From Ophiura sarsii (taxonomy: Eukaryota; Echinodermata; Ophiuroidea; Amphilepidida; Ophiuridae), in the NCBI GenBank assembly GCA_035610835.1, contig CM069441.1, forward strand, positions 82,507,848 to 82,571,847: a DNA stretch of 64,000 nucleotides, given 5' to 3'. The notes beneath the pieces are model-generated. The model was not told the origin of the DNA and made no database searches. It saw only the letters and a program-made list of their open reading frames with translations. Below are positions 1-64,000 of this stretch, in pieces. A program made the position numbers and the translations under genes. The stretch's first letter is position 1. Each line of letters begins with the position of its first letter.

Positions 1-207
1 GGGAAAATCCTACACCGAGAAAACGAGAGATACACTAGATGGATACGGGAATCCATCTGGATAAGAAGAAGAGGTGAAATAGCCATGAACAATGACGGGG
101 GCGGGGCTTATCAACTTAGTCATGCATACGATCAGCTGATCCAGAAATCCTCTAGAAACACTGGATCAATAACATCTTCATTCCTGAAGAAACAACCAGA
201 GAAGTAG
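1..207 (+). pseudogene. C-terminal end of a retroelement polyprotein (Penelope-like/GIY-YIG type)
   Basis: An open frame enters from the left edge and stops at TAG 205-207, giving about 68 residues. It contains the segment RWIRESIWIRRRGEIAMNND followed by GAYQLSHAYDQL. This Arg-rich 'RWI-EAI-IR' block followed by 'N-D-GAY-LSH-YD-L' is the usual tail of invertebrate Penelope-like or GIY-YIG retroelement proteins, as I recall the family. No initiator is in view, so the rest lies to the left of the window. The family assignment is inference, but the frame and motif are directly visible. It directly precedes a truncated DNA transposon. Confidence 0.5.
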
Positions 208-257
208 GTTGGGAAACGTCGATAATAGTGAGTACATATGGATTTGTTAAAAAGAAA

Positions 258-1450
258 ATTCCAATTCTTTCATCATCATTTAGTACTTATAATAAACAAT
301 CTTAATATTTAGCCAGCTTTTCATGTTACAGGGGAAGTTAGTCAATTATGACAATGATAACCTAACGGTAATATACACAAAAAGCAGTGAATAAAAAACA
401 TAAATCATGATATTTCGTCATTGAAAATATATTTACAGACACCATTTAAAATATAATTCAGATGTAATTCATAATACCGAGGTTTCAAACCATTCTAAAG
501 CAAGTTCGTATCATATTGTAATCATTCAATAGCAGAAAGAGTGGTACAATTTTGATTAAGTTTTTGCAAGTGGACCACTTGCCCCATACCCCTTCGGACC
601 ACTTAACCCAACAAATGATTCAGCACTTTGTCGAGATGAAACATTTTTCAAGAACGCCTGTGACGTAATAAATGTTACGCCAAAATGTTTTAAAACATAC
701 CACCATTTGTCATAATAATCAATAACTCCAAAACATTTCAGAAAAAAGACAAAAACTGCATTTTAGTTTTAGCCATTACGCAGTTTTCTGTAGCCACTTT
801 GAATTCGCACTTATAACGACATTTGGGTCCTACAAGTAGACGAGTGTCTTAATATAAAATAACAAATGGTATAATTTGTTATTTGCAAATTCATAAACTA
901 ACAACTCTACCAAATGAATACCCGTGATAATGAGTTAAGTTGAAGCATTCTTTAAATGATAATTTAATCGCAAATCCAAACCACCAATGTCCCAAGTAAG
1001 CAATATGCGCCATTTTACGGTCGTTACAGCCACAACCTATGGTTTAAATCATATTTCGAAAAATTCCTGAGCACACTACGATATAGCACCCATCAAATGC
1101 AATATGCACTTAGCATCTTAAGATGACTGTACTGCATGTATATTTACTGTTGCATATCTATCAATCATATAAAGTTCATTAAACATGATCTTAACCCATC
1201 TTCATAAATCGCCCATACTATCCGTGAATTTTCAATAAGTTACTCAAGGAGGTGGCTTCAAAGATCTGGAGAATATCACATGTGTAAATACCCTAAAGTT
1301 GCAAATGTGTTTGAATGTAGAATGTAAGGATATATGTCAAGCTTCAACATAAGTTGTACTGTTCAAAAGAAAGCAGTATGCCCATACAATTACAAAATCC
1401 TTCATTTCGGACCAGTTGCCCCATAGGACCAGTAGCCCCATATTCCCCTA
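258..1450 (+). mobile_element. 5'-truncated copy of the GGGGCAACTGG DNA element (copy 4)
   Basis: From about 258 ('catcatttagtacttataa') the sequence runs parallel to the interior and right end of the full-length copies at 5363-7233 and 16891-18734. It ends in the same right terminus 'ttgccccata...ccccta' at 1450. About 550 bp of the left end, including the left inverted repeat, is missing. There is no open frame of note. Its right end lies exactly where the block shared with 28385 onward begins, so the element abuts a duplication boundary. Confidence 0.75.
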
Positions 1451-1831
1451 TACGGTCTCCAGATCAATGAGAGACAATAGTTCGCCCTATAGGTCACCCC
1501 GGAGTGACGTCACATATGGTGACCACAACTTAAAGGGTAAATAAAGGCCTCTTACACAGAGACACAAATGACTCGATCTCTTGGGTATGGGCGAGTAGAG
1601 CGTAAAACTGATAGATTGTTAAAACGTCTGATTTGTTGTCAACGGCAAACGGTACAAAGTACCCGGATGGCCGGAGCGACCTATTTCACGAATAAAGAGC
1701 AGTCCATACATGTATTTGTTTTATATAACACATGAAAATATTTTAGTGTGCAATTTTGCAATAATGAAATGAAAAATGAAAAATACCTTAAAATAATAGG
1801 CTAGTAGTATACAAATGTTTGCTGTTCATGA

Positions 1832-1945
1832 GGGAAATGGCGTAAAATAGCTCCCCGAGGTAACTGGAGACCGTGTGCCTACTATTTAATACTAGTAGGC
1901 CCACGGTCTCCAGCTACCGAGGGGACCTATTTTGCACCATTTCCC
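1832..1945. repeat. 53-nt-arm hairpin with 8-nt loop
   Basis: Positions 1832-1884 and 1893-1945 are inverted copies of each other with only a few mismatches. The central sequence CTGGAGACCGTG pairs with CACGGTCTCCAG. The loop is 'tttaatac'. The partner at about 28560-28650 keeps both outer arms but has lost about 19 nt of the right arm. It looks like a small foldback element. Confidence 0.85.
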
Positions 1946-3078
1946 GAATATAGAGCAATACATATTTGTTTATATGGCCATGTGTTTTGAACTCGCCACC
2001 CTTACCGTTGCATGACCAGATTTTTACATTATACACCATCTGAGATTCGAATTAGCATATCGCAATACCTACTTGTTCTACCCCATAACAAGTATATATT
2101 TTCTGCACGGTAATCCCGCAAGAAATCCAAATATGCTATTAGAATTAAGATACATGTAGGACCTAATGGTAACATGTTGTGATTTAGAATGTTAAAAAAA
2201 TATCGATTTTTTTTCTCATAGCTCTACCATATAGTTGTTGAGTTAATAGAGAGAGATGGATGATTCGTCACTAAAAATCCTTTGTGGGTGGTGAGTTCAA
2301 AACACATGGCCATATAACATGTATAAATATTTCTGTCATTTGAAATACTTGACAAACAAAAGATAATAGACCTAGGCCTACTCGATGTATCATCAAGTCA
2401 AGATCAATTACCGCGATCGCGAGCAGGGCGAGCAAGTTCCCATAAAAAGGTACTACATTTATTTCCCTCGCAGCTGCTCATCACAGGCAGATAGGTGTTT
2501 TCCCCTCCAGTGAAATAGCGGGACAATAGTCCGAATATTATTTCATGTCACATGATGTAGTATTCCAATCAAATGACAGGAATTGTTATGTGTTATATAA
2601 TAGTCGATTCTTGCTGCTTGACAATAAATAAGCTTACCCCATCGAGTCGACGAGGAAACTCTCTGATGCTAAACTCACCTCTTCGATGGAGGCCTAGGCA
2701 TTGCAGAATGAACTATCAGGTGAATTGACAACAAATAATCATTCATCATTCATCAATAAAATGTACTGACTCGTTTGAATACAGCCGATAAAACAATAAT
2801 ATGTGCGGTAACTATTATACAGACGACATATTGACATTTTCAGCGATTCAGGCTCTTTTCCCGTTGTGCACTGAGCAGCTGAGTGGACAGCCGAACGTCG
2901 TGCACAGACGGTGGTGGAATCAATTTATTATGGTAGGGTCTACAACAAGATTTGTAGAAATATTAATTAGAGAAAGCTTTATGAAGGAATCTATGGTGTA
3001 AATGCTGCTCAGTTTCATGTCAACGATCGGATCGTATGGTGATATGTCACCTGGGGGAAAATGTGCTACCAAAACCTA

Positions 3079-3114
3079 CTATTGCCCGCTCATGACGTCA
3101 TGAGCGGTCAATAG
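3079..3114. repeat. 36-bp near-perfect palindrome centred on TGACGTCA
   Basis: The block reads CTATTG, then CCGCTCATGA, the centre, and the mirror half TCATGAGCGG and CAATAG, with one mismatched pair. The centre is the full cAMP-response-element octamer TGACGTCA. The partner copy near 29458-29493 has additional mismatches in the left arm, so the palindrome is eroding there. It could be a transposon relic or a bZIP site; no gene start is close by. Confidence 0.8.
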
Positions 3115-4470
3115 TACATTTTTGGACCGCCTGTGAATATTCGGGGAAATAGTAGAATTAACCAATGTCAAGTGACATGGTATAAACTAATGAAAGCTAT
3201 TGAAAAGATGCCAATATATTCACGCGTTATACAACAACAAGAGAAAGGAAGTAGGAAGTCAAATATAACCGAGGAATACTGTCATATACCAAGCCGTTCG
3301 TGTACAATGGTTCACTGAATGCAAAGAACCGACAAGGTCATGCGTTGGAGTATTGTTAAAAAGAAGAAACATCTTTCCTTTGAAATTAGTCATCGGGAAA
3401 TGTGCGTGGATTTCAGTCAACCATTTCGTTCAATCACTTATTAAGACAGGCAAAGCCACGTTCATCAATTGGAAATCAATGGATAAACACTTACGACAAT
3501 GAGGAACTCAACAAACAAATAACTTTGGCACTATGATACTTTGTTGAGATCTACGTCGAAAGTAGGATATTTCGTAACTAAAAATGCTTGCATTAGTATT
3601 GCTAAAAGTGAAACGTTGATGCTGATGGTGACAGGGACGAACAGTATCATTGAACGTGTCTGCGCCACAATTTGTGTCTACACCTGTTATTACTATGTGA
3701 ATATCCCCTAACTACGGCTAAAGGTTTGTACACTATGTACCATAAGTCGGAAGTATGACACTATTATATTTAAAATGTTTAAGTGGCATGTATTATAATG
3801 CACGTCCGCGCTCATTGATGGTTGGAGCAAGGCATTGGTTGGAGGTATCATAACCAAGTACTAATAATCAAATTCAGCAATCTTTAATGTGGCATTAACC
3901 CGGCTTTTTTAAAATCCATTTTAGAGCTTTCGTTATCAAATTATGCCAATACAGGGTGTCCAAGAAACTTATTTTGAAGTAGCTTTTTTATTTTTACACT
4001 ACGGATTACAAGCATGTTTGCCCATTCTAAAAACCTTAAAATGTCTACCTTTTTTATTTTGGACTTAAAATCCAAGATTGCACAATCGGTTTTCCAATTA
4101 CGCATGGTCAACGAGAGGTATGTAAGAAACACATTCAACCGATTTCACGGAAATCGAAGGTCAAGGGTTGCAGCTGTGCAGCGCTGTTAACATACTCGTT
4201 ATCGTTTGACCCACAGCAACGCTTCGTTCATCCCTGTATATGAATTGTGAAAAAATAGTATTTGTTTATGTGCAATATTGAATAAAAATATGCATTTTAT
4301 TATTGTTGGTAATTAATTTAACCATTTTCCAAATCTAAGAGTGCAAAGTCTAATGATTTGTAACACCAAAACGACATAGGCCTACTTTACTGAGTATACC
4401 GATCAGATACACACAATTTGTTACGATTTGAACAAGCATTTTATATTTCAATAAACTTTGCTTTGGGAAC

Positions 4471-5154
4471 GTATAGGGCTAAAGCAGGTGGATGTCGTAT
4501 CCTTTACATTGTATTAATTAACTAATTGGACAGATTAAAATAAAAGCCGGTCGCATACGGAATACGGATGAAGAAATTGTATTCTTCTTCATAGCTTTAC
4601 CACTTGGCAAACAGGGGTGAACCACAGAATGAATAACGTTTGATGTAAAAAAGTCTGAGATATTTCTTCTGGTAATACGCCCCTCCGATTCCCACCTCCA
4701 CACAGTGGGTGTTGGAATTCTTTATTTTCATTTTATAATTGTAGACATTCTGCTGAGGCCATCAACAAATTATTCAGTGAAAATCCATTATATTCTACGA
4801 AATGTGTTTGAATTGCCGAAAAGCGGATCGTTAGGATTCATTATTTCCCCCTATTTTTCCCAGTTCTTCCACTACGATTACATGCAGATTTGGTTATAAA
4901 CATGAATGTCAAGGTTGTTTTTGTTTTCTTCGTCTAAATTTCCGGTCATTTTACTTAATACTTGCTTGGATGTCCACATTTTGTGAATATGTCTACTCGT
5001 GTCGTATAGACCTATTCATAAAAGGTGGTGGCAAGGAATATACGATTCTTTAGGTTGCAAAGTAGTCATAGATCATGGTTTAGAAATGTTAATGCTAAAA
5101 CAATTAAGCTGTAAAGAAATAATAATTTACTTTATTTATTATGTTTTATTTCAG
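4471..5154. other. Region upstream of receptor 1; probable end of a 5' intron
   Basis: Sequence similarity to the unit 2 copy stops at about 4470. The rest is unique AT-rich DNA with no convincing coding frame. A T-rich tract followed by 'tttcag' ends at 5154, just before the first coding exon. This fits a 3' splice site, so an untranslated first exon and the promoter probably lie further upstream. Confidence 0.4.
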
Positions 5155-5184
5155 ACTCACGTGTACCAGACTAAAATATTCACA

Positions 5185-8100
5185 ATGAGATTAACTACAG
5201 TGCCCATATGCAATATGCAGTACTTCGTTGTGTGTTTATGTGCAATGTTAGCCGGTGCCTTCTCCTGTAAGTAATGCCAGTAAGGTGGCGAGACCATTAA
5301 TTACAAACCCAACCGACCAATAATTTTCAAATCTGAGATTATTTTCTATAATGTTACACATTTAGGGGAGGATGGGGCAACTGGACCGGTTAAGCATATT
5401 TCATGATATAAAAGCTTAAAGCTCGTGTAAATATTTATGGAATTGCTATGAAAATATCACCCATGGAACTGTTTACATATAACATATAATCAATGTTAAA
5501 AAATATCCAAACAAAAGGCCAATTACCACTAACTAAAAACTTTACTTGGCACGGTCCAGTTACCCCATCGTTGGGGCAACTGGTCCTATATGTTCCAACG
5601 GTTAGAATACACAGAAATCATTGATTGACAACACGGTTACTAAGCAGTATTTTCTTTACAAACTCATTTCCATATTATTTAACGTGTAAAAATGATACAG
5701 GTCTCATGAAACCCATGTTTTATACAGTTTTCGTGGTTAACGTGTAAAACGCAGTAATACTAATGGTGTACAAAGCAAGCGCAATTTTCGACTGCACGTT
5801 TATTAGATAAAACGGTATGAACCTAGTTAAATGGTTACATGGTTGTGATATTCAGACGCCCCATACATTTATCTATATATACCACCTTTCTTTAATGATT
5901 TTATTTACTTCATATAATCATCATTTAGTACTTATAACAAACCATCTTGATATTTAGCCAGCTTTTCATGTTACAGGGGAAGTTAGTCAATATGACAATG
6001 ATGACCCAACGGTTGATATACACAAAAAGCAGTGGATAAAATACATAAATCATGATATTTCGTCATAGCAAATATCTTTACAGACACCATTCAAAATATA
6101 ATGAAGATGTAATTCATAATACCGAGGTTTTAAACCATTCTAAAGCAATTTTATGTCATATTGTAATCCTTCAATATCAGAAATAGTGGTATTAGACCCG
6201 AAATGCCCCAAAATGTCTAAGAACTTGAAAGAATGTGAATTATTTCATATTCTATTCACATTTCAATACCGAGTCATGTTTTATTGACACTAACAACTCA
6301 TTTTCAAAATGAATTTTACAATTTTGATTAAGTTTTTGCAGGCGGTCCAGTTGCCCCACACCCCTTCGGACCACTTACCCCAACAAATGACGTAGCACTT
6401 TGTCGAGATGAAACGTTATTAAAACACGCCTGTGACGTAATACATGTTACGTCAAAATGTTTTAAAACATACCACCATTTGTCATAATAATCAATAACTC
6501 CAATACATTTCAGAAAAAAGGGAAAACTGCATTTTTGTTTTTAGCCATTACACAGATTTCTGTAGCCAGTGAGTATCTTTGAATTCGCAAATATTACGGC
6601 GTTCGGGTCCTACAAGTAGACGAGTGTCTTTAGATAAATAAGAAATGGTGTACTTTGTTATTTGCAAATTCATGAACTAATAACTCTACCAAATGAATAC
6701 CCGTGATAATGATTTAAGTTGAAGCATTCTTTAAATGATAATATTGATCGGAAATCCAAACCACCAATGTCCCAAATTAGCAATATGCGCCATTTTACGG
6801 TCATTCCAACCACAACCTATGGTTTTAATCATATTTCGGAAAGTCCCTAAGCACACTACAATATAGCACCCATCAAATGCAATATGCACCTAGTATCTTT
6901 AAGACGACTGTACTGCATGTATATATTTACTGTTGCATATCTGTCAATCATATAAAGTACATTAAACATGATCTAAACCCATCTTCATATATCGCCCATA
7001 CTATCTGTGAATTTTCAATCAGTCACTCAAGGAGTTAGCTTCAAAGATATGGAGAAAAATCACATGTGTCAATATCCTAAAGTTCCAAATGTTTTGGATT
7101 GTAGAAGGTAAAGATATATGTCAAATATCAACAAAAGTCGTATTGTTCAAAAGAAAGCAGTATGCCCATACAATTACAAAGTCCTTCATTTCGGACCACT
7201 TGCCCCACGGTCCAGTTGCCCCATATTCCCCTACCGTATTCTTGAAAGGATGTTTGGATATGACATATTTGAAGAAGAAAAAATGTGGCCATCATTAATT
7301 TACCTCATTCATCCTGTTGCGTTTCCTTCATATCTTGCTCTTCCATTCTCCTTTCCCATTGTTTCACAAAGTCCGGGGATGATCTGAGTATCCAAATCAC
7401 TCTCTTTGTCTTTGCTTCCACAAACCACACATAAAATCATTCTTAATTCATCCGCATATTTGTTTCCTGCTAGCACAGTCTGTTTCAAAGTTTTAATTTC
7501 ATCGTTTAAGTTATACAATTATACCACTCTCAGTTGATTTGATTTTCACGAAAATAAATTTACTTCCAGCTCTCATCATAGTATCCGACTTCAGTCCTCC
7601 CGCTATTTACACTGCGCAAATGGGACCAAAGTTGAACTTTAAAATGCTCAACATAGATGGTGGTCGACGAAATATATCGGCACCCACTTGTGTGGATTAC
7701 GATCCTGTGGATAAAAATATATACTGGACGCAGTGGAGTAGCAAATGGACTGGGGCTGGTCTCATAGCAAGATGTGATATGAATGGAAATGGATATCAGG
7801 AGTTGGTTAAGGAATTGGATTGTAAGTGTAATACAATGCCATCTATTATCTAAATTATCAGGTAAACAAAGACAACAATTCAAACAGACATATACAGACA
7901 GACACGACCGACAGACAGACACGACCGACAGACAGACACTTAAAGACACCATGACAGACTGACTCACATGTATTGCATGTCCCCCTCATGCCTTACGCTA
8001 CTGGTTCTTTCATAAAACGGTATGATACTATTTTCTTGATTTCAAGTCTCAGTTTCGCCAATTCATACAACGTATCTTGTTTTTTCTCCTATATGCTAGA

Positions 8101-11100
8101 CGCGGTGGGCATAGCTCTTGACGTGCAAGGACGCAATATGTACTTTTCGCATGAGGGGATGGCGTTGGAGAGAGCCAATCTGGACGGAAGTGGTAGGAGG
8201 GAAATCATCAGAGAGTTGCCAACAATTGGATTCCACGTATTCTTTGATCCCATTGGAAGGTGTGTATATAATAGGAGATGATTATTTATTATTATTATTA
8301 TTATTATTAATCTGTACTTATATGGCGCTCTACAAAGAACACAGCGCCTTACAACAGGCAAAAATGATGCAAACACACAAACACAAACACCTAACATTTA
8401 TACAAATGGGTTTTCAACAAACGTTTAGTTTGAAAACAGGCACAGACACCGCCTCCCTCAACTGAATTGGCAACTCATTCCAGAGCCGTGGAGCGGCAAC
8501 AACAAACGAATGATCACCAGCTCTCTTTCTTGAGCGCGGAACCGAGAGCCTTGTTGTATCAGACGAGGAGCGAAGTCTGGGCCTATTCTCAACCATTAAT
8601 GTGTCGCTAAACAAGGTAATAAGATCACACAGATAAGGTGGAGCGACATTCATCATACATTTGTACACATACAACATTATTTTGAAACATATACGGTCCT
8701 TGATTTGGAGCCAATGTAAGGAATGCTTGAGATCAGCAGAACACCTGTCCCGTCCACACGCAAAAACCAGCCGGGCTGCCTTATTCTGGAGACGTTGCAG
8801 CCGTTTGAGGTCAGCTTCACGAGCGCCAAACAAAAGTGAATTGGCATAGTCTAAGCGGGACAGGACAAGTGCTCTAACGGCATGATGACAAGCTTCTTGG
8901 GTGATGAAACGGCGTATCCGCCACAAATTACGAATTTGAAAATTAACAGTTTTACACAAATTACTAATTTGGATGGACATACCGGTATTCATTGAACCAT
9001 CAAATATAACACCAAGGTTTTTTACAGAGATGGAAGGCTTGATTGATGTACCGTCAAGCTTCACTTGGATATGAGACACTGACCTCGAAACTCTAGGGCT
9101 AGCAACAACAAAAAACTCAGTTTTATCTTGTTGATGATGACTATAACGACGACGACGATGACGATGACAACGACGACGACGACGACGACGGCGACCACAA
9201 CCACCACGACCACGACCATGACGACACGGCGACCACAACAACGACAACGATGACGAGTATGACTTCCACGACGAAGATGACGTCTGCGACGACGATGACG
9301 ACATTTTGGACATTAGAAATCGGCACTTCTCCAACATTAACAGACCACACGTTTAAGAAATAATGCTGTTTAATTGGTGATTTATATTTCTCTTTTGTAA
9401 TGTTCGATACAGGCGAGTGTGGTGGTCTGACGCAACAACATCTTTAATTGAGAGTTCAAAAGTAGACGGCAGCAACAGAACAGCACACGTTAGCGGTCTT
9501 CAATACCCAAGCGATATATTTATCGATGGTAAGGACAAACAAAGAAGGTTTGTCTCAGAAACATTTTGCAAATAAGCTAATTCCTGTGTTTTTGTTTTTG
9601 TTTAAATTTAGAATAAAAGCTATGACGTATGCGATTTTTTTGTTGTTGTTGCTTATCCAAAAAAATTTCAACATTTAAAAAAAACCCCAAACCTACGCGC
9701 CGTAGCTCATTTCACATACCAATGCGGGCGTGCTTCTGAGACAAACACTTCTTTGTTTGGCCTAAAGGTATGCTTTTTATCATTCTATAGAGAAACCGCC
9801 CGATAAATGACACCCGACTTCCTTAAATTACCGTACATATCTCCAAAACACCAATGTATTCTTATCTTAATATACGAGAGGCATTCAATATATGCCGCCA
9901 ACACCCCTGTAAAAACTGAAATAAATAGAGTTCATCCATGAAACCTCCACAGTTTGTCAAAGAACTCACATCCAGCATCCACACACTGTCAAAGTCGACG
10001 TATCAAATCCCTTATAAAGACTTCCAAGTACTTCTATTCAGGTATATGCTTGTCACACTGTTGGATGGCGCTTCAAACCTCACTTCTACCACCATGGCGG
10101 ATTCCTGAAGGGTCTGGCTTCATCTTTAGGAACAGCCAGGGATCACTTGTGGTCAAATCTAGACTATATTAAAGATGTGGCAAGATGCGAATGCCATTGA
10201 CGTCGACAAAATCTTGCACAAGTGCAAATGTGTGAGCTGGGGCATTTTCATGGGGAAGGAAGATTTCATTCATTCTACTTGTATCATAGTACTTCTGGAC
10301 CCAAGGCAAAACTTTGGTGCAATAGTATTTTCCTGACACTGGTGTGCCCTTTGGAGTTGGAATTGGGGTCATAATTCCATATGCGTCGAAGAGAATTGTG
10401 TATCAAACCTTATTGGTGCTCAAGTTGCGATGGGCAATGGTTGATATTTTGCTGTCTTTACATATATATACAACCTTTGTTTTCTCTTGGTTTCTTTGTT
10501 ATAGTAGTGTACCCAAAAGTCTCATCACCAGACAATTTAGCAATCTCCACCCGCTTGTCTTTTTGCCCATGAGTCAGAATGTGAGGTACCAGTCTGGTAC
10601 ACAGTTTCCTCATTTCAAGATGCTGCTTCAAGATGATCTAAGCACTTCCCACTGAGATACCAACTAAAGCTGCCATATCTTCGACACAAAGATCTTGGAT
10701 GGACTTCCTTGCCTCTCTGAAGCGGTCAGCCCTGTCGGCAACTGTCTCAATGAACTCTGTGTACATTTGCGTGAATATTGGTGCTGTTGTTGCCAAGCTT
10801 TGCCCGAATCTTTATGCATGCTCTAAACTCGTCTTTCAAATTTCCCGACATTTTGACCCTAATTCTAGGTAGTGCCCAAAGGCCATGGTACTTATAGTAC
10901 TGTTATTACGTAATAGGGATAACCCACCTGTTTGAAAAAATGTCGGTGACGAAAGGGAAAGACATGTAGTGTAAGTATCCAAAGTTTATTCAATAGAAAT
11001 ATGTCACGGTTCACATATCTTAAATGGTTGATGCAGGGGCGGCGCCAATGGGGGTGGGGGAAAATGTTGCCTTTCCAAAAGTTAAAATAAATTGTAAACG

Positions 11101-14100
11101 AATTGTTGTTAATGAATGTGCGAACGCGCTAGCGCGGACAGGGATAGGACATCATAGGGGGGTCCCCTGCCCCACCCCCTCCCATGTAGCCCCTGGGTAA
11201 TTATCGAATGTCCCTCGTACAAGGTTGATGATGAATACCACATTGATATGGTTCGATTACCTTCCCAAACGTCACAAACATTTTAATCGTTATCTTTACA
11301 CACAAAGAACGATTTCATGACTTTACTGACTTCATCAACGGTTGGTGTTGGTGTCTGAAATCCCACTTATCATATAAGTGTTGAGCATCCAATATATCAC
11401 ATCATTTAAAACATTTTTTTCTTTATACTCATAGCGCGACAACTTTACTTTTCCGATTTCGGCACCGACAGGATTTCTACGTCATCGTTGAGGGGTCAAA
11501 ACCTCCGTACTTTATACCAATACCCGTGGGTGTCCACCGAGACACTGCCAATGTCCATCGGCTTATACAAGAATGAGATCTACATGGTGAACAGAGATCA
11601 TCCGAAATTACAGAAGATTCCGAAAAATATCAAAGAAGGTCAAGTGATTGTACCGAGGGATGTTGGAAATGTAGAGTTTGGATGGCCTTCGGGTCTTTAT
11701 ATTGAACCAGGTAGGTACATGTAGTTCGATCACTTGGTCGTCTGGGTCGGGAAAAACGAATTGAACTAAGACACTTGCCTGCTAAATTTAAGGAGTGTAA
11801 TAAAACGGTATCAGTCAACTTGATAGTGCAGCAATCCTCCACCACGTGCACTATGACATTCAGCATGGATTTAATCCTTATTAAAACCACTGAATATTAA
11901 TGATTCAATTTGATTTCATTGTAAAGTACAACTAATAAAGTTAAAATCCTGAAAAGATGAGGAATATCCATCATCAATTAAGGAAAGTGTGACCAATAGG
12001 CGAGTCAAACCATGTTGTAATAATATGCACAATGGCAATTAACACAGTAAACATGGTAAAGTAACATGGCAGTGGAAGATTACATTACTTAAAAGGCTAA
12101 AAGGGAAATTATTCTTTTTCTTATCATGCAAATTTATTCTTATTCTAATCATCCTTATGGCTTACAAGTTACAAGTCCAATTTCTAATGTCCTTCTCTGC
12201 CAATGATTGGTATAAACACTGACATCATTGGTGCTTTCCTACTACAACTTTCCTACATGCTAAGGCATTCTCATGAGAACACTTAGCAACATTAGTGTAG
12301 ATCCCATTGTACAGACTAGTAAATGACATGGTTTACGCAAATTATGCTAGCGGTCTTATTTTTTATTGAATTAATCTCAAATTGTCAGAATATTATCAAT
12401 CTTAAAGGTAGTTGATCCGATCACATTTTCGTAACACAGAATTATTTCAAACATACGGAGATTTTCATATCATATGAAAGCTCGTATTTTTCTCATCATC
12501 ATACTGAAATTTGACGGCCTAATTCGGTATAATGACAGAGAAATCGACGAAATAGCGTTGAATTACCGCGAATGGTGGTTACCACCGATATAGTTTGTGT
12601 ACTACTCAATGGGTACAGTTCACAACATCTTGTGCGTCTAAAATAAGAACCATAATAGCTATGCATCTCAAATTTTGGGACACGACGTTTTTAAGGATGA
12701 CCTTTCATGTAGAATAGAAAACTTCAAGTTGAAAATCGGAACATCTACCTTTAACTGGGCTTTGCAAAGACGGTGAACTGGTTATGGTCCACTAGTTTTG
12801 AAAAGATTAAAACCATCATGACATTTTTTGATACACCCTGTATAAAGGGGTCAAAAAAGTAAGTCCCCCCTAAAATTTGATCAAGTTTGTTTACATAACT
12901 CTTTTGAGAGATTGAAACACTTATGAAAAGCAAAAACACTTTGCTACCCATAACAAATTTCTCAGTTTCAATATTATTATTACTTTTCCCAAAATAGTCA
13001 CATTTCACAAAAATGATGTTTTAAAAAAAAGTGGAACTTTTCAAGATTCTATACGAGTTTGTATGCATACATCCATCCACAATAGGGCGTTTTGAGAGAT
13101 TGAAACATTTACGAAAAGGAAAACCCTTGGCTACCATGCGCACCACAAAGTTTCCCCTTTTCAATATCATATGTTTACTTTTCCCAAAATAGTCACATTT
13201 CACCAAAATGATGTTTTCCGAAAAGTGGCACTTTTCAACGATAGAGGGAAGTTATTGATGTTAATGGTGGACCCTGTTTGGTTAGTCATGCATGAAATAA
13301 AATCATTTTATTTATAATTTTACTAAGAACCAGCTAAAGAAAGAAAATTCTTTCTTTTAATTGAAAATAAAGACAATTTAAACTAATTTTTAACAGTACT
13401 GGAGACACTGTTGTAGCCTTCTTGCATACGATTTTGAAAAGTGCCACTTTTTCTTATAACATCATTTTTGAAAAATGTGATTGTTTTGGAAGAAGTGAAA
13501 ATGCCATTGAAAAAACCTTACTTTTGATGGGTAGCCAAGCGTTTTCACTTTTTATAAACGTTTCAGGTTTTTTAAAACGTACATTTGTGTGCATAACTAG
13601 TATTCTCTTTCTTAATAAACCCTTTAGCCCTTAGTGTTATCACTACTAACAATTACCTTACGTTTAATGCAACAGTAGCGACGATGCATCCTGTAACGAC
13701 AATACTGTCATCTACACCTGATGCCACCACTACTTCAGGAACCTTAGATGATCAGAGGTTGGACAATTATAGTAAGCTTGGTATAAGATGAATAATCAAT
13801 CAATAAACAATCAAATGACCGATAGGTGGGTATTCTTTTGGCCCAATCCTCATATAATGATTATAAGTAACAATCGCCTCACACTTGTCTAACTCTTGAT
13901 ATACCCGTATATCAGTTGTATGACGAACTGTACGACCAACCGGAGAGGTGCGTCGTGGGTGCGTCATTTACCACCACATTCTTGACGCAGGGTACGTCAT
14001 GGACAGCCTTTGGTCCGACACAATATTGACGAATGTGTGCGTCAATGTCAGTCACTTATCACCAGGGTGCGTCACAGGGTACGTCTTCATGCGTACAACA

Positions 14101-16128
14101 AAATACGAACATTATATTTTACATGGCAGGCTCTATTCGATCACCACCAACCAGGCTTTACTTTTTAGATATGCGACTTCCGAAGTGCAAAAATCACTAT
14201 TCCAATACTCTCACCGCGTGTTCAGTGCAAACAAAATGCTTGCGTAAAATCACCCTCACGTATAGGACTGGTATGTGCCGCTCTTGAAGAAAGCATTGTA
14301 TACGTTTTAAGAAGTATTTTCATATAATTATATTGCAATCCACTTCAGTCAACAATGATGTATGATGGTGGGGTGCGTCATTTGAGACAGTACTGGTCCG
14401 TCAGAATCAATCAATTTTGCGTCACAAGGGTACCGTCATTGTATGGTAAAGATCCGCAAATGTGTGACACATGACATGGGTGCGTCATTTATTAAAAAAC
14501 ACACCTAACAACAACACCGATTCTACCGGATATGTGAGGTGGCCGCACGCTTCTACAAAACATGGAATCCGCGAAGGCATGTACTAAGGTAACGGATGTG
14601 AATGCCTAGGACTCCCATTGGTCACCGATTACCGTGTATTTGTAAAAAATATAAAAAATTGCTTTAATGTGCAAATGTGAATCTTTTCCATTTCCACGTC
14701 AGATGAAGTTTTTGCTATTGCTATCAGCGTCCCTATAATCGGCTCTATCATCATTAACATCGCTGTTTGTCTGTTATACTTCAAGTTCAAATCAGGGTAG
14801 GTGCTCAATTATTACAGATATTTGGCCCTACGTTATTTTACTCCGTTAGTGTCGAAGCGTTGTTATTTTGATTAAATCCTTTTTAGGTCGTTCGTAGGAT
14901 GGTAGGAGAGACTTTATGGCTGCATCATTCGTGTATGAGTTTATCAGTCAGTCTGTCAGTCTGTCAAACATTTAGTTTCCATTTTTTCCCCATTTCTTTT
15001 TCATACAAAGTCCAACAGTGACCTAACTTGGTAAAAAAGATGCAACATGGGAACCTTTATATGTCAATGAGGTCAAAGGTCACATATCAAGGTCAAAGTT
15101 CATCTGAGGCAAAGTTGTAAAATAAGCTGGAAGCATCAACAAAATGTCATTTCTTTTTTATTCAAAGACCGATTGCAACCAAATTTGGATCATACAGGGA
15201 ACATGGGAACCTTCATATGCCAATAAGGTCAACGGTTAGCAATCAAGGTCAAAGGTCATATGATTCGAAGTTGTAAAATCAGCTGAAAGCATAAACAATG
15301 ACATTCATTTTTCATACAAAGACCGATCAAGTTGTAAAATAGACCAACAACATCCAGAAATACAAAGAACGATTGGAACCAAATCCAATTGCAAACAAAC
15401 TTGGTTCATAACTGTAACATGAAACCTTCATATAAAATCATTGACTTCAGAATGCTCACTTAATGTAATACCCTTAAAGAAAGAAGACCTATACCAGACC
15501 GCGTCTGTATTTTTTTTACTTCAGGCTCTGCTGGTAATAAATATGTAAATAAATACAGTTTGTTAGCGACGACACCTCCCCTTACATCCACCCAGAAAAT
15601 TAAAGATGGTTTGTTTTTTTGAAATTGTTATCTTGCTCTATTATGTTAGATCCATATTCGAAACTATCCCGCAAAATGCAAACACATGTTTAATAGCTCT
15701 CTTGATATATCCACGATATACTAAAAACAGTTTCAAACTATTGTTCATTGAAACTATATACCTTCATGTACTGTCATTCGTACATTTTCATTTCGTACAG
15801 GAGTAAGTCGACTACTGATACAACTCCACCAGAGAATCCGGAGTCGGCTTACACTGGCTTAAATCCATCAACCATGAGTTACACGGCCTACGAAACGTAT
15901 GAGTATCTAAACAATGGCGCAGAGGAAACGGTAGATGTACCGCGTAGTAATAACATTCCAGACCAAACATACGCTGATCTAGATCCACCTATATCGATGA
16001 TCTCAAGCTATAGTACGTATCTGAGCGCGGATGATAACGCCATGACTGACACTAACACATGCCGTACTAGCGTTCTCTCGCCTACAGAAAATGCAGATTC
16101 GACTTACGATAGCGTGGACACAAAGTAA
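5185..16128 (+). CDS. Receptor 1: signal peptide, YWTD (LDLR class B) propeller, Thr/Ser stalk, TM, tyrosine-motif tail
   Basis: Eight exons read through in phase: 5185-5266, 7570-7821, 8100-8259, 9413-9528, 11435-11710, 13676-13771, 14703-14796 and 15801-16128 (stop TAA). They total 1404 nt, or 467 residues. Residues 1-27 form a hydrophobic signal peptide (MRLTTVP...LAGAFS). Residues 28-295 hold LDLR class B repeats such as KNIYWTQW, NMYFSHEG, RVWWSDAT and RQLYFSDFG, about the length of one six-bladed propeller. The usual EGF modules are absent. Residues 296-327 are a Thr/Ser-rich stalk. Residues about 331-352 are a transmembrane helix. The tail carries SAYTGL (Y376), YEYLNN (Y392, Y394), TYADL (Y416) and STYDSV (Y461). 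Every junction has GT/AG ends, and intron phases are mainly 1. It is probably a cell-surface receptor that signals through SH2 partners; the ligand is unknown. Transposons fill introns 1, 3 and 4. The tail ends earlier than in receptor 2. Confidence 0.85.
5363..7233 (+). mobile_element. Non-autonomous DNA element with GGGGCAACTGG termini (copy 1, in receptor 1 intron 1)
   Basis: The left end reads TA then GGGGAGGATGGGGCAACTGG, and the right end is its inverted counterpart ending ...ttgccccatattcccc then TA. This fits a TA target duplication. The same motif recurs in both orientations just inside the left end (about 5561-5593) and in the right half (about 6340-6375). No transposase frame is visible in about 1.87 kb. 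Copies lie at 16891-18734 and, inverted, at 52298-54158, with a truncated one at 258-1450. Confidence 0.85.
7885..7945. repeat. ACAGACAGACACGACCG short tandem repeat
   Basis: A CAGA/CGAC-type simple repeat lies in receptor 1 intron 2, directly after the second coding exon. It creates long spurious frames on the - strand. Confidence 0.8.
8262..9135 (-). pseudogene. 3' fragment of a CR1/L2-type LINE in receptor 1 intron 3
   Basis: Read on the - strand, a frame from about 9135 down to the stop at 8414 encodes the C-terminal part of a reverse transcriptase ORF2. Typical pieces are KTEFFVVAS, NLGVIFDGSM, SRLDYANSLLFG, LKRLQRLQNKAARLV, LHWLQIKDRI and APRLWNELP. The RT catalytic core is absent because the element is 5'-truncated. 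Its 3' end is 'GGCGCT...' followed by a (TTA)n tail at 8281-8312, as is usual for L2/CR1-like elements. It lies antisense to the host gene. Confidence 0.85.
9136..9310. repeat. GAC/GAT-rich trinucleotide repeat
   Basis: Degenerate (ACG/GAC)n and (GAT)n tracts sit immediately next to the truncated 5' end of the LINE fragment in receptor 1 intron 3. They give artificial poly-Ser and poly-Arg frames. Confidence 0.8.
9873..11219 (-). mobile_element. Degenerate mariner transposon in receptor 1 intron 4
   Basis: The left end TACGAGAGGCATTCAATA (from 9873) is the inverted match of the right end, which read on the - strand is TACGAGGGACATTCGATA, ending at 11219. TA flanks both ends. The length of 1347 bp is usual for mariner. 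On the - strand, about 10850 down to 9960, transposase pieces are recognisable: an N-terminal SGNLKDEFRACIKIRAKLG, then LPHENAPAHTFALVQDF, then IRILPHL. Stops and frameshifts are many, so it is dead. Confidence 0.8.
11034..11195. mobile_element. Short GC-rich MITE nested in the mariner
   Basis: The segment begins CAGGGGCGGCGCC and ends GTAGCCCCTG. Further inside, GGGGGTGGGG pairs with CCCCACCCCC, so it is a 162-bp inverted-repeat insertion. CAGGG termini are typical of hAT-derived MITEs. The flanks ggttgatg and ggtaatta match at only about five of eight positions, so the target duplication is weak. Confidence 0.4.
12890..13600. repeat. Two direct units and one inverted unit of a ~180-bp repeat in receptor 1 intron 5
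   Basis: Units near 12893-13050 and 13056-13240 share 'gagagattgaaaca', 'cttttcccaaaatagtcaca' and 'aaaatgatgttt'. A third unit at about 13415-13600 carries the same blocks in the opposite orientation, with 'aaaatgtgattgttttggaa' matching the Ca-rich strand. The inverted pair could fold into a long hairpin in the transcript. Unit 2 keeps only the flank 'agtattctctttcttgataa' near 40171. Confidence 0.7.
13935..14490. repeat. Cluster of TGCGTCA motifs in receptor 1 intron 6
   Basis: By eye, TGCGTCA or its complement TGACGCA occurs seven times, often as GGTGCGTCA, and near-matches such as GTACGTCA lie between them. The motif resembles ATF/CREB or Maf-type bZIP half-sites. The homologous intron of receptor 2 has about nine. 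It may be a diverged tandem repeat or a regulatory cluster. Confidence 0.6.
14985..15360. repeat. ~150-bp tandem repeat containing AGGTCA direct repeats (receptor 1 intron 7)
   Basis: Two and a part units share 'catacaaag.cc', 'acatgggaacctt', 'atatg.caat.aggtca' and 'caaggtcaaag'. AGGTCAAAGGTCA at 15070-15082 and 15246-15258, and AGGTCAAAGTTCA at 15090-15102, have the DR1 spacing used by RXR/HNF4-type nuclear receptors. The repeat recurs at 41790-42140. Function is not shown. Confidence 0.7.
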
Positions 16129-16174
16129 ACATGGAAAGTACCCATGCCTCCACCTGTTGAATTTGACACACATG

Positions 16175-16681
16175 CAAGGATACTATTAATTTTGGGATAG
16201 GAAAGTCCTATTCTAACGTACGTAGCGAAAACGGACCTTTTGCATATTTGAATAAATTATGATAATCGTCTGGAATGCGTCGGTGACCGGCGTATGACGT
16301 CAAATTTAGTCAGCATAGAATTGACTTTAGTCAGCATAGAATTGGTGGCGCTGTGCACGCGGTAGATTTACAGTACACACAGCTTGCTGTCAAAAATGAT
16401 ACTGACACTGAAGTTGGTTATCCAACTCCATCGGTTTTTGGATGAAATAATTTAGTTCCAACGTGTGATGAATTTTATGGGGTCATATAATCAAAATCCC
16501 GGGCAAAATCCGTTGTTACATTGAAAGCAATGGAAATTCAAAATTAACGCCCGTTCGTGTCTACCATCGTCTGCTACAATCACAGGGACAATCACGCCTT
16601 ATCGGTATAGCGCCATCAATTCTATGCTGACTAAGTTCAATTTAAAAGTGGACCCGATCGGCAAGCTCAGTGGCATACCCC
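16175..16681. mobile_element. 507-bp insertion in the ancestral tail exon of receptor 1
   Basis: Receptor 2 reads 'gacacacatggtggtgatg' without interruption. In receptor 1 the same sequence is split, with 'tgacacacatg' before 16175 and 'tgacacatg' repeated after 16681, which looks like a target-site duplication of about 9 bp. The insertion has no obvious inverted ends of its own, but it contains a nested MITE. It supplies an AATAAA at 16251-16256, which could serve as the polyadenylation signal for receptor 1. Confidence 0.7.
16327..16634. mobile_element. 308-bp MITE nested in the insertion
   Basis: The left end TTAGTCAGCATAGAATTG at 16327 is matched by the inverted right end ending at 16634. 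The arms extend through TGGCGCT and its complement. A 21-bp piece of the left end is repeated in tandem just upstream (16306). There is no coding content. Confidence 0.8.
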
Positions 16682-16731
16682 TGACACATGGTGGTGATGT
16701 AGCTACGGCTTACTACGCCAACATTACGTAA
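16682..16731 (+). pseudogene. Stranded C-terminal coding remnant of receptor 1
   Basis: This piece is nearly identical to the last codons of receptor 2 (THGGDVATAYYANIT and stop). In receptor 1 it lies beyond the new stop codon at 16126-16128 and the insertion, so it is not translated. Together with 16129-16174 it marks the original end of the tail exon. Confidence 0.85.
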
Positions 16732-16890
16732 TACCCTTATTGTCTACTCTCCAATGCTATAACTCCACAATCCCTTATTAATTACTGGAAAAAGTAGGTT
16801 TAACTATTTAAAAACGCTTCTTACATGTATGATATATCGTTGAAGAAAGTGTATTGAAGTGTACCACCGTCCTCAAGAAGTAACTATCCA

Positions 16891-18734
16891 TAGGGGAGGG
16901 TGGGGCAACTGGACCGGTTAAGCATATTTCATGATATAAAAGCTTAAAGCTCGTGTAAATATTTATGGAATTGCTATGAAAATATCACCCATGTAACTGT
17001 TTACATATAATCAATGTTAAAAAATATCCAAACAAAAGGCCAATTACCACTAACTAAAAACTTTACTTGGCACGGTCCAGTTACCCCATCGTTGGGGCAA
17101 CTGGTCTTATATGTTCCAACGGTTAGAATAGACAGAAATCATTGATTGACAACACGGTAACTAAGCAGTATTTTCTTTACAAATTCATTTCCATATTATT
17201 TAACGTGTAAAAATGATACAGGTCTCATGAAACCCATGTTTTATACAGTTTTCGTGGTTAACGTGTAAAACGCAGTAATACTAATGGTGTACAAAGCAAG
17301 CGCAATGTTCGACTGTACGTTTATTAGATAAAACGGTATGAACCTAGTTAAATGGTTACATGGTTGTGATATGCAGACGCCCCATACATTTGTCTATATA
17401 TACCCCTTTCTTTAATGATTTTATTTACTTCATATAATCATCATTTATATAGTACTTATAATAAACCATCTTGATATTTAGCCAGCTTTTCATGTTACAG
17501 GGGAAGTTAGTCAATATGACAATGACGACCCAACGGTTGATATACACAAAAAGCAGTGGATAAAATACATAAATCATGATATTTCGTCATAGCAAATACC
17601 TTTACAGACACCATTCAAAGTATAATAAAGATGTAATTCATAATACCGAGGTTTTAAACCATTCTAAAGCAATTTCATGTCATATTGTAATCCTTCAATA
17701 TCAGAAATAGTGGTAATTAGACCCGAAATGCCCCAAAATGTCTAAGAACTTGAAAGATGTGAATTATGTCATATTCTATTCACATTTCAATACCGAGTCA
17801 TGTTTTATTGACACTAACAACTCATTTTACAATTTTGATTAAGTTTTTGCAGGCGGTCCACACCCCTTCGGACCACTTACCCCAACAAATGACGTAGCAC
17901 TTTTTCGAGATGAAACGTTATTAAAACACGCCTGTGACGTACACATTTTACGCCAAAATGTTTTAAAACATACCACCGTTTGTCATAATAATCAATAACT
18001 CCAATACATTTAAAAAAAAGGGAAAACTGCATTTTTGTTTTTAGCCATTACACAGATTTCAGTAGCCAGTGAGTATCTTTGAATTCGCAAATAGTACGGT
18101 GTTCGGGTCCAACAAGTAGACGAGTGTCTTTAGATAAATAAGAAATGGTGTACTTTGTTATTTGCAAATTCGTGAACTAATAACTCTACCAAATGAATAC
18201 CCGTGATAATGATTTAAGTTGAAGCATTCTTTAAATGATAATATTGATCGGAAATCCAAACCACCAATGTCCCAAATTACCAATATGCGCCATTTTACGG
18301 TCATTTCAACCACAACCTATGGTTTTAATCATATTTCGGAAAGTCCCTAAGCACACCACAATATAGCACCCATCAAATGCAATATGCACCTAGTATCTTA
18401 AGACGACTGTGTACTGCATGTATATATTTACTGTTGCATATCTGTCAATCATATAAAGTACATTAAACATGATCTAAACCCATCTTCATATATCGCCCAT
18501 ACTATCTGTGAATTTTCAATCAGTCACTCAAGGAGTTAGCTTCAAAGATATGGAGAAAAATCACATGTGTAAATATCCTCAAGTTCCAAATGTTTTGGAT
18601 TGTAGAAGGTAAAGATATATGTCAAGTATCAACAAAAGTCGTATTGTTCAAAAGAAAGCAGTATGCCCATACAATTACAAAATCCTTCATTTCGGACCAC
18701 TTGCCCCACGGTCCAGTTGCCCCATATTCCCCTA
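16891..18734 (+). mobile_element. GGGGCAACTGG DNA element (copy 2)
   Basis: This is a full-length copy, 1844 bp, from TA-GGGGAGGGTGGGGCAACTGG to ...ccccat attcccc-TA, closely matching the copy at 5363-7233 throughout. It sits about 160 bp downstream of the receptor 1 remnant. It has no coding frame and the same subterminal motifs. Confidence 0.85.
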
Positions 18735-18844
18735 TACGCTCATAACTCTATAAATATGGTTTCAAATAAAAAAATTACGGACTAATTTCTCCTCTTCAAT
18801 ATTAAGAGACATTTTTGCGAAGATCGGTTAAAGATTAAGAACGC

Positions 18845-19040
18845 TACACCCCAAGCAAGGAGACAAAGTGGAGTTTATGTTCGCACTTGAGTTCTGAACA
18901 CGCAGGATAGTATGGCAGGTAAGGTAAGGTATGTGCATGGGCTGCATTGATCAATCCACGTATTATTATCGACCGGTGAGTTCTCGCTCCCCGTTAATCA
19001 ATAACCTGCCTATTGCTACACCGTCACTGCGTGTAAAAGA
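18845..19040. repeat. Duplicated block D3, copy 1 (partner 43590-43750)
   Basis: 'gttcgcacttgag', 'gaacacgcaggatagtatgg' and 'gcatgggctgcattgatc' recur in the same order near 43600. The block is non-coding. It shows that unit duplication extends past the receptor gene. Confidence 0.75.
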
Positions 19041-19078
19041 ACAAATGCTAAACTTTTAAACTGGTTTTGGACATACAT

Positions 19079-19405
19079 TGTACTACTACTATTACTACTA
19101 CTACTACTACCTGACATTTACACCGCGCAAAAAAACCCAATAAAAATTGCACTAAGGCGCATAAAAACACAAACAATGGATGAAAATAAAAGTCAAATAA
19201 CAACTGAAAAGTCAATGCAAACATGATAAATTAAGTTATTGTAAGCATTATAGAAGAGATGTTGCTTGAGCAGTTTCTTGAATATGTGAATTGAGGAAGC
19301 ACATTTAACATGAATTAGTAATGCATTCCAAAGTTTAGGTCCTATGACAGGCCTATGACTCTCATATCTGTCCATTGTTGAGATTTGGTTCACAGTATAG
19401 TGCAC
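19079..19405 (-). pseudogene. LINE 3' fragment with trinucleotide tail
   Basis: The - strand frame ending at 19193 reads GPKLWNALLIH and IHIFKKLLKQHLF, the usual C-terminus of CR1/L2-type ORF2 proteins. It is followed by a 3' UTR and a (TAG)n tail at 19079-19110. Only about the last 60 residues remain. Confidence 0.65.
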
Positions 19406-19905
19406 TCTATCAGTGCGTCACCCGGAAGTTAAGCGTAAACTGTCAATCATTCGTTGTGAATGAATATTCAGTCATGACTATTCATGACCTCACACGATGT
19501 GATCGTCGTGATCCGGCATCCTTCCCAACTGATCTGATATACAATATTCATAAATGCAAATAACGCCACGCGCGCCCCTCCTCTGTCACTGTCAGACGAA
19601 GCCATCCACACTTTAAAATTCGTATTTTGTTCTGCGTAAATTATTTTCAAATAACCAATTCTGAATGTTTCGTGTCATATAAGAACTAAATTCTGCCATC
19701 ATCAAAACAAATCAGTTTATTTTCGGCAAGCTTAGTGCTAGGAATCAAGGCCCCATCCCTACCACGTCCACTTGGATGGCCCGTTTTGTATTGATATTCC
19801 GTTACTCTGTTTGATTGTTTTTTCCCATTTATTCATTCGAATAACTGAGGTCCTTTAATCAATTCCATCACTATATTATGTCATAATATGTATAATCTGC
19901 GAAAG
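19345..19905. repeat. Duplicated blocks D4 and D5, copy 1 (partners 46510-46830 and 45730-45915)
   Basis: D4 (19345-19700) contains 'ctcatatctgtccattgttg' and 'cgtgtcatataa'. D5 (19715-19905) contains 'tttcggcaagcttagtgcta' and 'gaggtcctttaatca'. Both recur in unit 2 but in swapped order and separated, so a rearrangement followed the duplication. I see no gene in them. Confidence 0.75.
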
Positions 19906-20163
19906 GATTTTGAGGTAATTAGGAATCGTATCGCTCTGTAACTTGGAATGTATGTATGATTTATGATCGGAAATGTAAATCTGCAAGAAAATCTACTTTC
20001 TAAAAAAAATCATGAATAGAGGGCTGATTTTGCGGCTTAAAGTCAACACGATATGGTTTGAGGCTCCAAAGACACTTTGAAAGTATCACAAATATTGCCA
20101 TTGTCAATGAAAAGGAGTTTAAATATTTATGAGGTGTAAGAAAACAAATACTACATGGTATAT

Positions 20164-20304
20164 CGGGGAAATAGTGCAACTGCAACTATTTCCCCCTCGT
20201 TTCCCCCTCGGTACTGGCTACAGGCCTACCACCTCTAAACCTCCTGGTTCGGGGTGGTAGGCCTGTACAGTAGCCAGTACATCGGGATGCACTATTATTC
20301 CCCG
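20164..20304. repeat. Nested double hairpin
   Basis: Outer arms CGGGGAAATAGTGCA (20164) and TGCACTATTATTCCCCG (to 20304) enclose inner arms GTACTGGCTACAGGCCTACC (20211) and its complement ending at 20280, which carries a 5-nt insertion. The arrangement fits a foldback element. Confidence 0.8.
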
Positions 20305-20324
20305 CTAACCATGTAGTATTTGTA

Positions 20325-21721
20325 TACTATTGACCGTAACGTATTTGACTATTGACCGGGTTCACTAAAACGGCATCAAGCATACCATCGTGTTCTAGAA
20401 ATGTCGTAGTTCGATCACAATCCATTATATAGCAGCCCGCCAAAACACAATTGAATCACAAGACGCGTTATGATGTGGGTATCGCGTGAGCGCTATCCTG
20501 ATTTTGTTTGGTATGATCATCGGAAAAAACCGTATTTTTCCGTTCGAGTGACGTCACTGGGAATCCAGACAATATCTCTCCTACATAAATCTCTTTCTAG
20601 AGGAGTTCGGAAATCCAGACTTTGTGTCTTTTTTGCGGTTTGAATGATCACCGGGAAAAGAAAATCCAGATTCTTTCATAATTTGCTCTCGGAAATCCGA
20701 GAACTTCCAGATATTAATAATGACCCCTCTATACGGGTGTGCACATATTATCTGGAATTTGTCATAGCACCGTCGTATAACATAATGATACTTAAACAGC
20801 TTTTCTTTCAATTGGACTCACTTTATTCGTCGTCTGTGGTGTGCTCTTAAATACTACGGCAGTGTAGTGGGGGTAATCATGTAATGTGAGATATTGTGAC
20901 TATACCGTTTAGGCAGCGCTTAATCAAAGACTTTATGGCTTAATCAATATTGCATTAGAAACGCTCACAATATTTGAAAACCAAAAATCGTTGGGGAAAC
21001 AATTTAAATTGCGTGTTGTCTTTCCATATTATGCAATGGGAATACTATAATTGCGTAATGAAGCTAAATCAACCCGATCTGTTTTATAAATGCAACTACG
21101 CGGCAATCGTCTGCAAACGAAAGTTCCAAAATTTCACAAAATGTTTCAAAAAATTCAGAATTATTGAATGTCATCACCATATTTGGAATCATCATGAGAA
21201 ATGCATTACAATATATAAGTACAAACATGCCTAGTAGGCTAGTATTGATTTAATAATTATTGGGATGGACTTTGAAAGTTGGGAAAGGTCTCCGAAAAAT
21301 CTGTTTAACATGGTAAAAGTAATAACCGCATGGAAAGCGTTAAATATCACCCTTCCATCATGCGTATTTTATTATATTTGTATAAATCCAGACGAAAATG
21401 CTGCTCAAACTAATTATTTCTGGTTTAATAAAGCATATGACATGCTAGTCAGAGTTAAGTACTCGGGCGTGTTACCACTTCACAATGATGCGCTCATATC
21501 TTAATTGAGTTCTTTTTCCAGTTACCTCCGCTTTGGGCTGATATGTTTACTTCTGATACAGTCTAGCCACGGTAGACGAGGATATTGTATAAACCAATCG
21601 ATTGGTAAACGCATACAACCTTTTCCCCTTGTAGCAGTCATTTCATGCACATGGTATAATTTATATCACAATTTTCAATTTTGAGAATGAAATCACCCTT
21701 TTGCGTCTAATTCACAACAAT
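20325..21721. repeat. Duplicated block D6, non-coding part upstream of TMEM26-1
   Basis: The block matches 59755-61597 in the same order, for example 'cgtatttgactattgaccgg', 'tagttcgatcacaatccatt' and 'catgcctagtagg'. Unit 2 has about 500 bp extra at 59810-60310. This is presumably the 5' flank of both TMEM26 genes. No TATA box or other core element stands out. Confidence 0.7.
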
Positions 21722-22760
21722 ATGTGCAAAACATTAGCGTTGTGTTGTATCGCTACGGTGAAGGGGGTATCGGTTCGAACCCTGTACGCAATTCACGCGA
21801 CTCTATGTTTATGGAGAGTATTGGGTGTGGCGATGGGATCAGATATCATCATCCCCGTAATATTTGGTGAGCTACCAGCAGAGTTCTTCGTCGCGGGCAT
21901 TCTTGGAGTGTATGTATTTCTAACGGGTACCGAGTGTATCGTCACAATGATCGTAAAACGTGGAGGCGAATGGAAATGGTAAGTTTGATTTCGGCGACGA
22001 AAAAAAAACCCTTCTGTTTTTCGAAATGTGAATTATTTTAACAAATGAAATATTTTGAAAGTATTCTAAAATTTCAATATTTGTTGTTGAAAATTCACCA
22101 TTCTTTTCTTCAACTTATCGGAAGATTGATAGATATCAACGTAACCATATTTACGGGTCGTATATTGCATCAAATGTATGTTACAGTATCCTGATAATGT
22201 CAGTCTAGAAATGTTTTTTTTATTGAGAAGCAGTGTCACACATTTTATAACACATTGTATGTGGATCACTATTTTGATTTACGCTATTTGACATTATGAT
22301 ACTCTTCAATAAAGAAATACCTTAACACGTTATTTCTGGTTTCCTATTCAGGTTTTATCCTTCCGTGTTTCTTTACCTTCTTGTGGTGCTACCATCTATT
22401 TGGGTTTTGGAATGGCAGATGTTCTACCAAAGAAATGAACATAAAAGGAACAATTCCATTGACACCTGTGAACTAAACGATTTTGAGGGTGTCTGGGACG
22501 ACAAGCTGATGCTACCTGGACTTCCTGATGGTGTAAGGACATTTTAATTATTCTTTTACCAAAATGGTTACGTAAATCAAACCATATGAGATCCGATTAT
22601 CACTATGTCAACTGGAGTCTGGATCACGCTGTTGAGTACTCAGTGGCGTATCCAGGGGGGCCAACATTAACAAAAGAGTAAAAAAATAAGGAGGAAGAGG
22701 AGAAGGAGGAAGAGAAGGGATATGGGAAGAGGAGAAGGGTAGGGGCATAGGCTGCGCAAA

Positions 22761-22794
<34 letters not shown>

Positions 22795-25760
22795 CGGGGC
22801 CACGTCCCCATTGGGTTAATATGGGGGACGTTAAAACGTTATACTGGACCTTTTTAGTGTTAAAAATGCCCATTTTTGCGCGCTTTGCACGTATAGTTCC
22901 AATATTTCATTATTCAAGCTTAACAAGATGGCTTCAGGAACGTTTTTTCTGGACCATTTTAGTTCAAAAACTGAACTTTTGCTCGATTCGCGCTCATTTT
23001 TTCTACAGGTTTCAACATTATTAATGGTCTCGAACCACCGTAAATATTATGTAGGGGACGTTAAAAACTTCATACTGGACTTTAAAAATGCCAATTTTTG
23101 CGCGCTTTCCGCGTAGTTTTAAGGTTTCATTATTCAAGCTGAACAAGACGGTTTCAGAAAAGTTTGCCATGACTATTTTAGTTACAAAACTGAAATGTTT
23201 TGCGCATTTTCCCTGCCAGTTTCAACATAATGGGTCTCGAACCACACCAATTTTATATTTGCGTAAGCTGTCTTAATTTTATAAATGTCAAATTGACTCA
23301 AACTAGCCTAACTTGAATGATTTCCTGTATTATCTTCAACCTCGCGAGAGAAAGCAAATATCCGAGTCGAGGCTAATTAACTTAGTTTCCATTTAGATCC
23401 ATGTATCTTTGAGATGATTAATGTGTCTATATTATGACATAGGCTACTAAAGTGGACTATGGCATGGACGCGTGAAAATTGCACTTGTGAAAGAGGATAT
23501 TCACTATGACATGCAGCGACTTTTATTACATCTAGTCCAGGTTTTGAACTATACACATAGTTGTTTGTTTAAACAATACCGTATTATATTTCTCAATGCT
23601 GATATAAAATGTCGATCCCGTGTTGTTCGGACTACTTTCTAGTTCCGTTTAATAGTTTGTTTTAAAACCAGAAGATCTTCATACACGGGACTTTGGTGAC
23701 TGAGATTGAACTTACCTTCTTCTCTACTCATTCCTTGTCTGTGTCTGTCTCATTGCCTTCAGTCTTGACGTCTTTGCCTCCTCACATTACTGACAGGAAT
23801 GACGTCCACTAAAAAGCTTGAATTGTAAATTCATCCACCTATGATCATAACATGTTGTTATATTCTAACTATTCTGATGAACACCTTAAAGATGTTAAAA
23901 TGTAAAATGTGTTGTTCTGGAAATTTGCCGAGAAAAATGGAATTCGGAAAAAATGAATTGTTTCAATAGATAAGTCGCTAGATAGAAATGTGGTTGAAGC
24001 GATTTATGTGGTGACCGGTACTGATAATTTCGATGTTAACTAAATGACCAACTCGTGAATTTTGCAGGATAGACGGCGAATTAAGCTAAACGGTTTCAGA
24101 TGGTAGTTAGTTTATACGCAAAAAACCTGATTCGCAGGATAATTGAGGGCGAACTCCAATATGTATCTCTCAGCGCCCCTTTAAGAACATGCTTTACCTT
24201 TTACTCCCGGGCCTTTTATGATGATTCGACGTTGTACAAATGATATTTCTTCTGATATATTAAACTAGTTAAAATACATGTTTTTTCCCTCGACAGAATT
24301 GGACGACCAATACATATGGCATGACGGCGCCCGATTGGTCACTAGCACTTCAGCAGATAATGCTCTTCGTGCTCATTGTCGGCAGGTGGATGAGTCCCAA
24401 AGGCGACATTTCACGAGATCAACTCTCCCAACTGTTGCTGGTGTACATCGGTATGGCAGCCGATATACTGGAATATGTCACGGAAGGACTGATGAATCCC
24501 GTGGTGATGTGCAATTCTCGGCACGTTATGCTGGTGCTAGTCGTGTGGTCTTGGAGCCTGCTACAGTTTACGTTAAGTCTGACGGCAACAATAAACACTG
24601 ATCCTAATAAGAAGCGGTCGTCAAAGAAGATGGTAAGAAGGAGAGAGAAGAAGAGCAGTTTAATCGCGGAGAAGATAAAAACCTTAAAACCAAATGGATG
24701 TTTATGTTTAGAAACCGAGATCTGGTCTATAATGGTGACAACCTTTATGCAGGATGGGCCTTTTCTGGCCACACGACTTTTCTTCATGGTAGTACACGGA
24801 TCGATCAATCAATCCAGTATATTCTTCACGTGCAAGAATGCTCTCCTGTTGCTGATCCAAACCTACAGAGTGATTATCATCATCTCCAATGACTGTCAAA
24901 AAAGGAGAAAGTCCAAGTCCAAGAACGCGAAACAGGACAATAATACGATAGATGGAGATGTTCCCAGGGTATTTTGGAATGGTATCCCTAATGCTGCGGT
25001 ACAGGCGAAACGTTTGGTAAAGGAACACAAAGTCAGAAAGAGAATCCAAAGAAAACCGGCAATGACCGACACCCCAGGTGACGATGACGAGCGCTTGTCT
25101 CGTGAAAATCTGACAGAGACACCAGCAAGTGTTCCAGATGGTACCATCCGGGAAGGGTCCTCTTCGGTATCCACATCATCTGATATGAACATTGAGGAAG
25201 AGCAATCTGCTGGATACTCAGAAGCACGAAATGACAATAACAACGATGAAGTGTTTAACAGGATAGTAAGAAGCGTTGCCGGATTCAGAAACATTCATCA
25301 CCGATATAATATTTCCAGAGGGTTTCATTCACTGAGAGAGTTTTCACAACGCAGCAGCGCAAGGCGACGCATGCTCATGATGAAGGGAAGAATCTTAAGA
25401 TCTTTTAAGTCGGCAGACGGGGAAAGCGTTGGACACACCATCAGTGATCTGCCAAGACACACCGACCACTTGTCAATTTGTCAAGATGATGATGGTATCA
25501 CCTCGGGTACTAACGATATCGAAGGAAACCAACTACAAACAGTTTACAGCGATCCTTTATCAACCACCGAGGATGATATTGGTGTTGACTCAGCAGGTAG
25601 TACGAAAGACACGGACGAACACAAAATATGGGCGAGTTACGAGAACGCCGCATACAACTCCGAAGAAGTGTTCATGGTTGAGCACACGGAAGAGGGGGAA
25701 ACAGGATCGAGTAATGCACAAGAATCAACAATTATCGATATGGATGGAGAGGGGTTATAA
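21722..25760 (+). CDS. TMEM26-family multi-pass membrane protein, copy 1
   Basis: Three exons join in frame: 21722-21978, 22352-22532 and 24297-25760 (stop TAA). They total 1902 nt, or 633 residues. Family landmarks match human TMEM26 as I recall it: an N-terminal hydrophobic stretch ending in [78 protein letters not shown] and [12 protein letters not shown]. Six to eight membrane helices end near residue 344. The start is the first ATG after an in-frame stop, and its N-terminus lines up with the family. The molecular role of the family is not settled. The C-terminal tail of about 290 residues, rich in Ser, Asp, Glu and Arg, is much longer than the short tail of the human protein (368 residues in all). 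The gene is a neighbour of receptor 1 on the same strand and is duplicated with it. Confidence 0.9.
22762..22791. repeat. 30-nt poly-G tract in TMEM26-1 intron 2
   Basis: An uninterrupted G run follows a short purine-rich stretch (22685-22760). In TMEM26-2 the same place holds the long purine array at 62578-62995. The run is prone to length error in assemblies and could form a G-quadruplex. Confidence 0.9.
22823..23250. repeat. ~230-bp tandem duplication in TMEM26-1 intron 2
   Basis: 'ggggacgttaaaa', 'atactgga', 'tttttgcgcgcttt', 'ttcattattcaagct' and 'ggtctcgaaccac' occur once per unit, near 22824 and again near 23053. In the other TMEM26 gene only the leading 'ggggacgttaaaaacg' remains. 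Confidence 0.75.
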
Positions 25761-26880
25761 CAAGGCAAAAAGCGGGTCGGATCTTTTACATGATCATATC
25801 CAACAGAGACTCTGTTCATATAGATATACATAAGCTCTCTCAAATAATGCAAATTAATCATCCTGATCTGAATCTGTTGATTTATGACCAATATATCTTG
25901 TTATGATCACTAGGAGTGATAGGCCTATATGTAGGTGTGCTCTTTACCTAATAATAAACTCCTAAGAGACGTTTTCAATGTATGTATAATATTTTGTTTC
26001 TTAACTTATCGACGGCTTACTAGTGGCCAACTGTCAACGTATAAACTATCCATGTTAATATGTTAAGTATTACTATATATTTATTATACTTTGTGGTATA
26101 GAAGTACAACAGTACAGTGACATTGGTGAGTAACACACCGTATTCATATTATAATCATCAAATAAAAATATTAAATACTATTTAGACTCGGACTCGGACA
26201 GACTGGATTTTGTTACGTTATAAAAAATAATCAGCAAAATAGTGTAACAACCATGATAGTGATGATAGTGCTTCATGTTAATTAATGCATATATATAGAT
26301 CACAATAAAATACGGCTACTAAACTCGGAATATTTAGGCTAACAAATCTTCTTCTTTTTTCTCGAAATTGTAAAATATAGTGTCATATACCACTTGTAAA
26401 ATAGCAATATTTGCATATTTTATTGTTTAAAACAATAGGATCAACTTTCGTTTCTGTTTGCATTTATGACGGAGCTCGGACGAGCGCCGGGTATTGGTCA
26501 TATATATTTGATAATTTAGACACTCGAAGAACTCTATTTACAGTGTTAGATGCTGGTGCATTATAGTTGTCACGAAGATACTTCTCGCTTTGAGATGCAG
26601 AATGGAGTGTGTAGAAATAATGTAAAGTGTCTGAACTACAGTACTTGAGTACAGGGTATAAGAAAGGAATTGAGGGAGTAAGTGAAACATCGTCACAAGA
26701 CTTGTATTTACAAGATTTACAGAAATATACAAAATTACCTTCATGAGAAACCTTCATTTTACACAACTTTAAAATAAACATAAATCACTTTTTGGTCTGC
26801 CCACTTCAACCCAATTAGTGACATTGAACCGGTTAGGTCATAAATATGTATGCACATATTTAGGTACTGATGACGTTATT
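25761..26880. other. 3' flank of TMEM26-1
   Basis: An AATAAA at 25953-25958, about 190 nt past the stop codon, is a plausible polyadenylation signal. The rest is AT-rich. A 105-codon - strand frame at 26464-26781 has no recognisable domain and no splice support, so no gene is called. Confidence 0.5.
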
Positions 26881-26881
26881 G

Positions 26882-27000
26882 AGATTATTATTATTATTAT
26901 TTATTATTATTATTTTTATTACACAGCATTTATTAAGCGCCATTCCATATGATCACAGCGCTGAACAATAACATAGAAATATAATAAAATACATCAAGAT
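26882..27000 (-). mobile_element. LINE 3' UTR remnant with (TTA)n tail
   Basis: 'attattattattatt' is followed by 'acagcatttattaagcgcca...cacagcgctgaac'. This is the antisense of the '...GCGC TTAATAA (TTA)n' 3' ends seen at 8281 and 35043. No coding part is left. Confidence 0.6.
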
Positions 27001-28384
27001 AATCTGGTAAAAAACAACGACAGCAAATGCAATATACATCATAAAATACACACTAGAATCTAAAAACAATATCTTTCAGGAATTATTTATAATAATAATG
27101 ACAGGAAGAAATGACAGGAAATTTATAAAACGCCATCTATCTAGGCAGCCTACTCCGAGCTGCTATAGACAATTATTATTACGCTGCCAATAGGAAATCG
27201 TCACAATCATTTCGCTTCACCTATGTTCGTTATGGCTGTTATTGCTCGAAAACGATTCTAAATACAAATGTAACATCGCATTGAACATAAAACGAATTCA
27301 TAGCAATCAAGCAATGTGAACTTGCGCCCCATCCCATGCCCCATTCAGCAAAAAACTATTACCTTCATAGTCATGATAGTGGTAATGTGGAAGTTGGAAC
27401 AGATTGAATTTCATTGAATTTGGGGGAAATACATATCTCCTGTTTGAAATAATCAATTTGAATAAAATAACATTTAAATTATAGCTAACAATGTGTTCTT
27501 GCTGTGCTTTTCATCAAAATGTATTCATTTTTGTGTGTTTGAACTGGCTTTAAAAATCGGTGGAATCGGGACCTCAATATTTTGACTCGCCCTGTATTTA
27601 GTGTAATGTATCCAAAGACCGGTCATTTTTACTCGTTTTAGATCGGAGTATTGTTTTGAAGGATATCGCTATTATATATTTGAACTTTGATTTAACCATG
27701 ACTGGTGTCAAACCAAAAGTGATGATGGCAGCTATTTTTATGATACTCATATAATATGCGAATATACATTATATCAAGAATAACATAATTATGGGTGAAA
27801 GAGCATCAATGTGTAGCATTTTTTGGTCTAAAATTTAAAAAAGGATCAATTATTTTAAGTTTCGAAAAAACAGCAGTTGACCCATATTTTCTGCAAACTG
27901 CTCATAGCGCATTACAATATAATAGTAACATATAACGAAAAGTTCTTATTTAGTCCTATATATGAGTAGATATGGCAAATTTGGCACTCATTAAACAAAA
28001 TGAAAGGTAAGTTAGGTTGGTAATGTAAGTGGGTGGGTGGGTGGTCATAGGAGTGTGCGGAGCCCTATCAACTGTGGATTTGAAAACCCTCATACAACCT
28101 CCGTTTCTTTTTTATATTATTTAGGTATAGTAGGAGCAGTTTTATACACAATATTGGAAACTTGTAGTTTTATTCTTAATCTCAAAATAATATTTAACCA
28201 ATTACCTGTTTTGAATTTTAGTCCAAAAATGCTAAATACTAATGTTTTTTACTCTGCGTCCCCTTTTCATGCGCCCCATAGACCACGTGTATTTTAAAAA
28301 CTGCAGCTAAATATGTTCTCGCCCCCGTCCGTTTATACTCGCTTCGTTGCGCAACGACAGGAGTATGAACGGACCTATAGTATG
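27001..28384. other. Spacer between unit 1 and unit 2
   Basis: AT-rich single-copy sequence with no convincing coding frame, RNA gene or element. A short (GTGG)n run lies at 28030-28042. The unit 2 block begins at about 28385. Confidence 0.5.
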
Positions 28385-31300
28385 CTTACGGTCTCCAGAT
28401 CAACGAGGAACAATAGTTTGCCATATTTCACGAATAAAGAGCAGTAGGCCTACATACATGTAATTCTTTTATATAACGCATGAAAATATGTTAGTATGTG
28501 CAATTTTGATGAAATGAAAAATGAAAATTCCAAATAATAGGCTAGTGTACTGTTCATGATGGAAATGGTGCAAAATAGCTCCCCGAGGTGACTGGAGACC
28601 GTGGGCCTACTATTAGGCCCACGGACCTATTTTGCACCATTTCCCGAATATAGAGCAATATTTTTTTTTTATAATACTAGGAATCGAGCAATTTTATTTT
28701 AACATATTATATAAACATTTTGTCATTTGAAATACTTGACAAACAAAAGACAATAGACCTAGGCCTACTCGATGTATTAACCAAGTCAAGGTTAATTACC
28801 GCGATCGCGAGCAGGGCGAGCAAGCTCCCATCAAAAGATTATATTTCCTTCGCAGCTCCTCATCACAGGGAAATAGTAATTTTGTATGGACACTTTTTTC
28901 CCTCCAGTGAAATAGTGGGGAAATAGTCCAAATCATTTATTTCATGTCACATGATTTAGTATCCAATCAAATGGCAGGAATATTTGTATGTTTTGTATAA
29001 TAGTCGATTATTGCTGCTTGACAAAAATAAGATTACTTCATCGAGTCGCCGAGGAAACTCTGTTGTGTTAAACTCACCTCTTAGATATAGAGGCCTAGGC
29101 ATTGAAGAATACACTCATCAGGTGGATTGACAACACATACATATTCATCATTCATGAATAAAATGTACTGACTCGTTTGAATACAGCCGATAAAACAATA
29201 ATATGTGCGGTAACTTTGCAGACGACATGTTTACATTTTAAGCGATTCAGGCTCTTTTTCCCGTTGTGCACTGAGCAGCTGAGTGGACAGCCGAACGTCG
29301 TGCACAGACGGTGGTGGAATCAATTCATTATGGTAGGGCCTACAACTAGATTTGCAGAAATGAAGGAATATAAGGTGTAAATGCTGCTCAGTTGCATGTA
29401 AACGATCGGATCGGATGGTGATATGTCAACTGGGGGGAAATGTGTTACCAAAACCTACTATTGCCCACTAATGACGTCATGAGCGGTCAATAGTACGTTT
29501 TGTTAGCACTTTTTGGTCCGCCTGTGAATATTCGGGGGAAAAGTAGAAATATCCAATGTCACGTGACATGGTATCATCAAACCAATGAAAGCTAATGAAA
29601 TGATGCCAATTTTTTCATGCGTTATACAACAACAAGAAAAGGAAGTAGGAAGTCAAAAATAATCAAGGAATACTGTCGTATACCACCGTAAACGTGTACG
29701 TGTTACAATGGTTCACTGAATGCAAATAACCAACAAGGTCATGCGTTGGAGTATTGTTATAGAAAAAAACATCTTTCCATTGAAATCAGTCATCGAGAAA
29801 TGTGCGTGGATTTCAGTCAAACATTTCGTTCAATCAATTATTAAAACAGGCAAAGCCACGTTCAGAATTTGGAAAACAATGGATAAAACAGGATAATGAG
29901 GAACTCCACAAACAAACAACTTTAGCGCTATACTTTGTTGCGATCCTGAAATAGGACATCAATGCTTGCTTTGTATTGCTAAAGGTGAGATGTTGATGAT
30001 GATGGTGACAGTGACATACGGTATCATGGAACGTGTCTGCGCCACAACTTGTGTCTACATCTACCTGTTATTACTATGTGAATGTCCCTTAACTACGACT
30101 AAAGGTTTGTACACTATGTACCGTAAGTTGGAAGTATGATAATTGCTGGGTCGATCTCGACCTAGGTATGGTTTTGCTTCCATATTTACACACGGGTTTC
30201 TTGATCAAGTTTTTGACAGCTATTACTTACTCACGAATGCAATGGCCTCAACACATAAGGGTACAAACGGGCTACGTATGAACTTTGCGCTATTTGATGT
30301 TAAATGAGGGATGAATTGATCAGTCAATCTCCGGGTCAACGCACTTTGGTCAACGCTAGGCTGGCTGCTTTATTTTATTTTTTCCACGCAGCGGCTGGCG
30401 ACCGATTTCACTGTGACCTCACACGTCTCGCGGAATGGTTCTTTTTGAAATTGTGATTTGGGATGATAAATCACGCTTAATTATTTAAAAAACCACACAG
30501 TTTTTTAGTAGAGGGTTGAATATACATAGGAAGTACAAAAAAATATTCAGAAATGTGAAATTTGGTGTCCAAATTCTGAAGATAAAATACGCCTTTGAAC
30601 AAAATTATCTATCTCAAGTTCTAGAAATCGCACATATTCGAGAATCAGTTCATTTTCAAGCTTTATTTTTCATCTAAAAAACATTTTGTGTACGTTACCC
30701 TCTATTTTTATTACGAAAGATATGTCCACTAAATGTATGTGATGACTGCGATTTGCACTCTGCTCACAATCCGATCGCCATGTTATTCTGGCGTAAATGA
30801 CTGTTGTGTAAGTGTGAACGGTACTTACGCTAATCACGCGTAAGCGTGACCTTTTACAAGATCGTGTGTGATGTTCTACGATATAACATTTTACAAGCTC
30901 GCGAGCTTGCTGTGTGTTTGTGGCTATACAGTAGTATTAAAATGGTGTTTTTAAATAAAATCTCTATACATTTTAAAATATATTAAAATAAATAATATAA
31001 TTTTCTTTTGAACTTAGTTCAATAGAAAATGTTGTTTGGGCAGACTATTTGCAGAAGCTTTTTGATGTACAATTTAAAAAACAGAATGATGTGCATAGTC
31101 AATTTTTATTTCTATAAATGCGAACAATATAATTATCCTTTTTCTTTTAAATTTAATTCAGAACACGCATCAACCCAAAACCATTTTCAGTGATATGCGA
31201 TTTGTAACACAAAGGAAAAAGCAAGGAATTCTGCCTATTTCAACACTTAGGCCTACACCAGCAAAGCTGATAATCGGCGTAGTTACGCAGCGTAGCGATA

Positions 31301-32030
31301 GAAGTAGGGGTGTGTGGACACGCGGTCAGAGTAACGAAATTGTGGAATTTGTATTGCTTTTAGCGCAAGTTACGCCTTTCTTCTGTTATCCTTGAGGTAG
31401 AATTCAACAATTGGGAACGGTTTCTGTAAAATCTGTTATGTATAGGCCTATGGCATAACTAATTGCCGCGTGGAAAGTGTTAAGCTATGTCGCAGTAAAG
31501 TCACTTGAAACTCAACATATTTTAGAAGGGGAAAGATTGCACAATCGGTTTTCCAATTTTCCAATTCAACCGATTTCACGGAAATCGATGGTGTTGCAGC
31601 TGTGCAAGGTTTTTTGTTTTGTTTTGTGTATATAAAGAACAAATTTGAACAATAGCCCAATAGACATTAACAACGTTAATGAACTGAGTGATTACAAATC
31701 AAACGGGTAACTCTCAACAGAGAGCTCTGATGGGCCAATCAATTGATTAACATACTTGATATCGTTTGACCCACAGCAACGCTCCGTTCATCCCTGAATG
31801 ATTTGTAAATAAATACTATTTGTTTATGTGCAATATTGAACAATAAATTTGCACTTTATTATTAATATTGTTGGTATTTAAATATTTTCAGAATTTAAGA
31901 TAATAATGCAAAAGTCTATTGAGTTTGTAACACCAAAACGACAAACTTTACTGAATATACTGATGCACACAATTCGTTACGATTTGAACAAGCGTTCTAT
32001 ATTTCAATACACTTTGCTTTGGGAAATTTC
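28385..32030. repeat. Duplicated block D1, copy 2
   Basis: This is the partner of 1451-4470 and begins with the same 'tacggtctccagatcaa'. Between about 30140 and 31430 it carries around 1.3 kb absent from copy 1. Beyond 32030 the similarity ends, 460 bp before the first recognised SRCR exon. No signal-peptide exon for receptor 2 was found in it. Confidence 0.8.
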
Positions 32031-32488
32031 AAAGAAAATACTGGATGTAGCTACTTCGCTATTTATATTAAAAGAAATTCGGATGAGCAGATTTTTTACG
32101 GTTCATATTGAGTCACAAGGCTGCATAGCAATGTAGCGGTATCAATTTTATGTCAAATCGGTTGAACTGGTTTGAGATATATCCCCTTTATCACACGTGA
32201 TTTCAGAACGAATTTAAAGGTAGTGTTTATGTACTGTCAAATGTATACTGTCAATTCAAATCGCTCTAAATCCAAAGTTTTTGGAAAATTATGGGTTTCT
32301 GGTAAACATATGTGTTCATTTTCTCCCGAAAATTGGTAAATATTTTGGTCAAAATTCATTTTGCTAGCGGCACATCCCTACCAAAAAAATATCCGAGTAC
32401 CCCGGGCTTTTAATGGCCCTATATCATGTATATGTACAACGTAAGTGATTGAACAGAGTTGTTATCATTTATTTAATACATCATGCAG
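32031..32488. other. Unique sequence before the first visible SRCR exon
   Basis: AT-rich, non-repetitive DNA ending in an acceptor (tcatgcag, to 32488). The exon that follows starts in phase 1, so at least one coding exon with the start codon and signal peptide must lie upstream. I could not identify it here. Confidence 0.4.
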
Positions 32489-35400
32489 ACGAAATACTTG
32501 GCATTCGACTGTCGTACCCCTCGGCCCCCGACATACATTACAAAGGGAAGGTAAAAATCCAGATAAACTACGAACCCTATTGGTATGATATCTGCTACGA
32601 TGGGTCTGACGATGCTAACCACCAGTCCTGGAACCGCGCTGCAGCCACAGTAGCCTGCAGACAGCTGGGATTTCAAGCTGGTTGGAATGGATCTCGACAT
32701 GGCATTAGTTCTACATACACGTTCGAAGGATTTGTGTGCACAAACTGTAAGCATTAAAAGTGATGTGCCGTGAAGGAAGCATTTTAAGTCTAAAAAACTA
32801 AAAAGAAATTATTTTGATGATTTTTGCTTCAACGGAATTACCGTACCTCATGAAGTTGCCCAAAACATCATATATTATGACAAGGATAACTGATGAGCAA
32901 TCGTGCTTGATATCGCTTGAGGCCTTATACAACGGAATCAAGTTAGTTGATCTTGCATGATTGAGACTTCCTGCAGTGCATTCGTAGATGATATAATCTA
33001 CACGAAGAACGATTATAACATGGCTAATGGACAATAGGAGGAGTTCTAGCCTCATATACCGGTATTCACATAATGATTTTTTACTTAAAATCTATATTAT
33101 TAACAGAAAAACTGGGAAATTGAAATTCACGAGAGTTGGTATAAAAATACGTAACAAATTTTGTTAGTTAATGCAAATCTGATTTATATAACAATATGTG
33201 AAGATCGTTCAAATACCTTGGAGCCTGGATGAATACCACTGAAAAGGACATCAAAACACGCAAAGCAGCTGCATGGAGAGCTAGTGGCAAACTTACTCAG
33301 TTATGGACGGTCAAGTCACTATCCAGAAAGCTTAAAAAACGGCTGTTCATATATAATCAGTCCTCCTCTACGGATGTGAGGCATGGACAGTCACCCCTAA
33401 ACTAGTAAACAGCTGGACGGACGTTACACAGGAATGCTAAGAACCGTGTTCAACATCAACTGGAGCCTGCATGTGACAAATGAGGACCTGTTACGGTGAC
33501 ATTCCAAAAGTTTCGGATAAAATCAGAGAACGTAGAGCAATATTTGCCGGACACTGCTTCAGAGGGACCAATGAGCTTGTCTCCAAACTCATACATTGGA
33601 TTCCAAAACATGGATTAAGAAAGACCAGCGCTAACTCACATTGATATACTAAAGCGTGACACAGGATTGCAGGTACAAGAAATCTGGATCTGGATCTGGA
33701 AGATATTCTCAACGCTTCCTGATTGAAGCCAAACGAGAAGGTTGGTTGTGCGCATGGGTTTATTTAGTCTTTTTGTTGGTTACTTGTCGCAGTGCCTGGT
33801 TGGATGTGGTCTGTCACTGCTGCTTTGAATGGTTGCACTGTTTCGATGTTGACGATGTGTTCAGGGAGAGAGTTCCAGTCAGAAATTGTGTTCGGAAAGA
33901 AGGACTTCAGGTAGTAGTCACTTCTGCCTGTTAGTTTAATGTAGCTGCGCTTGTGGTTTGTGCGAGCTGATGAGCGGCGTGATGAGGCCGGATGTAAGAA
34001 CTTTTGTGCCGGGATGGCTACCTGACCCTGTCGTATCTTCTGGAGCATGGTTAGTCGTGCTATCTTCCTTCGGTCTTGAAGTGGTGCCCATCCCAGGTTG
34101 GTTAGCATAGATGTTACACTGCTGGTCCTGTCGTAGTCCTTGTAGACAAAACGTGCGCCTCTGCGCTGGATGGATTCGATTTTGTCCACTAGGTCAATAC
34201 AGCTATGTTGGAAAGGAAGATTTGAAGAAACATCGTGGTTCGGAAAAATCAAGTCAATTCAATGCAAATCTGCTGACGATCTTCGAAGTACTCGGAACGG
34301 TTTTATTTTGGTTGTTTGTATTTACCTCCCGCATTTCCTCTTTCTGTTAGCGTTGACGTAAAATTTGCAATTTGCACCAACAAAAAAGCTATGTATACGC
34401 TGAATACAGTTTAAGATTATCTGAACTAAATCTTAGAAAAGAATAAAATCCTATTCGGTCTTGGGGTGTACATGATGAAAGGAATGCACAATTTGTAATG
34501 TTATTGCTTTAAAACATCTTCACATTCTTCATTCACAGATTCGGCCCGATCTCTCAATGATTGTACCTATAACGATAAGGAGTGGCTAGGTTGCGGGACC
34601 GAAATTTCTATTTTGTATCATTTTAATCAAGATCAGGCGTTCATTGAGTGTTACAGTAAGTACGAAATAGTTCTTAAAAGAAATCACTTTAAAAGGGAAG
34701 TACTGGGACAAAGGATATATTTATATTTTTTGAGGAATTATGTTGTTGTCCAATCCAACCGCGGTACCACGATATTGTTTATTGGCATATTGGTTGATTA
34801 CACTATTGGAAAATTCTTCACAACATATACCCGACGAAAATTTTGTTACACAAAATGGGTAAAGAGTCATCTATTAATATTTGTAATACTTGTAATGTAA
34901 TTGGGTACACAGAACACATGCGAAGGGTTCAATTGATTTGAAAGCATGCAGAAACTGTCAGTTCTGCCAAATTAAGCTTTGTTTTTAAATGTTAAAAGTG
35001 CTATTTTTTGGGTACAAAACTTCAATAAATCTGACAACAAACTAATAATAATAATAATAAACAGTTCTTATTAAGCGCCCGTAACCAAGGTCTCAGGGCG
35101 CTTTACAAAAAAATACCAAAGTAGCAGCATTACTATTGCACAAAACATAATAAAAAGAGCAATTTAGCACACTAAAGGCAGTGTAAAAATGGTTAAAAGG
35201 CATAAACAAGTATATAAAAGAGTCCGATAAAATTGTCTCCCATTATCTACATAGACAATAACTACTGCGTAAAAAGATGAGTTTTCAAATTTTTCTTAAA
35301 AATGTCTATGGAAGATGCAGCCCTGACATGCATAGGTAAATTGTTCCATTCTGTATGAGTGGCCTCTATGAAGGATCGGCGTCCGTAGGTAGTACGTGGT

Positions 35401-36763
35401 CGAATTGAAGGGGGTTTGATCAAGTTCTGGGAAGAAGAACGGAGCGACCGACTAGGAGTGTAGCGAGTGATGAGGTCCGACAAATATGAAGGTGCAAGTC
35501 CATTGAGACACTTGTAAGTGAGCAGGTTGATCTTGAATGCTATTCTTTGGCGGATGGAAAGCCAGTGAAGACCGATCATGATCTCAGATATGCTGTCATA
35601 TTTCTTAGTACGTGTCACCAGTCTTGCCGCAGTATTCTGGATTCTTTGCAGCTTCATGATTTCAGAGTCTGGGAGACCGTAGAGAAGTGAATTGCAATGA
35701 TCTAAACGCGAGGTGACATAAGCGTGAACTAGTTTTTCAGTTGTATCCTGGTCGAGATAATGTCTGATCCTTCCGATACTTCTGATTGCGTGAGTTGCAT
35801 TCCGACAGATGTTATTAACATGTTTCTTCATAGTTAGTTGACTATCTATGAACACTCCGAGATTGCGGGCAGAGGACGTTGGTTCAATGGTCATGTCGCC
35901 AACCCTAATTCCAGATAAAGGCGTTGTCTTCAAGTTTTTTGATGTAACATGGATCACTTCAGTTTTGCTGTCATTTAACTGAAGCTTGTTGTGCACAGTC
36001 CATGATTTTATGTCATCAAGACACTGTTCAAGTTTTGAAACACAAATGTCTCTCTCTGATGGTTTCATGGAGTCAAACAGTTGTGTGTCATCAGCGTATG
36101 TAATACACTCGATGCCATTGGAAGCGGCTATGTCTTCGATCGGTGCACTATACATTGTGAAGATGACAGGTCCTGCTACTGATCCCTGCGGTACGCCGTA
36201 GTCCATTGGAAGCGTATCAGAGAGTGCAGTCTCAACGGCAACAGCTTGTTTGCGGTTTTCAAGGTAGGATACAAACCAGTTCAGTGCACTGTCAGTAATT
36301 CCATATCGCTCCTCCAGGCGCCTAATCAACACATGATGGTCTATAGTGTCAAATGCGGCTGAGAAATCTAAGAGAACAAGTATCGCCTCGTCGCCTCTGT
36401 CAACTGTCTGCAGGAGACCATTGCTCATCAACTATGTGGGTGCTGTTGCTAAACTCTGTATAAGTAAATCAGATATGGTAACCACCCAAATTTGCTATTT
36501 CTTTTCGATTCAGAATTAAGAATCGTAAAGTGCTTTATTGAACTTCCATGACAAACTGTCATAATATAAAAATGTTAGTATGAAGATATATTAACCCTAA
36601 CCCTGCAATATATTATGTTATATTTTTTTGATGCTATTTGAAGATAACATGTATGTTATGTATATATTTGTATGAAGAGAATAAAAATAAATAAAAAAGG
36701 TCGCTCAACATAAAAACCGAGAAAGGAAAAACAACAACAATAATAATAAAAATAATAATGATG

Positions 36764-36828
<65 letters not shown>

Positions 36829-39800
36829 TAATATTGGTATATTGGCATATTGGCATATTGGCATATTGGCATCTTGGCAATTTTAATTTTAGTTATATTA
36901 GTCCGACCGACAGCTTTGACTGAACAGTGTTCCAGGTAGAGGGCATGTTTCCTTTGTACAAGCGCAATACGAAAAAAAATGGAATTAGGGACCGTTCATC
37001 ATTTCTACCGGAGGAGGAGGGGGGGGGGGGGGGGGGGGGCGCGGTAGCTATAGAAGAAAGCAACAACCCAAAAACACATGACCCCCCTTCCCTAGATACT
37101 AAAAAGTTATGACCCCCCCCCCCCCCCCCTCTGGAATGTAGAAAAAAATTATGACTCCCCCTTTTTTTTTACACACACACGGCCTACAAATACAATTGAA
37201 GGGGTAGGTGCAATAACTTCAATTAACCCCTTCAATTATGGATATTTGAGAATACTATTCTTAAAAATACAATATATATATATATATATATAGCCTTACA
37301 TACAACAATTATATTACCAGAGTCCGATTTAGAGGGGTTTTACATGCAGAACTGCATGTAACTTTGGCTCTGTGCGTGCATGTAAATATTTGCCTGTGTG
37401 CATGTAAAATTGTGATATTCAGCCATTCAAAAAGAAAAATCAATTTTTCAAGGAAATATTGCTGTTGTGCAGGTAACTTTTATTTTCTAAATCGGACACT
37501 GCATGGGCATGTTCTCAGCATGGGCATGCATCGGCGTAGCTAGGTTTTGCATATTGGTGGGCGAAAATTAAACATTAACCGGCAATACTTTTACCGACTA
37601 AAAATGTGCGCGTATCCCGCGAAAATTTACTATTTTCCCATAATCGAGGTCTATCTTGGATTTAAATGCGCTTTAAAACACCGAATAGCGCTAGAAAAAC
37701 AGCCATTGTTCCCAATATTGAGGTCTATTTTGGGTTTAAACATGCTTTAAAACACCGAAAATCTAGTTTGCTCTTCTTGTCCGTCGGTCAGTTATTGTCG
37801 GTCTTAGGGATATTTTGCAAGTCTCAACTCAAACACCTACACTCAACTTACCTGCGTTGGAATACGCCTCATTTACTATGGTGATCATTAATACTTTATT
37901 ATGATACTCAAACCTCACCCGCTATAAATCACAGGTTCGAGTCAAAAACCCTTATATACATGTATAATATATAGGCCTATATACAAACTATTTCCCTCAA
38001 ACCTCTCCCTCTCGCTCGTTATAACCAGGTTTGAGTCAACACTCCTTTATAAATATTTTCCCTATCTACAATATGAAAGAATGAGCTAATTAGCACTTAA
38101 TTAAGCAACTAATTAATTAGATTTTTGGTGACAAATGATATATCATCCGATATGTGTGTGTTATCGATTGTAACACCTGCGTAGTTTGAGATGCCTTTAA
38201 TGTTCATGCTAAAACGAACGAACGATGAAATGTTCGCTATAAAACGATCGATGAAATGTTCATGATAAAATCCTCGCAAATCATCACGTAAAAAAAGATC
38301 GATGTATTAAAGCTGCGATGACATTTACGCGATACAAAGATCGACATTTCTGATCACTATTAAATACCAGAAATGCGTTCCATAATAATGTAGGGCAGTT
38401 GATATTGCGAAATGTGGTATCAACAATTGGTTATGTTTCCTCACTCAAAAAACAGGGAAAATGTTTGCAACGTAAAGTTAATACTTCAAAAATACAAATT
38501 ATTAATTGTGCCATATGTAGGCCTACACTATAATATTCCAAATGCTTTCCAAGTTTTGATCTGGATGTTCTTAATCAAAACATCAAAAGTAGATACTAAC
38601 TACAAAAGATGACCTTTGAACATCGTCTGAGAAACAGATTTGAGAAAAAAGTCTTTTGATGTTTTCGTGATATGGCTCTGTCGCGTCTGTTCACAAAAAA
38701 GTTAAGATCAATCTTAAGTTTACTTACAAACAGTGATTCTTTAATTATTTTGAAGTGAGGTTCAGATGCAGAAGAAGTATTATAGAACGCTACCTAAGTT
38801 GATATGAGCTTTATGAAGTAGGATTGAGATCTATAAACGAGACCTGGGCTCATTTTATAAATATCAACTCATGAATTTGTAAACAAAACTCTTAAGACGA
38901 GCTAAGTTATAAATTTACTTACTTTGCAGATCTCGCGGATACCATGATCCGTCTGCAACCATTGGACACTACTTCAGAGCCTCATGCTGGAAAGCTAGAG
39001 GTCATGTATCGTGGTGAATGGTACGACGTTTGCTATCGTGGCAACAGCAGTTCACATGACTGGAACATTCGTAATGCCAACGTGGCCTGTTACCAACTTG
39101 GTTATTCGCTAGGTGCTGTTCAAACGTCAATGTTAACCTCCAATCCCTTCATGAGAAGACATTTATCATTTGATGACTTTCGATGTAATGGAGGTAATGG
39201 TTATAATCGTAATAACAAAATTGACAGATTTCGTCGCCTCGTTATATTTTCAAATATTATTAACATCTCCTCCGAGAAATGCGCGGGAAAACATGTGGAT
39301 TTGAGTTTCATATCAAAGCACATCGTCTCAATTCGAACTAAACATTATTAGCTTTGGACCTTTTAATATTTATTTCCTGACGGTAGTTCCCACAAACCCT
39401 CCTGAAAAAAACCCAGGAGTCTTCACTCCCTGACAGTCATTTTCGGTCGATCTCGACCACACATGTTTGCTTGTATAGCTTGTATAAATGAATCTATCAT
39501 AAAACACTAAGAACCCCATTTTAAAGTGTTTGATTTCCCGCTCTCGCATTTTCATAGTTTTGTTATTACTCTTTTCCATTTTTCTGATACGATATAGATG
39601 AAGATAATTTGTTTTCGTGTTTCCCGGACCCGCCGAATGATTCTGAATGTGGAGAAGGCAATCAAGTCTTTATCGTCTGCAAAGGTGATGTTTAATACAT
39701 AATAATGCTATTAATTACTTAGGCATATGTAAAAATATCGTTAAATATATTTATATCCTTTATATTGTTATTTATGACGTGTTTCAAGCGTGTCTTTTTA

Positions 39801-42800
39801 GCTTGAATGTGGTTATTGACAGAAATGTCTGTTTCTTGAAGTAATCGAGTCGATGAAACACCATATTTAACTCTTAGTCAACTAGGGTAATATGTCTTCC
39901 CCGGTTGGTTTATTTCTTCACAGCTCAATTATAAATCATATATACGGAAGATTTTTTTTGATGATAAAGTCTGTGCCAGATTTCACAACGTCGTTCCAAA
40001 AACAAACGTGCGAAAATTTAAGTGGCGGGGAGGAGTAAGGGTAGACACGTTGTTGTTATCTTCACTTTGACAGAAACCAGTAAAAACGCAGGCATTGACC
40101 AACAAATTCTCAGAGGTTTTTTTTCACTGGGATTGCAAACGGTATTTTTAATGCACCCTATGCATAACCAGTATTCTCTTTCTTGATAAACCCTTCAGCC
40201 CTAAGTGATATCAATTACTAACAATCGTCTTACTTTTAATGCAGCAACAGTAACGATGATGCATCCTGTAACGACAATACCGTCATCTACATCTGATGCC
40301 ACCACTACTTCAGGACCCTTAGATGATCAAAAGTTGGACCATTATAGTAAGCATGGTATAAGATGAAAAATCAATCAATAAACAATAAATGACCGATATG
40401 TGGGTATCCATTTGGACCAATCCTCATTATAATGATTCTATAAGTACAATCGCCTCCAATTTTAACTGGTATTCTGTGCAATTAACTATTGATTATCCGC
40501 GTATCAGATGTATGACGCACTATACGACCCCCGGGAGAGGTGCGTCATGGTTGCGTCATTCACCACCACATTCTTAACGCAGGGTGCGTCACGGGCGTCA
40601 GTCACAATATTGACGATTGTGTGCGTCAATGTCAGTCACTTGTCACATTGGTGCGTCACAGGGTACGTCATCATGCGTACAACAAAATACGAACATATTT
40701 TACATGGCAGGCCCTTTTCGATCAACACCAACCAGGATTTATTTTTTAGATATGCAACTTCCGAAGTGAAAGCAATGCCTGCGTAAAATCACCCATCGCC
40801 ATATTACCGTTTAAATACCGATACCGGTGGATGGTACTCACGTATGGGACTGGTATGTGGCGCTCTTGAAGAAAACATTTTATACGTTTTAAAAAGTATT
40901 TTCATATAAAAGTATTTTCATATAATGATATTGCAATCAGAATCAATCAATTGTGCGTCACAACATTGACTAAGGGTACCTTCATTGTATGGTAAAGGTC
41001 CGCACATGTGTGTCATTACATTAGAAAGTGACGCACCTCGGTAAAGTGACGCACCATTTCCGGGGTCGAATAGTGCGTCATGCAACTGACATGTTCATGA
41101 AAAAACCTGTTTTATGGGCCCAACCTACCCATTTATTAAGAATGTTCAAAATATTCTTCTTTTTAGATTTTGTTGTAACGTTTGATTTTTGTTGTCGAAT
41201 TTATTTATCGAAAAAATGTGTGAAAATTCATTGACATTTCCTGAATTATTTAAACTCGCCCCATCCCCCCCCCCTAAAAAACCACCCACTCAACCACCCA
41301 ACAGCAACACCGACCCTACCGGATATGAGAGGTGGCCGCACTCTTCATTGAAGCCTACAAAACATGAAATCCGCGAAGGCATGTCATAAGGTGACGGAAG
41401 TGCATGCATAGGACTCCCATTGGTCACCGATTACAGTGTATTAAATTTGTACAAAATTAAAAAATCGCTTTAATGTGCAAATGTGAATCTTTTCCATTTC
41501 CACGTCAGATGAAGTTGTTGCTATTGCTATCAGCGTCCCAATAATCGGCTCTATCATCATTGGCGTCAGTGTTTGTCTGTTATACTTCAAGTTCAAATCA
41601 GGGTAGGTGCTCAATTCTTACAGATATTTGGCCCTGCGTTATTTAACTCCGTTAGGGTCGTAGCGTTGATATTTTGATTAAATCCCTTTTTAGGTCGTCC
41701 GTAGGAGACTTTATGGCTGCATCCTTCGTGTGTGAGTTTATCAGTCAGTCTGTCAGTCTGTCAAACATTTAGTTTCCATTTGTTTGTTTTTTCCATTTCT
41801 TTTTCATACAAAGTCCAACAGTGACCTAAATTGGTACAAAGATGCAACATAGGAACCTTCATATGTCGATGAGGTCAAAGGTCACATATCAAGGTCAAGG
41901 TTCATCTGAGGAAAACTTGTAAAATCAACAAATGTCATTTCTTTTTTATACAAAGACCGATTGCAACATAATTTGGATAATACATGGAACATGGGAACCT
42001 TCGTATGCCAATAAGGTCAATCAATGGTCACCAATCAAGGTCAAAGATCATCTGATTCGAAGTTGTAAATTAGTTGAAAGCATAAACAATGACATTTCTT
42101 TTTCATACAAAGACCAATCAAATTGTAAAATAGACCGAACAACATCTTGAAATACAAAGAACGATTGGAACCAAGTCCAATTGACTAAGTTCAATTGCAA
42201 CAATTCTGACTTCAGAATGCTCACTTAATCTACCCTTAAAACAGACGACCTATACTAGACCGCGTCTGTATTATTAACTTCAGGCTCTGCTGGCAATAAA
42301 TATGTAAATAAATACAGTTTAGCGATGACACCTCCCCTTACATCCACCCAGAAATTAAAGATGTTTTTTTGCAATTGCAATCTTGCTCTGTTAATGTTAG
42401 ATCCATATTCGAAACTATCCCGCAAAATGCAAAAACGTGTTTAATAGCTTTCTTGATATATCCACGATATACCAAAAACAGTTTCAAACTATTGTTCATT
42501 GAACCTATATACCTTCATGTACTCTCATTCGTACATTTTCATTTCGTACAGGAGGAGTAAGTCGACTACTGATACAGCTCCACCAGAGAATCCGGAGTCG
42601 GCTTACACGGGCTTAAATCCATCAACCATGAGTTGCACGGCCTACGAAACGTATGAATATCTAAACAATGGCGCAGAGGAAACGGTAGATGTACCACGTA
42701 GTAATAACGTTCCCTCACTTATAGAAAATCCAGACCAAACATACGCTGATGTAGATCCACCTACATCGATGATCTCAGGCTATAGTACGTATCTGAGCCC

Positions 42801-43014
42801 GAATGATAACGCCACGACTGACACTAACACATGCCGTACTAGCGTTCTCTCGCCTAGAGAAAATGCAGATTCGACTTACGATAACGTGGACCCACCTCTT
42901 AAGAATAAATCTACTGTCAATGCGCCAAGAAGTAAAGTACCCATGCCTCCACCTGTGGAATTTGACACACATGGTGGTGATGTAGCTACGGCTTACTACG
43001 CCAACATTACGTAA
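32489..43014 (+). CDS. Receptor 2 (5'-partial): two group A SRCR domains, Thr/Ser stalk, TM, tyrosine-motif tail
   Basis: Seven exons join in frame: 32489-32746, 34539-34655, 38930-39193, 39598-39684, 40251-40346, 41509-41602 and 42552-43014 (stop TAA). They make about 459 residues, entered in phase 1 from an exon not found. SRCR1 reads from IRLSYP through WYDICYDG, VACRQLGFQAG, FVCTN and GCGTE to FIECY. SRCR2 has WYDVCYRG, VACYQLGY, DDFRCNG, FSCFPDPP and FIVCK. Each has six cysteines and is split by one intron after the third, as known for group A SRCR. The stalk, TM (AIAISVPIIGSIIIGVSVCL) and tail are close copies of receptor 1. The tail has SAYTGL, YEYLNN, TYADV, STYDNV and a C-terminal YYANI. 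It is probably a surface recognition receptor; the ligand is unknown. LINE remnants, poly-G and (TAA)n tracts lie in its third intron. Confidence 0.85.
33190..33745 (+). pseudogene. Degenerate non-LTR retrotransposon RT C-terminal fragment
   Basis: Conceptual translation gives FKYLGAWMNTTEKDIKTRKA, then AAAWRASGKLTQLW and later RPALTHIDILKRDTGLQVQE, with intervening stops and shifts. This pattern is the usual C-terminal half of a LINE reverse transcriptase ORF. It abuts a second LINE fragment in the opposite orientation and lies in receptor 2's first intron. Confidence 0.7.
33764..34252 (-). pseudogene. LINE ORF2 C-terminal fragment
   Basis: The - strand frame reads DLVDKIESIQRRGARFVYKD, then SSVTSMLTNLGW, RRKIARLTMLQKI and SFFPNTISDWNSLPEHIV. 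These are typical of the post-RT region of jockey/CR1-like LINEs. It is open over about 150 codons, but the RT core is missing. A second LINE remnant, in opposite orientation, adjoins at 33745. Confidence 0.8.
35043..36431 (-). mobile_element. 5'-truncated CR1/L2-type LINE with open RT frame
   Basis: A 389-codon frame (36431 down to 35262) contains the RT core from motif A (LLDFSAAFDTIDHHVLIRRL) through motif B (GVPQGSVAGP) and the catalytic motif C (TYADDTQLF), then the thumb and C-terminal region (LQRIQNTAARLV, LHWLSIRQRIAFK, WNNLPMHVR). The endonuclease and first RT motifs are lost. The 3' end carries '...GGGCGCTTAATAAGAAC' and a (TTA)n tail near 35043-35060. It lies antisense in the intron between the two SRCR domains. 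The open frame suggests a fairly recent insertion. Confidence 0.88.
36738..36885. repeat. (TAA)n microsatellite and ATTGGCAT octamer array
   Basis: About 25 AAT units (36738-36832) are followed by five to six 'ggcatatt' units (36836-36880). Both give spurious poly-Ile or poly-Tyr frames. Confidence 0.9.
37018..37165. repeat. Poly-G, poly-C and T tracts
   Basis: A G run of about 20 nt near 37019-37039, a C run of about 19 nt near 37112-37130 and a second C/T run at about 37157-37168 lie within 150 bp of receptor 2's third intron. The G and C runs can pair with each other. Confidence 0.8.
37166..38929. other. Remaining intron before SRCR2
   Basis: AT-rich intron with a short (TA)n run near 37272-37291 and a ~75-bp imperfect duplication near 37640-37760 ('aggtctat.ttgg.tttaaa' and 'gctttaaaacaccgaa' twice). 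No coding frame or element end was recognised. Confidence 0.5.
40505..41085. repeat. Cluster of TGCGTCA motifs in receptor 2 intron
   Basis: About nine TGCGTCA/TGACGCA sites by eye, including two adjacent 'gtgacgcac' copies near 41028-41052. It corresponds to 13935-14490 but with some sites gained or lost. Confidence 0.6.
41790..42140. repeat. ~150-bp tandem repeat with AGGTCA motifs (receptor 2 intron)
   Basis: Partner of 14985-15360. AGGTCAAAGGTCA is retained at 41872-41884, while the other copies have changed to forms such as AGGTCAAGGTTCA. Confidence 0.65.
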
Positions 43015-43123
43015 TACCCTTACTTGTCTACTCTCCAATGCTATAACTCCACAATCCCTACTGGAAATATATGTATATATATGCAGCAATGGAAATAACC
43101 ACATGACTTCTCATCCGGGGTAG

Positions 43124-43515
43124 ACAGTCCCGGGGTAAACAGTCCCGGGGTAGACCAACCCTAAGTCGACCAACCCTGGGTGGATATGGTTAGGGTTAGG
43201 GCTAGGGTTAGGGTTAAGTTAGGGTTAGGGTTAGGGTTAGGGTTAGGGTTAGGTTTAGGTTTAGGTTTAGGTTTAGGTTTAGGTTTAGGTTTAGGTTTAG
43301 GTTTAGGTTTAGGTTTAGGTTTAGGTTTAGGTTTAGGTTTAGGTTTAGGTTTAGGTTTAGGTTTAGGTTTAGGTTTAGGTTTAGGTTTAGGTTTAGGTTT
43401 AGGTTTAGGTTTAGGTTTAGGTTTAGGTTTAGGTTTAGGGGGTTAGGGGTTAGGGGTTAGAAACAGTCCCTGGGTGGACAGTCCCGGGGCTGGACAGTCC
43501 CGGGGTTGTTTTAGA
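43124..43515. repeat. Interstitial telomere-like array with CAGTCCCGGGG flanks
   Basis: About eight to nine TTAGGG units (43188-43250) pass into about 31 uniform TTTAGG units (43250-43438) and then TTAGGGG variants. The array is bordered on both sides by repeated 'acagtcccgggg'. Its location directly after receptor 2 has no match in unit 1. Confidence 0.9.
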
Positions 43516-44080
43516 ATGATCCATCCTTGTTTTTACCTCCCCGACCACCAACCCCCTGAGTGTTTTAACATATAATTTAGAATGAACAAAGTGCGGTTTT
43601 CATGTTCGCACTTGAGTTTTGAACACGCAGGATAGTATGGCTGGTATAGGTATGCGCATGGGCTGCATTGATCGACCGGTGAGTTTTCGATACCCGTACA
43701 CTAACCTGCCTATTGCTACACCGAGACTGCGTGTATAGAAGAACCAAATGCTAAAATGAAAAAAGGACTTTGATTTGCCTTTGGACATATACATTATAGC
43801 TGTGTTAATAGTCAATATTCACGTGTAATATCTCAAATTTATAATTTAAGTAGGAGTAGTTATAATTTAAGTAGGAGCTATTATAGTTCTGGAGTTGAGA
43901 GCATATTTGTTACCTGGTTAGGTACTTTATTGAGGACTGTAGTTTTGAATTACACTATCAATCCGCATCGAAGTGTACCGAGTAATAGTATAGACAGCTA
44001 CATGACTCCAGAAGCAGGGTATGTTAAAGGAGGAGTTCCGCAAGCACGACATTATGCATAATATGTTAAATAGAAAAATT
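43516..44080. other. Block D3 copy 2 and flanking sequence
   Basis: Positions 43590-43750 match 18845-19040. The remainder is non-coding and shows no element ends. Confidence 0.5.
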
Positions 44081-44084
44081 AATA

Positions 44085-44370
44085 TCAAGCCCAAATCGCG
44101 TAATTATATAGAACAAAACATCATACTTGTCACAAAAACTAGTAAAACCTGCTATTTCTCAGCATGCAATTTTTAAAATTCGCGGCAATCGATGTCCCAG
44201 TGTCGATGACGTCATGGTTATTGGTGCTCAAATTTGCGCAAGTGCATTGTATAACTATGACTGTATCGACATCGATTGCCGCGAATTTTAAAAATTGCAT
44301 GTTGAGAGATGGCGGTTTTTATTCGGGTTTTTTATAAGCTATAAATGGCTGAAAATCGTACAGAATTGAC
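44085..44370. mobile_element. Foldback/MITE with long inverted repeats
   Basis: The arms share GCAATTTTTAAAATTCGCGG and CAATCGATGTC in inverted orientation (44167-44196 and 44270-44301), and weaker pairing extends outward to about 85 bp. A TGACGTCA lies in the loop. No coding frame is present. Confidence 0.7.
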
Positions 44371-44444
44371 CAAGATATGAGCAACCAACTATGAAAATCC
44401 AGGGATTTTTAAGACTGTTGCTACGGGCCGTGTTTGTCTATCGT

Positions 44445-44640
44445 TATGCGGACTGCAACCATGCAGTCGGTGCGTAACACATAACGCGTCGTAGTACGCC
44501 ATGCCACATGGGTACGCTGACGCGGTACGCAACCATTCAGTCGGCGCGTAACACATAACGCGTCGTAGTACGCCATGCACAATAAACGCGCACACATGGG
44601 TACGCTGACGTGGTACCCATGTTTGCAGACACGCACTACC
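44445..44640. repeat. ~85-bp GC-rich tandem duplication
   Basis: 'cgtaacacataacgcgtcgt', 'agtacgccatgc' and 'catgggtacgctgacg' each occur twice, near 44471-44522 and 44547-44612. Confidence 0.8.
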
Positions 44641-45259
44641 GTGTGCGACCCCGCACTACCCACACTCACCCCTATTATACTCGAGGCGGGCGGGCAAATA
44701 ATGGAGAAATACGCTGTGCTACGGGAGATGGTGAAGGTTAGGCGTTGGGGTTGAGATAAGCCACAGGGCGGGGAGGGTATAACCCATTGGAGGGTCATGA
44801 TGAGGTAATGAAATAATGTGGTATGGTGAATCTAAATCGCGTAACATGGTGTCAGATGTGGGCTTTGACACGGTGGTAGTCCTGATTATTTACGAGATTT
44901 TAATGATACTAAATAAGTATAACATTGAGGGCCACGAGGTGTAATGAAATAGTGTGGTTTCTTAAAAGTATAAACCATGAGATATAGCTTGGTGAAATGA
45001 CGGGAAAGCATTCAAATTCAGGTCAGAATATAGGCCTGCATTATATTTACTAATATCTATGGGATATGGGGTAATGACGGGAAACATTCAATTTTAGGTC
45101 AGAAAATAGGCCTATGTATTATATTTTAACTCATAAATGTATTACCAATTTCGTGATACAGTTTCCAACACTTATGCGTTCGTTGTTTCATTTTGTAGGT
45201 GCTCTATCTGGTAGACCCTACTTACTAGCTGGAGCCTGTCCCGCTAGTGAGAATTAAAG
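44641..45259. other. Unannotated spacer
   Basis: No coding frame, element end or RNA gene recognised. The stretch contains two imperfect copies of 'gaaatgacgggaaa.cattcaa.tt.aggtcaga' near 44995 and 45070. Confidence 0.4.
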
Positions 45260-45502
45260 GTTCTAACTTTGTACGGATTACAAGGAGTACTAACTTTGTA
45301 CGGATTACAAGGAGTACTAACTTTGTACGGATTACAAGGAGTACTAACTTTGTACGGATTACAAGGAGTACTAACTTTGTACGGATTACAAGGAGTACTA
45401 ACTTTGTACGGATTACAAGGAGAACTAACTTTGTACGGATTACAAGGAGTACTAACTTTGTCCGGTATACAAGGAATACTAACTTTGTACGGATTACAAA
45501 GA
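45260..45502. repeat. 27-bp minisatellite, nine units
   Basis: Nine head-to-tail copies of a unit containing GTACTAACTTTGTACGGATT, with few substitutions. The period is divisible by three, so two frames stay open and look like a repeat protein. There are no spacers, so it is not a CRISPR array, and no codon-like pattern supports translation. Confidence 0.95.
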
Positions 45503-45729
45503 ACTCAATTGTTTCATTTGCATTTATTTTGATGATATTATAATTTAGTGTACCCTTCTTGGGTTGAAAAACCAGTGAATATTAACGAGTTATCAAATCT
45601 GATTGAAACATTGATCTGAAACGGGAGATATGAACACTACCGGGAACATTATAATAATGTTGTAATTTTCGAGGAAATTTAGAGACATTTGATAATGTTA
45701 AAAATTACACAACGCAGTTGATATGTGCA

Positions 45730-46860
45730 TTTTCGGCAAGCTTAGTGCTAGGAACCAAGGCCCCATCCCTACCACGTCCACTTCGATGCCCGTTTTGTAT
45801 TGATATTCCGTTACTTTTTTTGATTGTTTTTCCCCCTTTATTCATTCGAATCCATGAGGTCCTTTAATCACTTCCATGACTATATTATGTCATAATTTGT
45901 ATAATCTGCGAAATTATCACTGAAAAGACTGTCTTTCTTTTGACATTGCATATCATAACATATCTAGATTACTTATTTCTGAATGTCTTTATTATCACAA
46001 GATATCAATGTTTCATATGTATTAGGATAAACATTGAAATAACATCTATATGTGGTTAAACCCATGACAAATTATTTTGTATGTGATACACAATGTGTCA
46101 TTGAAGTACACAATTGAAGGGGTGGGTGCAATATAAAAGTGCTAACGCACATGTTACTGGTTTGATATGAATCGTTTTAGGCAGAGTAGATGAGAAATTT
46201 TATTAGCGTATAATGCAAAGAGTATGTCACATTAGGATGTAAAATGGGAGCATTATTTCTTATTATGCAGTATGATAAAGTGGGAACCCACTTTTTTGTT
46301 CCATTGTATAGTGTAATTCAGCTAGGCTAAACATCCAGGGTTCAATTATCTAGGCCACCAGCTGGAGAAAACCTGTATTTGCAACATTCCAATGTATGGA
46401 AAACAAGCTATAGAAAGTATATTGAGAAATTGCACCTGGGTCCACTTTATGAATAAATGCATAAATTAAAATTCCAATAAGCTGGGTTTTTTCCACAAGT
46501 CCCATCAGCCCTATGTCACTCATATCTGTCCATTGTTGAGATTTGGTTCAGTATAGCGCACTCTATAAAACCTTCACCCGGAAGTTACAGCGTAAACTGT
46601 CAATCATTCGTCATGACTATTCATGATCTCACACGATGTGATCGTCGCGATCCGGCGTCATTCCCAACTGATCTGATTACAATATTCATAAAATGCAAAT
46701 GACGCCACGCCCCTACTGTGTCACTGTCAGACGAAGCCATCCACAATTTAAAATTCGTATTTTGTTCTACGTTAATTAATTTCAAATAACCAATTCTGAA
46801 TGTTTCGTGTCATATAAAATTCTGCCATCATTAAAGCAAATCAGTTCTACTCTAAATCAC
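45730..46860. repeat. Blocks D5 and D4, copy 2, in rearranged order
   Basis: 45730-45915 matches 19715-19905, and 46510-46830 matches 19345-19700. The order is reversed relative to unit 1 and about 600 bp of unrelated DNA lies between them. Confidence 0.75.
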
Positions 46861-48554
46861 AATCAGCTTTTTTTTACCATTGGTGTACTATTATTGTGCC
46901 ACAAATCATGTTTTCAGCCGATAAAATCAACCACGTCTTAGGTCGTCTGGTTAGCTACGACAATGATAGTGCGCCTCCTACAAAAGCTTCACCCGTGAAT
47001 TTGGTTTTAGTAGGCGAAATTTTGTCGGAGGAGTGTCCTCTCCCATAATTATAGACTCCCTGGTCCCATGTGCTTTCTAGTCACTTTGGACCCAGCACTC
47101 AAGCGGACAAGAAGTCATATTATTTTGCTCTGAACTACCAAAGGTGTTTCGTCCTTTATTTCTTCACAAGTTTCACAAGGCGTGGGTTGAATTCTTGAGA
47201 TATAGAAGCCCATTTAAGCCGGGTGCCAGAATATTTATTCAATAGAATAAGAACAATTTGGCTGGACATATTGTGTGTGAGGTTATTCTGATCCAGGAAA
47301 CGGCATGTCTGTGGGAGTTTAAAAGCTTACCAAGATTTTGACGAGGGCAGCAAATTGCAGGCGTGAACCGCTTTGATCCACGACACTGTTAGCTAGTTGG
47401 CAAGAGAAGTAACTATTTGTCACCTTTTTCTTTGGGTTTTGACGAGAGAGCGGATGCAAGGACCGAAAAGACGAGTGCCATAATTCGCCACACTCGATGT
47501 CGGACGAACCATGACGAGAGACGCTGAGCGCTGATGAAGCCAGGGATACAAAAATGAAAGAGTCGCTTGTATAGACATATTAACATTTACCCTTTGTGTT
47601 AAAAACACAATCGCTTTGACTCTTATAAAATATTGTGGAAAGTAAGAAATCATCCACAGGTAGATGTAACACAATTGTTTGACAACCTCTCTGGTATGTA
47701 TTAACCTTTTGTATAACAATCCAGGCACATCGAGATTCAAGGAAAATCAGCATAGAGAAACTTTGTAATATTATTCTCTCTTTTCTACCATATTGTAAAT
47801 GTGGAATATTATGTTTATGTGTGATAATGACAAGAAAACTGCACAGAATAAATTGATTTATATTATATTACACCTTTTTGAGATATTGTGAATCACTTGA
47901 TTGGTAATAATTTATTGTATATCTGGATAGTACTAGGCTAACTAAGCTAAATTGTTAAACGCCACGTGCTCTTGACAGAGTATTATGAGGTCTTTAGCAG
48001 ATTATGTGTTATGTTGGAGTCGTTCTTACAAAATAATTGGTAAAAAACCAGTCGCTTATTTGAGGGTTACATGTAGCACTTTATTCCTCCATGGATTGCA
48101 TAGTGCTATTTTTGTTTTTTGATGTTACTGAGAATGTTAAAAAATATGTTGAGTGTATAATAGTTGATGTTTATATGAGCTTTTGAGATGATGACATTAC
48201 CTTTCAAAGCCGTTTGTTTGGTCTCATTTGCTTTATTCTGTCTAAAAATATGCTTCATTAAAATTGATCACAGAAAATCAAATGTGTGCTATTTTGTTAA
48301 GAAGAAATGCTTCAAAGCATTGAAACTGAAAGCAATTTTACATATGGACGATTCAATAAACGGGCACAGTTTTGATATCGTTTGTTCATGGTCAAGTAAG
48401 CATATCTGGATAGACCCAATTCGACAAAACAAACTGTATACGAAAGCTTATTAAGTTAAAGTACTGAACTTAGCTTATGCCCCCTGAACCTAAACTCTAA
48501 CCCTATATTTCTCCCTCTTAACTGAGTATCTCTCAATCGCTGACCTGAGCCTAT

Positions 48555-48591
<37 letters not shown>

Positions 48592-48834
48592 ATCGCGGGG
48601 CCGAAGGCCCGAGCCTCGGGAGTGAGCGCAGCTTTCATTTAGAAAACCAAAGTATAAAACAGGGTTTATACATTGGCGTAGCGAAAGAAATAGGGGGATT
48701 AGAGTCTCCCGTGAACATCGGTTTTCCCATCGTACTTGTTGGTAATTTGCCAGTAAAGCTGAATATTACGTAGGCCGTATGTTGAAGTCGCCATATTTCC
48801 TCTTTCCTCTTAACCCTAACCCCGGTTTAATGGT
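46861..48834. other. Spacer between duplicated blocks and the dioxygenase gene
   Basis: No gene recognised. A 106-codon - strand frame at 47420-47740 has no domain. A 35-nt poly-C tract lies at 48557-48591, followed by a GC-rich 'ggcccgagcctcgggagtga' dispersed-repeat-like piece. Confidence 0.5.
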
Positions 48835-48965
48835 TTTTGACCGGGATCACAGTCAGGGATCACAAAAATACCAACTAAATCTCCTGGAACCTGCCGGGAT
48901 TCGATCCGGGGACCCTCCGTTATCAAGCCCCACGTCCCACCCACTAAGCCACGGCCCTCAGCTAC
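48835..48965 (-). mobile_element. tRNA-derived SINE
   Basis: On the - strand, TGGCTTAGTGGGTGG (48937-48951) matches a pol III A box and GGATCGAATCCC (48896-48907) matches a B box, at tRNA spacing. The sequence after the B box does not pair with the 5' end as an acceptor stem would, so this is a SINE head rather than a functional tRNA gene. Confidence 0.7.
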
Positions 48966-50063
48966 ACATTCGCGCAGTATACTGCGCTGGGTTCGGTTGA
49001 CTACGTCATCGAAAACCGGCGGCGCATACGCTTGGAGAGGGACTTAGGATTAGCATCTTTTAGCACTCAGGGGTTAGGGTTAATATCTTCCAATCAGTAC
49101 CGTGACAAATGTCCAGTGTATTATACATTATAAGACAATATCAATTTAAGTGAACCACGCCTTACAAAGAACTTACCAAAAATGGTCAATATTACTTATT
49201 AGTAAGTATAGTTGTGTTATTTACATATCTGTCATAATATAAATCATTTATACATGTATTTAAAAACAACTTATAGGTTGCTTGTGATGATTAATGGAAT
49301 GGATAAATGTTAAGAAATACAATCAATCATGTCAATCGGCGATATAAACATTAGATACGAGTAAAATATATTTGTTAATCCTTGTGCTATAGGCCTATTC
49401 TATGTAACATAGTTTTGTTATTTGATACGGCTAAAACTTAAGTGTTTCAATGACTCGTTTGAAGAAAAAAATAATACCAAGAGTTAATGATACGATCCCT
49501 GAAAGATCACCAACATCAAATCGATTCACCCGTCTGCTGATCAAGCTCTGGCGACAGCTGGAAATATTAAGGTTATTGACTATGAATTTTTATGTTTCAT
49601 ACTTCTCATTATGCACGCTGTGTTAATATCATTCCAGATGAAATGTCATTCTAAATATGCATTCCCGTTGGCAGGGATAGGGCAATTATAAGTAATCGTA
49701 GCGAAAGCCTGGATAGGTTTTACAACACTCAATAATTTTAGCCCCACTTTAAGAAACTGACAAATGAGAGCAATATCAATTATCAATCACTATGACAGGC
49801 CGTTTCTGAGATCGGATCCTTTCCCCAAAAACTATTCATTTTTCTTTTCACAGTATAATTGGCGAAGGGTGATTTTGATGTAGGATTTTACATGGTAAGT
49901 TTTGTTACAGTAGTTGATGATCAAATTGATTTAAGATGACTTTCGTTACTGAACGCACCAACCGAATCGTTATACTTGTATGGACTTTCACGTCTGGTAG
50001 GCCTACTTGATTCAAAATTTGAGAGAAGGCACTGCAACTATGGAGATGATTGTCTATTTTGCA
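48966..50063. other. Non-coding stretch downstream of the dioxygenase gene
   Basis: AT-rich sequence with no recognised frame or repeat. It lies just 3' of BBOX on the - strand, and the gene's polyadenylation signal was not identified. Confidence 0.4.
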
Positions 50064-50223
50064 TTGTAACAATGGTTGTTGATCTAACATTTAATCTCGT
50101 ATGACCTTATCCTTATGACCCTCTTCCTTGAGCAGGCAGCATCCAAATCGATGTATGCCCCCGGTATATACCCTTCATTATGTCTGGTATTGGATTCAGG
50201 TAAGGTGAAGTGCGAAGGCACTA
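50064..50223 (-). pseudogene. Decayed tandem copy of the last BBOX exon
   Basis: The - strand sequence repeats most of the terminal exon at 50247-50413, including 'gagcaggcagcatccaaatc' and 'catta tgtctggtattgg' read on the + strand. It has several short insertions that break the frame, and the part encoding the His ligand is not recognisable. It lies just beyond the true stop codon. Confidence 0.75.
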
Positions 50224-50246
50224 CGATTTGAGGTTATTATTGTCTA

Positions 50247-53200
50247 CTACAATGGTTGTTGATCCAACATTTCGTCTCGTATGACCCTCCTCCTTGAGCA
50301 GGCAGCATCCCAATCGATGTATGCCCCTTCATAATGTCTGGTACTGGATTCAGATAGGGTGAAGGCACTACGACCGTGAAGAACTCTCTGGTTATCGAAA
50401 CAAACAATTTCCCCTGCATTAAAAAAAAAACCACGAAAATATTATCAGCCTGTTTGACTAAACAACATGGTTCGCACATATAGTTGGATGCCGGTAGGTA
50501 AAATTCAACCGAATTAGGTTTATTAATAAAATCATAACAATAAAGATTACTTTGATTCAGCAGCATAACACATACTGATATTACTTTCGTCAAAGTATTC
50601 CTTCCCTTCTATCGTGTTGTAATTTGTAAATACAATAATCATGGTGTTCAATTGCCAGCACGTCCATTAGGTGCAGCCTGTCTCAAATCGATAAATCAGT
50701 AAAGTGATTCAATTGGAATCTTTTATTAGTTACTAAGAAAACCGGTTTATGCACTACTACAAATGCTAAATTGCTTACGTTGATAAATATAGCCATATAT
50801 CTGTAACCCTTAGTTTAGCTGATAATCTTATGAGCGGAAATTTGGTTTAAATCGCAGGTACAAATTACTCAGCTTTTAAGGCAGGGAGAACGTAAAATTT
50901 GCTTGTATAGCATTTTACTCAAAATGTGAAACTTAAAAAGCATACCTTCACTCAGTTTGATTTCAATGAGATGTTTCTTATTGTACAGCTCAGTGTTGAA
51001 TGTCTTAATGGCAGTGTAGACCTTGTGTACATCTTCTACTGGTATGTGGCAATACGGAGCTCGGACTTGATCATTGTAGCTGATGGCTTTGTAGCGGCCA
51101 TCAAATGAGAGTCTGTAATTGGAATTAGATTTTAAGTGAAAGTAAATTGTATATTTCAAATTGTCAGCTTGTATTGCATCTGACAAATTCAAGACAATCA
51201 AGTAATAACTAGCGTCGTCTTTGTAAATATAGCCACAAATCAGAACATAAAGCAAAATATTCGGTATTGATAAGACTATAATACACTTACTCGATGACTG
51301 GGGTACTGTATTTCATGTGATAAATGCTGTAGTCTTTTCCCCAGTCTCGGAAATCTACAGGTGTAGTCGTTAGAATATGGTAAGCTTCCGGATTATTCAC
51401 TCGTAGGTGTTCAGCTACTTTGTATCCGTCACAAAACTGATTCTCACCGCCTTTTGCTTTCACTTGTTGAATACAATGGAGAAGCTGAATCTGTAAAAGT
51501 ATTTATTACAAATCTACCGTATTCCGAAAATGTCGGCATGAGGACCATTTGTAACTGTTTGTAATGCTTTTAGTAATATGAAATAGGTTGCTCTTGCGTT
51601 TTTACAAGGTTAAAAAAGGTAAGCATGTTGATAAAAGGGCCCGTGAAAGGGCCCATTTTCGCCATGGTCCCCTCCCTTCCCTTGTACCCAAAAAGTGTCA
51701 TGATTTGGATAACCGTTTGATGAAAATACCCTGACGACTCGACTCTAAATATGCTGGCGTATTCTGAGTTTATAATGTAAAACGTCACACACATACACAA
51801 AACGTGAAATTATGTGCCTTGACGAAATTCAACGCGAAATGACCCCGGGGAAATGACCTTTGATTCTATTCTATTTTGAGCAGTGCATTTCAATTACTCT
51901 ATCCAAGACTGTATAACCAACAGGTCAAAGTGTTATCATAAAGTAACATGGCACCTTTTCAAAATGATAGGCTCTCAGAAGTTTAACATACGTTTGGCGG
52001 ATAGGTATAAAACGGCAGGTCAGTGTGCAGTCCTAATTCGGCATTGGTATACGCGAGATTGCTGGCATCAAACTTGCTGAATACTTGGAATGTGTGCCTA
52101 AAAAAGAGCAACAGATTCGTACAAGTAATGAGTTCCTGTTACTTGTATATTTTTCCTATTTTCGCCTGGAGATTTAGCTACCTTGTTTATGGCACACTAT
52201 ATTATCTAAAAGTGAATCTGTTACTTAAGCACTCGAAATCTCAAAATCTCAAAATAAAATGAAAGAAGTACTTTTAAAACACTGAAATTATGTCTAGTAG
52301 CGGAATATGGGGCAACTGGTCCGTGGGGCAAGTGGTCCGAAATGAAGGATTTTGTAATTGTATGGGCATACTGCTTTCTTTGGAACATTACGACTTTTGT
52401 TGAAACTTGACATATATCCTTAACTTCTACAATCCAAAACATTTGGAACTTAATGGTATTTACACATGTGATATTCTCCAGATATTTGAAGCCACCTCCT
52501 TGAGTGACTGATTGAAAATTCACAGATAGTATGGACGATGTATGAAGATGGGTTTAGATCATGTTTAATGTACTTTATATGATTGACAGATATGCAACAG
52601 TAAAAATATACATGCAGTACAGTCGTCTTAAGATGCTAGGTGCATATTACATTTGATGGGTGCTATATTGTAGTGTGCTTAGGGACTTTCCGAAATATGA
52701 TTAAAACTATAGGTTGTGCTGGAAATGACCGTAAAATGGCGCATATTGCTAACATGGGACATTGGTAGTTTGGATTTGCGATCAATATTATCATTTAAAG
52801 AATGCTTCAACTTAAATCATTATCACGGGTATTCATTTGGTAGAGTTATTAGTTTATGAATTTGCAAATAACAAAGTACACCATTTCTTATTTTATCTAA
52901 AGACACTCGTCTACTTGTAGGACCCGAAAGCCGTAATATTTGCGAATTCAAAGATACTCGCTGGCTGCAGAAATCTGTGTAATGGCTAAAAACAAAAATG
53001 CAGTTTTGCTTTTTTTTCTGAAATGTATTGGAGTTATTGATTATTATGACAAATGGTGGTATGTTTTAAAACATTTTGGCGTAAAATTTATTACGTCACA
53101 GGCGTGTTTGAATAATGTTTCATCTCGACAAAGTGCGAAGTAATTTGTTGGGGCAAGTGGTCCGAAGGGGTATGGGGCAACTGGTCCGCCTGCAAAAACT

Positions 53201-54931
53201 TAATCATTTTGAAAATTAGTTGTTAGTTTCAATAAAACATTATTGAAATGTGAATAGATTATGAAATAATTCACATTCTTTCTACTTCTTAGACATTTTG
53301 GGGTATTTTGGGTCTAATATACCACTATTTCTGCTATTGAAGAAGGATTACAATATGAAATGAAATTGCTTTAGAATGGTGTAAAACCTCGGTATTATGA
53401 ATTACATCTTTATTGTATTTTGAATGGTGTCTGTAAAGGTATTTGGAATGACGAAATATCATGATTTATCTATTTTATCCACTGCTTTTTGTGTATATTA
53501 ACCGTTGGGTCATCATTGTCATATTGACTAACTTCCCATGTTACATGAAAAGCTGGCTAAATATCAAGATGGTTTATTATAAGTACTTAATAATGATTAT
53601 ATGAAGTAAATAAAATCATCAAAGAAAGGGGTATATATATAGAAAAAATGTATGGGGCATCTGAATATCACAACCAATGTAACCATTTAACTATATAGGT
53701 TCATACCGTTTAATCTAATAAATGTGCAGTCGAAAATTTCGCTTGCTTTGCACACCATTAGTATACTACTATTTACACGTTAACCACGAAAACTGTATAA
53801 AACATGGGTTTCATGAGTCATGTATCCTTTTTACATATTAAATAACATGGAAATGTGTTTGTAAAGAAAATACTGCCTAGTTTCCGTGTTGTCATTCACT
53901 GATTTCTGTGTATTCTAACAGTTGGAACATATAGGACCAGTTGCCCCAATGATGGGGTAACTGGTCCGTGCCAGGTAAAGTTTTCAGTTAGTGGTAATTG
54001 GCCTTTTCTTTAGATCTTTTTTTAACATTGATTATATGTTATATGTAAACAGTTACATGGGTGATATTTTCATAGCAATTCCATAAATATTTACACGAGC
54101 TTTAATCTTATATATCATGAAATAAGCTTAACCGGACCAGTTGCCCCAACCTCCCCTATAAGTATCGTAAACACACAAGTCTAATAAATATACCTTGATC
54201 AATAATTTTCTAATGTAGTCCCTCACTTAGTTGGACTTCGAAAACTTAAACGATAGTTAATTGTGAAGAATTACATAAGATTAGAACCCAACAGACCCAA
54301 CCTCTTACCCATAATTAGTAATTTTCAGAAAAGATACTCGTTTGCCAATTTCTACCAGCGCCCCTTCCTTCTGTGGTGCTTCCTTGACCAACGCCAATCC
54401 ATATACCTGCAGTGCTTCTATCCAATCATGAAGCGCTTTGTCGCTGTTGAGGATATTACTGAATAAGAAGGTAGGTATCTTCGTCTCCATTTCATTTCCC
54501 CATAAATGTCGAGTTGGCTTACTCACAGGATCGACACGCATTTTGGAAAATTGGTTTTCAGCCAACCAAGCGATTGGGAATTGGCTGATGTGTCCGATAC
54601 CTGACCAGTGAACTTGTAACGATTGTTCCGGTAGCGATATTACTTCAACTGAAGACGGGATGATTTCAGGATCCAGATTACTCATTAATAGCAGGCGACC
54701 TCTAGAGGAGGGATGGAAACAGTCAGAACACTGACAATTATCACGCAACCATACATACGGATATCGCCCAATAGGACCTCCGCCGTCTTTCTTTGTCAAT
54801 ACAACCATTCGTGAATCCTCGTCAAGTTTTACACAAACTTTGACGCCGCCAGAGGCAACCCCATCCTCGGCTGCAGAAGGATTGGTCTTCTTCGTTGGTG
54901 AGATCTGGTTATCATCTGCCGCAGTTGACAT
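50247..54931 (-). CDS. BBOX1: Gamma-butyrobetaine dioxygenase
   Basis: Five exons on the - strand join in phase: 54931-54309, 52097-51992, 51490-51291, 51112-50946 and 50413-50247 (stop TAG). They encode 420 residues; the human enzyme has 387. The enzyme hydroxylates gamma-butyrobetaine to L-carnitine using Fe(II), O2 and 2-oxoglutarate. The N-terminal domain shows the zinc-type cysteines in LRDNCQCSDCFHP. The catalytic domain has the Fe-binding H-x-D in GLHTDLPFYTYPP (exon 2), the distal His in FDNQRVLHGRSAF (exon 5) and the 2-oxoglutarate Arg in STRHYEGAYIDWD. All ligands are present, so it should be active. TMLHE is a paralogous alternative; the C-terminal YEGAYIDWD pattern favours BBOX. 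A DNA element occupies intron 1. The gene has no partner in unit 1. Confidence 0.93.
52298..54158 (-). mobile_element. GGGGCAACTGG DNA element (copy 3) in BBOX intron 1
   Basis: An inverted full-length copy of 1861 bp, flanked by TA at both ends. Its terminal motif is slightly mutated at the 52298 side (GCGGAATATGGGGCAACTGG). It matches the other copies through the whole interior, including the internal pairs of the motif near 53150-53190 and 53935-53970. Confidence 0.85.
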
Positions 54932-55578
54932 CGTTGTATAGTCGAGTATTACGAGTAGATAGTGCAGTGGTTCTTGTCTGGATATTGCAATGCGCTGAGC
55001 AATACAAGCGAGGTTTAGTGGATATGATTATTATGAGTCCTGACGGCTCGAACGTATTATTACACCATTATTATTATTGTAAAATGGTAATTTCCCCGTC
55101 TGCACACACACTGCTCGCAAACTATTTGAGCTGGGGTATTTCAAGCGACAGGGGATAATTGGCACGAGTTATCGGTACATGTAGTTGCTTTAAGCGTGAG
55201 CTTATATCATGTCAGCTTCCTTCATAACAGTATCGGGGACTGTAAATTGACAATGTGATGCCATTACTTGCTTTCATACAAAACATCTCCACCAGGGACA
55301 GAATTTGTGACTGATTGTGGTATTGATGAGCATCTATGCAAGTATTTAGCATCTTTACATTTACTCAATGAACCGTGTCCCTTTCATTAATGTTGTCAAC
55401 CAACTCCCAATATAGCTGTAACGCGTAAGCGCTGGAATAAAAGAGGAAAGGGCCGTTCAATTAGAGGAGGTCTACACATCAGGAGACATATACCAGTCTT
55501 TTTTGGAATCGCCCCCCTCCCCAAAATACTAACGCAAATGACTGTGAAGAATATTTTCCCCCTACTCGCCCGTCGTCA
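54932..55578. other. 5' flank of BBOX and spacer
   Basis: Presumed promoter side of the - strand dioxygenase gene. No clear TATA box or other core element seen, and no second gene. Confidence 0.4.
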
Positions 55579-55986
55579 TCATTAGTTCACATCCCCACCA
55601 ACTGTGAAATAAAGAATGACTCAACATCTTCTACCAAAAACAACGCCAGACTCCCATCAATCTTTATGACAAATGCCCAATCGTTAGTGAATAAGTTCGA
55701 CGAAGCTGAAATACTTTTCGATCAGAACAGTGTCGACATCGGAGTCATTACTGAGTCATGGTTCCGGCCAAATATCCCAGAAGAAATGTTAAATATCACT
55801 GGTTTCAAACTTTTTGCTAATGATCGTGACAAAGTGACGAGTAACAAGAAAAGTGGTGGAGGTGTTGCCATCTACGTGAGGGATGAATTGCCTGCCAAAA
55901 TCATTGATGTTCATGTCCCAAAAGAACTTCCCAACCAATTCAACAGGCCTTTCGTGGACTCTTCCATTATTTATTTAGTGGTGTGA
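55579..55986 (+). pseudogene. N-terminal endonuclease fragment of a LINE
   Basis: An open frame reads ARLPSIFMTNAQSLVNKFDE, VDIGVITESWF, NITGFKLFANDR and GGGVAIYVRDELPA. These are the first motifs of an apurinic-like (EEP) endonuclease of CR1/L2-type LINEs; the NAQSL and ITESW blocks hold the catalytic Asn and Glu. After LPNQFNRPFVDSS the similarity ends, so only the first quarter of the domain is left. Confidence 0.75.
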
Positions 55987-56659
55987 ATCCTATACATGAA
56001 CCACCAAAACATTAAGAAAATGAGTTAATTAATTTCCATTCTAAACTGTCTTTTAGACAACTGCTGGTGGCTGCAGCACGCACACAGAACAGTTTAGAAA
56101 ATCTGCCATCTTGGATTTATAGCAATGATCGGTCTCTTACACAGGTCCTGATTATGACACTATTTTGCCTATACAATTCAATGAATGCATGTAAATATTG
56201 GTTAGTTCTGTGTTATCACTGATGAATACTATTAGTTATCCCCTGTTTGATAACGCAATACGGGAAGATACCTATGGTTGGGTGCCATTTTATATGAGGC
56301 CGGAGGCTGAATGTGATATATTTGGTACCCAACCAGACCTTCACGAATTTACCACTTACTGACTTAGGAAAAACGCAATATATTTGGTATTGCATGAGCA
56401 GCTTCTGACTGGATTAATCAAGTTTTGGATTGATCCATTATCATTTGGGGTTAAAACCATAAAAAAATTAGGGGTTGGTATTGGTGGATGGGTATGTGAT
56501 AATTGGTGTTTGGTTATGGAAGGGAGGTAGGAGATGGAGTTAGGGGATGGAGGATTGACAAATATGATCGAGTGGTTTAAGCGGTCAATAAATGAATAGT
56601 TGGGGTTTTGGTTAGGGATGTAGTCAATGAGCGCAAGGGTTGACAAAAACTTATTTTTG

Positions 56660-56985
56660 GTGATTTTCAGTGTCATTTAGATGATTCCCAGTGTCATTTA
56701 GGTGATTCCCAGTGTCATTTAGGTGATTTCCCGTTTTTTAACCTCAAACACTGGGAATCATCAAGATGTCACTGGAAACCATCAAAAATGCTATTTTGTT
56801 AACCAATAGTTTTAATTCACCACCCCAACATAATTCATTAAGCACTTAAACAACTCGGAACCCAAAACACTGGGAAACACAAAATGGGCCATTTTGACAA
56901 TCCATCCCTTCCTTATTCACCTCATCCCAGCCCAATCTGGGCAAACACTGGGAACCACACAAATATCACTGGGAACCACCGAAAA
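56660..56985. repeat. Dispersed CACTGGGAA / TTCCCAGTG motifs in both orientations
   Basis: 'ttcccagtgtcatttag' type units near 56665-56725 and 'cactgggaa' type units near 56750, 56865, 56945 and 56968 lie within 320 bp in opposite orientation. They lie next to the left end of the following element and may be part of an older one. Confidence 0.6.
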
Positions 56986-56991
56986 AGACAT

Positions 56992-59558
56992 TATACAACA
57001 CCCCTAGGGTGGACGACCTAAAAAATCGGGTGCACAAAGGCGGGAAATGGGGGATGGTCAAAGTTCAGGGGGTCAGATTTCGTAAAATTTGAGCAAACCA
57101 TATCATGTTTGATATCAAATGAAAGCAAATTTGATGTTGAACGTGTTATATTGTAATAGTTTTTTGGTAAAACAATTCCTTTTCATAATATAACAAAAAG
57201 AATGAATGTATGTAACTTGTGTACTGTGTACATGGTGTGTGTGAAACTCATGAAGAGAAAAGAGAGCCATTGCCAGCTATACTGTATAAATGCCTGGTTG
57301 ACGATGTCGTCAGTCAACCTATTCTCATTCTCCTAAGCAAACCCGGCAATTAAATCCAGCGCTATCTCTGTAGCCATGACCTTTTCCCAGTAAAGTATGG
57401 GTAGCTTTTTATGTCCCTACCAATAATGCTATGGACGAAAGGGAGTGCATGGCATAGTTCATTATCAAGCTTATTACTACTAGCCTTCTCATGTATCGGT
57501 AGATAGCTATCTTGTCGGGTTCTGATCCACATCTCTTGAAGATTTAAACGCGTAATATATGCTGAGAACTATAACATCAGTGTCATTTGCTTGCACGACA
57601 ATGCGTTTCACATCATCATTTGAGTGGCATGGCATGCAATATCATGCGTGTGTCTACTTCTTTCGGTTTGACTCTAAATCTGGTACATCAGTGATACAAC
57701 CATTTGAAAGTAACACACTCTTCTTTGCATCATTGAATCCATCTACCTGCCAAGTATAATTTTACGGTTCCAAGCTGTGGATTCTTCTGCTCATCATGCT
57801 CATTGGCTAGCCAATGTTCATATAAGTATTTGAGCAGTGCGGCTTTATTTTCTGATACCTTAAAGAATGTCTTCGGTTCAGGGGTTCTGTAATTGTCATT
57901 GACATCATACATCTTTTTGGTTTAAGATTACCAGTTATGGATGCCCTATGATCTCGTTCAGATCTTTTCAGGCTGTTGCTAATATACCTGTCGGCCGAAA
58001 AGTGAATGACTTTTGTGTCTGATGGCACATCAAGCAATATCTGTTCTTGATGCCGCTTCGCTACTTCAGGCAAAAGAACATCTTTCTTGAAAGACCATCT
58101 TCGCAGGCAATACATCCCATCAGTGATAAGAGCGGTTGTCAATTATAAGTGCAGTTCTGATACATCTGATACTCCGCCGGTGTCATCTTTCAGTGCCTTT
58201 ACAAGTGTAGCCTTTGATCCAGTAGCTCTCATATTGCCATATTCTCATCAAATAATGATGGAGGTGGATCTGCAGATTTATGTCTGCCTATTAAATCTAT
58301 GATATCAACATCAACACCACTAGCCATATCCTGGTTCATCCTCATAAGAGACTACTACTTCAACACTCTTTCCTTTCGTTTTCTGTGATGCAGCAGATGT
58401 CTGTATTTTTTGTTGTTCTGTGTGTGAAATGTACGAGGTCTTCTAGTCGTTGCCTGCTATTGCTTGTTCCGATGCCTTTCTGCCAGTTGTGTTTTCACTT
58501 TTTTATCTGCTATCTGTCCAATTGAGATGTTCACTAGTTGGGGCTTTTGCAATATGAATGGATTGCTCCACTGATTATTGCCTTCAGTAGCATCTGTGAT
58601 ATGTAAGACAAGATAGGTCACTTGTGCTTTACCAGATTCATGGTGTGGGTTCTGTGGTTCATGCCTAGCATGGATTTAAGCTGAAATGATGCAGCTGCTG
58701 TTAAGGGTTTAGTGTACACCCATTTTGTCCGGGCTGATTCATTCATCATGTTCATGGTGATACCATCTAAACCGCTAGACTCTTTCGCATCTGCAATATA
58801 TGTCTGCTCCAATAACATGTCAGAGGGGAAACAGCATTCGCAACAAAGTTTCCCTGAAGAAAAAAAGTTGGTGGACACTATCAGCTACAGTTTCCAGTTG
58901 CTTCATCTCATACAAATATTGTTGTAGCAATTGCTGGCCATATTTGTAATGTCCTGCACCAGTTAGGTAGGGAAGCACGTTTGCAGATTCACACAAATGT
59001 TGATACCAGTCTCCTTTTCTCTCATAGCAGATGAATTTCAGTAGTATATCACACGTCTTAATAGATATATCAGTCAGAAAGTTGCTGCTGGCTTCTCGGA
59101 TAGCTGAACTTGAAACTCATCAAGGCGACTTTGTGAAACATACAGTTTCAAATCGTCTCCAATCGCTTATCTCTAAGTGTTGGACAGAATGGGGAGAGAC
59201 TAAGTTTTTGAAACTTAGTCTCTCCCCTAATTACTACACAACACTATAAGATGTGGTTAGAAGGTTGATATGTATATTATAAACAAATCGCAACACTAGT
59301 ATGAACCAAATAAGTGAGCCAACAATTACACTATAGTAACGTTGCTGCTGAGCGCAGTGAAAAGGATGTTGAATACACTTTCAGAGGAATTCTGTGTCCA
59401 ACATTCAATTTTAGGTCATAAGATGAAAACGAATTGTTTTACAAATATATAAATGTCACAAATTTTACCGAATCTGACCCCCCCCGAACTTTGACCCCTC
59501 TGTTTCCCGCCTTTGTGCACCTGATATTTTAGGTTGTCCACCCTAGGAATGTTGTATA
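56992..59558 (-). mobile_element. ~2.6 kb DNA element with inverted termini and decayed protein
   Basis: The left end (TATACAACACCCCTAGGGTG at 56993) and the right end (complement of ...CCACCCTAGGAATGTTGTAT, ending 59558) are inverted, with pairing that continues for about 100 bp (GGTGCACAAAGGCGGGAAA, GGTCAAAGTTC, GGTCAGATT). Inside, - strand frames read FICYERKGDWYQHLCESA, LLEQTYIADAKESSGLDGIT, ARTKWVYTKPLTAA, DGMYCLRRWSFKKDV and FFKVSENKAALLKYLYEH. These blocks recur in a large uncharacterised ORF I recall from many invertebrate genomes, probably transposon-encoded. A + strand scrap (ERSEKDVEYTFRGILCPTFN, 59337-59411) and many frameshifts show decay and rearrangement. Confidence 0.65.
59191..59227. 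repeat. Perfect 17-bp hairpin, 3-nt loop
   Basis: GGGGAGAGACTAAGTTT, loop TTG, then the exact complement. There is no T-run after it on either strand, and the setting is eukaryotic, so it is not a bacterial-type terminator. It lies inside the decayed element. Confidence 0.9.
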
Positions 59559-61597
59559 GGTCCTAATGGTTATCTGCATACCCACCAACCTTTTAGTTTA
59601 CAGCACGGGGGTACAGGGGGTTAAGCTGGGTACACTGGGGTGTATACATGTCCGGGTGATCGCACGAACTAGAACGTCACACACGGGTTGCATGTGTTAT
59701 AGCATATTCTACATTCACTATCAATGCTTCGCAATACAACTTCTGGTTTGTAAATACCGTATTACTATTGGCCGGAACGTATTTGACTATTGACCGGGTT
59801 CACTAAAACGGCTTTAGGGTGCACTACACTAAATGGGGTTTCCCTACCCTTAAGGACGGTGTTTAAAATTAAAATCGGAAAGTATGAATCACAAATTCCT
59901 CAATTAAAAGACTTGACAGTAATACCATTGCGTACATGCCTATGATTTTTGATTAATTATGATTAATGGGACATCACCTACATGAACCGTGACTATAAAC
60001 TGTGAATATCATCTAGGTAAATTTTTGAGATCTTTCAAATTTGTGCTTTTTACTGGAAACATTGGCGATTACGGCGACATTTCCAAGCTCGTCAGAGAGG
60101 TAGTCAACTCCATGGGCATATTTTGGAAAATCGAGCAGGTTTACCTATATTTTTCACTTTTTGGTGGGGAAATGTGATCATCTTTAAGAAAAAATCACTC
60201 TACATAGGGTCCAATTTCGCAATTTAGTGGACTAAAACAGAGTTTTATATCAGTGTTTTTGTACATATCCCTATGGAGCTCCATTTAGTGGTGGTGTGAC
60301 CCCATAAAGCATACCTACCGTCTGACCGTCGTGATCTAGAAATATCGTAGTTCGATCACAATCCATTATACAGTTCACATAGCACATACGGGCGTAAAAC
60401 ACAATTAAATCACAAGACGCGTTACGAGTTGAGTATCGCGTGAGCGCTATCGTGATTTTGTTTGGTCGAAGGGATATTGAATCAGACTATAATATAAGGC
60501 GGGTACTTCAAACTGACGCTAAACACTCGGCGTCTCTAGGCGATATTTTTTTTGCGGTTTGAATGATCACCGGAAATCCAGATTCTTTTAAAATTTGCTG
60601 TCGGAAATCCGAGAATTTTCAGAAATTAAAAATGACCCCCCCCCCCCCCTATACTGGGTGTGCACATATTATCTGGAATTCTTCATAGCACCGTCGTATA
60701 ATATAATGATACCTAAACGGCTTTTCTGTCAATTGGACTCAATTTATTCGTCGTCTGGTGTGCTCTTAATACTACGACAGTGTAGTGTCGTAATGTGAGG
60801 TATTGTGACTATACCGTAAAGGCAGCTCTTAATCAATATTGCATTAGAAACGCTCACAATATTTGAAAACCAAAAATCGTTGGGAAAATAAATAAATTGC
60901 GTGTTGTCTCTCCATATTATGCAATGGGAATAATATAATTGCGTAAATGAAGCTAAATCAAACCCGCTCTGTTTTATAAATGCAACTATGCGGCAATCGT
61001 CTGCAGACGACAGTTCCACAATTTCACAAAATGTTTCAAAAATGTCAGAATTATTGAATGTCATCACCATATTTGGAATCACCATAAGAAATGCATTACA
61101 ATATATAAGTACAAACATGCCTAGTAGGTTAGTATTGATTTAGTAATTATTGGGATGGACTTTGAAATTTGGGAAAGGTCTCTGAAAAATCTGTTTTACA
61201 TGGTAAACTAATAACCGCATGGATTCCCGGAGCGTTAACTAACTATCCCCGTTCCATCATGCGTATTTTATTATATTTGTATAAATCGAGACGGAAATGC
61301 TGCTCAAACTAATTATTTCTGGTTTAATAAAGCATATGACATGCTAGTCAGAGTTAATTACTCGGGCGTGTTACCACTTAATAATATTACGCTCATATCT
61401 TAGGTGAGTTCTTTTCCAGTTACCTCCGCTTTGCGCTATTATGTTTACTTCCGATACGGTCTAGCCACGGTAGACGAGGATATTGTAACAAACCAATCGA
61501 ATGGTAAACGAATACGACCTTTTTCCCCTTGTAGCAGTCATTTCAAATTTTCAATTTTAAAACATAAATCCCTTTTTTGCACCTAATTCACAACAAT
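59559..61597. repeat. Duplicated block D6, copy 2, upstream of TMEM26-2
   Basis: From 59755 the sequence matches 20325 onward, with an extra ~500 bp at 59810-60310 and a short poly-C at 60637-60648. No gene is seen in it. Confidence 0.7.
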
Positions 61598-64000
61598 ATG
61601 TGCAAAACATTGGCGTTGTGTTGTATCGCTACGGTGAAGGGGATATCAGTTCGAACCCTGTACGCAATCCACGCGACTCTGTGCTTATGGAGAGTCCTGG
61701 GTGTGGCGATGGGATCAGGTATCATAATCCCCGTAATATTTGGTGAGCTACACGCAGGGTTCTTCGTCGCGGGCATTCTTGGAGTGTACCTATTTCTAAC
61801 GGGTACCGAGTGTATCGTCACAATGATCGTAAAACGTGGAGGAGAATGGAAATGGTAAGTTTGATTTAGGCGACGAAAAAAACCCTCTTCTGTTTTTCAA
61901 ATTATTTAAAAAAATAGAATATTTTGAAAGTATTCTAACATTTCAATATTTGTTGTTGAAAATTCACCATTCTTTTCTTCAACTTATCGGAAGATTGATA
62001 GATGTTTTAACATAACAATTTACGGGTCAGTGTATATTGCTTGCTTTGTATATATTGCATCAAATGTCTGTTACTCCATCCGGATAATGTCAGTCTAGAA
62101 ATGATTTTATTGAGATGCAGTGTCACAATTTTTTATAACACATTGTATATGGATCACTATTTTGATTTACTCTATGACATTAATTATGATAAACAAAATA
62201 CCGAAACACGTTATTTCTTGTTCCCTATTCAGGTTTTATCCTTCCGTGTTTCTTTACCTTCTGGTGGTGCTACCATCTATTTGGGTTTTGGAATGGCAGA
62301 TGTTCTACCAAAGAAATGAACATAAAAGGAACAATTCCATTGACACCTGTGAACTAAACGATTTTGAGGGTATCTTGGACGACAAGCTGATGCTACCTGG
62401 ACTTCCTGATGGTGTAAGGAACCTTTAATTATTCTTTTACCAAAATGGTTACGTAAATCAAACCATATGAGATCCGATTATCACTATGTTAACTGGATCA
62501 CGCTGTTGAGTACTCAGTGGCGTATCCAGGGGACCCAGCAGGCCATGCCCCTCATTGACAAAAGAGTTTAAAACAAAGGTGGAAGAGGAGGAAGGAGGAG
62601 AAGAAGGCGGAGAAGAAGGAGGAGAAGAAGGTAGAAGAGGAGAAGAAGGAGGAAGAGGAGAAGGAGGAAGAGGAGAAGTAGGAAGAGGAGAAGGAGGAAG
62701 AGGAGAAGGAGGAAGAGGAGGAGGAGGAAGAGGAGAAGAAGGAGGAAGAGGAGAAGAAGGAGGAAGAGGAGAAGAAGGTGGAAGAGGAGAAGTAGGAGGA
62801 AGAGGAGAAGAAGGAGGAAGAGGAGAAGAAGGAGGAAGAGGAGAAGAAGGAGGAAGAGGAGAAGAAGGAGGAAGAGAAGAAGAAGAGGGAAGAGGAGAAG
62901 AAGGAGGAAGAGGAGAAGAAGTAGGAAGAGGAGAAGAAGGAGGAAGAGGAGAAGAAGGAGGAAGAGGATAAGAAGGAGGAATAGGATAAGAAGGAGGAAG
63001 GATAGTGGCATTTCCGGCGAAAATGGTGGTGGGGGCGTTACGAGTCACGTCCCCGTAATGTTAATGTGGGGACGTTAAAAACGATCGAAATGATCGCTAC
63101 ATGAATGTTACACCAAAAGTGCGTTATCCAGGGGGTTATATAATTTATATTTGTATTACATTTTGTTCACAGCCGTCAATCAATGCAATTGCGTTGTATT
63201 TAATTTCTATATTTGCGTAAGCTGTCTTAATTTTTTATGTCAAATTGACTCAGACTAGCCTAACTTGAATTTCGTGTATTATCTTCAATCTCGCGAGAGA
63301 AAGTAAATATCCGAGTCAGAACATGCTTAACCTTTTACTCCCGAGCCCTTTATGATGATTCGACGTTGTATACAATGATATTTAAAATACATGTTTTTTC
63401 CCTCGACAGAATTGGACGACCAAGACATATGGCATGACGGCGCCCGATTGGTCACTGGCACTTCAGCAGATAATGCTCTTCGTGCTCATTGTCGGCAGGT
63501 GGATGAGTCCCAAAGGCGACATTTCACGAGATCAACTCTCCCAACTGTTGCTGGTGTACATCGGTATGGCAGCCGATATACTGGAATACGTCACGGAAGG
63601 ACTGTTGAATCCCGTGGTGATGTGCAATTCTCGGCATGTTATGCTGGTGCTAGTCGTGTGGTCTTGGAGCCTGCTACAGTTTACGTTAAGTCTGACGGCA
63701 ACAATAAATACTGATCCTAATAAGAAGCGGTCTTCAAAGAAGATGATAAGAAGGAGAGAGAAGAAGAGTAGTTTAATTGTCGAGAAGATAAAAACCTTAA
63801 AACCAAATGGATGTTTATGTTTAGAAACCGAGATCTGGTCTATAATGGTGACAACCTTTATGCAGGATGGGCCTTTTCTGGCCACACGACTTTTCTTCAT
63901 GGTAGTACACGGATCGATCAATCAATCCAGTATATTCTTCACGTGCAAGAATGCTCTCCTGTTGCTGATCCAAACCTACAGAGTGATTATCATCATTTCC
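61598..64000 (+). CDS. TMEM26-family membrane protein, copy 2 (3'-partial)
   Basis: Exons 61598-61854 and 62233-62413, and a third from 63410 to the window edge, are the same length and phase as in copy 1, giving 343 residues to the edge. All membrane segments up to [14 protein letters not shown] are present. Differences from copy 1 are few in exon 3 (such as TKTYG for TNTYG and GLLNP for GLMNP) and more frequent in exon 1 (such as GELHAGFF for GELPAEFF). No stop or frameshift is seen, so it appears functional. The long acidic tail, if kept, lies beyond the window. Intron 2 holds a purine array in place of the poly-G tract and tandem repeat of copy 1. Confidence 0.9.
62578..62995. repeat. Purine-only GGAAGAGGAGAAGAA array in TMEM26-2 intron 2
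   Basis: About 420 nt almost entirely A and G on the + strand, with a 15-nt theme (GGAAGAGGAGAAGAA) and 12-nt variants. TMEM26-1 has only about 75 nt of related sequence at 22685-22760. The array yields artificial Gly/Glu and Pro/Ser frames and could adopt a triplex (H-DNA) form. Confidence 0.92.

What the first reader, a model, noticed from the sequence alone, without database searches (positions are those of the whole stretch)
5185..43014. Paired receptors with the same stalk, TM and tail but unrelated ectodomains (YWTD propeller versus SRCR)
Exons 13676-13771/40251-40346, 14703-14796/41509-41602 and 15801-16128/42552-43014 are near-identical pairs. Upstream, receptor 1 has YWTD repeats and receptor 2 has two SRCR domains. 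The loci lie in tandem within a larger duplication. The recognition module of a membrane signalling receptor has therefore been exchanged while the signalling part was kept. I know of no described YWTD-only receptor with an ITIM-like tail, nor of this pair. It resembles paired immune receptors in logic.
Basis: partly seen in the sequence, partly recalled or inferred. Interest (0 to 1): 0.92.

Follow-up and report, generated by a model that had tools for sequence, protein, structure and literature searches.

The report
Natural swap of a receptor's sensor
In an animal that is likely a brittle star, predicted receptor genes share one stalk, membrane span and tail but have unrelated outer parts, one of which matches a separate gene on another chromosome-sized contig, so a cell-surface sensor was likely rewired by swapping its outer half while its signalling half was kept.

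Summary
At 5185-43014 two tandem genes share stalk, TM and tail exons; gene 1 (Y2) carries one YWTD propeller, gene 2 (S1) two SRCR domains. Phases fit and exon borders are AG/GT.

It is a family, not a pair: Y1 and Y2 (YWTD) and S1 and S2 (SRCR) lie in one array, and F1 on another contig shows two F5/8C (discoidin) domains over the same cassette. The TM exon matches strongly at six places, F2 being the sixth.

The YWTD head matches a gene on contig C4 (90% identical) that ends in a GPI-signal-like exon instead. The GPI-like form also occurs in two database proteins, one from the brittle star Amphiura filiformis. DNA homology passes from receptor flank to C4 gene within 2-15 bases. So a GPI-type gene was likely captured by a receptor locus.

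The tail fits ITAM (YTGL-x12-YEYL) at least as well as ITIM. Proposed role, untested: activating or engulfment receptors with exchangeable heads. No transcripts are known; two protein searches found no relative of the tail.

The parts
5185..5266 (+). Y2 exon 1: signal-peptide-like (by eye), ends in phase 1
   Evidence: homologous exon in Y1 (93% aa) and in the C4 gene (85%)
7570..7821 (+). Y2 exon 2: YWTD propeller
8100..8259 (+). Y2 exon 3: YWTD propeller
9413..9528 (+). Y2 exon 4: YWTD propeller
11435..11710 (+). Y2 exon 5: end of YWTD propeller, donor in phase 1
   Evidence: Pfam Ldl_recept_b on the spliced protein
13676..13771 (+). Y2 stalk exon (Thr/Ser-rich), phase 1 in and out
14703..14796 (+). 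Y2 transmembrane exon
15801..16128 (+). Y2 cytoplasmic tail exon with ITAM-like YTGL-x12-YEYL, ends at stop
16135..16766 (+). Remnants (16135-16172, 16684-16766), after the stop, of the longer tail end kept in S1, S2 and F1
4469..4472 (.). 5' junction of the chimera: receptor 5' flank to the left, C4-gene homology to the right
11858..13590 (.). 3' junction interval: C4-gene homology ends, S1-receptor homology resumes
32489..32746 (+). S1 SRCR1 exon a
   Evidence: S2 homologue
34539..34655 (+). S1 SRCR1 exon b; most divergent exon between S1 and S2 (27 of 117 bases)
38930..39193 (+). S1 SRCR2 exon a
39598..39684 (+). S1 SRCR2 exon b
40251..40346 (+). S1 stalk exon
41509..41602 (+). S1 transmembrane exon
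42552..43014 (+). S1 cytoplasmic tail exon with ITAM-like YTGL-x12-YEYL

Best explanation
Y2 and S1 are predicted receptors that carry one shared stalk-TM-tail cassette under unrelated heads, and the YWTD head of Y2 likely arose when a copy of a GPI-type YWTD gene (now on contig C4) landed in a duplicated receptor locus. There it took the place of the SRCR exons and lost its GPI exon; it would now splice, in the same intron phase, into the receptor's stalk exon. The same cassette lies behind F5/8C exons at a third locus. Proposed function, inferred: binding by the head (SRCR, discoidin or YWTD propeller) would cluster the receptor, a Src-family kinase would phosphorylate the ITAM-like tail, and a Syk- or Shark-type tandem-SH2 kinase would start engulfment or activation, so each new head redirects one conserved output. 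Shown: exon structure, homology, junctions, parent-like gene, copy number. Inferred: splicing, direction of copying, membrane signalling, cell type, ligand and sign of the signal.
For: In-phase open frames over 8 (Y2) and 7 (S1) exons. The exons recur in second copies, Y1 and S2. Six strong TM-exon matches in the genome, 6 of 8 listed. F1 with two F5/8C domains (E 9.4e-55) before the same stalk, TM and tail. C4 gene 90% identical to the Y ectodomain with its own GPI-like last exon. GPI-like form in P0001 and P0002; FastTree groups Y1 with Y2, then C4, with P0001/P0002 outside (5 sequences, support 0.93). Sharp 5' junctions. No match to the C4 GPI exon better than chance in the 264 kb around Y1/Y2. 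YWTD exons conserved between Y1 and Y2, dN/dS 0.17. Propeller model of P0001 (pLDDT 87) matches LRP6, LRP4 and nidogen propellers. ITAM consensus YxxL/I(6-12)YxxL (PMC6433993 passages) met in 5 of 5 close tails and 1 of 4 distant tails.
Against: No transcript or protein evidence for any chimera. S1's signal-peptide exon was not found; F1's was not sought. S2 has lost the stalk acceptor, although an in-phase AG lies further into the exon. A loose scan for any phase-1 hydrophobic last exon between the YWTD and stalk exons gave 1 weak candidate in Y2 (12909, in a local repeat) and 0 in Y1. The ITAM-like motif is absent in 2 of 4 distant tails read and half present in 1; its shuffle p of 0.008-0.022 comes from related sequences and one of eight patterns tried. 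The same tyrosines also fit ITIM and YxxPhi. Y1 and Y2 do not share the same 5' junction base. Between C4 and the Y copies dN/dS is higher, 0.42-0.46. No immune expression is known.
Confidence: 0.55

Rival explanations
1. Same chimeric genes, but the tail is inhibitory: its YxxL/V sites act as ITIMs that recruit SHP-type phosphatases and damp coelomocyte activation.
For: Two strict ITIM matches in Y1, Y2, S1 and S2 (SAYTGL, STYDNV or STYDSV) and three in F1; shuffle p 0.004-0.034.
Against: The same region fits the ITAM consensus with the 12-residue spacing of FcgammaRIIA and starts with YTGL as in the FcR gamma chain (passages). Motifs alone cannot fix the sign; ITAMs can also inhibit (same passage).
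Confidence: 0.2
2. Same chimeric genes, but the tail is mainly an uptake signal: its YxxPhi sites bind AP-2 and make the proteins endocytic scavenger receptors without kinase signalling.
For: Four to six YxxPhi sites per tail, p 0.005-0.025; SRCR, YWTD and discoidin heads occur in uptake receptors (recalled).
Against: YxxPhi is contained in the ITAM/ITIM matches, so it adds little independent support; no NPxY motif in the five tails.
Confidence: 0.15
3. The YWTD exons and the stalk/TM/tail exons at Y1/Y2 are not spliced together, or the loci are decaying copies.
For: No transcripts. Y1/Y2 tails end early compared with S1, S2 and F1; S2 lost its stalk acceptor; one weak alternative last exon in Y2.
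Against: Open frames with correct phases in both Y copies, YWTD dN/dS 0.17, no copy of the GPI exon found nearby.
Confidence: 0.08
4. Assembly artefact: copies are haplotypes or misjoined pieces.
For: S1/S2 noncoding divergence of 4.8% could be allelic in a polymorphic marine animal.
Against: Y and S differ in the whole ectodomain yet share both flanks; F1/F2 and the C4 gene lie on other contigs; the four receptor copies alternate with TMEM26-like gene DNA on one 160-Mb contig.
Confidence: 0.02

Closest known systems
ITAM-bearing single-chain receptors (FcgammaRIIA; Draper/MEGF10 engulfment receptors)
   Same: One TM span, cytoplasmic YxxL-x(6-12)-YxxL, head separable from signalling tail (PMC8092387 passages)
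   Different: Heads are SRCR, F5/8C or YWTD, not Ig or EMI/EGF; no NPxY; no relative of the tail found in two protein searches
LDLR/LRP/nidogen YWTD proteins
   Same: One YWTD propeller; best folds LRP6, LRP4, megalin, nidogen for the relative P0001
   Different: No EGF or LDL-A modules found by Pfam; GPI-like end (C4 gene) or TM and ITAM-like tail (Y1, Y2)
Paired immune receptors (KIR, LILR, SIRP, CEACAM; recalled)
   Same: Tandem, duplicated, tyrosine-motif tails
   Different: Reverse logic: tail kept, head exchanged
Group A SRCR proteins
   Same: Each SRCR has 6 Cys and is split over two exons (group definition recalled)
   Different: Joined to a stalk and tail not found in other proteins
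Chimeric antigen receptors for phagocytosis (engineered; PMC8092387 passages)
   Same: New head on an old engulfment tail
   Different: Here produced by evolution; function untested

Membership tests
ITAM receptors | YxxL/I-x(6-12)-YxxL in the cytoplasmic tail | tested here: met
   5 of 5 close tails: YTGL-x12-YEYL; consensus from PMC6433993 passages; 1 of 4 distant tails
ITAM receptors | Src-family phosphorylation and Syk/Shark binding | not testable with these tools
   needs biochemistry
Draper/MEGF10/CED-1 | EMI/Nimrod/EGF-repeat ectodomain | tested here: not met
   Pfam gives Ldl_recept_b for Y2; SRCR, SRCR_2 and a sub-threshold TMEM154 for S1; F5/8C for F1
LDL receptor family | YWTD propeller | tested here: met
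   Pfam on Y2; fold search on P0001, 77% identical to Y2 over 293 columns
LDL receptor family | LDL-A and EGF modules beside the propeller | tested here: not met
   none at E<=1 in Y2
SRCR superfamily, group A | SRCR domain, 6 Cys, two exons per domain (definition recalled) | tested here: met
   cysteines counted in the sequence
Paired immune receptors | homologous ectodomains with opposing tails | tested here: not met
   ectodomains of different Pfam families, tails 83-91% identical between Y and S
GPI-anchored protein (C4 gene, not the window) | hydrophobic C-terminal signal with no cytoplasmic tail | tested here: inconclusive
   hydrophobic end followed by stop; no GPI predictor on hand

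The most novel reading that the evidence does not exclude
A natural chimeric-receptor system: one phase-1 stalk-TM-ITAM cassette has repeatedly captured unrelated binding heads (SRCR, discoidin, and a whole GPI-type YWTD gene), so this lineage rewires immune recognition by genomic head-swapping, with still more heads among roughly 36 tail-related places on C17, C14, C16 and other contigs.
Probability: 0.4. Interest if true: 0.85.

Novelty: new variant of a known kind. Interest (0 to 1): 0.72.

Why it matters
Engulfment receptors are modular enough that engineers swap their heads (PMC8092387 passages). Here is a candidate natural case with a parent-like gene, acceptor locus and junctions all visible in one genome: a GPI-type protein that likely became a signalling receptor by gaining a tail. 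It makes testable how animals without antibodies gain new recognition specificities, and offers an ITAM-like tail, from a likely echinoderm, for which two searches of a 5.8-billion-protein collection found no relative.

Tried and rejected
S1 signal peptide: ATG exons with a hydrophobic stretch and a phase-1 donor were scanned upstream of S1 (22 candidates) and S2 (13) (whose output was cut). In the part shown, one weak group (29990 to 30077-30122) was conserved; it is not claimed.

Tail in public proteins: two searches, 0 of 352 and 0 of 126 candidates at E <= 0.01. These cover only proteins of about 252-803 and 119-380 aa that share exact 5-mers with the query.

Other tail loci: the stretch read at C17:44.19 Mb (L046) has an FN3-like exon and another TM/tail by eye and no clear head for the tail of interest; C11 (L051) and C5 (L052) showed no clear ectodomain in the 5-6 kb read. 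So a fourth head type is not shown. PF00754 coordinates (150 scored of 1704) did not settle it.

Species: G000 is not the source of P0002 (Amphiura filiformis); its exons match at no more than 65%. Brittle star is inferred from nearest proteins, not proven.

Positive selection on SRCR: dN/dS 1.56 alone is not significant (p 0.30). Nonsynonymous change exceeds noncoding (8.3% against 4.8%, p 8.6e-4), but one exon (34539-34655) contributes much of it, gene conversion was not excluded, and dropping poorly aligned noncoding columns lowers the noncoding figure. It is left as a remark.

Full report
Observation. Receptor 1 (Y2) splices in silico into one open frame of 467 aa over eight exons, 5185-16128. 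Receptor 2 (S1) is open over 459 aa and seven exons, 32489-43014; two further SRCR half-exons were located at 34539-34655 and 39598-39684. S1's signal-peptide exon was not found. Pfam gives Ldl_recept_b for Y2 (E 6.4e-7, 30.2 bits against a cut-off of 21) and SRCR for S1 (E 7.2e-26).

Genome context. The window lies at G000:C1:82507848-82571847 in an unnamed 1.57-Gb genome. With 100 kb on each side the array holds four receptors: Y1 (window coordinates -76905 to -62061, YWTD), Y2, S1, and S2 (81612 to 93999, SRCR). They alternate with copies of a second gene: the open frame at 24321-25757 is TMEM26-like (E 1.2e-54), and its DNA recurs near -87 to -86, -6 to -5, 63 to 65 and 118 to 120 kb. The 5' flank and the stalk-TM-tail part are homologous in all four; the ectodomain block differs between Y and S. 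In Y1 the eight exons keep AG/GT borders and an open frame. In S2 the stalk acceptor is deleted; an AG inside the exon in the same phase would give an open protein with a shorter stalk.

Third head. A genome search with the S1 tail gave 112 matching stretches at E <= 10, about 36 places by my reading of the coordinates, mostly on C17. A search with the TM exon gave 8 matches, of which 6 are strong: Y1, Y2, S1, S2 and two on C17. The first of these, F1 (L039), has two F5/8 type C domains (E 9.4e-55 on pieces I joined by hand) upstream of a stalk, a TM exon (93% to S1) and a tail (64%). Its DNA is homologous to S1 in five blocks between 40039 and 43050, and its stalk and TM exons have the same borders. 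F1's full exon chain and signal peptide were not worked out. F2 (L050) also shows F5/8C-like exons by eye; its TM was seen only as a match and its tail was not read.

Origin of the YWTD head. The best database relatives of Y2 are P0001 (326 aa, from a 1659-base contig, organism not given) and P0002 (329 aa, Amphiura filiformis, named LRP6-like): signal-peptide-like start, one YWTD propeller, then a hydrophobic C-terminus and no tail. The genome has such a gene on C4: signal-peptide exon and four propeller exons 85-93% identical to Y2, then a last exon whose product resembles the P0001 end. Over 293 gap-free columns C4 is 90.4% identical to Y2 and 89.4% to Y1; FastTree on these five sequences puts Y1 with Y2, C4 next, P0001 and P0002 outside (support 0.93). 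DNA homology to C4 includes introns. In Y2 the receptor-flank homology ends at 4469 and C4 homology starts at 4472; in Y1 these points are -77223 and -77209. C4 homology ends near 11858 and S homology resumes at 13590. No match to the GPI exon better than chance exists in the 264-kb region; a loose scan for any phase-1 hydrophobic last exon gave one weak candidate in Y2 (12909) and none in Y1. The reading that a GPI-type gene was captured into a duplicated receptor locus follows; the direction rests on the GPI-like form being outside the Y pair in a small tree. The different junction bases in Y1 and Y2 need later deletions or two events.

Selection. Between Y1 and Y2 the YWTD exons have dN 0.019, dS 0.112 (ratio 0.17); between C4 and the Y copies the ratio is 0.42-0.46. 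Between S1 and S2 the SRCR exons have dN 0.088, dS 0.056 (1.56; not significant alone, p 0.30) while the tail has 0.35 (p 0.09). Change counts of SRCR differ from the tail (p 0.019) and from YWTD (p 2e-5). Noncoding S1/S2 divergence is 189 of 3953 (4.8%), SRCR exons 56 of 726 (7.7%), with 27 of 117 in one exon. Noncoding columns in poorly aligned 40-column windows were dropped before that count, which lowers the noncoding figure.

Fold. P0001 aligned with 24 other hits (25 of the 112 hits were used) gave pLDDT 87, a mostly beta body between an N- and a C-terminal helix. The 50 PDB matches shown are LRP6, LRP4, megalin, LDLR, ApoER2 and nidogen chains or their complexes, TM-score 0.66-0.72 by query length. 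This is a model of a relative, not of Y2 itself.

Tail. In all five fully read close tails (Y1, Y2, S1, S2, F1) YTGL is followed after 12 residues by YEYL. PMC6433993 (passages seen) gives the ITAM consensus as YxxL/I(6-12)YxxL, with YTGL...YETL in the FcR gamma chain and a 12-residue spacer after YMTL in FcgammaRIIA; PMC3528668 (passages) gives two YxxL separated by 6-12 residues. Of four more distant tail loci read over this segment, 1 keeps both halves (C11), 1 the first half (C14), 2 neither (C17:44 Mb, C16). Shuffles reach the ITAM count in 0.8-2.2% of cases per tail, but the tails are related and eight patterns were tried. ITIM and YxxPhi matches overlap the same tyrosines. I therefore commit to an ITAM-like, engulfment or activating role at moderate confidence and keep ITIM and endocytosis as rivals. 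PMC8092387 (passages) describes Megf10 and Draper as separable heads and ITAM-bearing tails, and head replacement redirecting phagocytes; that is the closest working model.

Literature. Nine searches ran; in the rows listed (the best 6 to 13 each) I saw no description of a YWTD receptor with an ITAM/ITIM tail or of this family. The library holds open-licence papers only. PMC11310086 (passages) reports the A. filiformis genome (1.57 Gb, 20 chromosome-size scaffolds); the words scavenger, lrp, low-density and discoidin have 0 occurrences in its main text. G000 is not that species.

Limits.

Noticed in passing
24321-25757; DNA copies near -87 to -86, -6 to -5, 63 to 65 and 118 to 120 kb (window coordinates): TMEM26-like gene (E 1.2e-54) with five DNA copies alternating with the receptor genes.
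   Followed up: partly
34539-34655 against S2 85012-85128: SRCR1 second exon differs at 27 of 117 bases between S1 and S2, while its flanking noncoding DNA differs at 8.4% and the other SRCR exons at 4-5%: possible hypervariable binding face or gene conversion.
   Followed up: partly
S2, about 90960-91060 (window coordinates): A deletion removes the stalk-exon acceptor in S2; an in-phase AG lies downstream.
   Followed up: partly
35265-36431 (-): Reverse-transcriptase-like open frame of 389 codons, by eye, inside an S1 intron.
   Followed up: no
5363-7233, 16891-18734, 54158-52297 (inverted): A 1.9-kb repeat in three copies 91-96% identical; one sits in the first intron of Y2.
   Followed up: no
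54308-55027 (-): Gamma-butyrobetaine-hydroxylase-like N-terminal exon (Pfam E 7.8e-8).
   Followed up: partly
G000 whole genome: 1316 SRCR and 1704 F5/8C first-look candidates, 150 scored each: apparently very large SRCR and discoidin repertoires.
   Followed up: no
G000:C17 55.31-55.32 Mb, 59.45 and 59.55 Mb: Tail-related open frames of 360-741 codons with many repeated matches to the tail: perhaps tails with arrays of tyrosine motifs.
   Followed up: no
window coordinates 110557-117212 and 143123-155274: Long tandem arrays with periods near 212 and 426 bases downstream of the receptor array.
   Followed up: no
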